Positions 1 to 64,000 of a stretch of 64,000 nt of DNA are shown here, piece by piece; position 1 is the stretch's first letter, and every line of letters starts with the position of its first letter. The notes beneath the pieces are model-generated. The model worked only from the letters and a program-made list of their open reading frames with translations, had not been told where the DNA came from and did no database searches. This DNA is from Nocardia ninae NBRC 108245 (lineage in GTDB: Bacteria; Actinomycetota; Actinomycetes; Mycobacteriales; Mycobacteriaceae): positions 124,001-188,000 of the forward strand of contig NZ_BJXA01000002.1 in the NCBI RefSeq assembly GCF_007990755.1, in the 5' to 3' direction. The position numbers were made by a program, and so were the translations under genes.

Positions 1-359
1 GTCTCCTCTACGGCAGCCCGGTGCGGCAGGTGCTCGCACCACCCACGCCGCGCGACCTTTTCGCCGCGCTCCTCGCCTCGGTCCGCGAGCACGCCACGGG
101 CCAGGGGCACCTGAGCGACAATCAGGTGCTCAACGGCTGCCGCTCGGTGGCGTTCTGCCGCACCGGACGATGGCTCGCCAAAAGCGCAGCTGCCCAGCTG
201 ATCATGGAATCCGAGGCAGACTTCCGGGTTCTCATCGACGCCGCATTGCGCAGTTTTCAGCGCCCCCGTACGGCAGCACTGGCGCTACCCGCCGCCGACG
301 TGCAGACGTTCCTGGCGTGGGTGCGCGGGCAGGTCGAAAAGGCCGCGACCGAAAGATGA
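1..359 (+). CDS. Aminoglycoside nucleotidyltransferase-like protein, C-terminal part (truncated by window edge)
   Basis: The reading frame is open from base 3 to a TGA at 357-359, so the true start lies upstream. The visible ~118 residues match the C-terminal helical domain (DUF4111 type) of AadA-like nucleotidyltransferases: a leucine-tyrosine-glycine strand, then an N-x-VLN-x-CR helix followed by TGRWLAKS, the segment that in AadA precedes the carboxylate-binding helices. Family members adenylylate aminoglycosides such as streptomycin or spectinomycin. The nucleotidyltransferase motif (GSxxxG...D) is outside the window, so activity cannot be judged. It converges on the TetR gene at 379. Confidence 0.65.
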   Translation, partial: LLYGSPVRQVLAPPTPRDLFAALLASVREHATGQGHLSDNQVLNGCRSVAFCRTGRWLAKSAAAQLIMESEADFRVLIDAALRSFQRPRTAALALPAADVQTFLAWVRGQVEKAATER

Positions 360-378
360 TTCGGCCGAGTACTTACGG

Positions 379-975
379 CTAGGTCGACCGAGGAACGCCC
401 ACACCGCCGAGGAAAGTGCGAATCGCGTTGTCCGCGACCGCATGTGAGGGCGCGGTACCCCGCTGGGCCGCTTCGGCGGCGAGGAAGATGTGCGCGTTGT
501 AGACCCCGTCGATCCACTCCGTCGGTAACTCGGGGTCGAGCGTGCCCTCGGCCTGTGCGGCGGCGATGAGCGTCCGCACGCTCGCATCGTTCGCATCGCC
601 CCAGTGCGGGTTGCCCGCGAAGCGGCGTGGGTCGGCGAAGAGAAAGACCACGCGGTCGCTGACTTCGATGAGGGACCGCAACAGGTAGATCAGATGGTCG
701 AGCGGGGCGCGGGTCCCATTGTTCGCCGCGGTGGCCACGGCATCGACAACCTGCAACGAATCGATGAGGACGGCATCGATGAGATCTTGCCGTTCCGGGA
801 AGTAACGGTGCAGGGTGCTCCGGCTGACCTCGGCGCGATCGGCGATGTCGGTGAGCGAAGCGGAGAAGTCGCGCGTCCACGCCGCGAGCGCGGCGGTCAT
901 GATGGCGGTCCGGGTGCGGCCCCGAGGGCCGCTGGACGGAGCGTGTGTCGCGTCGGCGTGCCCGCGGCTGACCAT
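379..975 (-). CDS. TetR/AcrR family transcriptional regulator
   Basis: 198 residues. The N-terminal third carries the TetR helix-turn-helix: a TAIMTAAL helix, then SLTDIADRAEVSRSTLHRYF at about residues 40-60, with the usual Y/H-R-Y-F ending. The C-terminal ligand domain is not assignable. The start is the ATG at 975. The gene is divergent from the lipoprotein esterase gene at 1120, and the 144-bp gap contains two short GGACA-bearing dyads that could be its operators, so the esterase pair is a likely target. This inference rests on position only. Confidence 0.88.
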   Translation of the reverse strand: MVSRGHADATHAPSSGPRGRTRTAIMTAALAAWTRDFSASLTDIADRAEVSRSTLHRYFPERQDLIDAVLIDSLQVVDAVATAANNGTRAPLDHLIYLLRSLIEVSDRVVFLFADPRRFAGNPHWGDANDASVRTLIAAAQAEGTLDPELPTEWIDGVYNAHIFLAAEAAQRGTAPSHAVADNAIRTFLGGVGVPRST

Positions 976-1028
976 GGCCGAACATTAGCACCCCCAAGGA
1001 ATCGATGGGACGAACGCTGTTGTTTATG

Positions 1029-1072
1029 GGACAGTTGTGTCCTATTTTGGAGTAAGCCTGTACTGGACAGGC
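1029..1072. promoter_or_regulatory. Two dyads in TetR/esterase divergent promoter
   Basis: GGACA-GTTG-TGTCC (1029-1042) and GCCTGT-ACTGG-ACAGGC (1056-1072) are both exact inverted repeats, and both contain GGACA. They lie between the TetR start (975) and the esterase start (1120), where an operator of the local TetR protein would be expected. Confidence 0.4.
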
Positions 1073-1119
1073 GCCCGACCGCCGGCCGAGATCGGCCGGA
1101 AATCAGGAGAGGCCGTCCG

Positions 1120-2694
1120 ATGAAGTCACGTCTCGCTGCCGGAAGCTGCGCGCTCGTCGCAGTGCTGATCGCAGTCCTGCTCACCGGGTGTGCGCAGGAC
1201 CGAGCCGACCCGGCGGTAGTACATACGCCGGGTGGCGTTGTTCGTGGCACGGTGCACCCCGATCATCGTCTCTTTCAGGGGATTCCGTTCGCGCAGCCAC
1301 CTGTGGGCGAATTACGTTGGCAGCCACCGCGACCCGCGCCGGCCTGGACGGGGGAGCGAGACGCGACCACGCCAGGCTCGTTGTGCATGCAGAATCCGGC
1401 CGATCCGTCCGATGGACCGCAATCCGAGGACTGCCTCTACCTCAACGTCACTACGCCGGCAGCGAAACCCACTCGTCCGCGACCGGTGCTGGTGTGGCTG
1501 CACGGCGGCGGTTTCTACCAGGGCAACGCGGCCGAGTACGGCGCGGCCCGGCTGGCGAGTCAGGGTGACGTGGTCGTGCTGACCGCCAACTATCGCCTCG
1601 GCGTCTTCGGCTTCCTGCGCCTACCCGGTATGGCCGACGGCGGCACGTTCGGACTCCAGGACCAGCAACTCGCCCTGCGCTGGGCCGCGGCCAATGCGGC
1701 GGCCTTCGGCGGCGATCCCGGCAATATCACCCTGTTCGGCGAGTCGGCCGGTGCGATGAGCACCTGCGCGCAGCTGACTTCGCCCGGTGCGACAGGTCTG
1801 TTCCACAAGGCCATCATGCAGAGCAGGACCTGCATGTCGGAGTGGCCGCCCTACGCCGCCGACGGCACCGGCAGCACCGCGTTCGATACTCCGGCCTACG
1901 CCGAACAGCAAAGTCGCACATTGTCCGAGAGCCTCGGCTGCCCGCCGGACGGCGCCGACCTCACCTGCCTCCGGCGTGCCCCGACCGACCGATTGCTGGC
2001 CGGCCAGGCGCAGTTCAGCCCGAGTTACGGCAACGCACTGCTACCCGAACACCCGGCAATCGCGTTGCGCGAGGGCCGATTCGCGCGCATACCGATCATC
2101 CTCGGCAACAACCGCGACGAGGCACGCGTGTCGATCGTCGGTACGGTGCCGTCACCATTGACCGCGGCCGAATACCGGCGAGTGCTCGACGCCGACTTCG
2201 GCATCCACGCCGACGCCGTAGCCGCCGCCTATCCCGCGCAGTCCGGCGACAACGCGAAGACGCTGGCCCAGCTCAACACCGATCGCACGTGGGCGTACCC
2301 GACCAGGAACGCCCGCGACGCCCTGGCCCGGTCGGTCACCGTTTTCGCCTACGAGTTCGCCGACCCGGCGCCGCCGCAGTTCACGGACCTGCCCGCCGCA
2401 TCATTTCCGTACGGCGCCTACCACGGATCCGAATTGGCTTACCTGTTCGACCTGCCCGGTCTGGCGCGCGGACTCGATGACGCGCAACGCGAGCTCGCCG
2501 ATGCGATGATCGACTACTGGTCGGCGTTCGCGCACGAGGGTGTGCCCGCTGTCCCGAACCGGCCCGCGTGGGCGCCGGTCGCGGGGGAGCGGCCGTTCGT
2601 CCAGTCGCTGGCCCCCGGGCCGGGCGGGATCGGACCCACCGACTTCGACGCCGGACACCGCATCGACTTCTGGATTCGCCTCGGGCACCGCTGA
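1120..2694 (+). CDS. Secreted lipoprotein carboxylesterase, type B (PnbA-like)
   Basis: The open frame extends far upstream, but the ATG at 1120 is preceded by AGGAGAGG and opens a lipoprotein signal peptide: basic residues, a hydrophobic run, then LLTGC. The lipobox cysteine would be lipidated and the enzyme held outside the membrane. The 524-residue protein has the type B carboxylesterase features: an HGGGF oxyanion loop, GESAG with nucleophile Ser209, and YHGSELAY with catalytic His435. Family members hydrolyse carboxylic esters. It is followed after 48 bp by another alpha/beta hydrolase on the same strand. Confidence 0.9.
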   Translation: MKSRLAAGSCALVAVLIAVLLTGCAQDRADPAVVHTPGGVVRGTVHPDHRLFQGIPFAQPPVGELRWQPPRPAPAWTGERDATTPGSLCMQNPADPSDGPQSEDCLYLNVTTPAAKPTRPRPVLVWLHGGGFYQGNAAEYGAARLASQGDVVVLTANYRLGVFGFLRLPGMADGGTFGLQDQQLALRWAAANAAAFGGDPGNITLFGESAGAMSTCAQLTSPGATGLFHKAIMQSRTCMSEWPPYAADGTGSTAFDTPAYAEQQSRTLSESLGCPPDGADLTCLRRAPTDRLLAGQAQFSPSYGNALLPEHPAIALREGRFARIPIILGNNRDEARVSIVGTVPSPLTAAEYRRVLDADFGIHADAVAAAYPAQSGDNAKTLAQLNTDRTWAYPTRNARDALARSVTVFAYEFADPAPPQFTDLPAASFPYGAYHGSELAYLFDLPGLARGLDDAQRELADAMIDYWSAFAHEGVPAVPNRPAWAPVAGERPFVQSLAPGPGGIGPTDFDAGHRIDFWIRLGHR

Positions 2695-2742
2695 TGCAAT
2701 CCAATGCTCCGAACTGCCACGACCCTATCGGGAAGGTGCTCG

Positions 2743-3747
2743 ATGAATGACGAAAAAGCCCTCGCGCCCAGCACAAGTCGGTCACGTTGGGGCAAGCGGC
2801 GACTGCTGACGATCACCGCCGGGGTGGTCACGCTCGGCCTGGTAGCTTGGCTCGCGGTCCGCGACACCTCCCCGGTCGGCCACTTCACCTCCGCGGCGGG
2901 CCACGACCGATTCTTCGACGCCTACACACGAGCGATGCGCGACCTGCCCGCGCCGAACGCGGCGCTGGATCTGCGGACCGACTACGGCGTGGTCCGGGTG
3001 TACCGCTTCGACGGCGCCGACCCGGCCGCGCCCCCACTGGTTTTGCTGCCTGGACGCGCCGCCGCCACACCGATGTGGGCGGACAACCTGCCCACGTTGA
3101 CCAAACTGCGCACCGTCTACGCCATCGACCTGCTCGGTGAGCCCGGCGCGAGTATCCAGACCCGCCCGATCGAGCACGATGACGACCAAGCGCGCTGGCT
3201 GCACCAGGCCCTCCAGCAGTTACCCGAGAAACAGCTGTACCTGGTCGGCGTCTCGATCGGCGGCTGGACGGCCACCAATCTCGCGATCCGGCAACCGGAC
3301 AAGATCGCGGGCGTCATCCTGCTCGATCCGGCGATGACGTTCGCGGGCATGCCCTTTCGCACGATCATCCGGTCGATACCGGCCTCCGTCCGCTGGTTCC
3401 CGAAGATCTGGCGCGACGACTTCAACAGCTGGACCGCGGGCGGCGCACCGGTCGAGGATGTCCCCGTCGCGGACATGATCGAAGCCGGCATGCAGACCTA
3501 CGCGCTGCACCTGCCCGCGCCGACGGAGTTCTCCGATGACCAGCTGAGGAGCCTGAAGATGCCCGTCCTGGTCGTGCTGGCGGGCCGGTCGGTAATGCAC
3601 GACAGTGCGGCGGCGGCTCGGCGGGCCGAGTCCGTGCTCGCCGACGCCACCGTCTGGGTCTACCCGGACGCCTCACACGCGATCAACGGTGAGTATCCCG
3701 ACGAGATCGCCTCCGACACAGCCGCATTCCTCGACAGAGTGCGCTGA
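2743..3747 (+). CDS. Membrane-anchored alpha/beta hydrolase
   Basis: The ATG at 2743 has GGAAGG 6 bp upstream and was chosen over the in-frame ATG at 2704. The 334-residue protein starts with a basic stretch and one hydrophobic helix (about residues 18-37), so it is probably membrane-anchored with an external catalytic domain. The alpha/beta-hydrolase core shows an LLPGRAA loop, GVSIGGW with Ser171, and a late DASHAIN histidine, in the correct order for a Ser-Asp-His triad. Substrate is unknown. It probably forms an operon with the esterase upstream and ends at the terminator at 3763. Confidence 0.85.
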   Translation: MNDEKALAPSTSRSRWGKRRLLTITAGVVTLGLVAWLAVRDTSPVGHFTSAAGHDRFFDAYTRAMRDLPAPNAALDLRTDYGVVRVYRFDGADPAAPPLVLLPGRAAATPMWADNLPTLTKLRTVYAIDLLGEPGASIQTRPIEHDDDQARWLHQALQQLPEKQLYLVGVSIGGWTATNLAIRQPDKIAGVILLDPAMTFAGMPFRTIIRSIPASVRWFPKIWRDDFNSWTAGGAPVEDVPVADMIEAGMQTYALHLPAPTEFSDDQLRSLKMPVLVVLAGRSVMHDSAAAARRAESVLADATVWVYPDASHAINGEYPDEIASDTAAFLDRVR

Positions 3748-3762
3748 CGAGATCACAACAGC

Positions 3763-3802
3763 GCGAAAGGGCCCGGAACCAGGGCGGTTCCGGGCCTTTC
3801 GC
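3763..3802. terminator. Bidirectional intrinsic terminator-like hairpin
   Basis: GCGAAAGGGCCCGGAACC pairs with GGTTCCGGGCCTTTCGC around a 5-nt loop, with one bulged base. It lies between convergent stops at 3747 (+) and 3804 (-). Confidence 0.8.
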
Positions 3803-3803
3803 G

Positions 3804-5135
3804 TCAGCCCGCGAGATCCAGATCGGTCAGCTTCGGACTCCCGCTACCGACACGTTCGCAGGACAGTCCCGCGAGGTGCAGGGCCAGCGGGTCCAGGTGA
3901 TTGCGGGCGTCGATCACCGAGCGGCCGACGAGCAAGCCCGCCATCCGTTTCCAGTCCAGATCGCGGAACTCGGGCCATTCGGTGAGCACCATCATCGCGG
4001 CCGAACCGTGTGCCGCGTGATACGCCGTCTCCATGACTCGCACGCCATCGGTGCTGCCCGGCACCGCTTTTCGGACGCTGGGGTCGTACGCGCGTAAGTC
4101 CGCGCCCTCGGCGACCAGCCGCTGCGCGATCGCCAATGCCGGCGAGTCCCGCAGATCGTCGGTGCCCGCCTTGAACGTCAACCCCAGCATGCCGATTCGG
4201 ACCCCCGTCAATCGGCCGCCGACCGCATGGCGAACCTTGTCCACCACCAGCTCGTGCTGCCGGGTATTGGTGTCGATGGCGGCCCGCAGCAGCGGGAACT
4301 CGCAGCCGACGGTCTGCGCCGACCGCAACAGCGCCACCGTGTCCTTGGGCAGGCAGGAGCCGCCCCAGCCCGGACCTGGACGCAGGAACTCCTTGCCGAT
4401 CCGCTGGTCGTATCCCATGCCCGCGGTCACGTCGCTGATGTCCGCGCCGAGATACTCACACAACTCGGCGATGGCGTTCACATAGGACAGGCGAGTGGCC
4501 AGGTAGCAGTTGGCCGCGTACTTGATCATCTCCGCGCTCGCCGAACCGGTCAGCAGAACCGGCGCGTCGAGCCGCCGGTACAGCGCGGCGACACGTTCGG
4601 CGGAGTCCGGATCGTCCGCGCCGACCACGATCCGATCGGGATTCAGGAAGTCGTAGATCGCGGATCCTTCCCGCAGGAACTCCGGGTTGGACACGACCGT
4701 GACATCCTCGCGGCCGATCAAATCGTTGATACGGACCGCGGTACCCACCGGCACCGTCGACTTGTTCACCACGACACAACCGGGCAGCAGCTGGTGCCGC
4801 AACTCCGCCACGACGGACTCGAGCGTGCTCAGATTCGCCGCTCCGTCGCGCCCCATCGGTGTCGGGACGCACAGGATGACGAACTCGGCCTCGGCGACCG
4901 CCGCGCTCGCGCCGAGCACGAAATCCAGTCGCCCGTCGGCCAATCCGTCCACGACGAGCTCGCACATGCCCGGTTCCGCGATGGTGGATTCACCGCCGGA
5001 TAATGTCTTCACCTTCGCCGGATCGACATCCGCGCAGATCACTCGGTGGCCCAGCGAAGCCAGGCACACCGCCGTCGTCAGTCCGACGTAGCCGGCGCCG
5101 ACCACGGCGACAGTTGTATTGAACACAGCATTCAT
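3804..5135 (-). CDS. ugd: UDP-glucose 6-dehydrogenase
   Basis: This 443-residue member of the UDP-glucose/GDP-mannose dehydrogenase family oxidises UDP-glucose to UDP-glucuronate with NAD. It shows the N-terminal Rossmann motif GAGYVG (13-18), the central helix with KYAANCYLA (Lys205, Asn209), and the catalytic cysteine in GGSCLPKD (Cys261). The C-terminal NAD-half binding domain is complete. The start is the ATG at 5135; a GTG at 5126 has AAGGAG 9 bp upstream and is a serious alternative. It is the last gene of an operon with the genes ending at 5250, 6467 and 7488. Confidence 0.92.
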   Translation of the reverse strand: MNAVFNTTVAVVGAGYVGLTTAVCLASLGHRVICADVDPAKVKTLSGGESTIAEPGMCELVVDGLADGRLDFVLGASAAVAEAEFVILCVPTPMGRDGAANLSTLESVVAELRHQLLPGCVVVNKSTVPVGTAVRINDLIGREDVTVVSNPEFLREGSAIYDFLNPDRIVVGADDPDSAERVAALYRRLDAPVLLTGSASAEMIKYAANCYLATRLSYVNAIAELCEYLGADISDVTAGMGYDQRIGKEFLRPGPGWGGSCLPKDTVALLRSAQTVGCEFPLLRAAIDTNTRQHELVVDKVRHAVGGRLTGVRIGMLGLTFKAGTDDLRDSPALAIAQRLVAEGADLRAYDPSVRKAVPGSTDGVRVMETAYHAAHGSAAMMVLTEWPEFRDLDWKRMAGLLVGRSVIDARNHLDPLALHLAGLSCERVGSGSPKLTDLDLAG

Positions 5136-5249
5136 CTCCTTGTACTTCTCACCTCCCAGCACCGAGCAGTGAACGAGTGACACGCGGGGCCTACGGGCAG
5201 AGAAAATCTCACGAACTAAAGGGGCAAAGCGGAGTACGGACGGGCGAGC

Positions 5250-6428
5250 TCAGAGCGGAATGGCTCGAATGCCCTTGAACGGAGCCTCTTTTCCGAGATA
5301 GTCGACGGTTTCGAACAAACCGACCGCGTCCATCGGGAATCGGGCACCGGCCTCGGCGGCGAAGATGCACGGCTGGATCGTCTTGCGTTCCGAGGCGCCG
5401 GAGCCACCGCTCTTGCGAATGTGCTTGTGCGTGTGGATCAGGATGGGCATGAACCCGCCGCCGAGGAACGAACCGTTCTGCAGGATGGCGCCGCCCACGC
5501 AGTCGATCACCAAACCCTTGCCGAGAATGGAGTCGCGACCCTGGTAGTAGTAGGACGGTGTCGCTAGGGTGCCGTGTTCGACGTGGAAGACACCGGCCGA
5601 GAGGCCGATGATCGAGCGGCCGCTGATCCGCAGGACGGACTTGTAGAAGTCCACCAGAATCGGCCGGACCTTGGCGTCCGGAAGCTTGAATTCCGGGCAC
5701 AGCAGGACGATTCGCATCAGTTCCGCGAGCGTGATCCCGGCGCCGTCCGGACCGGGAAACTCCTGGTCCCAGGGCACCAGGTAGTCCGACGGGGCGATCA
5801 TGGTCGTGCCCGCATCCTCGACGATCAGACGTTCCGCGTCCGTCGTGGCGGCCGGCACCTGAGTGTGCCCGAGGACCCGCCCGGCGAGCAGGTACCGGCT
5901 CTCGAGAGTCTTGGCCTTGCTCGCGGTGATCAGCAGGTCGATCCGCGCCTCGGCGGAGTCCGGAATGGTGAACAGGTGATCGATGCCGTCGGTCGGCACG
6001 TTGATCTTCGCCTCGAGACTGCGCGCAGGCAGCGGCTCGTAGGAGTCCACGACCTCCTGGAATGCGCCGGCGAACTCGCCGAGCCCGAGCCGAACCAGCT
6101 CTTGCGCGGCGTGTGCTCGATAGTCGTAGGGGATGGACATCGAGGTCGACAGCACGACGCCGGCCAGCAGGGCCCGGTGCCGATCGTCGTCCAGCGACTC
6201 CGCGGCCAGTTCCAGCGACAGATACGCCGACCGTTCGCCGGGCCGGTGCACCCAGCTCACGGTGTAAGGGTGCTCGAATCGGCAAGCCTGCGCGAACAAG
6301 TCGTATGCGGACTCCTCGGATTTGATCTCCGTCGCGATCCGCGTGCGGGCCGACTCCACATCGGTGACCTCGGGCAGCATGTCGGGGGCCACGCGCAGGA
6401 GTGTCGAAACTTCCTCGAAGGTTTGCAT
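5250..6428 (-). CDS. Unrecognised 392-residue protein with a hexapeptide-like C-terminus
   Basis: The ATG at 6428 follows AAGAGA with 6-bp spacing; the longer open frame upstream is a shadow of the oxidoreductase gene. I do not recognise the family. Residues 1-200 are mostly helical and acidic with no obvious catalytic motif. From about residue 290 onward there are short glycine/isoleucine turns and a histidine-rich segment (HTHKH) that recall left-handed beta-helix acyltransferases, but the repeat is not regular. No signal peptide or membrane span is seen. It sits inside an operon with a Gfo/Idh oxidoreductase, an FAD enzyme and UDP-glucose dehydrogenase, so a role in sugar-nucleotide modification is a guess from context. 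Confidence 0.8.
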   Translation of the reverse strand: MQTFEEVSTLLRVAPDMLPEVTDVESARTRIATEIKSEESAYDLFAQACRFEHPYTVSWVHRPGERSAYLSLELAAESLDDDRHRALLAGVVLSTSMSIPYDYRAHAAQELVRLGLGEFAGAFQEVVDSYEPLPARSLEAKINVPTDGIDHLFTIPDSAEARIDLLITASKAKTLESRYLLAGRVLGHTQVPAATTDAERLIVEDAGTTMIAPSDYLVPWDQEFPGPDGAGITLAELMRIVLLCPEFKLPDAKVRPILVDFYKSVLRISGRSIIGLSAGVFHVEHGTLATPSYYYQGRDSILGKGLVIDCVGGAILQNGSFLGGGFMPILIHTHKHIRKSGGSGASERKTIQPCIFAAEAGARFPMDAVGLFETVDYLGKEAPFKGIRAIPL

Positions 6429-6466
6429 GGTGAATCTCTTTCGATCGTGCGAATTGATCGCGTTTT

Positions 6467-7486
6467 CTAAACTTTTATGAACTGACCGCCGAGGTCTGCC
6501 ATGAACTGATGCTCCGGCAGTCGCAGCGGGGGAGTGGATACCGCGGTGCGGCACAATAGATCCAACTGGATGAGCAGCGCCTCCTTGAAATGGTTTCCGG
6601 AGACCGTGAAACGATGCTGCGACGCGGCATCGCGGATATGGACGGCGTGTTCGTTCTTGTAGTCGACCGCCACGCCGTAGTGCGGTTCGAATACCAGGGT
6701 CACGTGCCTGCCGGAGGCGAACTCCACGTCCGCGAAGCGGTAGCGCAGCTCGTCGCCGTAGGGAATCAGCGAACGATGGATGTGGTCCTTCGCGATATCT
6801 CCGGAGAAGGCGAAACCGGCCAGGTCCGCGAACCCGATAACGCCTTTGGACGAGGCGTAGATTTCGACCTCGGGCAAGCCCGGGATCGACGTGCACACCC
6901 GCATCTCCGGTGTCACCGATATCGGCACCGTGCGCAGGTAGGTCTGATACTGGTCGGCCGGCAGGACCGAACGGAGAATGCTCAGCATGTGGAAGAACTC
7001 GTAACCCGGCTCGCCGTACTGCGTATCGACGAACCTGCCGTTCGCGACGTCGCGCTCCCGGTTCTTGGTGAACTCGATCGTGATCTTCCTGATCTGGTCC
7101 GATGCGCGGAACTGCCGCACCGACTCCGTGAAACGCCGTACGGCGGCGCTGTAGGCGTAGACGTCGTTGACGACGATCCGCGCGCGCGGATACCGCCGGA
7201 CCAGGCGCGTCAGATCGGCGAATTCCGTTGGGTAGCAGGCCGGCTTCTCGAGCAGAATGCGTGCGTCCCGTTGGTAACTCAGCACCTCGCCCAGCACCGG
7301 GAGGTGCGTGGCGGTCGGTGTGGCGACGACCCACGCCGCCACCTCCGCCGGGTCGGGTACCAGCGCCAATCGGTCGAAGTCCGCCGTAGCCTTCTGATCG
7401 ACGGTGCTGACCTGGTGACCCGCCTGCGCGAAGTACGCGGCGTGCCGTGCGCCGATCATTCCGGCGCCGATGACAACGATGCGCAT
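6467..7486 (-). CDS. Gfo/Idh/MocA family NAD(P)-dependent oxidoreductase
   Basis: 339 residues from the ATG at 7486, one base after the TGA of the flavoprotein gene, which indicates translational coupling. The N-terminus is a Rossmann fold (GAGMIGARHA), followed by VVATPTATH and the family EKPA segment, whose lysine is the catalytic residue in characterised members. Family enzymes oxidise or reduce sugars, often sugar nucleotides at C3. With UDP-glucose dehydrogenase in the same operon, a UDP-glucuronate-type substrate is plausible, but no aminotransferase partner is present. Confidence 0.88.
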   Translation of the reverse strand: MRIVVIGAGMIGARHAAYFAQAGHQVSTVDQKATADFDRLALVPDPAEVAAWVVATPTATHLPVLGEVLSYQRDARILLEKPACYPTEFADLTRLVRRYPRARIVVNDVYAYSAAVRRFTESVRQFRASDQIRKITIEFTKNRERDVANGRFVDTQYGEPGYEFFHMLSILRSVLPADQYQTYLRTVPISVTPEMRVCTSIPGLPEVEIYASSKGVIGFADLAGFAFSGDIAKDHIHRSLIPYGDELRYRFADVEFASGRHVTLVFEPHYGVAVDYKNEHAVHIRDAASQHRFTVSGNHFKEALLIQLDLLCRTAVSTPPLRLPEHQFMADLGGQFIKV

Positions 7487-7487
7487 G

Positions 7488-8903
7488 TCAGACCGCCCTG
7501 GCGCGCAGGGCGTATTCGGCGGCGTGCGTTCCGGCCGCGCGGCCGAGCACCGCACCGGCCATCAGTCCGGTGCCCGCTGGATAGCCTTGGTCGTACAGTC
7601 CGCCGACGATTACGCCGGCCGCGTACAGTCCGTCGATCGGCTCGCCACCGCCGCGCACCTCGGCGTTTTCCGTCACCGAGAGCCCGCCGTAGGTGAAGGT
7701 CAATCCGGAGACCACCGGAACGAACAGGAACGGCGGCGCGTCGAGATGGGTGACCGCTTGCGGGTCACTGTTCAGGCGTGTCACCTCGTCGAGCAGCTGG
7801 CCGGCGTCGATGCCGAGTTGCCGAGCGCCGTCCTCCAGGGTCGGGGTGATGATGGACGCGGGGTCGCTGAAATAGCTGTCCGGCAGCAGCCCGGCATTGA
7901 TGACCTTGCTGTCGAAGATCTGGTAGGCGATCTTGCCCGGCTGGTCCATGATCTTCTGCCCGAGCGTGACGTAGGCCAGGTTGCTGTATTCGGCGCACTC
8001 GTCGAAGAATCGGCGTCCGGATCGGTTGACGACGATGCCGTGCGGAAAGGCGTAGCGCGTCAGCTCATGTGACCTCGACATCTGCCCTGGCAACAGGTAA
8101 CTCGGCAGCCCGATGCCTTGCGGCGTCGTGTGACATTTCCGCCAATTGCCCGCGGTATCCGCGCCGACCGCGATGGCCGCCGCCAGCGGAAGTCCGTCGT
8201 TGAACGGCACGCCGCGCAATTTCACCTCTCGCCACGGATCGCCGAGATGGTGTCCGCGCATCTGCGCATTTCCCTCGAATCCGCCGGAGGCGAGGATCAG
8301 CGCATCGCAGACGACGGGAAACGCCGGGCCGGAACCGTGCAGGCGGTACTTCCCGCCGACCGGCTCGATACCGGTCACCGGACTGTCGTAGCAGACGACA
8401 CCGCCGAGGCGTTCGTACTGCTCGAAGTTGCGTTCTTGCAGGGCTTGTCCGCCGCCATCGAAAACCACGGGTACGTCGCCGGGCAGCGGATTCTTCCTCG
8501 GTACCCAACGCTGGCCGAGGCCGTGCAGCCAAGTAATGGCGTTGTTGGCGCGGTGAATAATGGACTCGATGAGTGCGGCATCGACTTGGCTGCCGGAGAC
8601 GCGGAGCCAGTCGTCGAGATAGTCGTCCTCGGTGTATTCGCGCCGCCCGGCCAGCAGGTCATCCACGCGGTGGTCGTCCGGCTCGCCGAGCAGTGTGGCG
8701 ATGTAGGAGCGGTCGTGCCAAGGAAAACGCACGCTCTTCGTCAACGCGCTGTTTCCGCCGCGCAGTTCTTTCGGCGCCGACTCGAGTACGGCGACAGAAT
8801 GCACGCCGGCCTGCAACGCCGCTATTCCCGCACAGAGACCCGCATTGCCTGCCCCGACGACAACGACCTGCCATTCATGTGGCATACTTTTTCGGGCGTT
8901 CAT
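7488..8903 (-). CDS. FAD-dependent oxidoreductase, fumarate reductase/TcuA flavoprotein family
   Basis: 471 residues. The ATG at 8903 has a strong AGGAGG 7 bp upstream. An N-terminal dinucleotide fold (VVVVGAGNAGLCAG, about 13-26) binds FAD. A GGNSALTKS segment and the C-terminal GGLSV and YPAGTGLMAG segments place it with the FAD_binding_2 group that includes tricarballylate dehydrogenase and 3-ketosteroid dehydrogenases. No signal peptide or cofactor cysteine is seen. It is the first gene of the four-gene operon running to 3804. The substrate cannot be read from the sequence. Confidence 0.87.
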   Translation of the reverse strand: MNARKSMPHEWQVVVVGAGNAGLCAGIAALQAGVHSVAVLESAPKELRGGNSALTKSVRFPWHDRSYIATLLGEPDDHRVDDLLAGRREYTEDDYLDDWLRVSGSQVDAALIESIIHRANNAITWLHGLGQRWVPRKNPLPGDVPVVFDGGGQALQERNFEQYERLGGVVCYDSPVTGIEPVGGKYRLHGSGPAFPVVCDALILASGGFEGNAQMRGHHLGDPWREVKLRGVPFNDGLPLAAAIAVGADTAGNWRKCHTTPQGIGLPSYLLPGQMSRSHELTRYAFPHGIVVNRSGRRFFDECAEYSNLAYVTLGQKIMDQPGKIAYQIFDSKVINAGLLPDSYFSDPASIITPTLEDGARQLGIDAGQLLDEVTRLNSDPQAVTHLDAPPFLFVPVVSGLTFTYGGLSVTENAEVRGGGEPIDGLYAAGVIVGGLYDQGYPAGTGLMAGAVLGRAAGTHAAEYALRARAV

Positions 8904-9564
8904 TCAGGACCCTCCTTTAGGTGAATTCCCCCGGGGCAGTAGGCGGCATCGCCGAATAGCCCGTAAGCGCCGTGAGACGCACGTCTTCTGCTCGAGTGGG
9001 GATGGGCTGTTGCTCGCGGACCGCAATGTGCACGGGCGGGCCCATCGTGGGTGAACCGATGACCGGGGTGGATATCCGTGGTCCAGCGGGCGCGGTTCCG
9101 TCGGGGAGTACGAGATCCCTCCGACATCCGAGCTCCGGCGGGGCGGATGGCAGCGGCGTTTGGTGGTTTCAGTCTTGCGGCGGCCCAGCGGCCCGACAAG
9201 CGTTCGCGCTGTTCAGGCCATGTTCGGGACAAATCGGACATGTTCGTGAACGTGCTCGAACATCCATCGGCCGCCTCGACTTGCCCCGGCTACCAGCACC
9301 GACGCGCGGTTTCGGCAGCCGCGGTTCCGGCGGTGCGCGCCCCTGTCCGAAGTCGGGCGTGAACGAACGTTCGGCGCGGCACTGGCCGCTCGTACTCGCA
9401 AAGTATGTGTGAAATACGGTGCCGGACAACGCTATGTGAGTAGCCCCGAATGGGGGGCTTGGAAACACAAGTGGTGCAGTGGATTTGATCAACAGCAAGT
9501 ACTTGCTACTAGGCATTTCAGCGCAATCGGTTGCGCACCAATCAGTTCGGGACGTTAAAGACGG
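8904..9564. other. 661-bp non-coding interval with several dyads
   Basis: This interval separates the divergent flavoprotein and HTH genes. The open frames across it have arginine-rich shadow-like composition and no ribosome-binding site, so I call no gene. It contains ATGTTCG-N10-CGAACAT (9240-9263) and AGCCCC-N6-GGGGCT (9442-9459), plus the two dyads listed separately. Confidence 0.6.
9494..9536. promoter_or_regulatory. Paired palindromes upstream of HTH/lectin gene
   Basis: AGCAAGTACTTGCT is a perfect 14-bp palindrome (9494-9507). GCGCAA-TCGG-TTGCGC (9521-9536) is an exact 6-4-6 dyad. They lie 29-71 bp upstream of the GTG at 9565 and are candidate operators. Confidence 0.45.
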
Positions 9565-10629
9565 GTGAAGTTGGGTATACCGATTCGAAAAACTTCTGCC
9601 ATGCTGGAGGCTATGGAGCGTGAGGAGGGGGAACCCGCCCTATCGTCGACCTGCCTACCCGAGCCGGAAGGGGTCGGTTCTCCCACGGAGTTCATCACCG
9701 CACTGCGGCTGTTGAAGGCATGGTCCGGGTTGGCTTACCGGCAATTGGAAGGCAAGGCCGCGGCGTCCGGCGATGTGCTTCCGTCCAGCACGATCGCGAC
9801 CACGCTGGGGCGCGACACCTTGCCCCGGGAACGATTCGTCATCGCGTTCACCCACGCGTGTGGACTGGACGACGACCAGGTGAAGAAGTGGCTCGATGCC
9901 CGCAGGCGGATCGCGGTGCGGGATCAGTCGCAGCAGGTCAGGGCCGCCGCCGAGAGCATCCCGGTCGATGAGCCGGAAGCGGTCGCCGAAATGACGGAAG
10001 ACCCACCCGGACGCCGCCTTTCGCGCTGGTTGCAGTTCGTCAACCTGGTGGTGGCCGCGGTGCTCGGCGTAGCGGTCACCCTGAGTGTGCAGGACCTCGT
10101 GCTGCACGGCCGCGACGACACGGTGCCAACGGCGAGTCAGCCGGTGGCGGGCTTGGCGCTCGCCGATGTGGGAAGTTGGGTCCGCATCCAACCGGCCCGG
10201 ACACCGGAGCTGTGCCTGGCCGAGGGCCGCGACCGTACCCAGCGCTACCCCACCGCCATCGCGGCCCAGCGCCCCTGCACGCAGTCGGCGCCGCGCGTCT
10301 ACCTCGACCCGATCGACGAGGGGGTGGTGCAGATCCAGTGGCACCACTCGAGATACGGCATCGGCTGCCTCACCGTCCTGGTCGAGGGGCCCGGCGACAA
10401 TTTGCTGGAACCACGGGACGACTGCGCCGACGACAACCCCGCCCAGCAGTTCCGGATAGAGCCGACCGGTCCGTCGACTGCGGCACGCTTCCGTATCCGC
10501 ACCACCGCCACCAATCACTGTCTGGCGTTACGCGATCAGGACACCGTCGACGGCGCGGAGATCGTGCAGGGCAGGTGTTCCGGAGCTCGCGACCAGGAAT
10601 TCCTGATCCATCTGATTCCGCCCGCATAG
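9565..10629 (+). CDS. Transmembrane HTH protein with extracellular lectin-like domain
   Basis: 354 residues from the GTG at 9565; ATGs at 9601 and 9613 are possible starts. The N-terminal cytoplasmic part matches the actinomycete XRE-like module (ALRLLKAWSGLAYRQLE, then STIATTLGRDTLP and a CGLDDDQVKKWL helix). A single membrane span follows (about residues 155-178). The C-terminal ~170 residues carry paired cysteines and a repeated Q-x-F-x-I / CLAL pattern typical of ricin-type beta-trefoil lectin domains. The layout suggests a membrane-bound DNA-binding protein with an outside carbohydrate sensor. Ligand and target are unknown. Confidence 0.78.
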   Translation: MKLGIPIRKTSAMLEAMEREEGEPALSSTCLPEPEGVGSPTEFITALRLLKAWSGLAYRQLEGKAAASGDVLPSSTIATTLGRDTLPRERFVIAFTHACGLDDDQVKKWLDARRRIAVRDQSQQVRAAAESIPVDEPEAVAEMTEDPPGRRLSRWLQFVNLVVAAVLGVAVTLSVQDLVLHGRDDTVPTASQPVAGLALADVGSWVRIQPARTPELCLAEGRDRTQRYPTAIAAQRPCTQSAPRVYLDPIDEGVVQIQWHHSRYGIGCLTVLVEGPGDNLLEPRDDCADDNPAQQFRIEPTGPSTAARFRIRTTATNHCLALRDQDTVDGAEIVQGRCSGARDQEFLIHLIPPA

Positions 10630-10676
10630 CCGAGCGGTTGCCATGGCCGGACTGAAATCCGGAGCAGGGCAGTCGA

Positions 10677-12110
10677 TTACGACTGCACACCGGCGCGCCA
10701 GCGCGCCGTCTCCCGCCCGATCTCGGTGACCGGCGGCTCGTCGTAGAGCCATTCCCTGGCGATCCGGTGCCAGTTGTTGGTGATCTCCAGTTGGCCGAGC
10801 GCGGCGAAGGTGAACAGGTCCGACCGGCGAGAGAACACATGCTCCGGGGGTAGTCGCTGCTGTCGCATACCGCGGAACTCCCCGGCCCTGGGGTCGACGG
10901 CGAGAATCAAAGCGCCGGTGGCGAGTTCGGGCGTGATGGTGATCTCCTCGTCGACCAGATGCCAGCCGGCGGCCGCCCACACATACTCCAGGCATTCCTG
11001 TGCGGTGACACCCGACTGAGGGTCGACGATGCCGCGCTGGACCCACATGTCGTACAGATCGTCGCCGCGGTACTCGCCCGCCGCCCGCAGGCACGCCCGC
11101 TCCAGCTCGACATGCACCGGGTCCATGCTGTGGTAGAGCCCGAAATCCACGAAACCGAGCTTGCCGTCCGCCGCGAGCATGACATTGCCGGGATGCGGAT
11201 CACCGCAGAACTCGAAGTCCGCGAAGAGCGAACTGATGTAGAAACGATAGATCAGCTCACCGATCCGATTGCGTTCCGCGTCCGGCAGCGCCCTGATCCG
11301 TTGGTACGGTTCGCCTTCGAGAAACTCGGTCACCAAAACATGTGGCCCGCAATACTCTTCGATGCTGTCCGGGACCGTGACGAACGGATGGCCCCGATAG
11401 CGCCCGGCGACCCGGTGCTGGGTCCGCGCCTCGCGCACATAGTCGAGCTCGCTGCCGATGTTGCGCGCGATCTCGTCGAGCACGTCGGTGTCGGCCGCGC
11501 TCGGCAGCATGGACTTCCACAGCCTGCTGAACGTCGCCAGATTGCGCATGTCCGCCTCGACGGCGTCGTCCACACCCGGATATTTGACCTTGACCGCGAC
11601 CGCGCGCCCGTCGTGCAGCCGGGCCCGATACACCTGACCGATCGATGCCGCGGCGATCGGCGTCTCGTCGAAGTCGGCGAATACGCGCGCCATCGGCCCG
11701 AGATCGTCCTCGATCACCGCCCGCATAGCCGGGAACGCCACGGTGGGTGCTTGATCGCGCAGCTCGGCGAGCTTGACCCGGAACATTTCCCGGTGCGCTT
11801 CCGGCAGCAGGTCCACGTCGAGCACCGACAGCATCTGGCCCAGCTTCATCGCCGCGCCCTTCAATCCGCCTAGCACGGTGACGAGTTGTTGCGCCGCTTG
11901 CAAAGTCGACCGTTCGGCGAGCACCTGCCGTGCCTGTTCGGTGCGCCCGATCATCGACAACCGCGTGCCCATCCCGCGCAGCGCCTGGCCCGCCGCCAAT
12001 CGGCCGAGCTTGCTGCCGCGCGCGAGACGACCCTTCGGCACCCGATCGCCCACTGTCGTACCTCCATCGGCCCACCGGCCGCTCGTCGCGGTGGCATCAC
12101 TCTCGCACAT
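10677..12110 (-). CDS. ABC1/UbiB (ADCK) family atypical protein kinase-like ATPase
   Basis: 477 residues with all family motifs in order: GAAMKLGQMLS (the KxGQ motif that covers the active site), the alanine-rich loop AAASIGQV in place of a P-loop, VAVKVKYPG with the nucleotide-binding lysine, DPHPGNV as the catalytic loop, and FVDFG as the metal-binding motif. Bacterial members support isoprenoid-quinone or lipid metabolism as ATPases rather than as protein kinases. No membrane span is seen. It is divergent from a TetR gene, and a TGAGC-AAA-GCTCA dyad lies between them, so it is a likely target of that regulator. Confidence 0.88.
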   Translation of the reverse strand: MCESDATATSGRWADGGTTVGDRVPKGRLARGSKLGRLAAGQALRGMGTRLSMIGRTEQARQVLAERSTLQAAQQLVTVLGGLKGAAMKLGQMLSVLDVDLLPEAHREMFRVKLAELRDQAPTVAFPAMRAVIEDDLGPMARVFADFDETPIAAASIGQVYRARLHDGRAVAVKVKYPGVDDAVEADMRNLATFSRLWKSMLPSAADTDVLDEIARNIGSELDYVREARTQHRVAGRYRGHPFVTVPDSIEEYCGPHVLVTEFLEGEPYQRIRALPDAERNRIGELIYRFYISSLFADFEFCGDPHPGNVMLAADGKLGFVDFGLYHSMDPVHVELERACLRAAGEYRGDDLYDMWVQRGIVDPQSGVTAQECLEYVWAAAGWHLVDEEITITPELATGALILAVDPRAGEFRGMRQQRLPPEHVFSRRSDLFTFAALGQLEITNNWHRIAREWLYDEPPVTEIGRETARWRAGVQS

Positions 12111-12128
12111 TCGACGCCCGGACTAAAC

Positions 12129-12141
12129 TGAGCAAAGCTCA
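12129..12141. promoter_or_regulatory. Candidate TetR operator (TGAGC-AAA-GCTCA)
   Basis: An exact 5-3-5 inverted repeat lies 17 bp upstream of the TetR start and 18 bp upstream of the divergent ABC1 gene start. A similar dyad occurs beside the related TetR gene at 16954. Confidence 0.6.
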
Positions 12142-12158
12142 CTTCGAAGGAGTACGCG

Positions 12159-12797
12159 ATGCCGCCGAAAGCTGTGGGTCAGCGCCGCCGTCCCACACAG
12201 GAACGGGCCAAGGCGACCCGCGAGCACATCCTGGACACTGCCGCGCAGCTGTTCGGCGAACGCGGTATCGCCAATACCTCGACCAACAAGATCGCGGCGG
12301 CGGCCGGGGTGAGCATCGGCACGGTTTACCGGTATTTCGCCGACCGCTCGGTCATGGTCGAAGAACTGCTGCGGCGCCTGCTGGAGAACATCGAACAACG
12401 GTTCTCCCAGCGGGTCTTCGGCCTCGGCGAGAAGCCGAGCGTCGAGGTGATCACCGGGATCCTGGAGGTCATCGCCGACGAGCTGGTGGAGAACGCCCAG
12501 CTGGTGCGGGCACTGGTCGCCGGCGTGCAGTTCTACAGCAGCGGGATCCCCGAATTCGAACCACGGCTGCGGCTGCTGGTGAAGGTGATGGTGATCCAAA
12601 TGCTCGGTCCCGGCGACGATCACGAGTACGACGTGATGACCTTCGTCATCATCAACACCGGGTTCGCGGCGGTGCTGCGGGCGACCGCGCTGGAGGTGGA
12701 CAGTGCGGCGCGGGCGGAGGCGCTGCAGATGACCGCGCGGATGATCGCGGCGTGGGTCGATGTGGAGACCCAGGCCACGGTGCGCGGCAAAAAGTGA
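12159..12797 (+). CDS. TetR/AcrR family transcriptional regulator
   Basis: 212 residues. The ATG at 12159 has GAAGGAG 6 bp upstream. The helix-turn-helix (about residues 20-60) reads TSTNKIAAAAGVSIGTVYRYF. It is closely similar to the regulator at 16322-16954, including the ELL-rich helix that follows, so the two are probably paralogues. It is divergent from the ABC1-type gene over a 48-bp gap that holds a TGAGC dyad, which suggests autoregulation and control of the neighbour. Confidence 0.9.
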   Translation: MPPKAVGQRRRPTQERAKATREHILDTAAQLFGERGIANTSTNKIAAAAGVSIGTVYRYFADRSVMVEELLRRLLENIEQRFSQRVFGLGEKPSVEVITGILEVIADELVENAQLVRALVAGVQFYSSGIPEFEPRLRLLVKVMVIQMLGPGDDHEYDVMTFVIINTGFAAVLRATALEVDSAARAEALQMTARMIAAWVDVETQATVRGKK

Positions 12798-13049
12798 GCA
12801 CCTCGCTATCTACCGCCGCGATCGCCGGTACGCAGGCCTGCTCCTGATTCGGTATCTCGCCTGGTGAGCGGGCCAGAATAACGTCGGCGGCGAGCGCTGA
12901 AAGAGGAGTAGAAGGTGAGCTGGCGCTCGGTTTACCGTTGCTTCCACACAGCAAGAGTCCGATAACAGCGAAGTTCTCGGCGTGGCAGAAGCTCAGTTGC
13001 TTGCCGCCGCCGTAGTCGCCGCGGTTCACGGCAGACAAGGAGGCCACCG

Positions 13050-14264
13050 GTGACGATCGAAAGTCTCGACCGACCCGAGCTCGGTGTGCTCGAGCGACAG
13101 ATTTCCTCGACGGCGCGCGATCTCGATGAACTGACCCGCGCCGTGCTCGACCACGTCGCGGCGGCCGGGCCGTTGCCCGCGGCCGCGCTGCACGGCGAGG
13201 TCAAGGTCGTGGTCCGGATCTGCCTCGGCTGGCTGATCCACCGGTTGAACGGGCACCCGGTGCGCACCGGGACCGACGGGCTAGAAGCCGCGGCGGCAGG
13301 CTGTGCCAGGGCCGGTGTTCCCGTCGATACGGTGCTGCACGCCGTCAACGTGGGCTGCAAGATGGGGCTCGACCTGATCGCGCGTTCAGGTCCGGCGGAC
13401 ATGCTCGGCGTCGTCACCGGCATGGGCCGGGTCGTCGAGCTGTCCAAGCTGGTCACCGCCACGGTGTGCAAAGCCTATGTGCGCGAACACAAAGCCGACG
13501 CGGCCGAACACCACACGGCCACCCACAACTTGACATCGGTGCTGCTCGGCGGTCAGCCGATGCCGCCGGAGATGCGCTTCGCCGCAGAGTATTTCGTGCT
13601 CGCCATCGCACTGCCCGCGCATCCCGACGAAACTCGTCCCGGCCTCGACCGCCAGGTCGTCGCCCGGCGTAAATTGCGCCGCCTGCAATCGGCGCTCGCG
13701 ACGCTGCTCGGCGGCGAGGCGCTGTCACTGCTGTCCGTCGACGGGGGAACGGTGCTCGTGCCGACAACCGCGCGGACCGACGCCGAACTCGATGGCCTGG
13801 TACAGGCTTTGGCCGAAGCAGCATGCGTGCCGATCACCGCCACCGTGGTCACCGCCCGGCCCGACGAGGTGTCCACCGCCGCGCGCCAAGCCCACGAACT
13901 CCTCGATACGGCGCAACGGATGGGCCTGGAGCCCGGCGTGCACCGCTTCGCCGAATTGGCGCTGCAACACCAACTCAGCCGCCCCGGTGTCGCCCGCGAC
14001 CTGCTCGGCGACCACCTCGCGCCGCTGGACGACCACCCCGAACTTCGCGAGACTTTGCAGATCTACATCGACACCGATCTGAGCCGGCTGCGGTCGGCCG
14101 AACGCCTCGGCATCCACCCGAACACCGTCGACTACCGCCTGCGCCGCATCGGCGAACTCACCGGTTTCGACCCGGCCCGAGCCAGCGGAGTGTGGTACCT
14201 GCGTTCGGCATTGGTCGCCCGGCTGGGTGTCGCGCACGGTCGGCGGCCGAATGGTTCGCACTAG
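13050..14264 (+). CDS. PucR/CdaR-type transcriptional regulator
   Basis: 404 residues from the GTG at 13050, which follows AAGGAGG with 6-bp spacing. The C-terminus (about 335-390) has the PucR-type helix-turn-helix: TLQIYIDTDLSRLRSAERLGIHPNTV, then DYRLRRIGELTG. The middle resembles the GGDEF-like degenerate domain of CdaR/PucR proteins, and the N-terminal half is helical. Family members respond to small metabolites. The target is unclear: both neighbouring genes are unrelated, and the 252-bp gap upstream shows no strong dyad. Confidence 0.85.
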   Translation: MTIESLDRPELGVLERQISSTARDLDELTRAVLDHVAAAGPLPAAALHGEVKVVVRICLGWLIHRLNGHPVRTGTDGLEAAAAGCARAGVPVDTVLHAVNVGCKMGLDLIARSGPADMLGVVTGMGRVVELSKLVTATVCKAYVREHKADAAEHHTATHNLTSVLLGGQPMPPEMRFAAEYFVLAIALPAHPDETRPGLDRQVVARRKLRRLQSALATLLGGEALSLLSVDGGTVLVPTTARTDAELDGLVQALAEAACVPITATVVTARPDEVSTAARQAHELLDTAQRMGLEPGVHRFAELALQHQLSRPGVARDLLGDHLAPLDDHPELRETLQIYIDTDLSRLRSAERLGIHPNTVDYRLRRIGELTGFDPARASGVWYLRSALVARLGVAHGRRPNGSH

Positions 14265-14305
14265 TTCGACTGTGCCTGCAGGCGAACCGAATTCGTGCAC
14301 GTTGA

Positions 14306-14995
14306 TCATGGCTGGGTCAGGCCGAGTATCAGTCGCTTCAGGTACGCGTGAGCGACGAGGGTGCAGTAATGCTGTCCCTTGAAGGCTTCGGGGATGCCGG
14401 GAGTTGTGAACGACACATAGAGCGACTTGGATCCCAGATGTAGTTTTCCCGCGGAATCCTTAGTGGCAGCCGGAAATTCAGTCAGCCAATCAGGGCCGTT
14501 GAATGCCGGGGTGTCCGAGTCGATCAGAATAGTGTTCGGCCGGTGCACCAGGGCGTCGCGTTCTGCAGGGGTGAGCATTCTCGCTGTCTCGGCGACGGTC
14601 TGGCGGTTCGCCTCGGCGCAGGTACCCTCCGGGCCCGCGATGTCGGCACCGTAGACGGCGGTAAGGTGATCGGCGGACTTACCTTTGCATCGCACTTGTT
14701 TCGGCTGCGTCGCCGCCGCGTCCTCGTAGCTGGTGTAGCGGGCGACGGTCAGTGGTTGAACCGGTGGTTTGGCGGCGGCGAAAGCGGTGAGGTCTGAATA
14801 CAGGGTCTTTTCCAGAGCTCCGCCCGCACGTCGAAACGCGACCACATTCAGGTTCGCCGTCTGCGACTGCGTCCGTATGCACAAGTCACCGAACATTGTC
14901 GGATCGGGGGGAGCTGCTTCGGCGGTAGCGGGGCTCAATAGCCCGATCATGCCGACGGTGAGGAGCGCTACCAGGCGGCGGGCGGGTATGAACAT
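14306..14995 (-). CDS. Secreted protein of unknown function
   Basis: 229 residues. The ATG at 14995 is preceded by GGAG with 5-bp spacing; the frame upstream is not coding. Residues 1-28 form a Sec signal peptide ending in an alanine-rich AEA site, so the protein is exported. The mature part contains four or five cysteines and no catalytic motif that I recognise. It lies 94 bp downstream of a secreted alpha/beta hydrolase on the same strand, so the two may be co-transcribed. Confidence 0.78.
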   Translation of the reverse strand: MFIPARRLVALLTVGMIGLLSPATAEAAPPDPTMFGDLCIRTQSQTANLNVVAFRRAGGALEKTLYSDLTAFAAAKPPVQPLTVARYTSYEDAAATQPKQVRCKGKSADHLTAVYGADIAGPEGTCAEANRQTVAETARMLTPAERDALVHRPNTILIDSDTPAFNGPDWLTEFPAATKDSAGKLHLGSKSLYVSFTTPGIPEAFKGQHYCTLVAHAYLKRLILGLTQP

Positions 14996-15089
14996 CGGAG
15001 CTCCGATTCTCGAGGAGTGTCGAGCGTGTGGCGCCGGACTCGGTGTGGGGGCCGACGAGTTGCGTTGACCCCCACCCGGGTTCAGTGGA

Positions 15090-16055
15090 CTATTGCAGGG
15101 TTTGGATAACTCCGGCGGAGCGCTGGGCTTCGTAGTAGGTGCCGCCGGGGTAGTAATCGGCGGTTGCCGAGCCGCTGACGAAATCGCCCGCCCATGCGGT
15201 GGCCAGCGTTTGCAGGGCTGTGACGTTCTTCGCCTGCGGTGTGCCGCAGGCGGTTTTGTCCGGGCCGGGTGCGCTCGATGCCTCCACATCGATATGTGAT
15301 CCGGTGGTGAGCCGGACCCCCAGGAAAGGCCGGGAGATCTGGCCGAGCAGTTCCTTGGTGCCGTTACCGTCGCGGTTGCAGCTGTACGGGGGAGCGGAGA
15401 TGGCCAGGATCGGCAACGCGGTATTGCTCAGATGATTGAGCGAACTGCTGAGGTTGTTGCCGACGAAACTCTTCGCGGGGTCGAACAGGATGAGCCCGCG
15501 GACCGCGGCGAAAGCGGCCGCGTAATCCGAGCGCAGCACCTGGGTGACATACGGCACGGCCTCACCGGCGGCGGAATGCCCGGCGAACACCATGGCCTTC
15601 GGGAGCGCCAGATCGGGCCGCCCCGCCTTCTTCTTCGCGTCGGCGAAGCTGCGGCCGAGTTTGTCGCCGGGGTCGGCGGCCTTACCGAACAGATCGGCCA
15701 CGTTGTGCAGAAAATTGGTGTTGTTGCCCAGGTTTTCCAGCGTGCAGCCGAAGACGTTGGCGGTGGGCAGGGTCGGGGCGAAGACCAGAAAGCCTTGCGC
15801 GGCAAAATTTCTCGCGGTCTCGTCGACCGCGTCGTTGGAACTGGCGAAGCCGTGCTGCAACCACAGCAGCGCCTTGGGGGTGCCTGCGGGGAAGTACCAG
15901 TCGCTGCTTTGCCGCAACATGGTGAATGCGCAACGGACTTCGACGGTGTTCTCCACCTTGGCCGCGGCCGATTCGGCGCGCGCGGTGGGAATGGTGAATG
16001 CGGTGGCGGCGGCGATCAGGCCGATGGCGACCAGCAGACGTTGGATGATGACCAA
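15090..16055 (-). CDS. Secreted alpha/beta hydrolase
   Basis: 321 residues. The start is a TTG at 16055 with AGGAG 5 bp upstream; no ATG is in a suitable place. An N-terminal signal peptide ends around ARAES. The catalytic core shows LLWLQHGFASS, a nucleophile elbow FAGHSAAGEA, and a late GSHIDVEA histidine, which gives a plausible Ser-Asp-His triad for a secreted esterase or lipase. A cysteine in the C-terminal half (TACGTP) may form a disulfide. The 265 bp upstream to the TetR gene contain nothing I can assign. Confidence 0.82.
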   Translation of the reverse strand: MVIIQRLLVAIGLIAAATAFTIPTARAESAAAKVENTVEVRCAFTMLRQSSDWYFPAGTPKALLWLQHGFASSNDAVDETARNFAAQGFLVFAPTLPTANVFGCTLENLGNNTNFLHNVADLFGKAADPGDKLGRSFADAKKKAGRPDLALPKAMVFAGHSAAGEAVPYVTQVLRSDYAAAFAAVRGLILFDPAKSFVGNNLSSSLNHLSNTALPILAISAPPYSCNRDGNGTKELLGQISRPFLGVRLTTGSHIDVEASSAPGPDKTACGTPQAKNVTALQTLATAWAGDFVSGSATADYYPGGTYYEAQRSAGVIQTLQ

Positions 16056-16321
16056 CGTGACTCCTGTGTTTCACTGTGAGAAACGGTGTTTCGTGTCTCG
16101 GAAGATAAATTTGGGGCCGCGGACCCCGCTGGGTCAAGGGCGCGGACAGAATGGAGTTGGTCCGTTGTCCATTTCTGTTCGGCGCTGGAAAGTTTCTCGT
16201 GGGGCCCCGCCGATCGGCGCGCCGCTGGTCCGGGCCTCGAACAACGCTGAGGGGCAACGGTATTGCGGGCCGAAGAGACGCCGGGATGCTGGCTAGGGGA
16301 CTGGACGACAGGCTGGTCGAA

Positions 16322-16954
16322 TCAGCCGTTCTGTCGTCGCGCGACGGCGTCGAGCCAGTCGCCGATCATGTCGGCGGTTTCGGCGATCAGGAGATCGCGG
16401 TTGAGGTCCGGGGTGGGGCCGAGCGCGAAACGCAAGCAGGCGGCCAGTCCGGCGTTGACCATCACGAAGGCTCTGACCTCGAGTTCCTGCGGTGGTGTCG
16501 GGCCGAGTCGGTGCAGCAGATAGGCCCTCGTGAGCAGTAGTAGGCGGCGTTCGAGGTCGGGCAGGCCGACGCCGTGCGCGGTGGTGTCGGCGGCGAGCGC
16601 CCGGACCAGGCCCTCGCGCTCGGACACCACGTCCAGCACCGCGGTGAGGCTGTTCGCCACCGCCTCGCGCGGCGTGACGGTCACGCCGGTCACCACGGTT
16701 TCGGCGAAGCGCTCCTCCAATTCGGTGAGCAGCTCGGCGCGGAGCACGTCGATGATGGCGTTCTTGTCGGCGAAATAGCGGTAGAGCGATCCGATGCTGA
16801 TGCCCGCTCGGGCGGCGATGTGATTGGTCGACGTCTCGGCAATGCCGCGTTCGGCAAAAAGCTGAGCAGCGTTCGCCACGATATGGTCCCGGGTTTCCCA
16901 GGAACGCGCTTGCTGCGGCCGTTTTCGCTGATCAGAGCGGTCGCTCGGGGTCAT
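16322..16954 (-). CDS. TetR/AcrR family transcriptional regulator
   Basis: 210 residues from the ATG at 16954; a TTG at 16999 is also in frame but would overlap the putative operator. The N-terminal helix-turn-helix reads TSTNHIAARAGISIGSLYRYF, very close to that of the TetR gene at 12159. The C-terminal part has the compact all-helical fold of the family with no known ligand signature. It is divergent from the DUF2236 gene, with 29 bp between the two starts, so both promoters must share that sequence. Confidence 0.9.
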   Translation of the reverse strand: MTPSDRSDQRKRPQQARSWETRDHIVANAAQLFAERGIAETSTNHIAARAGISIGSLYRYFADKNAIIDVLRAELLTELEERFAETVVTGVTVTPREAVANSLTAVLDVVSEREGLVRALAADTTAHGVGLPDLERRLLLLTRAYLLHRLGPTPPQELEVRAFVMVNAGLAACLRFALGPTPDLNRDLLIAETADMIGDWLDAVARRQNG

Positions 16955-16983
16955 CGGGCGGCCGTCACAAACTGGAGTAGAAG

Positions 16984-18264
16984 GTGAGCATTTACTCAAC
17001 TTACAGTCTATTCATGACGATCGACGCCGAACGGGCCCCCGCCGAGTTCCGCTACTGGGCCCGCATCACCGATCCGCGCGTGCAGCGGATGCGTCGGCTG
17101 ATCCGGCGCGTCGCACGATTCGATCCACAACCGGACGAGGAACTGGTCCGGAACTTCGCCGCCGCCTACTATCAGGCCGACCCCGTCGCCGAGGCCTTCG
17201 TCGACGAGGTGTACCTGGGCGACCTCGGACCCAAGGCAGGCCGGGCGATGCTCGATCGAGCCCTCACGCACGGCATCGACGCGGTACCCGACGCACCGCG
17301 CTCGCTGATCCGCTTGTTCGAGGAGTTCGACACCGCGCCACCGTGGTTGGACCGGGACCTGGTGGACCTCGGCGCCCGGGTCTTCCGCCGTTGGGGCACA
17401 TCGGTATTCAGCTTCGCCACGACGAGCACCCTCGAAATGTACTCGGAGAGCTCCATCGCCAAACCACTGTCCTACACCGGCGGCTACGCCGGCGAACGCG
17501 CCCACAAGCGACAGCTCGAAACCGTTCGATTCTGGATCGACGTCTCCGACGCAGGCGGCCTGGCACCCGGCGCCCGAGGCCGCCAGACCGCGATGCGAGT
17601 ACGCATCATGCATGTGTTCATCCGGCGCAAACTGATGCAGCGCCCCGAATGGGACCTCGACGCCTGGGGCGTGCCCATCAGCGTCGGCGACGCAACCCTC
17701 ACCCTGATGGCAGGCAGCGTGGTACCCGGTTTGGCGCTCTGGAGCCTGGGCTACCAGACCATCATCCGCGAGATCGAAGCGACCATGCACTTCTGGCGCT
17801 ACGTCGGCCACCTACTCGGCGTCCAACCCGACTGGTACCCCACGGATTTCAAGGAGGGCGCCCAGCTGATGTTCGCCGCGATGGTCAAGCGCGCCGACAC
17901 CGCAGGCGCCGACGGCGCCGAACTCGTCGAGTCCTACCTCCCCGCCTTCGCCCCAAAACCCGGCACGCCCTGGCGCAAACGCCTCCGCGACGAACTCAAC
18001 TACCGCATCCAAATCGGCTACACCGCCGTCTGGCTACCTCCGGCCACGTACGCCAAACACGCTATGCCCCATCGCTTCCCATGGATCCTTCACCCCATCG
18101 CCCAGGCCCCCCTCATTTTCACCTGGGAAACCCTGCGCCGCACGATCCCCGGAGTGGACAACCTCACCGACCAGGTCCAGTGCCGACGACGCGAGGCGTG
18201 GTATCGCCACGAGGTGGGGGATCGGCACGCGGAGTTCCGTCCGATCGAGGAGTTCCGGCGCTGA
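16984..18264 (+). CDS. DUF2236/MpaB-type oxygenase (latex-clearing-protein-like)
   Basis: 426 residues from the GTG at 16984 (GGAG 6 bp upstream); an ATG at 17014 is also possible. The protein matches the DUF2236/oxygenase MpaB family, which includes the haem b dioxygenase Lcp. The conserved VRIMHVFIRR segment supplies the proximal histidine candidate, and a TGGYAGER segment and several buried tryptophans follow. No signal peptide is evident, unlike secreted Lcp. The substrate is unknown. Its 3' end overlaps the convergent MFS gene by 101 bp. A TetR gene is divergent, and a TGAG-N6-CTCA dyad covers the start. Confidence 0.85.
   Translation: MSIYSTYSLFMTIDAERAPAEFRYWARITDPRVQRMRRLIRRVARFDPQPDEELVRNFAAAYYQADPVAEAFVDEVYLGDLGPKAGRAMLDRALTHGIDAVPDAPRSLIRLFEEFDTAPPWLDRDLVDLGARVFRRWGTSVFSFATTSTLEMYSESSIAKPLSYTGGYAGERAHKRQLETVRFWIDVSDAGGLAPGARGRQTAMRVRIMHVFIRRKLMQRPEWDLDAWGVPISVGDATLTLMAGSVVPGLALWSLGYQTIIREIEATMHFWRYVGHLLGVQPDWYPTDFKEGAQLMFAAMVKRADTAGADGAELVESYLPAFAPKPGTPWRKRLRDELNYRIQIGYTAVWLPPATYAKHAMPHRFPWILHPIAQAPLIFTWETLRRTIPGVDNLTDQVQCRRREAWYRHEVGDRHAEFRPIEEFRR
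16985..16998. promoter_or_regulatory. Candidate TetR operator (TGAG-CATTTA-CTCA)
   Basis: This exact 4-6-4 dyad lies between the divergent TetR and DUF2236 genes and covers the GTG at 16984. It resembles the TGAGC dyad at 12129, which lies beside the closest TetR paralogue in the window. Confidence 0.5.
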
Positions 18265-19498
18265 CCGCCGAGCGGTTCAGTGCCCACAGGGCGGTGGCGC
18301 AGGCGGCACCGATCAGGGTGAGGGTGGCCCAGATCAGGGATGGGTAGCCGGATTCGGTGAGGTGGTCGAAGACGGCGCCGGTGGTGAGGTTGCCGAGGAG
18401 GATGCCGGTTCCGACGATGGTGTTGTAGAAGCCGTAGTGGGTGGCGACGAGGCGGTTGTGGGCGAGGGTGACGACGGTGTCCATCTCGCAGGGGAATACG
18501 GCTGCGGTGGCTAGGGCCAAGAGTGCGGCGCAGGTGAGTAGGGCGGTGGTGGCGACCGGGATGCCGCCGGGGATCGTGGCGTTCGGGGCGAAGAGCAGGG
18601 GAACGAAGGCGGCCGACATGAGGGCCATGCCGAGCACCAGGCCGCGGCCGGAGCCGCCGCGGCGGGCGAGCCATCTGGTCATCGGGAGTTGCCCGGCGAT
18701 GGCGACGATGCTGCTGACGGCGAAGATCGCCGCGATCAGTCCGGTGTCGGAACCCCCTGGGCCGACGACGATTCCGGCTTGCAGCGGCAGGGCGAGATAC
18801 ACCTGGAAAGACAGCACGTAGCAGCCGACCATGACGACCGAGAACAACAGGAACGGCCGATTGCGCACCACCAGACGCCAATTGGCGAGCACCGAATCGC
18901 GCACGCCGGTGCGGTCGGTGTCGCGGGTGGTCGGCAACCAACGCAGCTGCACCGCCGTGAGGACGGCGAACACTACGGCGGCCACGCCGGCGGTGGCGCG
19001 GAAATCCCACGCCGTCAATGCCAATCCGACCAGCGGGCCCGCGAGGATGCCTGCCTGATAGAAGATGTTGAACATGGCGAAGGCCGCTACTCGGCGTTCG
19101 TCGCCGGCGTCGGCGGCCAGGTAGGCGCGCACAGCGGGGTTGAACAGGGCACCGGCGAATCCGGTTGCCGCTACCGCGATCAACACGGCGGGTAAGGTGT
19201 CGGCCAGTGCGAGTAACACGAAACTCGCTGTGCGCAAGGCGCATCCGGCGACGATGAGTGGCTTGTAACCGAATCGGTCGGCCAGTGTGCCGCCGACCAG
19301 AAACATGCCCTGCTGGGTGAAGTTGCGCACGCCGAGCACGAGACCGACTGTCCAGGCGGCCATTCCGAGCCCGCTGGACAGGTGCGAGGCGAGGTAGGGC
19401 ATCAGCATGTAGAAGCCCAGATTGATGCCGAACTGGTTGACCATCAGCACCTGGCTCGGCCGGTCGAAGACGGCCCAGCGCCGCCACAACCCGCTCAT
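18164..19498 (-). CDS. MFS transporter, probable exporter
   Basis: 444 residues from the ATG at 19498. About twelve hydrophobic helices are visible, with the MFS loop 2-3 motif [13 protein letters not shown] and a [15 protein letters not shown] helix 5 typical of drug/H+ antiporters of the 12-helix type. The C-terminal ~35 residues are hydrophilic, rich in Thr-Pro-Arg, and lie opposite the end of the DUF2236 gene. The start overlaps the stop of the CysK-like gene by ATGA, so the two are co-translated. The pair suggests synthesis and export of an amino-acid-derived product. Confidence 0.87.
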
Positions 19499-20607
19499 CG
19501 CGACACCGCCGCGGCCGGTGCGACGACCGTGGTGCAGCGGGTCCAGTGCCGCACCACCTGCTCGTTGGGGTCGCCGACCACATCGGGTTCGGTCGGCACC
19601 GGCAGGTCGAAGAATCCGTGTTCGGCGCAGTAGTCGTCGTTGTAGACGGTGTCGGTGTAGCGGTGCGGGCCATCCGGGAACACCGCGGCGATCCGGGTAC
19701 CCGCCGGCTGGGTGCGCGCGAGCCACCCGGCGACCAGTGCCACCGCGCCGACGCTCCACCCGCCACTGCAATAGTGCGTGGACGCCAATGTTCTTGCCGC
19801 CCACACCGCTTCGTGCGGAGCGACCCAGTGCACCTCGGCGAACGCCGGATAGTCCACGTTCGCGGGATGAATGCTGGAGCCGAGCCCGCGCATCAGCCGG
19901 GCCGCGGCGGGTTGCCCGAAGATGGTCGACCCGATCGTGTCGACCCCGATCAGCCGAAGGTCGGGCTGGAAGCGGCGCAGCACCCGCGCCACCCCGGCCG
20001 AGTGGCCGCCGGTGCCGACCGAGCACACCAGCACATCGATGTGCCCGAGTTGGGTGAGCAGCTCCAGCGCCAGCGATTGGTAGCCGTCGACATTGTCCGG
20101 ATTGTTGTACTGGTCGGGACACCAAGAACCCGGATAGGTGGCCAGTAGCTGCGCCACCCGATCGCGACGCGCCTGTTGCCAGCCGCCGATCGCGCAGGGT
20201 TCGGTGACCAGGTCGACGGTCGCGCCGTAGGCGGTCAGCATCCGCCGCAGCATGGGCTCCATGCCCGGGTCGGTCACCAGGGTGACCGGATGGCGATGCG
20301 CGATACCGGCCAGTGCCAGACCCAAACCAAGGGTGCCACTGGTGGATTCGATGACTCGCGCACCCGGCCGCAGCGTGCCGCGCGCCACCGCGCGTTCGAC
20401 CATGTGCAGCGCGGGGCGGTCCTTCATCCCGCCCGGATTGTGACCCTCGAGTTTGGCCCAGAACCCCTGACCAGCCATGGCGAACGGCTCCCCGATCCAG
20501 AGCACCGGGGTGTCCCCGACGAGCGTCGCCGGGCGGCGGCGCGCCTGTTCCTGGGCGTGGAGATGATCGGCGGACAAGACGACACGATCGACAACGGCAC
20601 TGCACAT
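19495..20607 (-). CDS. PLP-dependent cysteine synthase/CBS-family enzyme
   Basis: 370 residues. The ATG at 20607 has AGGAG 7 bp upstream. Fold-type II PLP features are clear: [10 protein letters not shown] with the Schiff-base lysine, the STSGTLG substrate loop, and GTGGHSAG phosphate cradle. Members make cysteine, cystathionine or 2,3-diaminopropionate (SbnA-like). The ORF is longer than CysK, with a ~45-residue tail. It overlaps the MFS gene by 4 nt, so the product may be exported rather than used in bulk cysteine synthesis. The exact reaction is not determinable. Confidence 0.86.
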
Positions 20608-20709
20608 GCGTGAACTCCTAGCATCGAATCGGCATCCGAGATGCCGGGTGAGTATCGGACGAACCCGCGCGTCGGCCCCGCCGTTATCCGGCGGCCGACC
20701 GGGCGCCCG

Positions 20710-21108
20710 TCAGCACCGATCGATACAGAGATCTCGCAGAATGCCACGGCCGTCCGGCGCGGCGATCCGCCACGGCCCCCAGCCGGCGAATCTCGGCCGT
20801 CGGCTCGTATCCGCTTGTGCGTCAGCACTATCGAGTTCTGTGGTGGTTGTGCCGACCTCGTGCTCGGCTTCGCGCTGCGGCGTCCTGGCCAGACAACCCT
20901 GCTCGTGGCCTTCGGTGGCCGGATCCGCGTGGGTGGTCGCGCCGAGCGACTTCTCCGCGGCGACGAGGGTGGGCACCGGCTCGGCCGTCCCGGAAACGCC
21001 GGGCAGCCCCAGCACGCACATGAACAGCGCGTGGGCGAGCAACAGTGCGGCAGCGGCGAGCGCGACGGCGATGCCACGCCTGCGTGGTGCCTCGACTCGC
21101 ACTGTCAC
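20710..21108 (-). CDS. Small membrane-anchored protein of unknown function
   Basis: About 132 residues from a GTG at 21108; a GTG at 21102 and a TTG at 21132 are in the same frame, and none has a good ribosome-binding site. The N-terminus is basic (EAPRRRG), followed by one hydrophobic helix of about 22 residues with histidine and cysteine (LLLAHALFMCVLGL), then a hydrophilic tail. It resembles small actinomycete one-helix proteins but I cannot name the family. It lies between the CysK-like operon (same strand) and the divergent ABC ATPase gene. Confidence 0.5.
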   Translation of the reverse strand: MTVRVEAPRRRGIAVALAAAALLLAHALFMCVLGLPGVSGTAEPVPTLVAAEKSLGATTHADPATEGHEQGCLARTPQREAEHEVGTTTTELDSADAQADTSRRPRFAGWGPWRIAAPDGRGILRDLCIDRC

Positions 21109-21284
21109 AAAAATCACGATAGCGGAAAACAACGCCGTACCAAGGTCGGTGGCTCCCCAGTTGCTGCCGTTTCACAGAACGTTCGGCGAGCCGTCACCTC
21201 CAGCGCACCAACCCATCTGTACAAGATTGCTGGCGAATGAATCGTAGGGGTGCGGCGTTGCCGCTCGGCATACGGAACGGTCTC

Positions 21285-21290
21285 TATGAT
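21285..21290 (+). promoter_or_regulatory. -10 element for a leaderless ABC-ATPase transcript
   Basis: TATGAT ends 7 bp before the GTG at 21298. In actinobacteria a TANNNT box at this distance marks leaderless mRNAs. No ribosome-binding site precedes that GTG, which fits. Confidence 0.5.
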
Positions 21291-21297
21291 CGGTCGA

Positions 21298-21990
21298 GTG
21301 ACATGGGTGGGTGTTGATGTCGTGGCCGACAATCTCGCTGCACGCGGGTCGTCGGGGTGCGCGTTCGAGAACGTCGACCTGGAGGTTGCGGCCGGTCGGT
21401 TGGCGGTGATCGTCGGGTCGGCCGGTTCGGGCCGCACGTCGCTGCTGTGGGCGTTGTCGGGGCGGATGCGGCTGGTCACGGGTCGCCTCGTCGTCGGCGG
21501 TCACCGCTACGACGAAGATCCCGGCGCGACCCAGGATGCGGTGGCGATCGCGCGGCTCGATCCCGGCTGCGTGCTCGATCCGTGGCTGCGGGTCGAGGAG
21601 GTGATCGCCGAGCGCACACTGATCGGCGGACCACGGTTCACCGAGTCCGCCTTGGCGACGACCTTCGCCGCGATGGGAGCGGCCGCACCCGCCGGGCAGC
21701 GGCTGGTGGGGGAGCTGGCGCCGGGCGAAGCGTTGGTACTCGCGGTGGCTTTGGCGGCCGCGCAGCAGCCGGGCGCCGTGGTGGTCGACGATGTCGGCGC
21801 TGGCTGCACCAGTAGCGAGACGCGATGGGTCTGGGAGTGCTTGCGGGCATTGACCTTTCACGGCTGCACCGTCATCGCCGCCGCCACCGCGCCGCCGCCG
21901 TTCGACGACATCACCGTGCTCACCCTGACTCCGCCGCACCCGACCGACGCGCGGGCCGCCGACCGATCCGACCTCCAGGAGAACGCGTGA
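21298..21990 (+). CDS. Degenerate ABC transporter ATP-binding protein
   Basis: About 230 residues from the GTG at 21298, which lies 7 bp after a TATGAT box; an ATG at 21286 falls inside that box. Residues 38-48 form a Walker A region, GSAGSGRT, in which the invariant lysine is arginine. The signature region reads LAPGE rather than LSGGQ, and Walker B reads VVVDDV with Asp in the catalytic Glu position. It resembles the ATPase partner of YhgE/Pip proteins and overlaps that gene by GTGA. Reduced or absent ATP hydrolysis is possible but not shown. Confidence 0.82.
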   Translation: MTWVGVDVVADNLAARGSSGCAFENVDLEVAAGRLAVIVGSAGSGRTSLLWALSGRMRLVTGRLVVGGHRYDEDPGATQDAVAIARLDPGCVLDPWLRVEEVIAERTLIGGPRFTESALATTFAAMGAAAPAGQRLVGELAPGEALVLAVALAAAQQPGAVVVDDVGAGCTSSETRWVWECLRALTFHGCTVIAAATAPPPFDDITVLTLTPPHPTDARAADRSDLQENA

Positions 21991-23930
21991 AGGCACTACG
22001 GCTGGCGCTGCTCGAGTTCCGGCGATTCCGCGGTCCGCTGCTGCGCAAGCTCGTGCCGATCGGGCTCGCGCTGATACCGCTGCTGTACGGCTCGCTGTAT
22101 CTGTGGTCGAACTGGGATCCCTACGGCAAGACCGATCAGATCCCGGTTGCCGTCGTCATCGAAGACCAGCCGGTCACCGCGAACGGGCAGGTGGTCGACG
22201 CGGGCAAACAGTTCGAGCAACAGTTGCGTGCCACCCCGAAGTTCCAGTGGCACTTCGTGGATCGGCACGCCGCCGAGGACGGCCTCGTCCACGGGCGCTT
22301 CTACTTCACCATCACCGTCCCGCCGGACTTCAGCCGGAAACTGATCAGCGCCGAGAAACCGATCCCGGAGCGGGCCACCCTCGGCATCACACTCAACGAC
22401 GCCAACAATTTCATCGTCGGCGTGGTCGCCGACGTGGCGCGCTCCGAGCTGCAGAACCAGGTGAACAGCGCCGCCCACGCGGCCTATGCCAAGGCCATCT
22501 ACGGCGACCTCACGCTGGTGAAACAGCAGCTCGAGGTCGCGGCAACCGGCGTGCATGCGCTGGTGGACTCGTCGGTGCTCGCCCAGCAGGGCACGGCCGC
22601 GCTGGCCGCCGGACTGGACGGGTCGACCGCAGGCACGGCCCAGATCTCCGACGGGGTCGCGCGACTCGCGCAGGCGAGCAACGAGGTCGACACCGCGGTG
22701 ACCCAGCTCGTCGACACCGGCACGGCGACCCTGCCGACGGCCGCCGGGGCACTGTCCAATGCGACCGGTGCCGCCGCGCAATCGCTCGAACTCGTCAGGG
22801 GCGGTGCCGATCTGGTGCGTCAGCAGGCCGACCAGGGCAGCGCCGACCTGCGCCAGCTGGCGGTCGCGCACCCCGAACTACTGCTCGACCCGACGTTCCG
22901 TCAGGCGCTCGACCACGTGCAGGCCGTCGGATCGACCGCGGGCAACGTCGCCGACACCGCCCGGCAGGCCCACGACGCCGCGGCGCAGGCCAGCAACCAG
23001 GCAGGTCAGCTGGCGGGCAGTGTCGACGTCGTGCGGCAGAATCTGCGCGCCGCCGCGGCACCGTTGCATGCCCTGACCGCAGGCGCCTCGACCGTGTCCG
23101 GTGGTGCCATCCAGATCACCAACAGCCTCGCGTCCTTGCAGGCGAGTAGCCGGACCTTGCAGACCGGTGCGGACCAATTGCATTCCGGTGCAACCAAAGT
23201 CGCCGACACCGTCGACTCGGCATTGGTGAAGATTCCGGATACCAGCCCCGAGCAGACCGCAGCCGCGGCGGATGTACTCGGCTCGCCGGTGGGTATCGTC
23301 AGCCACAATCTCAACCCGGCCGGGTTGTATGGGCGTGGTCTCACACCGTTCTTCTTCGCGATCGCCCTGTGGGTGCTGGGGTTGCTGGCTTATCTGTTCA
23401 TCCAACCGCTCAATCAGCGCGCGGTGGCGAGCCGGATCAGTCCGTGGACCGTGGCGGTCGCGGGGTGGCTGCCGGTGGCGGGTATCGCTGTCGCGGGCGG
23501 TCTCATCCTCTACGGAGTGGTCCAGGTGGGGCTGCGGCTCGACCCGGTGCGTCCGATACAGACGGCGGGGTTGATGATCCTCGCGGCGGCGGCCTTCGTG
23601 GCGATCGATCACTTCCTGCGCGTGGCGTTCGGTGTTGTCGGCGAAGCGCTTTCGCTGGTGCTGCTGATCTTGCAGCTGACCTCTTGCGGCGGTCTGTATC
23701 CGATCGAGACAACGCCTGCGCCGTTCCGGATCATTCATCCGTTCCTGCCGATGACCTACCTGGTCGATGGGCTGCGGGTCACGATTTCCGGTGGGCTCAC
23801 CGGTAATCTGCTGCGGGACTGCGTGATCCTGCTCGCGTTCTTGCTCGGCTCCCTCGCCTGTACCGCTCTCGTGGTGCGTCGGCAGCGGGTCTGGACGATC
23901 AACCGCCTGCACCCCGCCGTCGAGGTCTGA
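21987..23930 (+). CDS. YhgE/Pip-family membrane protein
   Basis: 647 residues from the GTG at 21987, overlapping the ATPase stop by 4 nt. One N-terminal helix (about 20-38) is followed by a long external region (about 40-440) that begins with YGSLYLWSNWDPYGK, a signature of the YhgE/Pip family, and contains alanine/serine/glutamine-rich coiled-coil repeats. Five or six membrane helices lie at the C-terminus (about 450-640). Relatives are the phage infection protein of Lactococcus and T7SS-linked proteins. With the ATPase it may form an ABC-2-type exporter or envelope-stress system. Confidence 0.87.
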   Translation: MKALRLALLEFRRFRGPLLRKLVPIGLALIPLLYGSLYLWSNWDPYGKTDQIPVAVVIEDQPVTANGQVVDAGKQFEQQLRATPKFQWHFVDRHAAEDGLVHGRFYFTITVPPDFSRKLISAEKPIPERATLGITLNDANNFIVGVVADVARSELQNQVNSAAHAAYAKAIYGDLTLVKQQLEVAATGVHALVDSSVLAQQGTAALAAGLDGSTAGTAQISDGVARLAQASNEVDTAVTQLVDTGTATLPTAAGALSNATGAAAQSLELVRGGADLVRQQADQGSADLRQLAVAHPELLLDPTFRQALDHVQAVGSTAGNVADTARQAHDAAAQASNQAGQLAGSVDVVRQNLRAAAAPLHALTAGASTVSGGAIQITNSLASLQASSRTLQTGADQLHSGATKVADTVDSALVKIPDTSPEQTAAAADVLGSPVGIVSHNLNPAGLYGRGLTPFFFAIALWVLGLLAYLFIQPLNQRAVASRISPWTVAVAGWLPVAGIAVAGGLILYGVVQVGLRLDPVRPIQTAGLMILAAAAFVAIDHFLRVAFGVVGEALSLVLLILQLTSCGGLYPIETTPAPFRIIHPFLPMTYLVDGLRVTISGGLTGNLLRDCVILLAFLLGSLACTALVVRRQRVWTINRLHPAVEV

Positions 23931-23940
23931 GTGGCGGTAA

Positions 23941-23975
23941 GGCCGGACTCCCTTGCGATACAAGGGAGCCCGGCC
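23941..23975. terminator. Bidirectional terminator hairpin
   Basis: GGCCGGACTCCCTTG and CAAGGGAGCCCGGCC pair around a CGATA loop with one mismatch. It lies between convergent stops at 23930 and 23999. Confidence 0.75.
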
Positions 23976-23998
23976 TGCGTGCTCGAGGTGTTTACCGG

Positions 23999-25459
23999 CT
24001 AGAAGAGGCCGCCGCCGTCGAATCCGCCGCCGACGCTCGCGAGATCGCCGAATCCGCCGCCGAAGAGATCTCCGCCGCCGGACTGGTTCCGCCGGCCACC
24101 GCCGCCGAACCAATCGAAGTCGTCACCGCCGCCGGTGCTGAACAGGTCACCACCGCTGCTGAACAGGTCGCCGGTGTTGAACATGTCGCCGCTGTCGCCA
24201 CCGCTGAACATGTCGCCGACATCGCCGAACATATCGCCACCGGTGCTGAAGGTATCGCCGCCGTCGCTGCTGAACATGTCATTGTCGCCGCCGGTGCTGA
24301 ACATGTCGTTGCCGTCGCTGCTGAACATGTCGCCGCCGTCGCTGAACATGTCGCCGCCGTCAGAGGAATCACTGGACCAGCTGTCGTCGGACCAGTCGAA
24401 TCCGTCGCCACCGTCGCCATCACCGAACATGTCGCTGCCGTCGCCGCTATCGTCACCGAACGGGTTACCGCCGCCGTCGTCGTTGTCGTCGCCGAACGGG
24501 TTACCGCCGCCGTCGTCGTTGTCGTCGCCGAACGGGTTGCTGCTGTCGCCGTTGTCGTCACCGAACGGGTCGCCGCTGTCGTCACCGTAGGGGTTACTGC
24601 CGTCGCCGTTGTCGTCGCCGTACGGGTTCCCACCGTCGGAGGCATTGTCGCCGTCGCCGGACGGATCGGACCCGTCACCGGGCCGGCTCGACTGATCATC
24701 CCCGCCGTCTTGCCCCGGCTGACTCGGCGATGGTTTCGGGCGCTGATTGTTCGGACTACCCGGTTTGCTGCTGTCGCCGGGCTTGCTGCTGTCGCCTGGC
24801 TTTGTCTGGTCGTTCGGCTTGTTCGGCTTGGACGGGTCGCTCGAATTACCGGGCTTCCCAGACTTGTACATACTGTTCAGCTGATTGATCTCATTTTTGC
24901 TGAGCGGCGTCGGACCATTGTTGCACCGGTTGACCGAACTGGCCATGATGCTACAGCCGCTGTCATTGTGATCGAGGCCGATGGAGTGGAGCAGTTCGTG
25001 TGCGGCGACCTCGGTGCGGTCCGCCGGATCGTAATTGCGCGTCTTCGGGTCGAGTTTCACGAATGGGCCGTTGTCCCACCCGCCGAGGCCGGCCACATCA
25101 CCCTGGAATGTTTCATTGCTGATGTCGATGGCGCCGTTGCCCGTTCCGGGCTTCAACACGAAGTTCAGGCCCGGCGTCGAGTTCAGGTGTTTGACGGCGT
25201 TCTCGATCCCCGCGTCTTTGATCTTGTTGTTGTAGTGGATGATTGCCTTGCCGTCGGAGTCATAGCCCTGGATCTTCGCTCGGAAGCCGAAGCTGGGTGC
25301 CTGAGCTGCCGCGGTGGCGGTGCTCGTCAGGGTGAGCGCGGCGGGCCCGATCAGGGTGCCTGCGACCAGTGCAGCGAATAGCCGGGGTGTGGCATTCGTG
25401 GGTGACTTCTTGGCGCGATGTTTTCCGCGGTAGTGGCGACGGTTGGCAGCGGGCGGCAT
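23999..25459 (-). CDS. Secreted metzincin-like metalloprotease with acidic repeat tail
   Basis: 486 residues. The ATG at 25459 has GGAGGT upstream. A basic N-terminus and hydrophobic helix (about 25-52) form a signal peptide ending near TAAAQA. The catalytic domain (about 55-200) carries HELLHSIGLDH, the HExxHxxGxxH zinc motif (His154, His158, His164, Glu155), and a following IMAS Met-turn, as in matrixins and snapalysins. From about residue 201 a Pro/Ser/Lys-rich linker leads to a ~230-residue low-complexity tail made of Gly, Asp, Asn, Ser and repeated NPFGDD and GGDMF blocks. The tail may bind calcium or the cell surface; that is inference. Confidence 0.83.
   Translation of the reverse strand: MPPAANRRHYRGKHRAKKSPTNATPRLFAALVAGTLIGPAALTLTSTATAAAQAPSFGFRAKIQGYDSDGKAIIHYNNKIKDAGIENAVKHLNSTPGLNFVLKPGTGNGAIDISNETFQGDVAGLGGWDNGPFVKLDPKTRNYDPADRTEVAAHELLHSIGLDHNDSGCSIMASSVNRCNNGPTPLSKNEINQLNSMYKSGKPGNSSDPSKPNKPNDQTKPGDSSKPGDSSKPGSPNNQRPKPSPSQPGQDGGDDQSSRPGDGSDPSGDGDNASDGGNPYGDDNGDGSNPYGDDSGDPFGDDNGDSSNPFGDDNDDGGGNPFGDDNDDGGGNPFGDDSGDGSDMFGDGDGGDGFDWSDDSWSSDSSDGGDMFSDGGDMFSSDGNDMFSTGGDNDMFSSDGGDTFSTGGDMFGDVGDMFSGGDSGDMFNTGDLFSSGGDLFSTGGGDDFDWFGGGGRRNQSGGGDLFGGGFGDLASVGGGFDGGGLF
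24456..24540 (-). repeat. 36-bp in-frame tandem repeat in protease tail
   Basis: A 36-bp unit starting CCGAACGGGTTACCG occurs at 24456, 24492 and (diverging) 24528 on the plus strand. It encodes a 12-residue NPFGDD-type block. Weaker copies extend to about 24620. Confidence 0.8.
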
Positions 25460-25715
25460 AGCGCGGAGACCTCCGATGAGTGCTAAAGGTGGGATTTCTG
25501 CCGAGCCCGAATAGCGGCTGATGCCGGAACTATTATCAGCCGCGAATCATGAAGAGCGCGTTATGTGCTCGTGATCGGCACGGACGACTGTACCGAGGAA
25601 ACGGCGAAAGAGCACAGCATGTAAGGGAGGTCTTAACTGGTGAAGATATATCTACGGAGCAGTTAAGCCTGTATTGCAAGATTTATTAGTTCGATTGCGG
25701 CCCAGTGCTTTCGGG

Positions 25716-26666
25716 CTACCGGGTGTCGAGCGCACGGGCCAGTTGCGGCCAGGAGTTGCGCAGGTCCGTTTCGAACAGGCCCCAGGTGTGCGACCCCGTC
25801 CGGCGGTCGACATGGACGGCGGGCACACCGAGCGCAGCGAGTCTGCCCGCGAAGGCGGCGGTGCACCTGCTCGCGATCGCCTCGATCGGTGGCATGGGCA
25901 GGCCGCTCCGATCGATCACGCCGGGGATACCGGACGCGGCCGAGAGGTAGATGGCTTTGCCGGCGAGCGCGCCCGCCCGCGCGAACGCGTCATGCGCGTG
26001 CCACCCGTCCGAGCCCGGCGCACCCCACATGTTCACCGGGTTACCGCCGCCGCGCAACACCTGCGCGCTGATCATCGCCACCCCGAATACATCTGCGGAC
26101 CACGGACATCCGCTGTACGCGGCAACGGCGCGGTAGAGGTGCGGCGCCTGGATCGCGAGATCGATCGCCGAGCCCCCACTCATCGACACCCCGGCGATCG
26201 CGCTCCGGCCGGTGGTGTGCAGGTAGGCATCGACGATCGCGGGAAGTTCGCGGGTGAGGTAGGTCTGCCAGCGGGCGCGACCGATTATCGGATCGTCGGC
26301 ACGCCAATCGGTGTACATGCTGAACGCCCCGCCGATCGGCAGCACCACATTCACGTTCTTATCGGCAAAGAATTCCCGGACCTCGGTGTTGTGCCACCAC
26401 GAGATACCGTCCTCGCCGCCACCGATGCCGGTGAGCAGGTACAGCGTCGGCGCCGGGCCATCGGCCGCCCGGATCACATGATTGCTGACGACCTGATCCA
26501 TCGATGGTGAGTAGACGTCGATGCGGGTGACGGCCCGGGTGACCGGCGTTTCGCTGATCACGCGGACCTCGGCGGGAGCCGCGGTGGCGGGCGCCGACAA
26601 AGCGGTGACCGCGACTGCGGTCACCAGCAAGCTGACGAGTGCCATCCAACACCGTGAATTCGCCAT
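25716..26666 (-). CDS. Secreted antigen-85-like esterase/mycolyltransferase family protein
   Basis: 316 residues from the ATG at 26666 (an internal ATG at 26645 is possible). Residues 1-30 form a signal peptide ending ATAAPA. The fold matches the esterase D/antigen 85 group: LYLLTGIGGGEDGISWW near residues 75-91, nucleophile elbow GVSMSGGSA with Ser161, and GSHTWGLFE with the catalytic His near residue 298. In mycolic-acid bacteria such proteins transfer mycolates in the cell wall or act as esterases. The 256-bp gap to the protease gene at 25459 holds no recognisable gene. Confidence 0.84.
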   Translation of the reverse strand: MANSRCWMALVSLLVTAVAVTALSAPATAAPAEVRVISETPVTRAVTRIDVYSPSMDQVVSNHVIRAADGPAPTLYLLTGIGGGEDGISWWHNTEVREFFADKNVNVVLPIGGAFSMYTDWRADDPIIGRARWQTYLTRELPAIVDAYLHTTGRSAIAGVSMSGGSAIDLAIQAPHLYRAVAAYSGCPWSADVFGVAMISAQVLRGGGNPVNMWGAPGSDGWHAHDAFARAGALAGKAIYLSAASGIPGVIDRSGLPMPPIEAIASRCTAAFAGRLAALGVPAVHVDRRTGSHTWGLFETDLRNSWPQLARALDTR

Positions 26667-26830
26667 CCCCTCGGTTATACCGCCGCACGAATCGCTGGTC
26701 GGCGCGGAACACGCGCGCCACGTAGCAGTGTTATCGAACGGCTATGCACTGCTTGACACTCGGTGATCCGGCCGCTCGACCGGGTATGCCGAGAGAAATA
26801 GGCCTTCTCCACAAAGTGAGGTTCCGCGCG

Positions 26831-27652
26831 ATGCTCGAGGCAGAACACATCACAAAGTTCATCGAGGACGGATTCGTGCACGTAGCCGGATCATTTTCTC
26901 GCGCGATCGCTGGGCGCTGTGTCGAGATCATGTGGCCGGGCACCGGGTGTGTTCCGCACGATCGGACCACCTGGACAAAGCCGCTGGTCCGCTTACCCGA
27001 ATACACCGACGAGCCATTCCGCACCGCCATCCAGATGCCCGGCTTGGAAAAAGCTTTCGACCAGCTGGTCGGCCCCGGTCGGTGGCGCCGCAGGTCCGGG
27101 ATCGGCCCCATCCCGGTCCGTTTCCCGCACACCGAGTCCCCGGGCGACGACTATTGGCACTTCGAGGGCAGTTACCTCCCCGAGGGCTGGAAAGGGCACT
27201 CGTTCACCAACTACCGTTCCCGTGGCTGCGCGCTGCTCATGCTGTTCTTGTTCACCGATGTCGCCGAGTCCGACGCACCGACCAGAATGCGCGTCGGCTC
27301 CCACCTGGCTCTACCCGGCCCACTGCGCCGCTACGGGGACGAGGGCATCGATGCCACCCGCATCGGCGAGACCGGCGTACTCGAGGCCACCGCCGACCTG
27401 CCGGTCGCGTACGCCACCGGCAACGCAGGGGATGTCTACCTGTGTCATCCGTTCCTGATCCACGCCGCCCAGCCCCACCACGGCGACACGCCGCGTTTCA
27501 TGGCGACCCCCACTCTCGAACCCGCCGTTCCGCTGGAATTGGATCGGGCCGACGGCACCCATTCACCTGTCGAGGAGTCCATTCGGGTGGGGCTCGGTAT
27601 GCAGGGGAGCGAAAACCTTTGCAGGGAAACGCTACCTGGAGTTGGGCGATAG
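26831..27652 (+). CDS. Phytanoyl-CoA dioxygenase (PhyH) family protein
   Basis: 273 residues from the ATG at 26831 (GTGAGG 9 bp upstream); an upstream in-frame ATG at 26744 lacks support. The protein matches Fe(II)/2-oxoglutarate dioxygenases of the PhyH family: YWHFEGSY gives an H-x-E pair where most members have H-x-D, and CHPFLIHAAQPH supplies the distal histidine, with a downstream arginine (TPRF) for 2-oxoglutarate. The substrate is unknown. It converges on, and overlaps by 21 bp, the last gene of the lipid operon, so a functional link is possible but unproven. Confidence 0.8.
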   Translation: MLEAEHITKFIEDGFVHVAGSFSRAIAGRCVEIMWPGTGCVPHDRTTWTKPLVRLPEYTDEPFRTAIQMPGLEKAFDQLVGPGRWRRRSGIGPIPVRFPHTESPGDDYWHFEGSYLPEGWKGHSFTNYRSRGCALLMLFLFTDVAESDAPTRMRVGSHLALPGPLRRYGDEGIDATRIGETGVLEATADLPVAYATGNAGDVYLCHPFLIHAAQPHHGDTPRFMATPTLEPAVPLELDRADGTHSPVEESIRVGLGMQGSENLCRETLPGVGR

Positions 27653-29362
27653 CTGGGTGGTGTCCCGGGCGGCGGTGACGGTGCGGTGGACGTAGTCGGG
27701 ATGGGCAAGGGGCACTTCGAGGAGGGCTGCGGGTACGTCCAGTAGCGCGAGGACCTCGGCATGCAGGTCGGCGCACTGGTCGCTGAGCGTGGCCCGCTGG
27801 TTCAGCAAACCGCGGATTCCCGCGCCGTCGAGAAGTCCTTCCGCCACCAGGTGGTCGGTCAGGCTCAGTAGGCAGGTCACCGCGTAGAGGCGCCGGACGG
27901 TGTCGTCGACGGAGCCGCCGGAATGAGCCGTCCATCGGCGCAGTAGTTGAGCGCCGCAGGTCGCGTGGACGTGCGGGCGGCACAGTGCACCGCGTTGCGA
28001 CTCGCGCCAGCGCCGTAACAGGCGCTCCGCCAACGCTTCCAGCAGATCTATGCCTTGCTCGCACGAGCGCAGGCCGTCCTCGGTGACGGCAGGCACGGTG
28101 TTCGACGCGGCCTCCGGTGGCGCGGTTCTTGCTGCGACACGGACACTTTCGTAACACAGCACGTTGTTGTCGCCGCCGAAGGTGGTATTGATCTCGCCGT
28201 CCACCCGAGCGGTGACGATCTCGTTGTAGCTGTGGAACCCGTGTCCGCCACAGAGTTCCCGCAGCACGACCAGGGCGGTGTTCGCTGCCCACGAGGCGTG
28301 CGCCTTGGCCCCGGAGGTCAGGCCGTAGAGCGTGCGGCCGTGCAGGGTGATCGGCTCGGTCGGGTATCGGGTGGTCCACTCCTCGATGAGGTGTTCGGTG
28401 AGATGGTGCAGGGCGAGCGCCTCGGCGACCACGGGCATGAGGCGCTCGCGGTAGTGCTGGAAGGCCAGCAGCGTCTTACCGGACGACTCTCGATAGGTGC
28501 TGTAGCGCAGCGTGATCGCCGCGAAGCGGCGCAGACAGCAGGCGGCTCCGGTGACGGGGAAGATGCGTTCCTGAGAGAACGTCCCGAGGCAGCGCAGATA
28601 GCGCTCGCGCCTGGGGATTTCGCATACATACGCGCCGGAGTCGTCGATGTGCGCCCAGGCACTCAGCAGGGCGTCCGAGGGCAGCTGGTACTGGTCGAAA
28701 TGAATCATGCCGGTCTGATTTCCCGGCAGCCCGCCTTTGGGATCAGCGCGGCGAATACGCACACCGGGGAACGGCAATGCGCCTTCGGCCGGCCGCAGCG
28801 GCACCCGGAACCAATGGTGCCCCTCGTCGGCACCGTCGATCACCAAGCGCGCCAAGACCATCGCGTGCGTCGCGGAGAACAGACTGTTGCCGATCCAGTA
28901 CTTCGCCGCGTCATCGGACGGCGTAGTGATGCGCAGCGCGCGGTCCTCGTGCCGGTAGTGCACCTCGGTACCGATGGACATGAGGTTGGTTCCCCGGCCG
29001 ATCTCGGTCGCTGCGAACGCGTAAACCCGTTCCATGCGGTCGATTTCGTCGCGGAGGGCCGCCACCTGCGCGGGACTGCCGTGGGAAAGCAGTGCGTTGC
29101 CGGCCAGCTGCTGATTCCCGGTCGTCGCGACGAGCGAGATGTCGAAGGCGCTGAGCCAGCCCAGAGTGCGTACCAGGTCCGGGAATCGGTCGTCCCGGCT
29201 CCCGCCGCACCAGGCCTCGCTGCCGACGATTCCCTTCGCGTGCAAGGCCTTCGCACGTTCGACGGTGAGCAGCATCAGGTCATCGACGTCCAGTTCATAG
29301 CGCACACGTGGGTCGAAGAGGGGATCGCTGAGATAGTCGGTCGCCGTCTCGGGCACCGTCAC
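27632..29362 (-). CDS. Acyl-CoA oxidase/dehydrogenase-like flavoprotein
   Basis: 576 residues. A GTG at 29362 overlaps the desaturase stop as GTGA; a GTG at 29356 has GGAAGGAG 5 bp upstream and is equally likely. The protein has the acyl-CoA oxidase layout: an N-terminal helical domain, a beta domain with TEIGRGTNL (flavin/substrate region), and CGGHGFHSYN, which corresponds to the CGGHGY segment near the catalytic glutamate. It probably introduces a double bond into an acyl thioester. It is the last gene of the FAAL operon. Confidence 0.85.
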   Translation of the reverse strand: MTVPETATDYLSDPLFDPRVRYELDVDDLMLLTVERAKALHAKGIVGSEAWCGGSRDDRFPDLVRTLGWLSAFDISLVATTGNQQLAGNALLSHGSPAQVAALRDEIDRMERVYAFAATEIGRGTNLMSIGTEVHYRHEDRALRITTPSDDAAKYWIGNSLFSATHAMVLARLVIDGADEGHHWFRVPLRPAEGALPFPGVRIRRADPKGGLPGNQTGMIHFDQYQLPSDALLSAWAHIDDSGAYVCEIPRRERYLRCLGTFSQERIFPVTGAACCLRRFAAITLRYSTYRESSGKTLLAFQHYRERLMPVVAEALALHHLTEHLIEEWTTRYPTEPITLHGRTLYGLTSGAKAHASWAANTALVVLRELCGGHGFHSYNEIVTARVDGEINTTFGGDNNVLCYESVRVAARTAPPEAASNTVPAVTEDGLRSCEQGIDLLEALAERLLRRWRESQRGALCRPHVHATCGAQLLRRWTAHSGGSVDDTVRRLYAVTCLLSLTDHLVAEGLLDGAGIRGLLNQRATLSDQCADLHAEVLALLDVPAALLEVPLAHPDYVHRTVTAARDTTQLSPNSR

Positions 29363-30231
29363 TCCTTCCGGTCGGTTGTCGGTCCGGTCGTGCCCGAAAC
29401 AAGCCGCTGGGCGACGAAACCCGACGCTTCAGTGCCCTGAGCAGTCGCGGGCGGGGGTTGCTTGGGACCCGGCAGATCATGGCGGGTCAGGTGCAGGGCC
29501 GCGAGGGTGGGCGCGACGATGTCACGCAGATACACCCGGCCGTTGATGCCGGTGGACCGCATCAGGTCGGTCCGTGCCTCGGCATCCGGCAGGAGTTGTT
29601 CCGCGGGCATGCGGAACGTCCGCAGCACATGCGCCAGATCGTGCAGCGTGCCCGCTCGATCTTCGTCGAGGTGCAGGGCGACCATGCGCTGGTAGAACCT
29701 GGTGTGCGCCATCTCGTCCCGTCCGATGAGACGGTAGATGTCGGCGAGAACCGAGTGCCCGGTGTCGATGGCCAGGGTGCGCTGCGAGCGATACACCACG
29801 AAGGTGGTGAGTTCCTGAATCATCCCGTAGATCACCATCTCCCGGGGACTCGCGTAGGGCCGCTCCCACCGCTTGGCCAGGATGGTGTCGGCATAGTCGT
29901 GCAGTTGTTCCTCGGTGCGCTGCCCGCTGCGCCGCAGGTACTCCCGAAGGACCAGTGAGTGTTTGGATTCCTCGTACCCCCAATTGGCGGCGAACCAGGC
30001 CTGGGCATAATTGCGGCCGAACAGCTCCAGATGCGTATTGAGGTAGTCGGGCAGGAACATCTCCACGCCGCAGAACGTCTCGGCATTGGTGGCGAGTTGC
30101 AGGTCGGTGCCCGAGGTGTCGAGTGCGTCCCAGTCGATGTCGTTGACCGGATTCCACCGGCGGGTGCGCTCGGCATTCTCGAAGAACGTCATGTACTCGC
30201 GGTGGAAGGACTCGCGCAGCTCCCGGTTCAT
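29359..30231 (-). CDS. Diiron acyl-ACP desaturase (DesA/FA_desaturase_2 family)
   Basis: 290 residues, ATG at 30231 inside an ATGA overlap with the ACP gene. The six diiron ligands of the plant/mycobacterial acyl-ACP desaturases are all placed: Glu57, Glu88 and His91 (EESKH), Glu140, Glu173 and His176 (DEMAH). The 33-residue spacing between the third and fourth Glu equals that in the castor enzyme. The enzyme inserts a cis double bond in an ACP-bound acyl chain. Its ACP partner is almost certainly the adjacent gene. It is soluble, with a proline-rich tail. Confidence 0.9.
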   Translation of the reverse strand: MNRELRESFHREYMTFFENAERTRRWNPVNDIDWDALDTSGTDLQLATNAETFCGVEMFLPDYLNTHLELFGRNYAQAWFAANWGYEESKHSLVLREYLRRSGQRTEEQLHDYADTILAKRWERPYASPREMVIYGMIQELTTFVVYRSQRTLAIDTGHSVLADIYRLIGRDEMAHTRFYQRMVALHLDEDRAGTLHDLAHVLRTFRMPAEQLLPDAEARTDLMRSTGINGRVYLRDIVAPTLAALHLTRHDLPGPKQPPPATAQGTEASGFVAQRLVSGTTGPTTDRKE

Positions 30232-30476
30232 GCGCGGCTCGCGAGTTCGGCGGAGATGAGCTCGCACAGCCCGCGGACATCGGTCACCGTGTAGAGCTTT
30301 TCGTCGGGCAGGCGGATGTCGAGCTCCTTCTCGGTCCAGGTGACCAACTCCAGTAATTGCAGCGAGTCGATGCCGGAGGAGTGCAGATCGGAGTCCGCGG
30401 TGAGCATGGGGTGCGCGGCGGAGGTGAGGTGGCGCAGACCGCGGCCGAGGAGGGCAAGCAGGTCGTCCTGGGTCAT
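30228..30476 (-). CDS. Acyl carrier protein of the lipid operon
   Basis: 82 residues, ATG at 30476 with AAGAGGA 6 bp upstream. The phosphopantetheine attachment motif is GIDSLQLLEL; the serine lies near residue 37. The flanking acidic helices are typical of ACPs. The gene is placed between the methyltransferase and the desaturase and overlaps the latter by ATGA, so it is the likely acyl carrier for the whole operon, loaded by the acyl-AMP ligase encoded upstream. Confidence 0.9.
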   Translation of the reverse strand: MTQDDLLALLGRGLRHLTSAAHPMLTADSDLHSSGIDSLQLLELVTWTEKELDIRLPDEKLYTVTDVRGLCELISAELASRA

Positions 30477-30523
30477 CGAGAGTCCTCTTTCCTGCGGTGG
30501 AACCGGTGGTGGCGGTGCGAGAT

Positions 30524-31381
30524 TCACTCGGGATCGTCGACCCGGCGCAGGCACCACTGCGACAGCGTCATGTGCCTGCGGGCGAAGGAGTTGATGCAGC
30601 AGGTCAGGTAGCGGTCGTAGGTGTCGAAGAGCTCGCGGCCCCAGCGGTCGCTGATGTGTTCTTCATTGGCGCGCAGCCGATTTCGCCAGTGCGTGGTGGT
30701 CCGCTGGTAGTCCTCGCGCCTGGTGCGCAGCTGCATGACCTCCCAGTAGGGACCGACGGCCATGATGATGTCCTCGGCACGGGGCGTCATGCCGCCGGGG
30801 AAGATGGTCCGGCCCAGCCAGCTCAGCTCGCGCGCGTCCTCGGGCCGGCGCGGCAGGCGGTCGCGCAATCCGGTTTGCAGCGCGAAGTAGGCGCCGGGAC
30901 TGGTCCACTGCCACGCCTTGTGGAAATAGTCGCGGTAGCGGGCGACGGCATGGCCCGCGCGGGCCTCCTCGGGCGTGCAGACGTGTTCGATCATGCAGAT
31001 GGACTGCACCGCATCGAAGGTGTCCGACGGCGCGAAGTCGCGAAAGTCTATGCAGGAGACGGTGACTCCCGGCAGGTCGCGGCGCAGGATCTCCTCGTAT
31101 TGCGCCTCCGAGAGGGTGATGCCGTGCGCCTCGGCAACGCCGCGTTCCTGGGTGAGGTAGGCCAGGTTGTTGCCCCAGCCGCAGCCGATGTCGAGGACCC
31201 GGCTCTGCGGTGCGATGTGGGCGAAGTCGTGCAGCACAGCGAGTTTGGCGACCTGGGCGGTGTCGAGATCGTCCGTGTCGTCGAAAACGCCGCAGGTGTA
31301 GTTCATTCGGCTGTCGAGCCACAGCCGGAAGAACTCCGGATCGAGGTCGTAACTGACCGCTATGTCAGCTCTGCTGGACAT
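30524..31381 (-). CDS. SAM-dependent methyltransferase, cyclopropane/mycolic-acid synthase type
   Basis: 285 residues from the ATG at 31381 (GGAAGG 8 bp upstream), overlapping the acyl-AMP ligase gene by 17 nt. The SAM motif I is VLDIGCGWGNNL, preceded by the family segment in which NYTCGVF corresponds to the conserved Y-S-x-A-Y-F of CFA synthases, and followed by ICMIEHV, the conserved acidic segment of the active site. Family members methylate or cyclopropanate double bonds of fatty acids. Acting after the neighbouring desaturase is the natural reading. Confidence 0.85.
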   Translation of the reverse strand: MSSRADIAVSYDLDPEFFRLWLDSRMNYTCGVFDDTDDLDTAQVAKLAVLHDFAHIAPQSRVLDIGCGWGNNLAYLTQERGVAEAHGITLSEAQYEEILRRDLPGVTVSCIDFRDFAPSDTFDAVQSICMIEHVCTPEEARAGHAVARYRDYFHKAWQWTSPGAYFALQTGLRDRLPRRPEDARELSWLGRTIFPGGMTPRAEDIIMAVGPYWEVMQLRTRREDYQRTTTHWRNRLRANEEHISDRWGRELFDTYDRYLTCCINSFARRHMTLSQWCLRRVDDPE

Positions 31382-33056
31382 GCAGCGCACCTTCCAGATA
31401 TCGGCGACGGGTTTCCTGTCGCCGCGGTTTGCCCGAGGTCGTTCTCGGGACGGTGCCGGGCGGCACAGTGACCACGTCGTGCACGGGCAGGCCCAGGCCG
31501 ACGGCCACCGTTTCCCGAAGGGCGGCAACCACATCCGGGTCATCCGGGCTGCGGCACTCGGCGACGACGACCAACTGCTCGGACTCCGTACCGGGGCGGG
31601 TGCAGGCGACGACGCCACCCGAACGGACGCCGGGGACGGTCTCGGCGAGCCACTCCACCCGCTGCGGATCGACGTTGCGGCCGTTGAGGATCAGCAGATC
31701 CTTGACCCGGCCGGTGACGAACAGTTCGCCCTCGGCCAGATAGCCGAGGTCGCCGGTGCGGAGCCAGCCGTCGGGGCGAAAGGTCGTGGAAGTTTCGGGC
31801 GGGGCTCCGGCGTAGGTGTGCGCGATGGAGGGGCCGCGGACCCAGATCTCGCCGACGGCGCGCGTATCGAGGGGGTTGCCAGAGCTGTCGCGGATGACGA
31901 TGTCGTGGCCGGGCAGGGGTGGTCCGCAGCCGACCAGGGTTTCCACGCCGTCGGTGGCAGTGGCATCGCCCAGGGGAACGGGAGTGGCCTGCCCGGCAGA
32001 CAACGCCGCCGTGTCGACGTGGTCCACCCGGTATCGGCGGCCCAGCGGAGCGAGTGCGACCGCGAGGGTGGCCTCGGCTAGGCCGTAGCACGGCGTCAGC
32101 GCCTCGGGTTGCAATCCGGCGGTAGCGAATATGCTCAGGAACCGTTGCAGCACAGCCTGGTTGATCGGCTCGGCCCCGCAGCCGAGAACGCGCACCCGGC
32201 GAAGGTCGAGCGCGGCGAGCTCGGCAGGAGCGGTACGGCGAGCGGTGTGCGCGAACGCGAAGTTGGGCGCGAAGCTGATCGTGGCGCGCCGTTCGGACAT
32301 GCCGCGCAGCCACAGCCTCGGATCCCGGACGAAGAAGCGGGTCGGCACGAAGGAGACGGGGACGCCGACCAGCAAAGGGGCCAGCACGAATCCGACCAAG
32401 CCCATGTCGTGATTCAGTGGCAGCCAGGACAGCCCGCGATCGGTGGCGGGATCGCTGCGCAGACCGTCGCGCATGATGGCCAGGCCGTTGGCCTGGACGG
32501 CGGCGACCCGCGCCGGGACGCCGCGGGGCGATCCGGTACTGCCGCTGCTGAACTGGATGTAGGCGGTGTCGTCCGGCTCCGGGGGGTGCGGCGACGAGTC
32601 ATCCGGCGGGGTAGCGACCACGTCGTCCAGGACCACCGGACGCCCACTGTCCGTGGGTGGTTCGGTACCCGCGCGCAGCGCGATCACCCTGGGCTGCGCC
32701 GTCTGTGCCAACGCCGACACGTGGGCGTTCCATGCAGCGCGGCGTTCGGTGGTCGGCGGCAACGGCACGGGGACCACGCCGGACCACAGCGCGCCGAGAA
32801 AGGCGGGGACGAAGACGTGCGGGTCGGTCGCCTCGATGGCCACCCGGTCGCCGGGCCCCAGACCGACCTCGCGCCACCCCCGTGCGGCCGACCGGACGCG
32901 CCGCAGCAGCTCGTGCCGGCTGACCGTGTCCCATGAACCGTTGTCTCGCAGGTATTCATGAGCGGGCCGGTGGTCGTTCTCGTAGCCGGCCAGCACGTCG
33001 GTCACCCATGCTGTGCGCGTGTGTAGCGGACCCGCGTCTACTCGATCGATAGTCAA
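31365..33056 (-). CDS. Fatty acyl-AMP ligase (FAAL/FadD type)
   Basis: 563 residues from a TTG at 33056, with GGGAG upstream. The adenylate-forming (ANL) motifs are present: FSSGSTGSPRGV (P-loop), PCYGLAEATLAVA, GDLGYL, VKDLLILNGRNVDP (hinge) and TTSGKPRR with the catalytic lysine close to the C-terminus. The lineage features, including PLNHDMGLVGF, are those of FAALs, which make acyl-AMP for transfer to a carrier protein rather than CoA. It is the first gene of the lipid operon and would load the ACP at 30228. Confidence 0.89.
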   Translation of the reverse strand: MTIDRVDAGPLHTRTAWVTDVLAGYENDHRPAHEYLRDNGSWDTVSRHELLRRVRSAARGWREVGLGPGDRVAIEATDPHVFVPAFLGALWSGVVPVPLPPTTERRAAWNAHVSALAQTAQPRVIALRAGTEPPTDSGRPVVLDDVVATPPDDSSPHPPEPDDTAYIQFSSGSTGSPRGVPARVAAVQANGLAIMRDGLRSDPATDRGLSWLPLNHDMGLVGFVLAPLLVGVPVSFVPTRFFVRDPRLWLRGMSERRATISFAPNFAFAHTARRTAPAELAALDLRRVRVLGCGAEPINQAVLQRFLSIFATAGLQPEALTPCYGLAEATLAVALAPLGRRYRVDHVDTAALSAGQATPVPLGDATATDGVETLVGCGPPLPGHDIVIRDSSGNPLDTRAVGEIWVRGPSIAHTYAGAPPETSTTFRPDGWLRTGDLGYLAEGELFVTGRVKDLLILNGRNVDPQRVEWLAETVPGVRSGGVVACTRPGTESEQLVVVAECRSPDDPDVVAALRETVAVGLGLPVHDVVTVPPGTVPRTTSGKPRRQETRRRYLEGALHVQQS

Positions 33057-33266
33057 TTCTCCAGTGCTCCCGATGTAGGTCGTGCCCGGCGCATCGCGAC
33101 CGGGTGGTGGATCTAGATCAGTCGTGGAGTCCAGTACACGCGGCTGCCGGGCGCGAAACCATGCGGAGAATTGCCGAGGATCGATGAGATCTTGCGGTGC
33201 GCCGCAGACCGAAGCTGACCGTGCCGCAGGATGTTCCGGCTCGGTCAGGCGGCGCTGCGCACCGCG

Positions 33267-33449
33267 TCAGCCGTCCTCGGCGAGAATCCGCAACGTTTCG
33301 CCCAGCTTTGCGGCGAGGTGCTCGAGTTGGTCCGGCGTAATGCTTTTGCCGAAGGCCGCGGTATCGAGGAGCTGGCGCCGGACTTCGTCGATCTGCGCCT
33401 GCGCGAACGCGATTCGGGAGAGGTCGAGAGCTGGGGGAGTGGGTCTCAT
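33267..33449 (-). CDS. Small hypothetical protein
   Basis: 60 residues from the ATG at 33449, the ribosome-binding site is weak. The protein is mostly helical (residues 14-58) and contains a heptad-like pattern LDLSRIAFAQAQIDEVRRQL. It does not match a family I know. It is divergent from the DUF6300 gene at 33555, and the two open frames do not overlap, which supports both. It could be a small regulatory or partner protein. Confidence 0.45.
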   Translation of the reverse strand: MRPTPPALDLSRIAFAQAQIDEVRRQLLDTAAFGKSITPDQLEHLAAKLGETLRILAEDG

Positions 33450-33554
33450 CGAGAAATCCGTTCTGTCGGTGCTGTGCTGTTCACAACTGCTGGTTGGGTA
33501 TTGGGGCGTGTCGTTTGTTGGACACCGGGTCGCGAATCGAGTCGAATCAACCTC

Positions 33555-33887
33555 GTGTCGGGTCTGGATTGCGAGCTCGTATTGCGGGATATGCCATGCC
33601 ATCGGTGCGGTGACGCCTTGTTCTGCGCGGTGCGAATGCCGCATTCGTTTTTGCGCGCCGACGATACCGAGGTGAGTGGGACTCGCACAGTCGGACTTTG
33701 CGCCGGCTGTGACAAAGAAAATCCGGCAGCCCGAGCGCTTATCGACTATTTCGCGGGGTGTGGCGAGGTAGCGAGTGAGCCCGAGGCGGCGACACTGCTC
33801 GGGGACTGGCTGCGCGAGGTCCTGCCCGCGCGGATCGACGACGCTCAGCTGGCGATGCTCCGGACCGACGGCACCGTTCGCACCTGA
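33555..33887 (+). CDS. DUF6300-type zinc-ribbon protein
   Basis: 110 residues from a GTG at 33555; the ATG at 33591 is an alternative. CHRC (Cys15, Cys18) and CAGC (Cys49, Cys52) frame a likely zinc ribbon, and the MPH segment and the PAARALIDYFAGCG helix match the DUF6300 family of streptomycetes and nocardiae. Function is unknown. The stop lies 31 bp from the convergent dnaE1 stop. Confidence 0.7.
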   Translation: MSGLDCELVLRDMPCHRCGDALFCAVRMPHSFLRADDTEVSGTRTVGLCAGCDKENPAARALIDYFAGCGEVASEPEAATLLGDWLREVLPARIDDAQLAMLRTDGTVRT

Positions 33888-33921
33888 CGGTCGGCGCGGA
33901 CGGTGACGAAACCGACTGTCA
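33885..33921. terminator. Possible bidirectional terminator
   Basis: TGACGGTCGG pairs with CCGACTGTCA over a 17-nt loop (one G-T wobble). Both stop codons, at 33887 and 33919, fall within the stem. Confidence 0.45.
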
Positions 33922-36900
33922 CGTCAGCACTTTGATGCCGCGCACGGCCCGCAGCTCACCGAGCAGGGCCGAACTGACCGTCACCGGGTAATTGTCGACC
34001 GCGAGTGTGGTCCGCCGGTCGCGGTAGCACAGCACGAGGCGCACCGGGGTCCCGCCGCGGTGGGAACGCAGCGCCGACTTCAATTCGAGGACACTGTCGC
34101 GACGGGTGGACTCGGCGTTGATTTCCAGCGTCAGCGGCGGCGCGTGCTCGCCACGTTCCACGGAACTGATGTCGAGCGGAGCGAGATGGGTGCCGAAGAT
34201 GCCCATTCTGTCCTCCCGCCAATTCACTCGGCCTTCCACTGCCACAACGGCGTCCACGACCAGGTCGGTCGTGAACACGGTGTAACTCTTCGGAAAGAAC
34301 AGCACTTCGACCGAGGCGTCCAGGTCCTCGATGACCGCGATCGCCCAGCATTCACCCTTTTTGTTGACCCGGCGTTCCAGGGCGGAGATCATGCCCGAAA
34401 TCACGATCGTTCCCTCCCGTGGCGCGTTGGCCAGCACATGGGCGATCGGCTTCGGTGCCGCCTTGCGGAGAATGTGATTCGTGCCGTCGAGTGGATGCCC
34501 GGAAACATAGAGCCCCAACATTTCTCGCTCCAGCCCGAGCAAGATCTTGCGCGGCCACTCCTCGCCGTCGAATGTCAGATGGCTCAGCGGTGAGGAATGG
34601 CTGGACGTCTCCTCGGCGCCACTCTCGACGCCGAACAAATCGAACTGCCCCATCGCCTCTTGACGTTTGAGTCCGGTGACCGCGTCCACCGCTTCCTCGT
34701 GCACGTCGATGAGCGCCTTGCGCGGGTGATCGAACGAGTCGAACGCGCCGGCCTTGATGAGCGACTCCAGCACGCGCTTGTTGCAGCAGACCAGCTCCGA
34801 CTTCTCGAGGAAATCGGCGAACGAGGTGTACTTGCCCTTGGTGGTGCGGGTCTTGATGATCGACTCGACCACATTGGCCCCGACATTGCGGATCCCGCCG
34901 AGCCCGAACCTGATGTCGGTGCCCACGGCGGAGAACCGCAGCGACGACTCGTTGACATCCGGCGCAAGCACTTTGAGTCCGAGCTGACGGCACTCGGCCA
35001 GGTAGATCGCCGACTTGTCCTTGTTGTCGGCCACCGAAGTGAGCAGGGCCGCCATGTATTCGGCCTGATAGTTGGCCTTGAGGTAGGCGGTCCAGTAGCC
35101 GACCAGCGCGTACCCCGCCGCGTGTGACTTGTTGAACGCGTACCCGGCGAACGGCAGCACGGTGTCCCACAGGGCCCGCACCGCCTCGTCGGAGAACCCG
35201 TTCTCCCGCATACCCGCGCGGAAGCCCTCGAACTCCTTCTCCAGGACCTCGAGCTTCTTCTTGCCCATCGCCCGGCGCAGCACGTCGGCGCGGCCCATCG
35301 AGAAGCCCGCCACCCGCTGGGCGATCTGCATGATCTGTTCCTGGTACACGACCAGGCCGTAGGTCTCGGCGAGGATGTCGCGCAGCGGCTCGGCCAGTTC
35401 CGCGTGGATCGGCTCGATCGCCTGCCTGGCGTTCTTGCGGTCGGCGTAATTGTTGTGCGTGTTCATCGCCATCGGCCCCGGCCGATACAGCGCGTTGACG
35501 GCGATGATGTCCTCGAATCCGGTGGGGCCCAATCGCCGAAGCAGTTCGCGCATCGCGTTGCCATCGAGCTGGAAGACGCCGAGGCTGTCGCCGCGACCGA
35601 GCAGCTCGTAGGTCTTCGGATCGTCGGTGCCGAGCGAGTCGAGGTCGACCGTCTCGCCGCGGTTGGCCTCGATGTTCTCGATCGCGTCGCCGATCACGGT
35701 GAGGTTGCGCAGGCCGAGGAAGTCCATCTTGAGCAGGCCGATGGCCTCACAGGACGGGTAGTCCCACCCGGTGATCATCGAGCCGTCCTCGCGCCGCCAC
35801 AGCGGGATCACGTTCGCCAGCGGCTCCGAGGACATGATCACCGCACAGGCGTGCACGCCCGCGTTGCGGATCAGGCCCTCCAGGCCGCGCGCGGTCTCGA
35901 AGATGGTGGCAACGTCCTTGTCGGTCTCGATCAGCGAACGGACCTCGGCCGCTTCGGGATAGCGCTCGTGCTTGGGATCCACGATGCCCGACAGCGGGAT
36001 ATCCTTCGCGGCGACCGGCGGCGGCAGCGCCTTGGAAATCCGGTCCGCGATGGCGAAACCCGGCTGGCCGAAGTGGACCCGCGCCGAATCCTTGATGGCC
36101 GCCTTCGTTTTGATCTTGCCGAAGGTGATCACCTGGGCGATGCGGTCGCTGCCGTATTTCTCCGTCGCGTAGCGCACCATCTCACCGCGGCGGCGGTCGT
36201 CGAAGTCCATATCGATATCGGGCATCGACATGCGCTCGGGATTCAGGAATCGCTCGAACAGCAGACCGTGGTGGATGGGATCCAGGTTCGTGATGCCCAT
36301 CGCGTAAGACACCAGCGACCCGGCTGCGGAGCCACGCCCGGGACCGACCCGAATGCCTTGCTGGCGTGCGTAATTCATCAGGTCGGCGGTGATGAGGAAG
36401 TAGGCAGGAAACCCCTTCTGCACGATGATCTCGATCTCGAACTCAGCGCGGCGCAGGTACTCCTCGGGTACGCCGCCAGGCAGTCGCCAGGCGAGGCCGC
36501 GCATGACTTCCGCGCGGAACCACGAGGTCACGTCATAGCCCTCAGGCGCTTCGTAGATCGGCATCCGATCGGTGTGCTCCCACACCTCGGCGTAGGACTC
36601 GACCCGTTCGGCGATCAGCAGGGTGTTGTCGGCCGCGCCGGGCACCTGGGTATCCCAGTACGCTCGCATCTCGTCGGCCGACTGCAGGTAGTAACCGTCG
36701 CCGTCGAACTTGAACCGCGTCGGATCGCTGAGTGTCTTCCCCGCTTGGACACATAGCAGCGCGGCATGCGCCTCGGACTGATCCTTGGTGACGTAGTGAG
36801 AGTCGTTGGTGGCCAACGGGGGAATGTCCAGTTTCGCGCTGATCTCGAGCAGCCCTTCGCGGACCGACCGCTCGATCGGCAGACCATGGTCCATCAGTTC

Positions 36901-37479
36901 GACGAAGAAGTTCTCCTTGCCGAAGATGTCGCGATAGTCGGCGGCCGCCTCGATCGCCTCGGCGTGCTGGCCGAGTCGCAGCCGGGTCTGCACCTCGCCG
37001 GACGGGCAGCCGGTGGTGGCGATGATGCCTTCGGCGTGCCCGGCGACCAGTTCCCGGTCCATCCGCGGCTTGCGGTAGTAGCCCTCGATGCTGGCCAGCG
37101 AGGACAGCTTGAACAGGTTGCGCAAACCGCGCGCGTCGCGCGCGAGCATCGTCATGTGCGTGTACGCACCACCACCGGAGACGTCGCCGCCGACGCCTTC
37201 CCCGTTCGACCCGCGCTGATTCGCTTGCCCCCAGAACACCGGCTTCTTGTGGAATCGGCTGCCCGGGGCCAGGTACGCCTCGATGCCGATGATCGGCTTG
37301 ATACCCATCTTCGTGGCGACCTGATAGAACTCGTCGGCCCCGAACATGTTCCCGTGGTCGGTCATCCCCACCGCGGTCATCCCGAGCCGCCCGGCCTCCT
37401 CGAACAGCGGCTTGATCTTCGCCGCACCGTCCAGCATCGAGTACTCGGTGTGCACATGCAGGTGAACGAACGTGGACAA
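33919..37479 (-). CDS. dnaE1: DNA polymerase III subunit alpha
   Basis: 1186 residues, the usual length of actinobacterial DnaE1. The start is a TTG at 37479 with GGAGG 6 bp upstream. The N-terminal PHP domain begins [13 protein letters not shown] and carries several metal-binding His and Asp. The palm domain contains [13 protein letters not shown] with the catalytic aspartates, and a helix-hairpin-helix and OB-fold region completes the C-terminus. This is the replicative polymerase. No intein interrupts it. A 15-bp ACAAC-N5-GTTGT dyad lies about 90 bp upstream of its start. Confidence 0.97.
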
Positions 37480-37568
37480 CGGAGGCCTCCAGGCGCGACT
37501 CGGACTCGGATCGGCCTATTCGAGCCGAGCGGGCGATCGCGGGTCAAACAATCAACACGCACCGCGTG

Positions 37569-37583
37569 ACAACCAGTGGTTGT
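37569..37583. promoter_or_regulatory. ACAAC-N5-GTTGT dyad upstream of dnaE1
   Basis: ACAAC-CAGTG-GTTGT, extended to an exact 17-bp dyad GACAACC-AGT-GGTTGTC (37568-37584). It has the same half-sites as the dyad in the promoter of the neighbouring lysR gene. Confidence 0.5.
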
Positions 37584-37668
37584 CCTGGCTGGCCCTGTGC
37601 CGCAAGCCATTCCGTTCGCAGGCCCGAAGCGTCAGTGCCGACTGCCTCGCCCCGTGAACGGTTGTCCG

Positions 37669-38616
37669 TCAAGCGGATCGGCCCCAGCTGTCGCTGCGGA
37701 TCTCGGTCTGCGGGAGCCAGTGGCGTTCGGGGGCGAACGGGGCGAAGTCGGCGGCGATATGGCTGCGGAGGCGGGGCAGCACGGGATGGCGATTGCTCCG
37801 GAGCCAGAGCATGGAGTGTGGATAGCAGGGCGTCGGCTCGGCGAGCGGGATCCGGCGGATGTCGGGATGCCAAGGGACGCGCAACAATTCACCGGAGAAG
37901 AGGTAGCCGTCGGCGGATTCGGCGATCTCGTCGAGCAGGTGATCCAGGCCGAAGTCCGGACCCGTGGTATCGATGGTGAGTCCGAAGTCCTCGGCGAGAT
38001 CGTCGTAGAACTGCGCCCATTCGCTGCCCGGCTCGTTGCCGGGCATCCGGGCGATCGAACCCGCGAGGTCGGCAAGGGCGACCCGGCGTCGATCGGCCAG
38101 GTGGTGTTTGTGGCCGACCAGGATGTGCAGGGGTTCGAGGTACGCGGGCATGTGGTCGATAGCGGGGTCCAGCGCGCCGACCACCCGCGCGAAGGCGACG
38201 TCGATGGTGCCGTTGACGAGGGCGGATCGGCCGCTGCGCAGTCCGCTGGACGTCACGATGTCGATCTCCACCCCGCGGTGGGTCTCGTGGAACGTCCGGA
38301 TGAGCTCGGTGGGCGCGAGACGGGTACCGAGCACGTCCACCCGCAGCGGACGGTCGTTTCCCTGTATCGACGCGACGGCCTGATCGGCCAGCGCGATCAG
38401 AGCGCGGGCATGGACGAGAAAGGCGGCCCCGGCCTCGGTGACGTCGCTGCCTTGGCGGGTGCGGTGGAACAGTGCCGTGCCCAGCGCGGCTTCCAACTTT
38501 GCGATGCGCTTGGAGACGGCCTGCTGGGTCAGTCCCAAATGGTCTGCCGCCGCGCCGAAGTGCTGGCAATCGGCGAGGACGAGGAAGGCTCGGACCGCGC
38601 CGAGATCCAGTTCCAA
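37669..38616 (-). CDS. LysR family transcriptional regulator
   Basis: 315 residues. I use the TTG at 38616 (AAAGGA 6 bp upstream), which gives the normal LysR N-terminus. A GTG at 38631 is in frame but lies inside the dyad at 38630-38644. The winged helix-turn-helix (about 5-60) reads FLVLADCQHFGAAADHLGLTQQAVSKRIAKLE, and the rest is the usual periplasmic-binding-protein-like effector domain. No adjacent metabolic operon points to the target. dnaE1 lies downstream on the same strand, 189 bp away. Confidence 0.88.
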   Translation of the reverse strand: MELDLGAVRAFLVLADCQHFGAAADHLGLTQQAVSKRIAKLEAALGTALFHRTRQGSDVTEAGAAFLVHARALIALADQAVASIQGNDRPLRVDVLGTRLAPTELIRTFHETHRGVEIDIVTSSGLRSGRSALVNGTIDVAFARVVGALDPAIDHMPAYLEPLHILVGHKHHLADRRRVALADLAGSIARMPGNEPGSEWAQFYDDLAEDFGLTIDTTGPDFGLDHLLDEIAESADGYLFSGELLRVPWHPDIRRIPLAEPTPCYPHSMLWLRSNRHPVLPRLRSHIAADFAPFAPERHWLPQTEIRSDSWGRSA

Positions 38617-38629
38617 CTCGGTTCCTTTC

Positions 38630-38644
38630 ACAACAGGGGGTTGT
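38630..38644. promoter_or_regulatory. ACAAC-N5-GTTGT dyad in lysR promoter
   Basis: ACAAC-AGGGG-GTTGT fits the T-N11-A type of LysR site and lies 13 bp upstream of the chosen lysR start. It shares half-sites with 37569-37583. Confidence 0.55.
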
Positions 38645-39068
38645 CGGCCGAAGAGCCACACTAGGCGCGTCGGGCGTGGAGGGCCATCTCCGGTGGCTCG
38701 CCGAAACATCGCCGGGGCGCCGCCGGGCATCGGCAAGAGGTGCAGCGTCTTTCGGGCAACACATATTTTCTCGCGGGTAGATCATTCGGCGACGGCAGCT
38801 GTATTCCCCACTCGTCATCTGGGGTTTCACCCAGCCGACGCCGCGGCTTAATCTCCGCCCATCGGGAATTCATACGTCCCTTTGGAGGAGTCGATATGTC
38901 CCGTATCTTCCGGCCGACTCGATCCAGGTGCCCGGCCTCGTGCCGGGCGGCGTCCTGTGTGCGGGCGCGGCGGGCATCGGGACAGGCGAAGTCCGCGTCG
39001 GGGACGGCGAACAACCTCACGCTGCGCAATGCGGTGGCCGGCGGTTGTGCGAGAGACAAGGGAAGTCC
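38645..39068. other. 424-bp lysR-carboxypeptidase interval
   Basis: It contains the promoter side of lysR and a possible 58-codon leader frame (38896-39072). No other gene is supported. Confidence 0.5.
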
Positions 39069-39072
39069 ATGA
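38896..39072 (+). CDS. Possible leader ORF translationally coupled to the carboxypeptidase gene
   Basis: 58 residues. The ATG at 38896 has a very good GGAGGAG 5 bp upstream, and the stop TGA overlaps the carboxypeptidase ATG at 39069 as ATGA. The peptide is rich in Arg, Ser, Ala and has five cysteines but lacks a clear hydrophobic segment. It may be a coupling leader without function as a protein, or a spurious frame. I cannot distinguish the two. Confidence 0.35.
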   Translation: MSRIFRPTRSRCPASCRAASCVRARRASGQAKSASGTANNLTLRNAVAGGCARDKGSP

Positions 39073-40502
39073 GCAGAGTACGCAATATTCTGGCATCTTT
39101 GACCGCGGTGACGGTGTGCGGTTTTTCGACGCTGGCCCTGAATCCGGCGGCGGCGCACGGCCAGGATGACTCGCCTTACTACTGGGAAGTTCCGGTGCCG
39201 ACCCAGGCGCAGAAGGACATCATCGAGGAGGCCGGGATCGAAATGGTTCCGGCCGGTCCGGGGCAGGTGACCATCGCCGCGGACGAGGCGACCGCCAAGG
39301 CGCTGCGGGAACGCGGACTCCAACCGAAAAAGGGTGCGCCGGTATACAAGTCGTTACCGCAGGAGCGAAAAGCTCCGGACCCGACGTATTACGGCGGTTA
39401 TCACACCGCGGCGGACCTGCTCAAGCATGCCTCGGATGTGGCGGCCAAATACCCGGGCATCGCCCAGGTGCACGACATCGGCAAGAGCTGGAAGGCCGAA
39501 CGAGGCACCGGCGGGCACACCATGAAGGTCATCTGCCTGACCGGAATCGCGAAGAAGGCCACCGATCAGGAGAAGGCCACGGCGAAAACAACGCTTGCCC
39601 CGAACGGCTGCGCGATGTCGCCCACTGCCTCGACCAAGCCGCGTTTCCTGTTGACCGCGCAGATCCACGCCCGCGAGCTGGCGACCGGCGAACTGGCCTG
39701 GAAGTGGATCGACTACCTCGCCAACGGCTACGGCACCGACGCCACGGCGACCTCGATCCTGGACAACACCGAGATCTGGGTGGTCCCGGTGACCAACCCG
39801 GACGGGGTCGACGTGACGGCCAGCGGCGGGAACCGGCCGAAGATGCAGCGTAAGAACGTCAACAACACCCAGACTCCCTCGTCCTGCTCGGTCGTGGACG
39901 GGTCCGGCAACGGTCCCGGCGTCGATCTGAACCGCAACTTCACCATCCGCTGGGGTGGTGACTCGCGGAACCCCTGTTCGCAGACGTTCCAGGGCCCGCG
40001 CGCCGCTTCCGAACCGGAAACCCAAGCGGTACAGCGGCTTTACGCGAGCCTGTTCACCAATCAGCGCCCCGCGGGCAGCCGGGATGTTCCGGATACTGCC
40101 AAGGGAATCGTGATCGATCTGCACGCATACGGTAATTACGGAATCATTCCGAGCGGCGCCACCACGAAGAACGCCAGCCAGTTGCGCGCATTGGCCAGGA
40201 AGATCGTTCCCGGGTTCACCGTCGGCACCTCCGAGGAAACCGTCGGATACTCGACCACCGGAACGACCGACGATCAGGCACACGGCGCATTGGGACTGGC
40301 CGCCCTCACCATTGAAATCGGCCCGAACAATTCGTCGTCCTGCGGCGGCTTCATGCCCCGCTACTCCTGCGTGAACGACACCTTCTGGCCGCAGATCAAG
40401 CGGGCGTTCACCACCGCGGCGCAATCCGCGGGCGCACCGTACAAGCAGACACAACCGAGTCCGGCAGACAACCAAACACAGCAGCTTCCCGCAGGTAGCT
40501 GA
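39069..40502 (+). CDS. Secreted M14 zinc carboxypeptidase
   Basis: 477 residues from the ATG at 39069. Residues 1-30 form a signal peptide ending AAAHG; a propeptide-like region (about 31-105) precedes the catalytic domain. The M14 zinc ligands are His200 and Glu203 (HARE) and His352 (LHAYG), and Glu416 (TIEIG) is the general base; NPDG and VDLNRNF are the usual substrate-binding segments. It removes C-terminal residues from peptides outside the cell. The C-terminus is Gln/Pro-rich. Confidence 0.93.
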   Translation: MSRVRNILASLTAVTVCGFSTLALNPAAAHGQDDSPYYWEVPVPTQAQKDIIEEAGIEMVPAGPGQVTIAADEATAKALRERGLQPKKGAPVYKSLPQERKAPDPTYYGGYHTAADLLKHASDVAAKYPGIAQVHDIGKSWKAERGTGGHTMKVICLTGIAKKATDQEKATAKTTLAPNGCAMSPTASTKPRFLLTAQIHARELATGELAWKWIDYLANGYGTDATATSILDNTEIWVVPVTNPDGVDVTASGGNRPKMQRKNVNNTQTPSSCSVVDGSGNGPGVDLNRNFTIRWGGDSRNPCSQTFQGPRAASEPETQAVQRLYASLFTNQRPAGSRDVPDTAKGIVIDLHAYGNYGIIPSGATTKNASQLRALARKIVPGFTVGTSEETVGYSTTGTTDDQAHGALGLAALTIEIGPNNSSSCGGFMPRYSCVNDTFWPQIKRAFTTAAQSAGAPYKQTQPSPADNQTQQLPAGS

Positions 40503-40514
40503 TTCCATTCCCGC

Positions 40515-40548
40515 GCGCCGACCTGGTCCCTGGTGGCCGGGTCGGCGC
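40515..40548. terminator. Terminator-like hairpin after carboxypeptidase
   Basis: GCGCCGACC and GGTCGGCGC pair exactly around a 16-nt loop, just after the carboxypeptidase stop at 40502. No long T-run follows, as is common in these genomes. Confidence 0.55.
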
Positions 40549-40708
40549 TCGGCTGCGTGTGCCGGGAACGGTGACGTTGGTAACTGGACAGATTCTTCCG
40601 AATGTAAAGCTGATAGCTTGTGCTGGCCATGCTTGCGCCACGCGGGCGATCGCTCCGGTAGTCGAATTCCGGTCATGATCTCACCGCCGATGTAAGGGCG
40701 GTATCGCG

Positions 40709-41893
40709 ATGACCAACAACCGCTTGTCATTTCGGTCCCGGTGGCAATACCGGGTCGATTACCACTGGGTGGTCGATTTTCTCGAATACCATTCCGTGCT
40801 CGGCCGGATCAAGGTCGTGATCGGCGCGGGTGGCCTCATGATGCTGGTGAACGCCGCGCTGATGGCGGTCTCGCCGGCCGGTGTGCACGGGAGGGCCGGC
40901 ACCGCGGTAACCATGTTGTCCGCCGTTATCGGCGGTCTATGGGCCGTGCGCTGGTGGGCGCTGTCGTGGCCGCGCGAGGCCGAATCGCTGGCCTGGATCG
41001 CCGCCATCGACGTCGTCACCACCATCGACAGCATGCTCGTCCAGGATCGTGTCCTCGGCGCCCTCGGAATGATCATGCTGGTCGCGACGGGCACCTATGT
41101 GGCGGTCTTCCACAGTCCGCGGATCCTGGCCCTGAGCCTCGGCTGGTCGCTGCTGTCGATCCTGGTGCTGTCGGCCACGATGGTGCTCGGCACCGGACGC
41201 TGGCGCGGCGATATCGCGCTCGGCATCGCGGTCGTGGTGGCCAATCTCGCTGTAATCGGTGTGGTGTTGCCGACCGTGCAGCTCTCGCACTGGCTGCTGC
41301 GGATGGACGCGCTGTCCGATCCGCTCACCAGACTGCTGAACCGACGCGGCCTGGACTCGCACTGGTCGGAACGCGCCGGATGGGCCGGGCGCCCAACGGG
41401 TTACGCGATCGCGTTGGACCTGGACCGGTTCAAAGCTGTGAACGATACGTTCGGCCACCCGTTCGGCGACGAGGTCTTGCAGCGGACCGCGGATCGGCTG
41501 CGATCGGCGGCCGACTCCGATGCCCTCATCGCGCGCACCGGCGGCGAGGAGTTCGCGGTGGTCGGCTGGGTGCGTGACGTGCCTGCCGCCGTGGTCGCCG
41601 AGCGGCTGCGTGCCGCGATCGCGACGATGCCCGGCCTGCCGATCACCATCACCGCCAGCGTCGGCGCCGCATTGTTCACGGCGTCCCGGACCGGCGAACT
41701 GCCGCCGCATCAGCACGTCCTGCGCGCCGCCGATGCGGCGATGTATCGAGCGAAGCGACTGGGCGGCAACACCATTGTCCTCACCGACGTGGGGTCGACC
41801 GCACAGGAACCGGACTCGAGCTGTTTCGCCAAGGCCGGCGCCGAGGTTTCCAGGCTCACTCGACCGCGACACGAGCAGCACCGCCGATCCTGA
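40709..41893 (+). CDS. Membrane-bound GGDEF diguanylate cyclase
   Basis: 394 residues. Five or six hydrophobic helices occupy residues ~35-205 and form a membrane sensor. The GGDEF domain follows, with DALSDPLTRLLNRRG at its start and the signature RTGGEEF intact; SVGAALF and ADAAMYRAKRLGGN complete it. No RxxD inhibitory site precedes the signature. It should make cyclic di-GMP from GTP. It lies just upstream of the biotin carrier gene on the same strand (36-bp gap), probably by chance rather than as part of the polyketide cluster. Confidence 0.92.
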   Translation: MTNNRLSFRSRWQYRVDYHWVVDFLEYHSVLGRIKVVIGAGGLMMLVNAALMAVSPAGVHGRAGTAVTMLSAVIGGLWAVRWWALSWPREAESLAWIAAIDVVTTIDSMLVQDRVLGALGMIMLVATGTYVAVFHSPRILALSLGWSLLSILVLSATMVLGTGRWRGDIALGIAVVVANLAVIGVVLPTVQLSHWLLRMDALSDPLTRLLNRRGLDSHWSERAGWAGRPTGYAIALDLDRFKAVNDTFGHPFGDEVLQRTADRLRSAADSDALIARTGGEEFAVVGWVRDVPAAVVAERLRAAIATMPGLPITITASVGAALFTASRTGELPPHQHVLRAADAAMYRAKRLGGNTIVLTDVGSTAQEPDSSCFAKAGAEVSRLTRPRHEQHRRS

Positions 41894-41929
41894 CCTCGTA
41901 CGGTCTACCCACGAGGAATGGATACAGCG

Positions 41930-42475
41930 ATGACAGCAGCGTCCGACAACGTCAGGCCCGCGGCCGCGGTCGACAACGGTCGTGCCGGACCACCCGACGC
42001 CGCCGAGGTGGCGCAACTGAACGACCTGCTCGATCATGTCCGAGCCAACGCACTGCGCCTGCAAGCCGACTTCGGTGTCCCGCCGAGCGTGCTGCGCATC
42101 CGCGCGGGAGAGGTCACGGTCGAGGCCGAGTGGCCGCAAACCCCCGCGCCTGATCTGGGAGTTGCTGCACACCAGAATGTTTCGAGTTCCACTGAGGGCG
42201 AAGCAGCGGTGGTGGTGGACTCGCGTTATCTCGTGCGCGCTCCTTCCGTAGGCGTGTTCTACCGGGCTCCCAAACCTGGCGCCGCGCCGTTCGTCGCCGT
42301 CGGCGACCACGTCGAGCCGCAAACTCAGGTGGCGATCGTGGAAGTCATGAAGCTGATGATCCCGGTGCACGCCGGAGTCGCCGGACGGGTGGCGGAGGTG
42401 CTGGGTCCGGAGGGTGGCCCGGTCGAGTTCGACGAGCCGTTGTTCGCCATCGAACCGGATGCGGCCACCGCCTGA
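41930..42475 (+). CDS. accB: Biotin carboxyl carrier protein of acetyl-CoA carboxylase
   Basis: About 181 residues from the ATG at 41930; an ATG at 41918 is possible. The C-terminal biotinyl domain contains EVMKLM, whose lysine (Lys141) is biotinylated, and the N-terminal part is a flexible Ala/Pro linker. It carries carboxybiotin between AccC and AccDA, both encoded downstream on the other strand, to make malonyl-CoA for the polyketide synthase. This is the first gene of the cluster. It ends in a long hairpin. Confidence 0.9.
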   Translation: MTAASDNVRPAAAVDNGRAGPPDAAEVAQLNDLLDHVRANALRLQADFGVPPSVLRIRAGEVTVEAEWPQTPAPDLGVAAHQNVSSSTEGEAAVVVDSRYLVRAPSVGVFYRAPKPGAAPFVAVGDHVEPQTQVAIVEVMKLMIPVHAGVAGRVAEVLGPEGGPVEFDEPLFAIEPDAATA

Positions 42476-42499
42476 ACGCTTCGTTCAGGCGGTGGCCGC
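42461..42499. terminator. 18-bp perfect hairpin terminator
   Basis: GCGGCCACCGCCTGAACG and CGTTCAGGCGGTGGCCGC pair perfectly around a CTT loop. The stem covers the accB stop codon and sits between convergent genes. Confidence 0.85.
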
Positions 42500-42506
42500 C
42501 GGGAGC

Positions 42507-43256
42507 TCAGGCAGGCACGATGGCGACGACGCGAGTCCAGCCCGCGCCTGCCCCGCCCACCGGTATCGGGAAACACGCGATGGTGAACCCGGTAGCGGTG
42601 GGCAGTTCTTCGAGATGTGCCAGCTTCTCCAGTTGCAGATATTCGCGTTGCCGTCCATAGATGTGGGCGGGCCACAGCGCGCGGGGATCGCGGCTACGGC
42701 GGTACTCGTCGATCATCTGCCGCATCGGCCGGTCGAGACCCCACGCGTCGATGCCGATCACCCGAATGCCTTGCTCCACCAGGAATTGCGTGCCTTCACC
42801 GCTGAGGCCCGGATAGTGGTCCAGGTAGGCCGCCGTACCCCAGAACCGGTCGGCACCGGTCCACAACAGCACGATCTCGCCGGGGGCCAGCTGGTGGTCG
42901 ATGCTGTCGAGCGCACCCGCCAGATCCGCCGGCGTGATCGCCTCGCCCGCAGGCACGGCCCGCATGTCCAGGCGAACGCCGGGACCGTAGCACCACTCGA
43001 GCGGCACCTGATCGATGCTGCGGGCCGGCTGCCCCGCACAGAGCGGACCGTAGTGCAGCGGTGCGTCCATATGAGTTCCGGTGTGCGTGGTCAGCGTGAC
43101 GGTCTCATTGGAGATCGCCATCCCGTCCGGAAAGTCCTCGGGCGCAAGGCCGAGCACGGTCGCACCGCTGCGATGATCGAGCAGATCGATCTTCACCGGC
43201 GTCGCCTCGCTCGGCGCGTCCCGGAGCACCACGCTCAGATCGATCAGGCGAGTCAT
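42507..43256 (-). CDS. Cyclase-family metal-dependent hydrolase (PF04199 type)
   Basis: 249 residues from the ATG at 43256, overlapping the preceding gene by ATGA. The family signature HTGTHMDAPLHYG (HxGTHxDxP) supplies the metal ligands. PF04199 includes kynurenine formamidases and proteins labelled polyketide cyclases in aromatic clusters. Here it is coupled to a Dabb-SRPBCC cyclase/aromatase gene in a type II PKS cluster, so a role in folding or ring closure of the poly-beta-keto chain is the natural reading. Confidence 0.87.
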   Translation of the reverse strand: MTRLIDLSVVLRDAPSEATPVKIDLLDHRSGATVLGLAPEDFPDGMAISNETVTLTTHTGTHMDAPLHYGPLCAGQPARSIDQVPLEWCYGPGVRLDMRAVPAGEAITPADLAGALDSIDHQLAPGEIVLLWTGADRFWGTAAYLDHYPGLSGEGTQFLVEQGIRVIGIDAWGLDRPMRQMIDEYRRSRDPRALWPAHIYGRQREYLQLEKLAHLEELPTATGFTIACFPIPVGGAGAGWTRVVAIVPA

Positions 43257-44095
43257 GCTGCGGTCCCGGCCAATTCCGCGGTGATCCGCTCCGCCTCCGT
43301 CTTGACCGCGGCCAGATCGGCGACGCTGTTGCGCTCGACCGCGGCCTGCAACATCTCGTCGGCCTCGGCGTAGGTGTACTTCCCGGCGACCTTGCCGTCG
43401 ACGGGTTCGCGCGCCACGAAGTCGTGGGTCAGCACCAGTTGGGTGTGGTCGTCGTCCAGCGGCAGCGCCCGCCACTCACCGCCCATGTGCCCCATCAGCG
43501 GCGCCTTCTCCAGCTGCTGGTAGGCGATGACGTGCCGGTCGGCGTCGAGGTCGCGGCGGGAGACCCACGATTGGTTCGCCCCGCTCACCTCGACGACGAG
43601 CCGGGCGATCTGATGCGTCGGCGACTCCTCGAGGATGGTGACCTGCTGGGTCGGCGGGAAGATCTTGGCGTATCCCTCGACATCGGCGAGGACGCCCCAG
43701 ACGACGTCGACCGGTGCCTCGACGGTGACTGTGTGCTCGGTGTGGTGCATGGTGGCTCCGTTCGTCGGTGTGCGGCGGGCGAGGAGATCCTCGTGGTTGG
43801 CGTAGGCGGCGTCGTAGGTGATCTTCGAGCGCCACTGGGAGATGAAGCCGTGGACGTGCGGCAGTTCGGAGAAGGTCCGCAGGTCCGCGATGGTCCGGCA
43901 GGAGAACTGCGCGATGGCGTCGGCGGTGACGCCCTGGGCGCCGTCGTCGACGGGCAGCCGAATGTGCGGGCCGTGGCCGAATTGTTCGATGAGATCCGAA
44001 CTTTCGGCGAGCGCGCGCAGTCCGGTGAAGAACTGGTCGCGGTCCTGTTCGCTGACCGAGTTCGCGAAACGGTAGATGATTGTGTGGATTATCAA
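43253..44095 (-). CDS. Dabb-SRPBCC two-domain cyclase/aromatase
   Basis: 280 residues from a TTG at 44095 (GGAGG 5 bp upstream). Residues 1-110 look like a Dabb-type dimeric alpha/beta barrel (IIHTIIYRF start, SELPHVHGFISQW). After a short linker a SRPBCC/START-type polyketide cyclase domain begins (MHHTEHTVTVEAPVDVVWGVL), with GEWRALPLDDDHTQLVLTHDF typical of TcmN-like aromatase/cyclases. The reading frame is continuous. An internal ATG at the second domain could also allow separate synthesis. Both domain types occur as separate proteins in aromatic PKS clusters. Confidence 0.8.
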   Translation of the reverse strand: MIIHTIIYRFANSVSEQDRDQFFTGLRALAESSDLIEQFGHGPHIRLPVDDGAQGVTADAIAQFSCRTIADLRTFSELPHVHGFISQWRSKITYDAAYANHEDLLARRTPTNGATMHHTEHTVTVEAPVDVVWGVLADVEGYAKIFPPTQQVTILEESPTHQIARLVVEVSGANQSWVSRRDLDADRHVIAYQQLEKAPLMGHMGGEWRALPLDDDHTQLVLTHDFVAREPVDGKVAGKYTYAEADEMLQAAVERNSVADLAAVKTEAERITAELAGTAA

Positions 44096-44155
44096 GCGAG
44101 CCTCCGCTGGTCGAGTGCTGTCACGCTCGATCGTGCGCGGGCGGGCTCGAGGTTC

Positions 44156-44254
44156 ACTCGTACGCGAGTTGAGACGGCGCGGCAGGCACCGGTCCGGCCG
44201 GCCGACCACCACAACCCCTCACGCGCTGCGTACGGAACGCTCCGTACGCAGCGC
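44156..44254. promoter_or_regulatory. Two CGTACGC-containing dyads, cyclase/hxlR divergent promoter
   Basis: Site 1: ACTCG-TACG-CGAGT (44156-44169). Site 2: an exact 14-4-14 dyad at 44223-44254 with arms GCGCTGCGTACGGA and TCCGTACGCAGCGC. Both lie in the 268-bp divergent region between the cyclase gene and hxlR, and both contain CGTACGC. They are candidate HxlR operators. Confidence 0.55.
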
Positions 44255-44363
44255 CGCGGTGGTCGGCCGGTCGAGGTGCCATCGGTCCTGCCGCACCGAA
44301 CGCCGACGGTAGTCCCGCCGATACGCACCAACGGGTGCCTAACGACTTGGCAGGCTGAGATTC

Positions 44364-44750
44364 ATGACGACGCCAGCCGATTCCCGGTACACCTCGTCCC
44401 CGGACGCTGTCGCGGGCCGTTGCCCGCCGCGGCTGGTGGCCCCCCTGTTCGGCAACTCCTGGCTGACGGTCACGGCGTACGCGCTGCGCGAGGGGCCGAT
44501 GCGCACGGGTCAGTTGCGTCGCAGCATCGGCGGCATCAGTCAGAAGATGCTCACCCAGACGCTGCGGCGGATGGAAGACATGGCCTTGGTCGAACGCAGG
44601 CGTTATCCGGAAGCCCCGCCGCGCGTCGAATATCAGCTCACCGCGGCGGGGAAAGACCTGCTGCTTCCCATTTTCGCGTTGGGTGCGTGGGCGCACCGCC
44701 ACGGTGATGCGGTGCGCTCCGCGATGGCCGAGCATCCCGCCGGACGGTAA
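44364..44750 (+). CDS. HxlR-type winged-helix regulator
   Basis: 128 residues from the ATG at 44364. The winged helix-turn-helix reads LFGNSWLTVTAYALREGPMRTGQLRRSIGGISQKMLTQTLRRME, followed by the wing VEYQLTAAGKDLL. A cysteine lies just before the domain (GRCPPR), as in redox-sensing HxlR proteins. It is divergent from the polyketide cyclase gene across a region with two CGTACGC dyads, so it probably controls the early cluster genes. Confidence 0.88.
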   Translation: MTTPADSRYTSSPDAVAGRCPPRLVAPLFGNSWLTVTAYALREGPMRTGQLRRSIGGISQKMLTQTLRRMEDMALVERRRYPEAPPRVEYQLTAAGKDLLLPIFALGAWAHRHGDAVRSAMAEHPAGR

Positions 44751-44769
44751 AGGCCCGGCGGGATCGCTG

Positions 44770-45525
44770 CTAATAAGCCACCCGGTCCTCGGTCAGCAGT
44801 TCCTGCTGGATCGACTGGAGCTCCGAGGTCGGCCGCACACCCAATTCCGCGTCGAGTACCTGCCACAGATCCCGATACGCCGCCAGCGCCTCCGCCCGGC
44901 GCCCGCATTTGTGCAGCACCTTTATCAATTGGGCGTGCAGATTTTCGTTGAGCGGGTTTTCGGCCACCAGTAACCGAAGTTGCGGAATAAGTCCTCGGTA
45001 ATTACCGGTGCGCTGTTTGAGTTCGATATCGAGTTCTAGCGTCGTGAGTCGTACTTCTTTCAGATAGGTGACGTAGGCGTCGAGTACCTGACCCTTCGGA
45101 ATACCGACCAAGAACGGCCCGCGCCATAATTTGCGGGTCACGTCCAAATGATCGATCACCGATTCCAGATCACCGAGTGCGTACGCTTTGGTGGCCTTGT
45201 CGACGTGCGCGATGTATGCCCGCACGTCGACCGACTCGTCGGCCACCTCGATCGCGTACCCGGACGGCCTGGTGACCAGGATGTCCTTGTCGCCGGACAG
45301 CGCCGCGAACATCTTGCGGGCGTGGTAGACGTAGGTTTGCAGGGTGGTGAGCGCGCTGCGGGGCATGTCCTCGCCCCAGAGTTCCTCGATCAAGGAATCC
45401 ACGCTCACCGTCTCGCCGTTCTGAATCAATAACAAGCCGAGTAGTTGGCTTATTTTCGATTGTGTCAACAGGATCGGCCCTTCGTCGGCGACGATTTCGA
45501 ACTGGCCGAGCAGCTTGAACCTCAT
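44770..45525 (-). CDS. SARP-family pathway-specific activator
   Basis: 251 residues from the ATG at 45525. The N-terminal OmpR-like winged helix (about 1-92) and the bacterial transcriptional activation domain (about 95-245) match SARPs such as ActII-ORF4 and RedD. SARPs activate polyketide genes by binding heptamer direct repeats spaced 11 bp. Two such repeats occur in this cluster (51506-51523 and 57238-57255). The protein is of the small SARP type without an NB-ARC domain. Confidence 0.92.
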   Translation of the reverse strand: MRFKLLGQFEIVADEGPILLTQSKISQLLGLLLIQNGETVSVDSLIEELWGEDMPRSALTTLQTYVYHARKMFAALSGDKDILVTRPSGYAIEVADESVDVRAYIAHVDKATKAYALGDLESVIDHLDVTRKLWRGPFLVGIPKGQVLDAYVTYLKEVRLTTLELDIELKQRTGNYRGLIPQLRLLVAENPLNENLHAQLIKVLHKCGRRAEALAAYRDLWQVLDAELGVRPTSELQSIQQELLTEDRVAY

Positions 45526-45854
45526 TTTCCATTCCCCCCCGGGGTGTCGGACATGCGTCAAGACGGTCAACGTCGCACTGGTCGTAGCTGACCGTTGAAT
45601 GTGTTCGAACCAAGAGTACGTCGCGCCCCGGCCGCGACGGCTCCGAATGCTGACACGGGGTCGATAGAGAAATTATCGCTCGATTCGACCCGAATCGTGC
45701 CGCTCGAATGCTATCGCGACTATTCTCTGCACCCCAAGCCCAGACTTCTGTGGTCGGCACCTATGGGTGCTCAACGATAGCCTGAGTTTCACATTTCGAT
45801 TCGGTCACGTAATACCTATCGTCCGAAAGGCTCATGTCCTATTTATCTGATTCG
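45526..45854. promoter_or_regulatory. 329-bp sarp upstream region
   Basis: No gene is seen. The region is relatively AT-rich and has the exact dyad CGATTCG-ACC-CGAATCG (45681-45697). A repeated CGCTCGA occurs at 45677 and 45701. Confidence 0.45.
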
Positions 45855-46781
45855 TCAACGCAAACCGTGCCGCAACGCCGCAATCTGGTCGCGTACCATG
45901 CGTTGCGACACGGCGGCATGCGCGAGTCCGATCGACGCGTGGAACGTGCCGAGATAATGCACGATCTCGGTTTTCACGCCGGCCCGAATCAAGCGGTGCG
46001 CGAACGAAATTCCCTCGTCGCGCAGCGGGTCGTACTCGCAGACCCCGACGAACGCGGGCGGCAATCCGGAAATGTCCACGGCCCGCGCCGGTGCCGCGTA
46101 CTCCGACGGCGGGCCAGCGCCCAGGTAGTGCCGCCAGCACAGGGTGAGCGCGGTGCGGTCGAGCATCGGCGTGTCCACGAAGGACCGCGCGGAGACGGTG
46201 GCGAGGCGGTCGTCGAGCTGCGGAAACAGCAGGTACAGGAACGCGATTCGGGGGCCGTGCCGGTCCCGTGCGAGCAGCGCGACCCCCGCGGCCAGCCCGC
46301 CGCCCGCGCTGAAGCCGCCGACACCGATCCGGTGTGGTTCCACTCCTAGTTCCACTGCCCGGTCCGCGGTCCATTCCAGGGCGGCGTAACAGTCGTGCAG
46401 GCCGGCCGGGAACGGATGCTCCGGCGCGAGCCGGTACTCGGGGGACACCACGACCGCGCCGACTTGGTCGGCGATCCGCGACGCGAAGGTCTGCGCGGTA
46501 TCCAGGTCTCCGGTCACGAAGCCACCCCAGTGCGGAAATATCAAGGCAGGCAGAGGTTCCGGCCGATCGACCGGGCGATAGATCCGAACGGTCACCGGTC
46601 CGGCGCCGGGTGGTCCTGGTATCGGCCGGTCCACGATCGTCACCCGGGACGCGGCCTCGTAGGCGGGCTGCCGAGCCATCACTGCGCGCAGGGCGGCGCG
46701 GGCGGCCACCGGATCCGAATAGTCGAGCGGTCGCAGCCGCGGCACGAACGGTGCCAGCTCCGGGTCGAAATCGTAAGTCAC
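45855..46781 (-). CDS. HSL-family alpha/beta hydrolase/esterase
   Basis: 308 residues from the GTG at 46781 (GGGAG 7 bp upstream). The hormone-sensitive-lipase fold is clear: PHWGGF is in the place of the HGGG oxyanion loop, followed by SPEYRLAPEHPFPAGLHD and GGFSAGGGLA with the nucleophile serine; GTFHASIG carries the catalytic histidine. Esterases of this type are rare tailoring enzymes in aromatic PKS clusters; a deacylation, lactone opening or export-related role is possible. The gene overlaps the lipocalin-like gene by GTGA and is the last in the operon from 51449. Confidence 0.86.
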   Translation of the reverse strand: MTYDFDPELAPFVPRLRPLDYSDPVAARAALRAVMARQPAYEAASRVTIVDRPIPGPPGAGPVTVRIYRPVDRPEPLPALIFPHWGGFVTGDLDTAQTFASRIADQVGAVVVSPEYRLAPEHPFPAGLHDCYAALEWTADRAVELGVEPHRIGVGGFSAGGGLAAGVALLARDRHGPRIAFLYLLFPQLDDRLATVSARSFVDTPMLDRTALTLCWRHYLGAGPPSEYAAPARAVDISGLPPAFVGVCEYDPLRDEGISFAHRLIRAGVKTEIVHYLGTFHASIGLAHAAVSQRMVRDQIAALRHGLR

Positions 46782-47176
46782 CGGCCCACTCCCGTCATTC
46801 GTCGCCACCGCAGCAGCCGCCGCCCGGCCCGGCCGGACGCCGCGGGCGCCACCGCATGCAGGGTCAGCCGATCGTCGGCCAGCTCGATGTCGCGGTGTTG
46901 CCGGGTCCCGACCAGATAGTTGTGCGAGCTGACCAGTACCCGGTGGATCACCTGCCTGCCGGACAGCTCCCAGGTGCCCGCGTAGCCCATGAAGCCGTGG
47001 CCGGTGCCCGGCGAGCGCATCATGCTCACCGACATGTGACCGTCGGCGGCGTAGAAGAGCAGGCCGCACGGGTCGGCGCCGAGCGGACCCTCGTGCACGC
47101 CGCCGTCGTCGTCGATACTGTGATAGGCCGCCAGCCACCAGGTGCCGATGAGATCGTCCGCGTGCACCCCGCTCAC
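46778..47176 (-). CDS. Lipocalin-like domain protein
   Basis: 132 residues from the GTG at 47176, with GTGA overlaps at both ends, so it is tightly coupled to accC and the esterase gene. The N-terminus LIGTWWLAAYHSI and the pattern of alternating strands match the Lipocalin_5 (DUF) type, a small beta-barrel that binds a hydrophobic ligand. No signal peptide is seen. A role in binding or cyclising the polyketide is possible, as similar proteins occur in other type II PKS clusters. Confidence 0.72.
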   Translation of the reverse strand: MSGVHADDLIGTWWLAAYHSIDDDGGVHEGPLGADPCGLLFYAADGHMSVSMMRSPGTGHGFMGYAGTWELSGRQVIHRVLVSSHNYLVGTRQHRDIELADDRLTLHAVAPAASGRAGRRLLRWRRMTGVGR

Positions 47177-48537
47177 CCGCCGACCGAGGACGACGTCATC
47201 AGGATTTCGTCGACCAGCGCGGTGGTGTGCGTAGCCGACCGGAAGCGCTCGTGGTCGAGCACCTCGGCGAGGAACGCCGCGGTGGTACGCAACTGCGGCC
47301 CCGACATCCGGAATTCATCCAGCGCGCAACGCATTCGGGCGATCGCGCCCTCGCGGTGCGGCGCCCACACGATCAACTTGGCGAGCAGGGAGTCGTAACT
47401 GGCCGGCACCACATACCCCGGATAGACGTGGGTATCGACGCGCACGAAAGGCCCACCGGGCGGCACGAATTCGGTGATGGCGCCCGGCGCCGGGGCGAAA
47501 CCGTGCGCGGGATCCTCGGCGTTGATCCGGCATTCGATGGCGCAGCCGGTGGGCACCACATCGGCCTGGGACAGGCCGAGCACGCCGCCCGAGGCGATGT
47601 CGAGCTGGGCGGCGACCAGATCGATGCCGGTCACCATCTCGGTCACCGGATGCTCCACTTGGATCCGGCAGTTGACCTCCATGAAGTAGTAGTTGCCGTC
47701 GGGCGCGAGCAGGAATTCGAAGGTGCCCGCACCGACATAGCCCGCGGCCAGCGCCCCGTCCACCGCGGCGCGGCCCATCCGCTCCGCCAACCCGGTCGGC
47801 AGCTCGGGCGCCGGGCTTTCCTCGATCAGCTTCTGATGTCTGCGCTGCACCGTGCAGTCGCGCTCGCCGAGGTACACGCCGTTGCCATAGCTGTCGCAGA
47901 GCACCTGCACCTCAACGTGCCGGGTCTGCGGCAGATATCGCTCCACGTAGACGCGGCCGTCCCCGAACAAGGCCTGGGCGACCGCCTGCGTGCGATGGAA
48001 AGCCTCGTCGAAGTGCTCGCCGTGCTCCACCACGGTCATGCCGCGCCCGCCACCGCCGGCGGACGCCTTGATGATGACGGGAAACCCGATGCGCCCGGCC
48101 AACTGCCGGGCCGACGCGTGATCCAGCGGCTCGATACTTCCCGGCAGCAAGGGAATTCCCACATCCGTCATCAGCGCCCGCGCGGAGGACTTGTCGCCGA
48201 GCTTGTCCATCACCGACGCGGGCGGGCCGATCAAGGTGATGCCGAGCGACTCGCAGGCCTCGGCGAAATCCGCTGACTCGGACAGGAATCCGTAGCCGGG
48301 ATGGATCGCGTCGGCCCCGGTCTGCTCGGCCGCCTGCAGCACGGCGGCGGCATTGAGATAGCTGCGGCCCGGGGGAGCGGGCCCGATCTGGACCGCCTCG
48401 TCGGCGAGACGGACCACCGATGATTCGCGGTCTGCGGTCGAATGCACCGCGACCGTTGCGATGCCGAGCTCGCGGCAGGCTCGGGCGACCCGCACCGCGA
48501 TCTCGCCACGATTGGCGATCAGTACCTTGGTGAACAT
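47173..48537 (-). CDS. accC: Biotin carboxylase subunit of acetyl-CoA carboxylase
   Basis: 454 residues, full length for AccC. The N-terminus KVLIANRGEIAVRVARA, the ATP-grasp region with KASAGGGGRGM, and EVNCRIQVEHPVTEMVTG are diagnostic. It carboxylates the biotin on AccB using ATP and bicarbonate. It lies 3 bp downstream of the accDA stop in an operon with the monooxygenase gene and serves malonyl-CoA supply. Confidence 0.95.
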   Translation of the reverse strand: MFTKVLIANRGEIAVRVARACRELGIATVAVHSTADRESSVVRLADEAVQIGPAPPGRSYLNAAAVLQAAEQTGADAIHPGYGFLSESADFAEACESLGITLIGPPASVMDKLGDKSSARALMTDVGIPLLPGSIEPLDHASARQLAGRIGFPVIIKASAGGGGRGMTVVEHGEHFDEAFHRTQAVAQALFGDGRVYVERYLPQTRHVEVQVLCDSYGNGVYLGERDCTVQRRHQKLIEESPAPELPTGLAERMGRAAVDGALAAGYVGAGTFEFLLAPDGNYYFMEVNCRIQVEHPVTEMVTGIDLVAAQLDIASGGVLGLSQADVVPTGCAIECRINAEDPAHGFAPAPGAITEFVPPGGPFVRVDTHVYPGYVVPASYDSLLAKLIVWAPHREGAIARMRCALDEFRMSGPQLRTTAAFLAEVLDHERFRSATHTTALVDEILMTSSSVGG

Positions 48538-48540
48538 TTC

Positions 48541-50286
48541 CTACCTCCGCCGAGCCCAGTCTTCGATGTCGGCCAGCTCCGTCTCGACCGCGACCGAGGC
48601 GCCGAAGCCGCGGAAGCGGGCCCGTCGTGCCAGCCGCAGCTGTGTCGGTGCCAGCCCGCCCAACTCGTGCAGCGCGGAGCTCAGTGCGGAACGGAGCGTC
48701 TCGGCGGCTTGGACCGGGTCCGCGCCGACACCACCGTCCGGCTCCGGCAGCACGCCGTCGACCACGCCGAGCCGTAACAGTTCCCGCGCATTGAGGCGCA
48801 ACGCCTGTGCCGCTGCGGTGACGGCTGTGTCGTCCTTCCAGACGATGGCCGCGCAACCCTCGGGGCTGATCACCGAGTACACGGCGTCGGAGAACATCAG
48901 CACGCGGTTCGCGACCGCCAAGGCCAGCGCGCCGCCGCTGCCGCCCTCGCCGATGATGACGGCCACCACCGGCACCGACAGCGTGGCCATCAGCCGCAGG
49001 TTCTCCGCGATGGCCACCGCCTGGCCGCGCTCCTCGGCGTCGGCGCCGGGGTAGGCGCCCGGCGTATCGATGAGGGTCACGATCGGCACGCCCAGCTTGT
49101 CGGCCATGCGCATCAGCCGTGCCGCCTTGCGATAGCCGGCCGGGGAGGCCATGCCGAAGTTGCGCGCGGCCAATTCTGTTGGAGTATGGCCTTTCTGGGT
49201 GGCCAGCACCATGACCGGCAGCCCGTCCAGGCGTGCCGTTCCACCGATCAAGGCCGGGCACTCGCCCGAGATCCGGTCCCCGTGCAGCTCGCGGAAGCCT
49301 TCGAAGGCATACCCGAGATAGTCCAGCGCGGTAGGCCGATCGAGTGAGCGTGCCTTCCGCACCTGGTCCCACGGATAGGCGTGGGGCAGCTGATCAGGGT
49401 CGGTGACTATGGCGGACGAGCGCTCGGGGCGCCGGGCAGGGATCTGCGGTCTGTCACCGGAGCCGTTCAGTCGCAACAGGTTTCCCAGCTCGGCCCGCAA
49501 TTGTGCCCTGGGCACGATCATGTCGATGAAGCCGCGCTCGAGCAGGAACTCGGCGGTCTGGAAATCCGCCGGAAGCTGTTGCCGGATGGTCTGTTCGATG
49601 ACCCGCCGTCCGGCGAACCCGAGGCGGGCACCGGGTTCGGCGATGATGACATCCCCGAGGGTCGCGAACGAGGCTGCCACACCGCCGAAGGTCGGATCCG
49701 CGATCAGCGAGACGCACAGTACCCCCGCCAGGTCGAGGTCGCTCAGAGCCGCGCTCGTCTTCGCCATCTGCATCAGCGACAGCGCGCCCTCCTGCATCCG
49801 TGCGCCACCCGAGGACGTGACCAGCAGCAGCGGAATGCGTTCGGCCAGCGCGGTTTCGATCGCCAGGGTGATCAACTCACCGACGGCGGTGCCGAGGCTG
49901 CCGCCGAGAAACCGGAAGTCCATCACCGCCGCGATCACCGGTTGGTCGTCGATGGTCAGGCGCGCGCAGAGCACCGCCTCCGCCATCCCGGTCTGCGCCT
50001 GGGCCCGGGACAACCGCTGCCAGTAGGGCACCGTGTCGACGAAGCCGAGCGGATCGGTATTGGTCATCTCGAACGGCAGCACCGTGAATCGGCCGTCATC
50101 GGCCAGCTGCGTGAGCCGCTCGCGGGCGGTGACGGGCAGATGCGCGGCACACTCGGGGCACACATGGAGGTTGCGGCGCAACCGCCTGCCGTAGATCGGT
50201 GTCTTGCAGGCGCGGCACAGCACCCACTCGACGTCGGCCGCCGGATCGGGTTCGGTGACAGCGGGGTTCAGGACAGTTTCGGTCAT
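48541..50286 (-). CDS. Fused acetyl-CoA carboxylase carboxyltransferase (beta-alpha, AccDA)
   Basis: 581 residues. The AccD-like half (1-~285) has the zinc ribbon CRAC...CPEC near residues 24-45 and a [11 protein letters not shown] carboxyltransferase loop. The AccA-like half (~300-581) has [16 protein letters not shown] and [14 protein letters not shown]. Together they transfer the carboxyl group to acetyl-CoA. Fusion of both subunits in one chain with the zinc ribbon retained is typical of secondary ACCs in natural-product clusters. The start overlaps the monooxygenase gene by ATGA. Confidence 0.92.
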
Positions 50287-51449
50287 CGTGCTTCCTCAGG
50301 GTTGTCGATCACCTGATGGGAGAAGGCGATCGCGGCCGACTCGACCTGCAACGCCTGATGCCCGGCCACCGAGTTGATGTCGCGCCAGAAGCGCTGCACC
50401 GGGTGACCCGCGGCCTGGCCGCTGGTGCCGACCGCGCGCAGCAGCCGGTTGGCGACGCCGACGAGCATGTCGGTCGCCACCGCCACGTCGCGCCAGTTCC
50501 GCATGGTGTCGTACGTCGTGACCGGTGGGGCGTCGGCGGTCGCCGCCGCGCGACCGAGCAGCAGCTCGGCCGCCTCGATCTCGGCGGCGGCGCGGGCCAG
50601 CGTGACGTCGTGGGTGGTGCGGTTGAACGTCGGCATGCCGGGCAGGGCCGGCTTCGGCTGGTTCGCGGCGACGCGGATCTTCGGGGTGACGTGGTCGAGC
50701 CAGCCCTGCAGCGCACCCTTCGCCGCACCCAGCACGGGGTCGGCGAACATCATGGTGGTGGCCTGCATGGGGACCGAATGACACGGCGCGGCAGAGTCGT
50801 TCGCGCGTCCGGCGAACAGTTCGGCGCGCCCGATGGTGCGCGCCTCGGGGACGAAGACATCCTCTACGATCACCATATTGCTGCCGGTCGCCGCCATCCC
50901 CATGTTGCGCCAGGTGTCCACGGTCCGCATCGCGGCGCGGGGCACGGCGAGCACCCTGGGCTCCGGCTCCCCGTCGCGCGGCACCAGCGCCGTGAGCATG
51001 CCCCAATCGGCGTAGTCGATCGCGCTCACGAACGGCCAGGTGCCCGACAGCCGATAGCCGCCGGGGACGGGTTCGGCGGTGCCGGAGGGCGACAAGGCCG
51101 CTACCAGTAGCGCATCCGGTCCGTCGGCCCAGATCTCCCGGTATCCCGCGGTGGGCAGATGCGCCGCCATCCGCGAGGTGTGTGCGGTCAGCGAGGCGCA
51201 CCATGCGGTCGCGGTGCAGCCGGTGCCCAGCGTGGCGACCGCCCGGCCGAGCTCGGCGAAGGTGCCCATCGTGCCGCCGCACTCGGCGGGCACGAAGTGC
51301 CGCGGAAAGCCCGCGACGACAAAGGATTTCACCACGTCGGGAGCCAAGCGCCGATTCGCCTCGGCGGTCGTGGCTTCGGCGGCCGCCACGGCCGCGACGT
51401 CGTGCGCCGCCGACAGCAACAAGGTGGGGCTGTTCTCGGACTCGGACAT
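50283..51449 (-). CDS. Flavin-dependent monooxygenase of the acyl-CoA dehydrogenase fold (two-component)
   Basis: 388 residues from the ATG at 51449 (GAGGAG 5 bp upstream). The protein has the acyl-CoA dehydrogenase fold of reduced-FMN-dependent group D monooxygenases (HsaA/ActVA-ORF5 type): [13 protein letters not shown], then [15 protein letters not shown] and [17 protein letters not shown]. It lacks the dehydrogenase catalytic Glu context. It needs reduced flavin, probably from the reductase at 60162. It likely hydroxylates the aromatic polyketide. It heads the operon accDA-accC-lipocalin-esterase. Confidence 0.82.
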
Positions 51450-51505
51450 GAATTCTCCTCGGGTCAGGGGTAGTTCGGCACATCGGAGACCACGGTCGCA
51501 GCGGC

Positions 51506-51523
51506 GGGTCGAGATCCGCTCGA
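51506..51523 (-). promoter_or_regulatory. Candidate SARP box upstream of monooxygenase-acc operon
   Basis: Read on the minus strand, TCGAGCG-GATC-TCGACCC are heptamers with an 11-bp period, oriented toward the start at 51449. The expected -10 position, 8 bp later, reads GACCGT, which is weak. Confidence 0.4.
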
Positions 51524-51581
51524 TGCCCGCTGGGGCACCGGGCACCAGCCGGATTCGACCGGAATCCGAGCGGGCACAGCG

Positions 51582-53486
51582 ATGCTGAGCGTCATGAATC
51601 CGGCGATCACCGCGGCCGACGACGAGTTGCGTGCGTTTCTCGACCATGCGGAACTTCCAGCGATGCTGATGACCGTTGCCCACCTCACCGGCGACCTGTC
51701 CGTGCTGCGCGACGACCTGCGCGCACCGGGCTGGCTGTTCGCGCCGCAGGGTGGCCTGACCGACGCCCAGCAGGCGCAGGCACGAGAGGTGGCCTTCGCG
51801 GCATTACGGCGGCTGCGCGACGAGGGACTGCCCGCGGCACCGCCGGACCGGGCCCTGCTGCGGGCGATCACCACCTGGGCCATGGGTTCGGACACCTCGG
51901 ACCTCATCGGACTGCTCACCGAGGAGATCGCGCTACCCGAGCACGATCCGAAGGCGCCGCGCTGGACCGCGGGCGCCGCAGCGAGCCCGTTCAGCGTGGC
52001 GATCGTCGGCGCGGGTTTCAGCGGATTGCTCGCCGCGTACCGGCTCGCCCAGACCGGCGTCGACTTCGTGATCTACGAGAAGAATCCCGAGGTCGGCGGC
52101 ACCTGGTTCGAGAACTCCTACCCCGGCTGCCGCACCGATGTGGCCAGCCACCTGTACAACTATTCCTTTGCGCCCAAGCCTGATTGGCCCGAGCACTTCT
52201 GCACGCGAGACGTGGTGCTGAACTACCTGCGCGACTTCGCCAACGAGCACGGCCTCACCGAGCACATCCGGTTCGCCACCGACGTTCGCGAAATGGCCTG
52301 GGACGACCGGGAAATGGTCTGGCAGCTGACCACGCGCGATCCCGACGGCAACGAAACTGTCCGGCACAACGCGGTGATCAGCGCCGTCGGCCAGCTGAAC
52401 CGCCCGCGACTGCCGGACATCCCGGGCCGCGACGAATTCGCCGGACCCGCTTTCCACTCGGCGACCTGGGATCATTCGGTGGACCTCACCGGTGCGCGGG
52501 TCGCGGTGATCGGCACCGGGGCGAGCGCCTATCAGCTCGTGCCCGCACTCGCCGGCACGCCCGCGGAAATCACAGTGTTCCAGCGCAATCCGCCGTGGCT
52601 GCGGCCGACCCCGCACTATCACGACACGATGTCCGAAGGCGCGCAGTGGCTCTTCGCGCAGGTGCCGTATTACTTGCAGTGGTATCGCTTCTGGCTGTTC
52701 GCCCCGGGGCTGCGCGGGATTCTGGAGGGCTGGATCGTCGACGAGGATTATCCGCCGAGTGAGCATGCGGTGTCCGCGCGGAACGAAGAGTTGCGTGCGT
52801 CGTTGTGGCAAGCGATGCAGGCCCAGCTCGCCGATGCGCCGGAACTCGTGGACAAGGTGATCCCGAGGTACCCGGTCGGCGCCAAAAGAGTGCTGCGCGA
52901 CAACGGTCGATGGTTGGCGACACTGAAGCGACCCGATGTGCGGCTCGTCTGCGACCCGATCGAGCGGATCACCCCCGCCGGAGTAATCGCGAACGGAACC
53001 GAGTTCGACGCCGATGTCATCATCTACGCCACCGGTTTCCGCGCCTCGGAGTTCCTGCTGCCGATGCGGGTCACCGGCCAGAGCGGCGTCGACCTGCACG
53101 AGATGTGGAACGGCCAGTCGCGGGCCTATCTCGGCATCACCGTGCCGCAATTCCCGAATCTGTTCTGCCTGTACGGGCCGAACACCAATCTGGTCGGCCA
53201 GGGCGGCAGCATCGTCTACTTCTCCGAATGCGGCACGACCTACATCCTCGACGCGATCCGCCTGCTGCTGGCGAACGGCAAACGCGCGCTGACGGTCCGC
53301 AAGGACGTGCACGACGCCTACAACGCCCGGGTCGACAACGGGAACCGCAATCGCGCCTGGCAGCGGACGACGGTGGGCGGCTGGTACAACGAGAACGGCC
53401 GCTCGGCGGTGAACTGGCCGTTCACCGCCCGCGAGTACTGGTCGCGCACCAAGCGGGTGAATCCGGCGGACTACGATCTCTGCTGA
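51582..53486 (+). CDS. Baeyer-Villiger-type flavin monooxygenase
   Basis: 634 residues from the ATG at 51582 (51594 also possible). A ~135-residue N-terminal extension precedes the FAD fold (GAGFSG, 143-148). FENSYPGCRTDVASHLYNYSF, the BVMO fingerprint FAGPAFHSATWD (286-297) and the NADPH fold GTGASA (311-316) follow. The N-terminal extension and overall length resemble 4-hydroxyacetophenone monooxygenase. It could insert oxygen next to a ketone in the polyketide and so open or rearrange a ring. It is divergent from the monooxygenase-acc operon. Confidence 0.9.
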   Translation: MLSVMNPAITAADDELRAFLDHAELPAMLMTVAHLTGDLSVLRDDLRAPGWLFAPQGGLTDAQQAQAREVAFAALRRLRDEGLPAAPPDRALLRAITTWAMGSDTSDLIGLLTEEIALPEHDPKAPRWTAGAAASPFSVAIVGAGFSGLLAAYRLAQTGVDFVIYEKNPEVGGTWFENSYPGCRTDVASHLYNYSFAPKPDWPEHFCTRDVVLNYLRDFANEHGLTEHIRFATDVREMAWDDREMVWQLTTRDPDGNETVRHNAVISAVGQLNRPRLPDIPGRDEFAGPAFHSATWDHSVDLTGARVAVIGTGASAYQLVPALAGTPAEITVFQRNPPWLRPTPHYHDTMSEGAQWLFAQVPYYLQWYRFWLFAPGLRGILEGWIVDEDYPPSEHAVSARNEELRASLWQAMQAQLADAPELVDKVIPRYPVGAKRVLRDNGRWLATLKRPDVRLVCDPIERITPAGVIANGTEFDADVIIYATGFRASEFLLPMRVTGQSGVDLHEMWNGQSRAYLGITVPQFPNLFCLYGPNTNLVGQGGSIVYFSECGTTYILDAIRLLLANGKRALTVRKDVHDAYNARVDNGNRNRAWQRTTVGGWYNENGRSAVNWPFTAREYWSRTKRVNPADYDLC

Positions 53487-53508
53487 TCGCAACCCGCCGG
53501 AACACGGC

Positions 53509-55053
53509 CTAGTCGGGCAAGCGGATCGAAAAAGAATGCCGGAACACGTCATTGGGGTCCCACGTGCACTTGGCTCGCTGCAACCGGTCGTAGTTGGCAC
53601 CGAACATGAAGGCCGGCCAGGCGACGCCGGACTGGTTGTACCGGTCATCGAAGATATCCGGATCCGGCGAGTTGATCTGGCAGCCTTCGTACCGATCACC
53701 GGGCACCGGATATCCGCCCGTCGACGCGAACGTCTGACCGTAGATGTCCCGGACCCAGTTGATGTGCATGTCGTCCTCGGCGGCCTCGGTCCAATAGCCC
53801 TGGAACCAGGCGAAGAAGGCCGAATTGCGTTGGAACACCAGCGTTTCCGTCGGACTGAACGAGTTGACCTTGCCGCCGGCGATCGCGCCGAGCTGCAGCA
53901 CCGCCGCGCCGGGTGGCGGGGCCTGGTAGTCGGAGCGGGTCATGTTCCGGTAGATCGCCGCGATCTGCTCGTCGGTGAAGTTCTCCTTGAAGTAGGCCGC
54001 TTTGACCGTGCTGCGCAATGTCGCGTTGGTCATCACCGTCGGATTGCTCGTATCGACCGTCTCGGTGGAGGCCCACCACCCCAGCCTGCGGCGGGGGAAC
54101 GGGCCGGTGATGCCGGTGCCCGCGGTGACGGCGGCGAGGTAGTCGTCGAGCAGCTTCTCCGCGCCGGGCACAGTCGCGTCGACCTGGGTGAGCATCCCGA
54201 TGCCGCCGCCGGACACATGCCCGACGAAGATCATGCCCGCCACCTCCCGGCCGGGGGAGTCCGGATGCTTGTTGTCCACATGCCATTGCCCGTGGTTGCG
54301 GAGCAGATTCGCGAACTTCTCCTCGTCCAGTACCGCCCACGGGATGAATTGCGTGTGGATGAGAACTTCCGTCGGCGGTTGGGGCAGTTGCATCTCCGGA
54401 TCGTCACCGAAGGCCTCGCGCGACCGGAACCAGAACCGGGTGATCACGCCGAAGCTGCCACCGCCGCCCCCCGAACACGCCCACCAGAGATCGTTCAGCG
54501 CGCCGGTGTCGTCGCGGCAGGCGACCACCGCCCTGGCGCAGCCGTCGGCGTCGACCACGACGATCTCGACCGCCTCGATCAGATCACTGACATTGCCGTG
54601 CAAGCGGGACAGCAGCCCGTGGCCGCCGCCGGTCGCGTGACCGGCGATACCGGTCGACGGACATACGCCGCCCGGCAGCGTGACACCCCAACCGCGAAAC
54701 AGCGTTTCATAGATTTCCATGAGCAGCGCGCCACTCTCGATCGCGAAAGCGCAGCGGTCCCGGTCGTAATAAATGGCGTTCATCTGCGACATGTCGAGAA
54801 TGATCTCGGCCTCGGCGTGGTAAACGAGATCACCATACGAATGGCCGCCGCCGCGAATGGATATTCGTTTGCCGGAGTCGACCGCCTCCTGTACGGCCCG
54901 CACGACCTGCTCGGTGTTACCGACCAGCCAGACCGATTCCGGTGCGGCGACGAATCGCCTGTTCCAGCCGACGACCATTTGTGGATAACGTTTACTGTCG
55001 GGCGTGATGACCACCGGCCCGAATTCCGTTGCAGTCGACGTGATTTCCTGCAC
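53509..55053 (-). CDS. BBE-type bicovalent FAD-linked oxidase
   Basis: 514 residues from the GTG at 55053, which has GGGAGG 5 bp upstream; an ATG at 55077 is in frame but has no site. The FAD domain has RGGGHSYGD with His71 and GGVCPSTGIAGHATGGGHG with Cys131, the two residues that bind FAD covalently in AknOx and related enzymes. The C-terminal BBE motif includes the DRYNQSGVAWPAF region. Such enzymes oxidise alcohols or sugars of aromatic polyketides, or close rings. It is divergent from the SnoaL-like gene. Confidence 0.9.
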   Translation of the reverse strand: MQEITSTATEFGPVVITPDSKRYPQMVVGWNRRFVAAPESVWLVGNTEQVVRAVQEAVDSGKRISIRGGGHSYGDLVYHAEAEIILDMSQMNAIYYDRDRCAFAIESGALLMEIYETLFRGWGVTLPGGVCPSTGIAGHATGGGHGLLSRLHGNVSDLIEAVEIVVVDADGCARAVVACRDDTGALNDLWWACSGGGGGSFGVITRFWFRSREAFGDDPEMQLPQPPTEVLIHTQFIPWAVLDEEKFANLLRNHGQWHVDNKHPDSPGREVAGMIFVGHVSGGGIGMLTQVDATVPGAEKLLDDYLAAVTAGTGITGPFPRRRLGWWASTETVDTSNPTVMTNATLRSTVKAAYFKENFTDEQIAAIYRNMTRSDYQAPPPGAAVLQLGAIAGGKVNSFSPTETLVFQRNSAFFAWFQGYWTEAAEDDMHINWVRDIYGQTFASTGGYPVPGDRYEGCQINSPDPDIFDDRYNQSGVAWPAFMFGANYDRLQRAKCTWDPNDVFRHSFSIRLPD

Positions 55054-55284
55054 AGCACCCTCCCGTAATGCTCGCATAAAACATCCGGCGCCCGGCCGAT
55101 CGGTCGCGGACGCCAAGGCACAGAAAAGAAATCCATCCCCTTGCGGTGAGGTTATCGCCGGGCCGGGCGGGCGGACAATCGCTCGAAGGTACGGGTTCGG
55201 CTACTCGACCGGCTAGTTCTGCCGGCCGCGCGTAAGTGTGAGGATGAGAGGGCGAACAGGTTCGAACGTCGGCAAGGGAGGGCC

Positions 55285-55710
55285 ATGCAATCGAACAGCA
55301 CGACCGTGGTGGGGGAAGACGCGTTGGCGCCGCAGAAGACGCTGGTCAGCGATTTCATCCGGCTGTTCTACAACGAGAAGAACTTCGACCGCGCCGCCGA
55401 ACTGCTCAGACCGGATTTCGTCAACCATCATCCGGGCGTGGGAGTGGGGCGGCAGCGCACCGTGGATACCTTCCGCAAGGAGGTCGGTGATCCGTTTCCG
55501 GAGTTCACCTTGACGATTCGGCGGATGGTGGCCGAGGACGACCACGTATGGACGCACGGCCTGGTGCAGCTCGAACCGGACGGCCCCGTCGCGATCGTGG
55601 TCGACATCTGGCGCATCGAGGACGGTTTGCTGGCCGAGAAATGGGACGTGCATCAGGGGGTGCCGGAGGGCTCCAGCGTCGCGGAGATGTTGTCGGACTG
55701 GCCGTCATGA
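55285..55710 (+). CDS. SnoaL-like cyclase-family protein
   Basis: 141 residues from the ATG at 55285 (AGGGAGG upstream). The sequence fits the SnoaL/NTF2-like alpha+beta cone: FIRLFYNEKNFDRAAELLRPDFVNHHPG, then the terminal strand with VVDIWRIEDGLLAEKWDVHQ. SnoaL proteins close the last ring of anthracyclines by an aldol reaction; others hydroxylate or only bind. The DIWRIEDGLLAEKWDV segment has an aspartate in the position of the SnoaL catalytic Asp. It overlaps the convergent luxR gene by 6 bp. Confidence 0.86.
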   Translation: MQSNSTTVVGEDALAPQKTLVSDFIRLFYNEKNFDRAAELLRPDFVNHHPGVGVGRQRTVDTFRKEVGDPFPEFTLTIRRMVAEDDHVWTHGLVQLEPDGPVAIVVDIWRIEDGLLAEKWDVHQGVPEGSSVAEMLSDWPS

Positions 55711-57009
55711 TCTAGGCAACGCCGCGGTCGGAAAGCCCAGCGACCGGGCGATGGCCGCGGCCTCACCGCGCGAACCCGCGTTGAGCTTCTTCAGGATCCG
55801 CGCCACGTGGAATTTCACCGTGTGCTCGCTGATGTGCAGGTCGTCGGCGATCGCGCGATTGCGGTGCCCGAGCACGAGGTGGCGCAGCACGTCGACTTCG
55901 CGCGGATTCAGCGTGCTGCGCAGGTCGGAGCGCGGTATCTCGCGAACCAGCAGCGGCAGCCGGATGGTGACGGTGGCGCCCCAGCCGGGCACCGCGTCGA
56001 GCACGAGCGACCCACCGAGCACGGCCACTCGATCGGTGACCCGATGCGGGGTGAACGACTCGACAGTGAGCGTGCCCGGCCCGTCGTCGCGGATCGTCAT
56101 CAGCAATTCGGTGTCGGCCAGGTCCCAGCACACCCGGATTCGGCTGATCCCGTCCTGCGCGAGCATCGACAGGACACAGCCGCGCGCGACCGTCCGCGCG
56201 ATCTCGGTGACGTGCGAGGGAATGTGGCGCTGACCGCCGTCGAAGGCCGAATATTCGAGGGTGACGGCGCCGTAGTGCGAGAGCATGCCGAGCATGTCCG
56301 ACAGCCGGGTGTACGCGCGGTCGGCTCGCTCCTCGCCGAGGATGTCGGCGACCCGGTCGACGTCGTCGACAGAGCGGTGCCTGATGATCGCGGAGACCGC
56401 GATGTCGACGGCCGTCCGGCGCGCCGTCGCGTCGTCGAGATCCCGGGCCCGCAGCGCCGCCAGCAGTGTGGACAGGGTGGCGGCGTGCTCGTCGGCGAGG
56501 TCGGCGATCGCGCGGACCCGATCGCCGCCGGCGAGTAGCCCAGAGGATTCGACGGGGGCGACGGTCTGGATCAAGTCGCGAATGCGTGCCGTGGTCAGGT
56601 CCCACAGCTGCTGCACAGTCTCGGCCGTCGCCGCAGGCGGCTCGGCGTCGCCGTCGGTGACGACCGCGAGCAACGCGCCCGCGGAGTTGGGCGGGGACGC
56701 CGCGAAGGCGAGCACGTCGCGCGGCGCGCCGGCCAGCACCGCGCGCCCGAACCTCGGCGTGCCGACATCGACTTCCCGTGCCAGCGCCGACATTTCGGTC
56801 GTGCTGACGCACTCGGTGAGCTCGGCGTCGCCCGTCGCCCACAGCGGCGATTTCGGGCAGTCGCCGGTGAGCATGATCAGCGCGCGATGGTCGATCAGCT
56901 CCAGGAGAATCTTCGACAGGGTGGCCAGAATTCCGCTCAGTGGCGAACGCATCAATTCGTTCGCCGATGCCAAGGCCCTTGCCGAATTTCCCCAAGCCCC
57001 GCCTTCCAT
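55705..57009 (-). CDS. HATPase-LuxR fusion regulator
   Basis: 434 residues from the ATG at 57009; the frame continues into the inverted-repeat element and is not coding there. Residues ~25-190 are a GAF-like/helical sensor region, ~195-260 helical, ~265-352 resemble a histidine-kinase ATPase domain (RDDGPG at 307-312, [27 protein letters not shown] at ~327-353), and 362-425 form a LuxR-type helix-turn-helix. A kinase-like ATPase and a DNA-binding domain in one chain is unusual. It may control the KS operon, from which it is divergent. A GTG at 57036 is an alternative start. Confidence 0.85.
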
Positions 57010-57067
57010 ATGCCCGAGAATACGTCGCTCGGCCACGGGTGTCGCCGGTATCACCGAGCCGCGACCC

Positions 57068-57229
57068 AGGGCCTGTCGCAAAGTCCGGCCGGATGCCTCC
57101 GGGGGCTGGATCGCCGCCTGGCCGCGTTGTCGTCGTCGCCGATACAAACCCGGTATCGGCAACTCCTCCGCCTTGCCAGGCGACGATCCAGCCCCCGGAT
57201 GCATCCGGCCGGACTTTGCGACAGGCCCT
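57068..57229. mobile_element. MITE-like element with 55-bp terminal inverted repeats
   Basis: The two ends, 57068-57122 and 57175-57229, are inverted copies over 55 bp with 53 identities; outermost sequence AGGGCCTGTCGCAAAG. The 52-bp centre is unrelated in sequence. No open frame with transposase features is present. The bases just inside and outside the ends read CCAG and CTAG, a possible imperfect target duplication. Confidence 0.65.
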
Positions 57230-57237
57230 AGCTGTGC

Positions 57238-57255
57238 TCGACCGAGACTCGAGCC
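57238..57255 (+). promoter_or_regulatory. Candidate SARP box in the KS promoter
   Basis: TCGACCG-AGAC-TCGAGCC: two heptamers with an 11-bp period. A -10-like CAGCAT follows after exactly 8 bp (57264-57269), the known layout of SARP-activated promoters. It lies 9 bp to the right of the inverted-repeat element. Confidence 0.55.
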
Positions 57256-57299
57256 GGGCCGCTCAGCATTACTCCAGACATCAACCCTGGAGAGAGGTC

Positions 57300-57350
57300 G
57301 TGTTGAGCAAGATGACCATGATCACCGAGCCCGTTGGTTCCGTGCGATGA
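57300..57350 (+). CDS. 16-residue leader ORF coupled to KS-alpha
   Basis: A GTG at 57300 with GGAG 7 bp upstream opens a short frame that ends in TGA at 57348-57350, overlapping the KS ATG at 57347 as ATGA. The KS gene itself has no ribosome-binding site, so translation is probably coupled through this leader. The peptide shows no recognisable motif. Confidence 0.45.
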
Positions 57351-58615
57351 CCCCCCGCGTGGTGATTACCGGAATAGGGGTCCGTGCCCCTGGCGGCAAC
57401 GGCATCAAGGAATTCTGGAACCTGCTGACCGAAGGTCGCACGGCGACCCGGCGAATTTCGTTCTTCGACCCGTCGCCCTACCGCTCCCAGGTCGCCGCCG
57501 AGGCGGATTTCGACCCGGTGTGGGAAGGCTTGAGCCAGCGGGAGATCCGCCGGATGGACCGGGCCACCCAGTTCGCGACGGTGTGTGCGCGTGACGCGGT
57601 GGCGGCCAGTGGGCTGAACTTCGAGTCGATCGACCCGCAACGGGTCGGCGTCACCCTCGGCAGCGCGGTGGCCGCGGCGACCAGCCTGGAGCGCGAGTAT
57701 CTCGTGCTGTCCGACTCCGGCCGGAACTGGCTGGTCGACTACGAGTGGCTGTCCCCGCACATGTTCGACTACCTGGCGCCCAGCGTCATGCCCGCGGAGG
57801 TGGCCTGGACGGTCGGGGCGGAGGGGCCGGTGTCGTTGGTCTCCAACGGATGCACCTCCGGGCTGGACTCGGTGGGTCATGCTTGCCAGTTGATCCGCGA
57901 GGGCAGCGCCGACGTGATGCTCGCCGGCGCCACGGACACCCCGATCACGCCGATCGTCGTGGCGTGCTTCGACGCGATCAAGGCGACGACGACCAACAAC
58001 GACGATCCCGAGCACGCGTCGCGGCCATTCGACCGCTCCCGCAACGGTTTCGTGCTGGCGGAGGGGGCGGCGATGTTCGTGCTGGAGCGTTACGAGCACG
58101 CCCGGCGACGCGGCGCGCATATCTATGCCGAGATCAGCGGGTACGCCAGCCGGTGCAACGCCTACCACATGACCGGCCTGAAGACCGATGGTCGTGAGAT
58201 GGCCGAGGCCATCCGCGCCGCCTTGGACGAGGCGCAAATCGACGGCACCGCCATCGATTACATCAACGCGCACGGCTCCGGCACCAAACAGAACGACCGG
58301 CACGAGACGGCGGCCGTGAAACGCGCGCTGGGCGAGCACGCTTACCGGACCCCGGTCAGCTCGATCAAGTCGATGGTCGGGCATTCGCTGGGTGCGATCG
58401 GTTCGGTGGAGATCGCCGCGTCCGCGCTCGCGCTCGAGTACGGGGTGGTGCCGCCCACGGCGAACCTGCACGAGGCCGATCCCGAATGCGACCTCGACTA
58501 CGTGCCGCGCGTCGCGCGCGAACTCGACGTGCGGACCGTGCTCACGGTGGGCAGCGGGTTCGGCGGATTCCAGAGCGCGATGGTGCTGCGCCGCCCGGAA
58601 GGAACGACTCGATGA
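57347..58615 (+). CDS. Type II PKS ketosynthase alpha (KS-alpha)
   Basis: 422 residues. The catalytic residues fall at the canonical positions: Cys169 in [10 protein letters not shown], His309 in NAHGSGT, Lys341 and His346 in [10 protein letters not shown]. It condenses malonyl-ACP units into the poly-beta-keto chain with the chain length factor and ACP. The residue two before Cys is Asn in place of the common Thr. The stop overlaps the KS-beta start by ATGA. The start ATG has no ribosome-binding site, see the leader at 57300. Confidence 0.97.
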
Positions 58616-59904
58616 GCGTCGGCAACCCCGTGGTGACGGGCATCGGCGTGGTCGCGCCGAACGGCCTTGGGCTCGAACAGTTCTGGGACGCGACATTGCG
58701 CGGCATCAGCGGGATCGATCGGCTGACCCGGTTCGACGTTACGCGCTATCCGGTGCGACTGGCGGGCGAGATCACCGGCTTCGACGCCGCGGATCACCTG
58801 CCCGACCGGTTGCTGCCGCAAACCGACGTCTCGACCCGGCTGGCGCTCGTCGCGGCCGACTGGGCGCTCGCGGACGCCGAGCTGAAACCCGGCGAGCTGG
58901 TCGACTACGACATGGGCGTGGTCACCGCGAACGCTTGCGGCGGTTTCGAATTCACCCACCGTGAGTTCCAGAAGCTGTGGTCGCAGGGCCCGCAGACGGT
59001 GAGCGTGTACGAGTCGTTCGCGTGGTTCTACGCGGTCAATACCGGGCAGATCTCGATCCGCAACGGTATGCGCGGCGCGAGCAGCGCCTTGGTCGCGGAG
59101 CAGGCCGGCGGGCTCGACGCCATCGGGCACGCACGGCGGACCATCCGGCGCGGGACGCCGTGCGTGGTGACCGGCGGCGTCGACTCGGCGCTCGATCCGT
59201 GGGGCTGGGTTTCCCAGATCGCAGGCGGGCGGCTCAGCGACGCGACCGATCCAGCACGTGCGTACCTGCCATTCGATTGCGCGGCACAGGGTTTCGTGCC
59301 GGGGGAGGGCGGAGCGATCCTGATGCTGGAGGATCCCGATGCGGCCAGGGCCCGTGGCGCGAACCACGCGTACGGCGAGATCGCCGGGTACGCCTCGACT
59401 TTCGATCCGCCGCCCGGTTCGCCGCGGCCGCCCGGCCTGCAACGCGCGGCCGAACTGGCGCTCGCCGACGCGGGTATCACGCCCGCCGAGGTGGACGTCG
59501 TTTTCGCCGACGCGGTAGCTCTTCCGGATGCCGACCGGGCCGAGGCAACGGCCATCGGCAACATCTTCGGCCCACGGGGAGTGCCGGTGACGGCGCCGAA
59601 AACGCTGACCGGACGGCTGTATTCGGGCGGTGGGCCGCTCGATGTCGCCGCGGCGCTGCTCGCCATCCGGGACGGCGTGCTCCCGCATACGACGGGCACG
59701 CACGACGTGCCCGACGACTACCAGCTCGATCTGGTGCGGCAGGTGCCGCGACCGGCTCGGGTCTCGACCGCCCTGGTACTCGCCCGCGGCCTGTGGGGAT
59801 TCAACTCGGCCGTGGTCGTACGGCAGGCGAGCGGCTGGCCCGCCCGTCCCGCCGTGTCCGAACACCATGCACAATCAGAGGAGACATCATGCGCAAGATC
59901 ATGA
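58612..59904 (+). CDS. Type II PKS chain length factor (KS-beta)
   Basis: 430 residues from the ATG at 58612. It has the ketosynthase fold but the active-site cysteine is replaced by Gln164 in [10 protein letters not shown], the hallmark of KS-beta/CLF, whose Gln allows malonyl decarboxylation for priming and which sets chain length. The 3' end overlaps the ACP start by 16 nt. Chain length cannot be predicted with confidence by eye. Confidence 0.96.
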
Positions 59905-60149
59905 CCATCGACGACCTGCGACGCATCCTGATCGCCAGCGCGGGCGAACCGGACCGGCCCGTGTCCGACACCGAATTCGCGGACACCCTCTTCGAAGAGC
60001 TCGGCTACGAATCGCTGGCGCTGATGGAGTCCGCGGCCCGGATCGAGCGGGAGTTCGGGGTCGGCGTGCCCGACGATCGGCTCATCGACCTGCGCACGCC
60101 GGGTGAGTTCATCGCACTCGTCAACGAGGCCGCCTCGGACGCGGCGTAG
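59889..60149 (+). CDS. Type II PKS acyl carrier protein
   Basis: 86 residues from the ATG at 59889, with AGAGGAG 5 bp upstream. The attachment serine is Ser42 in LGYESLALME, the PKS-type ACP motif in place of DSL. It overlaps the CLF gene end and completes the minimal PKS. The two-residue acidic N-terminal helix region is typical. Confidence 0.95.
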   Translation: MRKIMTIDDLRRILIASAGEPDRPVSDTEFADTLFEELGYESLALMESAARIEREFGVGVPDDRLIDLRTPGEFIALVNEAASDAA

Positions 60150-60161
60150 GCGGCAGTCTTC

Positions 60162-60644
60162 ATGCCTGCCACCGCCGATACGGCCGTGCTCTTCCGCGAT
60201 GTGATGGCGCGCTATCCGAGTGGCGTCACGATCGTCACCACGACCGACGGGCCCCGGCCGGTCGGCTTCACGGCCAGCTCGTTCTGTTCGGTCTCCGCAC
60301 AGCCACCGCTCGTGCTCGTCTGCCTGGCGCGGAAAGCGAACTGCTACCCCGTCTTCGCGCACGCCGACCGGTTCGCGGTGAGCATCCTGGCCACCGGCCA
60401 GGGTGCCCTCGCGAGCCGGTTCGCGAGCAAGAACGGCGACAAGTTCGGTGCGGGCGGTTTCGTGCCGACCGCGCGCGGCGGGCTGGTGGTCGCCGACTGC
60501 GTCGCGGCGCTGGAGTGCACGGTCCACGATCGGCGACCGGCCGGTGATCACCTGATCATGGTCGGTGCGGTGGAACAGCTTTGCGCGCCGAGCGAGCTAC
60601 CGCCTGCCGTCTACTGCGACCGCAGGTTCGCGGACTTGGTGTAG
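60162..60644 (+). CDS. NAD(P)H:flavin reductase (HpaC/ActVB type)
   Basis: 160 residues, ATG at 60162, 12 bp after the ACP stop. The protein matches the FMN-reductase domain: YPSGVTIVTTTD, GFTASSFCSVSAQPPLVLVCL, and the loop with FASKNGDKF. Such reductases supply reduced flavin to two-component monooxygenases. The probable partner is the acyl-CoA-dehydrogenase-fold oxygenase at 50283, even though it is encoded 9 kb away on the other strand. Confidence 0.9.
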   Translation: MPATADTAVLFRDVMARYPSGVTIVTTTDGPRPVGFTASSFCSVSAQPPLVLVCLARKANCYPVFAHADRFAVSILATGQGALASRFASKNGDKFGAGGFVPTARGGLVVADCVAALECTVHDRRPAGDHLIMVGAVEQLCAPSELPPAVYCDRRFADLV

Positions 60645-60684
60645 CACGGGCGGTCGTTCAGCTGCGTTGCCCGGTAGATCGTTC

Positions 60685-60701
60685 TACTCTCAAAGAGAGT
60701 A
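60685..60701. promoter_or_regulatory. Candidate operator upstream of P450
   Basis: TACTCTC-AAA-GAGAGTA is an exact 7-3-7 dyad located 33 bp upstream of the P450 start, which suggests separate control of the P450-ferredoxin pair. Confidence 0.5.
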
Positions 60702-60733
60702 CGCAAGAGCATCTTACGAGCTCGAGGGGAACG

Positions 60734-61954
60734 ATGTCCGACACTGTTGCGCCGCCCCGCACCGATCAAGCTCCGGCCTATCCGAGCGACCGGACCTGTC
60801 CCTATCAGCTACCCGAGCAGTATTCCCGGCTCCGGGACGGCGACGACTCGCTGCGCCGGGTGACCCTCTTCGACGGTCGCCCGGCCTGGGTGGTGACCAA
60901 GCACGAGACCGCCCGGGTGCTGCTCGCCGACCCGCGGCTGTCCTCGGATCGGTCGCATCCGAACTTTCCCGCGGTGTCGCCCCGCTTCCGGATGTTCCGG
61001 AACGGCCCGCGGGTGTTCATCGCCCTCGACCCGCCCGAACACACCGTCAAGCGGCGGATGCTGATCAGCGAGTTCACCGTGAAGCGGATCAAGGGGATGC
61101 GCGCGGACATCGAACGCATCGTGCACGGCTGCCTCGATGACCTGCTCGCCGCGGGACCGCCCGCCGATCTGGTCGGCCGGTTCGCGCTGCCGGTGCCGTC
61201 GCTGGTGATCTGCCGACTGCTCGGGGTGCCGTACGCGGACCACGAACTGTTCCAGGACGCGAGCAGGCGGATCGTGCAGGGGGCCACCGCGGCGGAGGCG
61301 ATCGGTGCGCGGGCGGAAGTCGAGGCCTACCTCGACGGGCTGATCACCAGGTTGCAGAACCAACCGGGTCCCGGGCTGCTGTCCGCGCTGGCCGCCGATC
61401 AACTGGCGCACGGCGGTACCGATCGGGGCGAGCTGGTCGCGACCGCGATGTTGCTGCTCGTCGCGGGCCACGAGACGACGGCATCGATGATCGCGCTGTC
61501 GGTGATAACCCTGCTGGCCCACCCCGATCAGTACGCCGCCTTGCGCGCCGACCCCAGCCTCGTTCCGGGTGCGGTCGAGGAACTGCTGCGCTACCTGGCC
61601 ATCGCCGACGTGGGCGGCGGTCGATTCGCGACGGCCGACATCGAGATCGACGGCCACCTGATCAAGGCGGGCGACGGCGTGCTCGTCAGCAACGCCATCG
61701 CCAACCGCGACGGCGCGGTCTTCGCCGAGCCGGACACCTTCGACGTGCGCCGCTCGGCCCGCCACCACCTCTCGTTCGGCTACGGGGTACACCAGTGCCT
61801 GGGCCAGAACCTGGCCCGGCTGGAACTCGAGATAGCCCTCGCGGCGCTGTTCGAACGCGTTCCGACGTTGCGCCTGGCCGTGCCCATGGAACAACTGACC
61901 CTGCGACCCGGCTCGACAATCCAAGGCGTCAACGAACTTCCGGTCACCTGGTGA
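60734..61954 (+). CDS. Cytochrome P450
   Basis: 406 residues from the ATG at 60734 (GAGGGGA 3 bp upstream). I-helix AGHETT (244-249), the ExxR pair Glu283/Arg286, and the haem loop FGYGVHQCLGQ with Cys355 are all present; the sequence is of the CYP105-like soluble type. It should oxidise the polyketide scaffold. The ferredoxin gene 26 bp downstream is its likely electron donor. Confidence 0.96.
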   Translation: MSDTVAPPRTDQAPAYPSDRTCPYQLPEQYSRLRDGDDSLRRVTLFDGRPAWVVTKHETARVLLADPRLSSDRSHPNFPAVSPRFRMFRNGPRVFIALDPPEHTVKRRMLISEFTVKRIKGMRADIERIVHGCLDDLLAAGPPADLVGRFALPVPSLVICRLLGVPYADHELFQDASRRIVQGATAAEAIGARAEVEAYLDGLITRLQNQPGPGLLSALAADQLAHGGTDRGELVATAMLLLVAGHETTASMIALSVITLLAHPDQYAALRADPSLVPGAVEELLRYLAIADVGGGRFATADIEIDGHLIKAGDGVLVSNAIANRDGAVFAEPDTFDVRRSARHHLSFGYGVHQCLGQNLARLELEIALAALFERVPTLRLAVPMEQLTLRPGSTIQGVNELPVTW

Positions 61955-61980
61955 CCGATGCAGGCCCGAAAGGAGACCCC

Positions 61981-62166
61981 ATGCGGATAACCGCCGACCG
62001 AACCGTCTGCGTCGGCGCAGGCCTGTGCGCACTCACCGCCCCCGCCGTCTTCGACCAAGGTGACGACGACGGCCTCGTCGAAGTGCTCGACCCCGCCGCC
62101 GACGACCCCGCGGTCCGCGAGGCGGTCGACCTCTGCCCATCCGGTGCTCTAGCGTTGACGGAGTAG
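61981..62166 (+). CDS. 3Fe-4S ferredoxin
   Basis: 61 residues with a strong AAGGAG ribosome-binding site. Cluster ligands are Cys10, Cys16 and Cys52 (CPSGAL); position 13 is Ala, where 4Fe-4S proteins have a fourth cysteine, so a 3Fe-4S cluster is expected. It is the usual partner of the P450 upstream. Confidence 0.94.
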   Translation: MRITADRTVCVGAGLCALTAPAVFDQGDDDGLVEVLDPAADDPAVREAVDLCPSGALALTE

Positions 62167-62225
62167 TCCCTCCGGCGGATGTGCTGACCCTCGGTCTGGG
62201 GGCTTGCGAGCGCGGCATCCGCTGG

Positions 62226-62256
62226 CAATATTGAAAAGTATGATTTTCAAATATTG
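62226..62256. promoter_or_regulatory. Long AT-rich palindrome in lipase promoter
   Basis: TTGAAAA-GTATGA-TTTTCAA (62231-62250) is exact and extends to CAATATT(T)GAAAA with a single unmatched base over 31 bp. It is markedly AT-rich for this genome and lies 28 bp upstream of the lipase start; a repressor operator is likely. Confidence 0.6.
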
Positions 62257-62283
62257 CGGGTGTTCGGTTAGGGCGGGGGCTCG

Positions 62284-63414
62284 ATGATCCGCACGGTGAT
62301 TCGGTGGCTGCTCGCTGTCGGAATCGCGTCGTGTGGGCTGTCTGTCGCTGGACCCGTGGCGCACGGCGAGTCAGGGGATTTGGTTGCGACGCAACGTTTT
62401 CCGGCCGATTGGGGCGATGGGTACATCGTCACGTATCGCACCGAAGGCTCCGATGGTCGTCCGGCGCTCGCTCGTGGCCTGCTGATGGTGCCGTCGGGGC
62501 CCGCGCCCGCAGGTGGCTGGCCGATGATCTCCTTCGATCACGGGGCGGGCGGGCTCGGCCCGGCCTGTGGCGCCTCGGCCTCGGCCACCATGCCGGTGGA
62601 TGTGCCGTACTTCCGCAGGCTCAATTCCCTTGGCTACGCGGTTGTCTCCACCGACTACCTGGGGTTGAGCCCGGTCGCCGAGCAGGTGCACCCGTATCTG
62701 CACGCGCGCACCGAGGCCACCGCCACCATCGATATCGTCCGTGCCGCAAGAGAATTCACCGACTCCGTCGGGAAGAGCTGGGCGGTGTTCGGAGTGTCGC
62801 AGGGTGGTCACGCGGCGCTGGCCACCGCCCGCCTGGCCTCGACGTACGCGCCCGAACTCGACTTCCGCGGCGCCGCGGCATTGGCGCCCGGATCTCAGCT
62901 CGAGTACCTCTTTCCGCTTGCCGGACCGCACATTCCGCGTTCGCCGCTGCTGGACAACTCGATAGCGGGCGCGTCGGTGCTGCTCATCGCCTTCCTGGCC
63001 GGAATGTGGGCCACCGACCCGACTTTCGATCTGACCCCCTACCTGACACCCGCCGGTGCCCAGGTGCTGAGCGAACTGAGAACCGCATGCCAGGACCGGT
63101 GGCCGACGATCATCGGTGGGCACGGACTCGGCGAGCTGCTGGCGCGTCCGCTGTTCGAGGAGCCCGCTCGCCGCGCGATCGCCGACTACGTCGCGATACC
63201 GGCCGACGGATACCGGCAGCCGATCTTCCTCGGGCACGGCACTCGTGATGTCGCGGTGCCGCCACTGCTGACCCAGGCCTTGGCGAACGAATTCGCCCTG
63301 GCCGGAACGGAATACGAGTACCGCACCTTCGACACCGATCATGAGGGGATCATGGGCCCCGGATTCGACGCCGGGGTGGAATTCTTGCAGCGGATACTCC
63401 CGGCCGGACGGTAG
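62284..63414 (+). CDS. Secreted lipase/alpha-beta hydrolase
   Basis: 376 residues, ATG at 62284. Residues 1-28 form a signal peptide ending VAHGES. The fold matches the actinomycete secretory lipase family (LIP): ISFDHGAGG oxyanion loop, VSTDYLGL, nucleophile elbow FGVSQGGHAA, and FDTDHEGIM carrying the catalytic histidine. It is probably not part of the polyketide cluster; the palindrome in its promoter indicates separate control. Confidence 0.87.
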   Translation: MIRTVIRWLLAVGIASCGLSVAGPVAHGESGDLVATQRFPADWGDGYIVTYRTEGSDGRPALARGLLMVPSGPAPAGGWPMISFDHGAGGLGPACGASASATMPVDVPYFRRLNSLGYAVVSTDYLGLSPVAEQVHPYLHARTEATATIDIVRAAREFTDSVGKSWAVFGVSQGGHAALATARLASTYAPELDFRGAAALAPGSQLEYLFPLAGPHIPRSPLLDNSIAGASVLLIAFLAGMWATDPTFDLTPYLTPAGAQVLSELRTACQDRWPTIIGGHGLGELLARPLFEEPARRAIADYVAIPADGYRQPIFLGHGTRDVAVPPLLTQALANEFALAGTEYEYRTFDTDHEGIMGPGFDAGVEFLQRILPAGR

Positions 63415-63428
63415 CGACCGGTACGGCG

Positions 63429-64000
63429 TCAAGGCAGCGGTGCGGACCAGCGCAGCACGGTGCCGCCGCCGGGTTTGTGGTCGATGCGGAAGGTGCCGCC
63501 TGCCTGTTCGGCGCGGGCGGCGAGGTTGGCGAGGCCGCTGCGGCGGGTGTTGTCGGCGGGGACGCCGGTGCCGTCGTCGGTGACCTCGATGGTGACGTCG
63601 TCGCGGATCTTGAGTTCGACCGCGACGGTGGTGGCGGAGGCGTGCCGGACGACGTTGCTGACCGCTTCGCGTAGGACGGCTTCGACGTCGTCGGACAGGG
63701 GTGGGGCGAGGACGGTGACCGGTCCGGCCAGGCGCACGGTGGTGCGCAGGCCGGTGTCGGCGGTCATGTCGACGATGATGCCGTGCAAGTGTTTTCGGTA
63801 TTTCGAGGAGTCGGCGGTGGTGTTGCTCTGCAGATCGAAGATGGAGTGGCGGATGTCCTGCACGATCGCCTGCACGTCGTCGATGGTTTCGAAGAGGCGG
63901 GACTTGACCTCGGGTGCTCGGGCTCGCTGCGCGGTGCCCTGCAGGGACAGGCCGACGGCGAAGAGGCGCTGGATGACGTGGTCGTGCAGGCCGCGGGCGA
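63429..64000 (-). CDS. DevS/DosT-type sensor histidine kinase, C-terminal part (truncated by window edge)
   Basis: The frame is open to the window edge; ~190 residues are visible. The HisKA_3 region contains LHDHVIQRLFAVGLSLQGTAQ with the phosphorylated His, then a HATPase domain with EAVSNVVRHA (N-box), DDGTGVP and GLANLAARAEQAGG. The pattern is that of DevS/DosT, the haem-sensing kinases for hypoxia in mycobacteria and nocardiae. The GAF sensor domains are outside the window. Confidence 0.92.
   Translation of the reverse strand, partial: ARGLHDHVIQRLFAVGLSLQGTAQRARAPEVKSRLFETIDDVQAIVQDIRHSIFDLQSNTTADSSKYRKHLHGIIVDMTADTGLRTTVRLAGPVTVLAPPLSDDVEAVLREAVSNVVRHASATTVAVELKIRDDVTIEVTDDGTGVPADNTRRSGLANLAARAEQAGGTFRIDHKPGGGTVLRWSAPLP

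Follow-up and report, generated by a model that had tools for sequence, protein, structure and literature searches.

A ketoreductase-less type II polyketide synthase cluster in Nocardia ninae with a predicted unreduced, oxidatively tailored aromatic product

We analyzed a 64,000-nucleotide stretch of the Nocardia ninae NBRC 108245 genome (hereafter called the window). Codon-model gene calls combined with Pfam searches delimit a set of 20 genes spanning ~20 kb, from the start of a biotin carrier protein gene at 41930 to the end of a ferredoxin gene at 62166, and each of these genes matches at least one Pfam family above cut-off (Table 1). These boundaries are exactly those of the original prediction, which had been made from the sequence letters. 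The components it listed are also present, including the KS-alpha, chain length factor (CLF), acyl carrier protein (ACP), SARP and HxlR proteins identified by Pfam, the three parts of an acetyl-CoA carboxylase (biotin carrier protein, biotin carboxylase and a fused AccD-AccA), three cyclase-type proteins (PF04199 cyclase, SRPBCC cyclase and SnoaL-like protein) and five redox enzymes (an acyl-CoA-dehydrogenase (ACAD)-fold monooxygenase, a Baeyer–Villiger monooxygenase (BVMO), a berberine-bridge-type (BBE) oxidase, a flavin reductase and a P450), along with a ferredoxin. The protein described there as HATPase-LuxR is of LuxR type by its Pfam GerE match, whereas the HATPase part received no Pfam call and corresponds to motifs seen by eye only. 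Missing from that list were the alpha/beta hydrolase and Lipocalin_5 genes, both of which are conserved in relatives.

Table 1. Genes of the N. ninae cluster, with positions numbered from the first nucleotide of the window.
Feature	Position	Strand	Evidence
BCCP, acetyl-CoA carboxylase biotin carrier	41930..42475	+	Pfam Biotin_lipoyl 1e-17; EVMKL biotin site
PF04199 cyclase, putative second-ring (ZhuJ-like) role	42507..43256	-	Pfam Cyclase 1.7e-35
Fused cyclase, ~105-aa N-terminal domain + ZhuI-type SRPBCC aromatase/cyclase	43253..44095	-	ZhuI structure 3tfz 4e-59
HxlR-type regulator, start possibly 44436	44364..44750	+	Pfam HxlR 7.5e-24
SARP activator	44770..45525	-	Pfam BTAD 7.5e-38, Trans_reg_C 1.2e-9
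Alpha/beta hydrolase, hormone-sensitive-lipase-like	45855..46808	-	Pfam Abhydrolase_3 9.7e-59; 9/9 family clusters
Lipocalin_5 protein	46778..47176	-	Pfam 1.2e-21; 9/9 family clusters
Biotin carboxylase (AccC)	47173..48537	-	Pfam Biotin_carb_N/C, CPSase_L_D2
Fused carboxyltransferase AccD-AccA, zinc ribbon	48541..50286	-	Pfam ACCA 1.7e-103, Carboxyl_trans, Zn_ribbon_ACC
ACAD-fold flavin monooxygenase (presumed two-component type)	50283..51449	-	XiaF 9e-39, 3-HSA hydroxylase 6.9e-38
Type I Baeyer–Villiger monooxygenase (predicted), ~130-aa N-terminal extension	51582..53486	+	Phenylacetone/cyclohexanone monooxygenases ~1e-59; fingerprint FAGPAFHSATWD
Berberine-bridge-type FAD oxidase	53509..54978	-	TamL 5.1e-140, AknOx 9.7e-123
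SnoaL-like protein (possible cyclase)	55285..55710	+	Pfam SnoaL_2 3.2e-14, SnoaL 1.3e-10
LuxR-type regulator, start possibly 56952	55705..57204	-	Pfam GerE 2.7e-17
KS-alpha	57347..58615	+	Actinorhodin KS 3e-221; GCTSG/HGSGT/GHSLG
Chain length factor (KS-beta)	58612..59904	+	Actinorhodin CLF 1.6e-185, 71% identity
Acyl carrier protein	59889..60149	+	Pfam PP-binding 1.7e-11; GYESL serine site
Flavin reductase, putative partner of ACAD-fold monooxygenase	60162..60644	+	Pfam Flavin_Reduct 3e-39
Cytochrome P450 close to P450-SU1	60734..61954	+	P450-SU1 8.3e-196
Small ferredoxin	61981..62166	+	Pfam Fer4_19 1.2e-10

The same 20 genes occur in identical order in N. suismassiliense, with 90 to 99% identity. 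A lipase-like gene at 62524–63414 was rejected as a further member, as it is without a match in the N. suismassiliense stretch that bears the other 20.

The contiguous KS-alpha (Cys/His/His active site), CLF and ACP (serine site) genes at 57347–60149 identify the locus, as judged from sequence, as a type II polyketide synthase (PKS) cluster. The closest Protein Data Bank entries for both KS and CLF are the actinorhodin (act) proteins, and the CLF carries the act Phe/Thr/Phe residues at positions that we take to be chain-length gates. Because this pattern recurs in 76 of 80 related loci, mostly without an assigned product, it means “act-like” and cannot tell C16 from C18, which weakens the gatekeeper residues as proof of a C16 chain. 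The usual alkyl-priming set, consisting of a KSIII, an acyltransferase and a second ACP, is represented by none of the 21 genes at 41930–63414. A stand-alone ACP is located 11 kb to the left of the cluster, in another cassette.

The C-terminal half of the fused cyclase aligns with ZhuI at 65% identity (106 of 163 aligned residues) and keeps the ZhuI catalytic residues R66, H109 and D146. The N-terminal ~105 residues have no Pfam match at E ≤ 0.01; they look Dabb/TcmI-like by eye only. The R66A mutation is reported to abolish cyclization by ZhuI, and “no KR, monodomain C7–C12 (ZhuI)” is listed as one of five aromatase classes (PMC12664062). The ZhuI-type cyclase, whose catalytic residues are intact, is an independent indication of unreduced chemistry.

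The PF04199 cyclase gene is directly adjacent to the ZhuI-type gene, which lies upstream and shares 4 bases with it. Copies with 73 to 77% identity are present in nine clusters outside Nocardia, six of which belong to the nine-cluster family described below. This protein may function as a ZhuJ-like second-ring cyclase, although its closest relatives of solved structure, kynurenine formamidase and isatin hydrolase, speak against that role. The act minimal PKS with ZhuI and ZhuJ has been reported to yield TMAC, or flavokermesic acid (PMC340942), and the same two cyclases raise the yield of flavokermesic acid from an unreduced octaketide (PMC6110711). The act-like KS/CLF, the ZhuI-type cyclase and the TMAC precedent together lead us to predict a TMAC-type anthraquinone as the first product. 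Alternatively, the same cluster could use a C18 (nonaketide) chain or a non-acetate starter and make a longer or alkyl-substituted unreduced anthraquinone. This outcome would be compatible with the commonness of the act-like CLF residues and with the report that ZhuI and ZhuJ convert the acetate-primed octaketide incompletely and work best on alkyl-primed chains (PMC340942), but the lack of an alkyl-priming set and a CLF that is 71% identical to the act CLF make it unlikely.

The claim that a ketoreductase (KR) is absent held up. No KR-like gene was found in the 64-kb window with an SDR profile (E ≤ 1e-5), and in the 39 kb downstream this profile gave a single match, located in the last kilobase and ~40 kb from the cluster. 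When the whole genome was searched with an act-type KR (the S. netropsis copy), three matches at E ≤ 1e-30 emerged, all on other contigs and only 33 to 40% identical, none of which is an act-type KR. A KR situated just outside the window is thereby excluded rightward for 38 kb and, for the act type, genome-wide. An act-type KR is likewise missing from all six genomes that bear a ZhuI-type gene (G000; N. suismassiliense, whose coordinates are the same in G079 and G148; G153; G155; G157; G158), with a best match of 41% and with two genomes giving no match at E ≤ 1e-30. An SDR gene above 290 bits occurs in 53 of the 80 related loci. Five of the 80 have a ZhuI match of at least 60% identity (four whole fusions and the truncated locus L054, which has the ZhuI half), and no SDR was seen in any of these within the stretch examined. 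The ZhuI-type relative in Streptomyces sp. cf386 comes with two SDRs, one of a different kind at the edge of the cluster and one, 32% identical, further out; neither is act-type.

The missing KR would be explained by a first-ring cyclase of ZhuI type, which belongs to the KR-independent C7–C12 class. The membership of ZhuI-type cyclases in that class (PMC12664062) also argues against a KR supplied in trans, which would give a product reduced at C9. Such an arrangement has precedent in OxtJ, reported to act between clusters in the var pathway (PMC12386333), and the N. ninae genome does encode other SDRs. However, the identity to the act-type KR reaches at most 41% in both Nocardia genomes, cf386, S. 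fumigatiscleroticus, S. himastatinicus and S. rhizoryzae, and we regard this possibility as very improbable.

Type I BVMOs are recognized by the fingerprint FxGxxxHxxxW(P/D). The protein encoded at 51582–53486 contains this fingerprint as FAGPAFHSATWD, together with a GAGFSG Rossmann motif; a second Rossmann motif was unmatched by the pattern used. The fingerprint and the similarity to PAMO/CHMO (~1e-59) argue for a type I BVMO. The predicted BVMO, P450 and BBE functions hold as family assignments, given matches to PAMO/CHMO, P450-SU1 and TamL/AknOx, respectively, and the P450 is presumably a CYP105. The ACAD-fold monooxygenase matches NCBIfam HsaA at 6.5e-53, which is below the family cut-off, and may form a two-component pair with the flavin reductase. 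The alpha/beta hydrolase is a candidate lactone hydrolase acting after the BVMO. RslO9, long called a BVMO, is reported to perform a different rearrangement and to be a group A flavoprotein (PMC12903851). Its reassignment is a caution for our BVMO reading, although it concerns another flavoenzyme class; an RslO9-type enzyme was rejected because the window's enzyme has the type I fingerprint. The cluster does have its own acetyl-CoA carboxylase, as originally described, but this is not a distinguishing feature: a carboxylase is present in 21 of the 80 related loci, and in 16 of these it is accompanied by a strong SDR (KR-like) gene.

We consider it rather probable that this KR-less cluster makes an unreduced C16 (possibly C18) aromatic polyketide of TMAC type that is then oxidized and cleaved, in agreement with the unreduced aromatic originally proposed; the tailoring part of that proposal stands at the level of enzyme families. 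We infer the following steps and their order. The dedicated carboxylase would supply malonyl-CoA, from which the actinorhodin-like KS/CLF/ACP would build an acetate-primed octaketide with all ketones retained. The ZhuI-type half of the fused protein would close and aromatize the first ring (C7–C12), the PF04199 cyclase would close the second in the role of ZhuJ, and closure of the third would give a TMAC/flavokermesic-acid-type anthrone. Hydroxylation or quinone formation could then fall to the ACAD-fold monooxygenase with its flavin reductase and to the P450 with the ferredoxin. Insertion of oxygen next to a ring ketone by the BVMO may be followed by lactone opening by the hydrolase, with BBE, lipocalin and SnoaL-like proteins involved in finishing or rearrangement and with SARP, LuxR and HxlR proteins exerting control.

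The window's cluster is one of a family of at least nine that share a tailoring core of ten gene types around the PKS, and is therefore not isolated. Five of the nine (S. netropsis, S. lilacinus, Streptomyces sp. MspMP-M5, A. spheciospongiae and A. iranica) have a KR and a didomain aromatase, whereas four, including the window's, carry the ZhuI fusion and lack an act-type KR. The KR of S. netropsis was confirmed, and the other four copies were assigned by 73 to 84% identity to it (84% in MspMP-M5). These KRs lie beyond the 10-kb flank and are visible in wider stretches. A class-wide search with the BVMO matched 35 of 394 genomes at E ≤ 1e-150, and only two besides the window's had a copy at least 70% identical. 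These two, S. netropsis and A. spheciospongiae, were already in the family, so no new members emerged.

The presence of two folding-module types around a shared core suggests that the module has been exchanged, perhaps twice. Holding the four ZhuI-type clusters together was rejected for six concatenated genes (p-AU 0.0153) and was not rejected at 0.05 for KS+CLF (0.0559), three tailoring genes (0.109) or the ZhuI fusion (0.151), where the test group was defined by gene content and the single-gene trees had been seen before the AU test. This result is suggestive of two independent exchanges. The N. ninae pathway would then be the unreduced form of one whose relatives use a KR and a didomain aromatase. 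We tentatively raise the possibility of a natural swap, probably made twice, in which a fused ZhuI replaced the KR and didomain aromatase, so that a pathway to a reduced octaketide became one to an unreduced octaketide with its BVMO, hydroxylase, hydrolase and lipocalin retained. Family members would then make natural counterparts on a new ring-cleaved anthraquinone scaffold, reduced in one type and 9-hydroxy in the other, and the window would hold a streamlined, carboxylase-bearing version.

Related clusters occur in named, cultured strains, and the product could already be a known compound in MIBiG or the subscription literature. We think this quite unlikely, as no named product for this gene set or for its closest relatives appears among the literature matches listed, which for some searches were the best-ranked 12 to 15 of 27 to 263 papers. 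A naphthocyclinone-type pathway was rejected. S. humi is reported to be nearest to ncnA (PMC10697411), and the CLF of its presumed naphthocyclinone locus (L078) is 66% identical to the window's over the longer alignment and 71% over at most 93% of it.

If the proposed reading is correct, the combination of an act-type octaketide synthase with ZhuI-type folding that chemists assembled by hand to obtain flavokermesic acid pre-exists in nature. Flavokermesic acid is the precursor skeleton of carmine, and folding of this type would here precede a type I Baeyer–Villiger enzyme, a class other than that of RslO9. Sister clusters of the KR and ZhuI types would constitute a natural experiment on tailoring enzymes after a folding-module swap, and tolerance of a swapped module bears directly on combinatorial biosynthesis.

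Among known systems, the KR-less fasamycin/formicamycin clusters are tailored by methyltransferases and halogenases, neither of which is encoded among the 21 genes at 41930–63414, and make a longer (pentacyclic-type) chain. The actinorhodin and other benzoisochromanequinone clusters provide the closest solved KS/CLF and the same logic of an ACAD-fold monooxygenase with a flavin reductase (ActVA-5/ActVB in actinorhodin); the window lacks the act-type KR and didomain aromatase and has a type I BVMO, a lipocalin and a BBE. R1128 (zhu) shares the ZhuI-type cyclase, whereas the window has no KSIII/priming module, an act-like KS/CLF and extensive oxidative tailoring. The five KR-type clusters have in common with the window the KS, CLF, ACP, BVMO, ACAD-fold monooxygenase, alpha/beta hydrolase, lipocalin, SARP, LuxR and SnoaL-like proteins, but carry an act-type KR, a didomain aromatase and a second SnoaL-like protein in place of the ZhuI fusion. 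The clusters of Streptomyces sp. cf386 and S. fumigatiscleroticus have the same core, ZhuI fusion and PF04199 cyclase, and no act-type KR; no carboxylase, BBE or P450 was found there, and they have a quinone oxidoreductase, DUF6081 and a WrbA-like protein. The engineered act minimal PKS with ZhuI and ZhuJ matches the window in its act-type KS/CLF, ZhuI-type first-ring cyclase, separate second-ring cyclase and lack of a KR. In contrast to it, the window holds a natural cluster in which ZhuI is fused to an extra N-terminal domain, the second cyclase is a PF04199 protein (putatively ZhuJ-like), and a BVMO, an ACAD-fold monooxygenase, a BBE and a P450 are added.

Gene calling and Pfam searches bore out the gene list of the original prediction for this type II polyketide cluster, and the genes flanking it on both sides are of other kinds, so the proposed borders are sensible. 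The closest named CLF is that of Nocardia suismassiliense (96%), in which all 20 cluster genes have collinear copies at 90–99% protein identity; the secretory-lipase-like gene to the right of the cluster has no counterpart in the N. suismassiliense stretch holding these genes. Elsewhere in the window, a compact acyl-tailoring cassette looks like a small separate lipid or natural-product cluster. Beyond the right edge, a kinase/regulator pair that by eye is like the DosS/DosR dormancy pair is followed by nitroreductase-like and universal-stress-like genes (also by eye).

Features of the window and of two fetched stretches downstream of it (L009 and L010)
Feature	Location	Content
Window	C2:124001-188000	Placement on the contig; genome size 9.7 Mb
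Acyl-tailoring cassette	26831-33005	AMP-ligase, cyclopropane-synthase-like methyltransferase, stand-alone ACP (82 aa), fatty-acid desaturase (PF03405), acyl-CoA oxidase/dehydrogenase, PhyH dioxygenase
Left of cluster		GGDEF, M14 peptidase, LysR, DNA polymerase III alpha
Polyketide cluster	41930-62166 (C2:165930-186166)	20 genes
PF04199 cyclase	42507-43256	4-base overlap with fused cyclase gene
Fused cyclase	43253-44095	ZhuI-type C-terminal half
Minimal PKS genes	57347-60149	KS, CLF, ACP
Right of cluster		Secretory-lipase-like gene, then GAF histidine kinase and response regulator
Kinase/regulator pair	L009:429-2901	Just right of the window
Further biosynthetic-looking cluster (by eye), about 20-40 kb downstream	L010:1-20000	B12-binding-type protein, asparagine-synthase-like protein, P450, SDR

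The predicted lack of a ketoreductase (KR) was confirmed. An SDR profile that scores above 290 bits in at least 53 of the 80 related loci (which span only 10 kb on each side, making counts over the 80 lower bounds) had no match within the 64-kb window, and its sole match in the fetched downstream sequence lies about 40 kb from the cluster. Likewise, the act-type KR of S. netropsis (1.4e-107 to the actinorhodin KR) found nothing above 40% in the whole genome. The C-terminal domain of the fused cyclase matches ZhuI (3tfz) at 4e-59, wherein 106 of 163 aligned residues are identical and R66 (Arg181 of the fused protein), H109, and D146 are retained. ZhuI is placed in the KR-independent C7–C12 class in the text of a 2025 review (PMC12664062). 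A first-ring cyclase of this type, which would not depend on a KR, accounts for the missing gene. By eye only, the N-terminal ~105 residues look like a Dabb/TcmI barrel; a Pfam search of this portion returned no family. In S. echinoruber, the two halves are encoded as separate adjoining frames.

Of 148 Nocardia genomes, 3 contain the fusion or its ZhuI half at E ≤ 1e-40, as do 3 of 394 genomes sampled from the class, each count including the window's own; the third Nocardia genome (G042) has the ZhuI part only, in a different cluster. More generally, Nocardia is a genus in which type II polyketide clusters occur often: 75 of the 148 genomes contain a CLF match at E ≤ 1e-60. The fused cyclase also occurs together with the PF04199 gene in S. 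himastatinicus (L067/L138-L139) and S. rhizoryzae (L069/L144-L145), whose genomes lack an act-type KR by genome search. These clusters differ in their tailoring and contain an additional ZhuI-like protein as well as NmrA-like genes in duplicate (by eye); they are another ZhuI-class family.

From widened stretches around related PKS loci, we defined a family of nine clusters that all encode KS, CLF, ACP, a Baeyer-Villiger monooxygenase (BVMO), an ACAD-fold monooxygenase, an alpha/beta hydrolase, a lipocalin, SARP, LuxR, and a SnoaL-like protein. Eight carry the PF04199 cyclase (absent from A. iranica), eight a flavin reductase (absent from S. lilacinus), six BBE, and four the carboxylase. The BVMO tree sets the nine apart from three outer clusters (100/99). 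Five members (S. netropsis, MspMP-M5, A. spheciospongiae, S. lilacinus, and A. iranica) have a KR 73–100% identical to the S. netropsis copy, a didomain aromatase, and a second SnoaL-like protein. The remaining four (the window, N. suismassiliense, cf386, and S. fumigatiscleroticus) have the ZhuI-type fusion and none of these three; cf386 encodes an SDR of another kind, also present in four KR-type clusters. In a six-gene concatenated tree, the ZhuI-type clusters are split between two positions, and constraining them to a single group was rejected (p-AU 0.0153). This result is only suggestive of two exchanges of the folding module, because subset tests all exceed 0.05 (KS+CLF, 0.0559; three tailoring genes, 0.109; fusion protein, 0.151).

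Methyltransferase, quinone oxidoreductase, DUF6081, and WrbA-like genes, which most other members have, are missing from the two Nocardia clusters. P450, ferredoxin, and HxlR are their additions relative to the rest of the family. Two P450s are also present in S. lilacinus: one of 39% next to its LuxR gene, and one of 51%, accompanied by a ferredoxin, further out. The window's P450 is close to P450-SU1, its BBE protein is similar to TamL and AknOx, and its ACAD-fold protein, for which the flavin reductase is the presumed partner, has XiaF and a 3-HSA hydroxylase as relatives. The BVMO carries a type I fingerprint and resembles PAMO/CHMO, in contrast to RslO9, a group A flavoprotein according to text in PMC12903851. 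Other Nocardia type II loci encode BVMOs 59–62% identical to that of the window, adjoining AccC and AccDA genes in N. amamiensis (L025) and a KR 76% identical to that of S. netropsis in N. transvalensis (L046/L159). The cluster's own acetyl-CoA carboxylase, which the original prediction had singled out, is present but not special: it is an ordinary supply module, since AccC and AccDA occur at ≥60% in at least 21 of the 80 related loci, 16 of these also with a strong SDR match.

The closest solved structures for both KS and CLF are actinorhodin KS/CLF (71% for the CLF). The window CLF has F, T, and F at the equivalents of act CLF F109, T112, and F116, which we take to be the chain-length gate positions. 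Although KS/CLF are act-like, the same residues occur in at least 76 of the 80 loci, and thus an octaketide C16 chain is predicted only as likely, with C18 less probable. According to PMC340942, the act minimal PKS combined with ZhuI and ZhuJ yields TMAC in S. coelicolor, which text in PMC6110711 names flavokermesic acid. With the PF04199 protein inferred to take the ZhuJ role, the cluster resembles a naturally occurring counterpart of this engineered combination.
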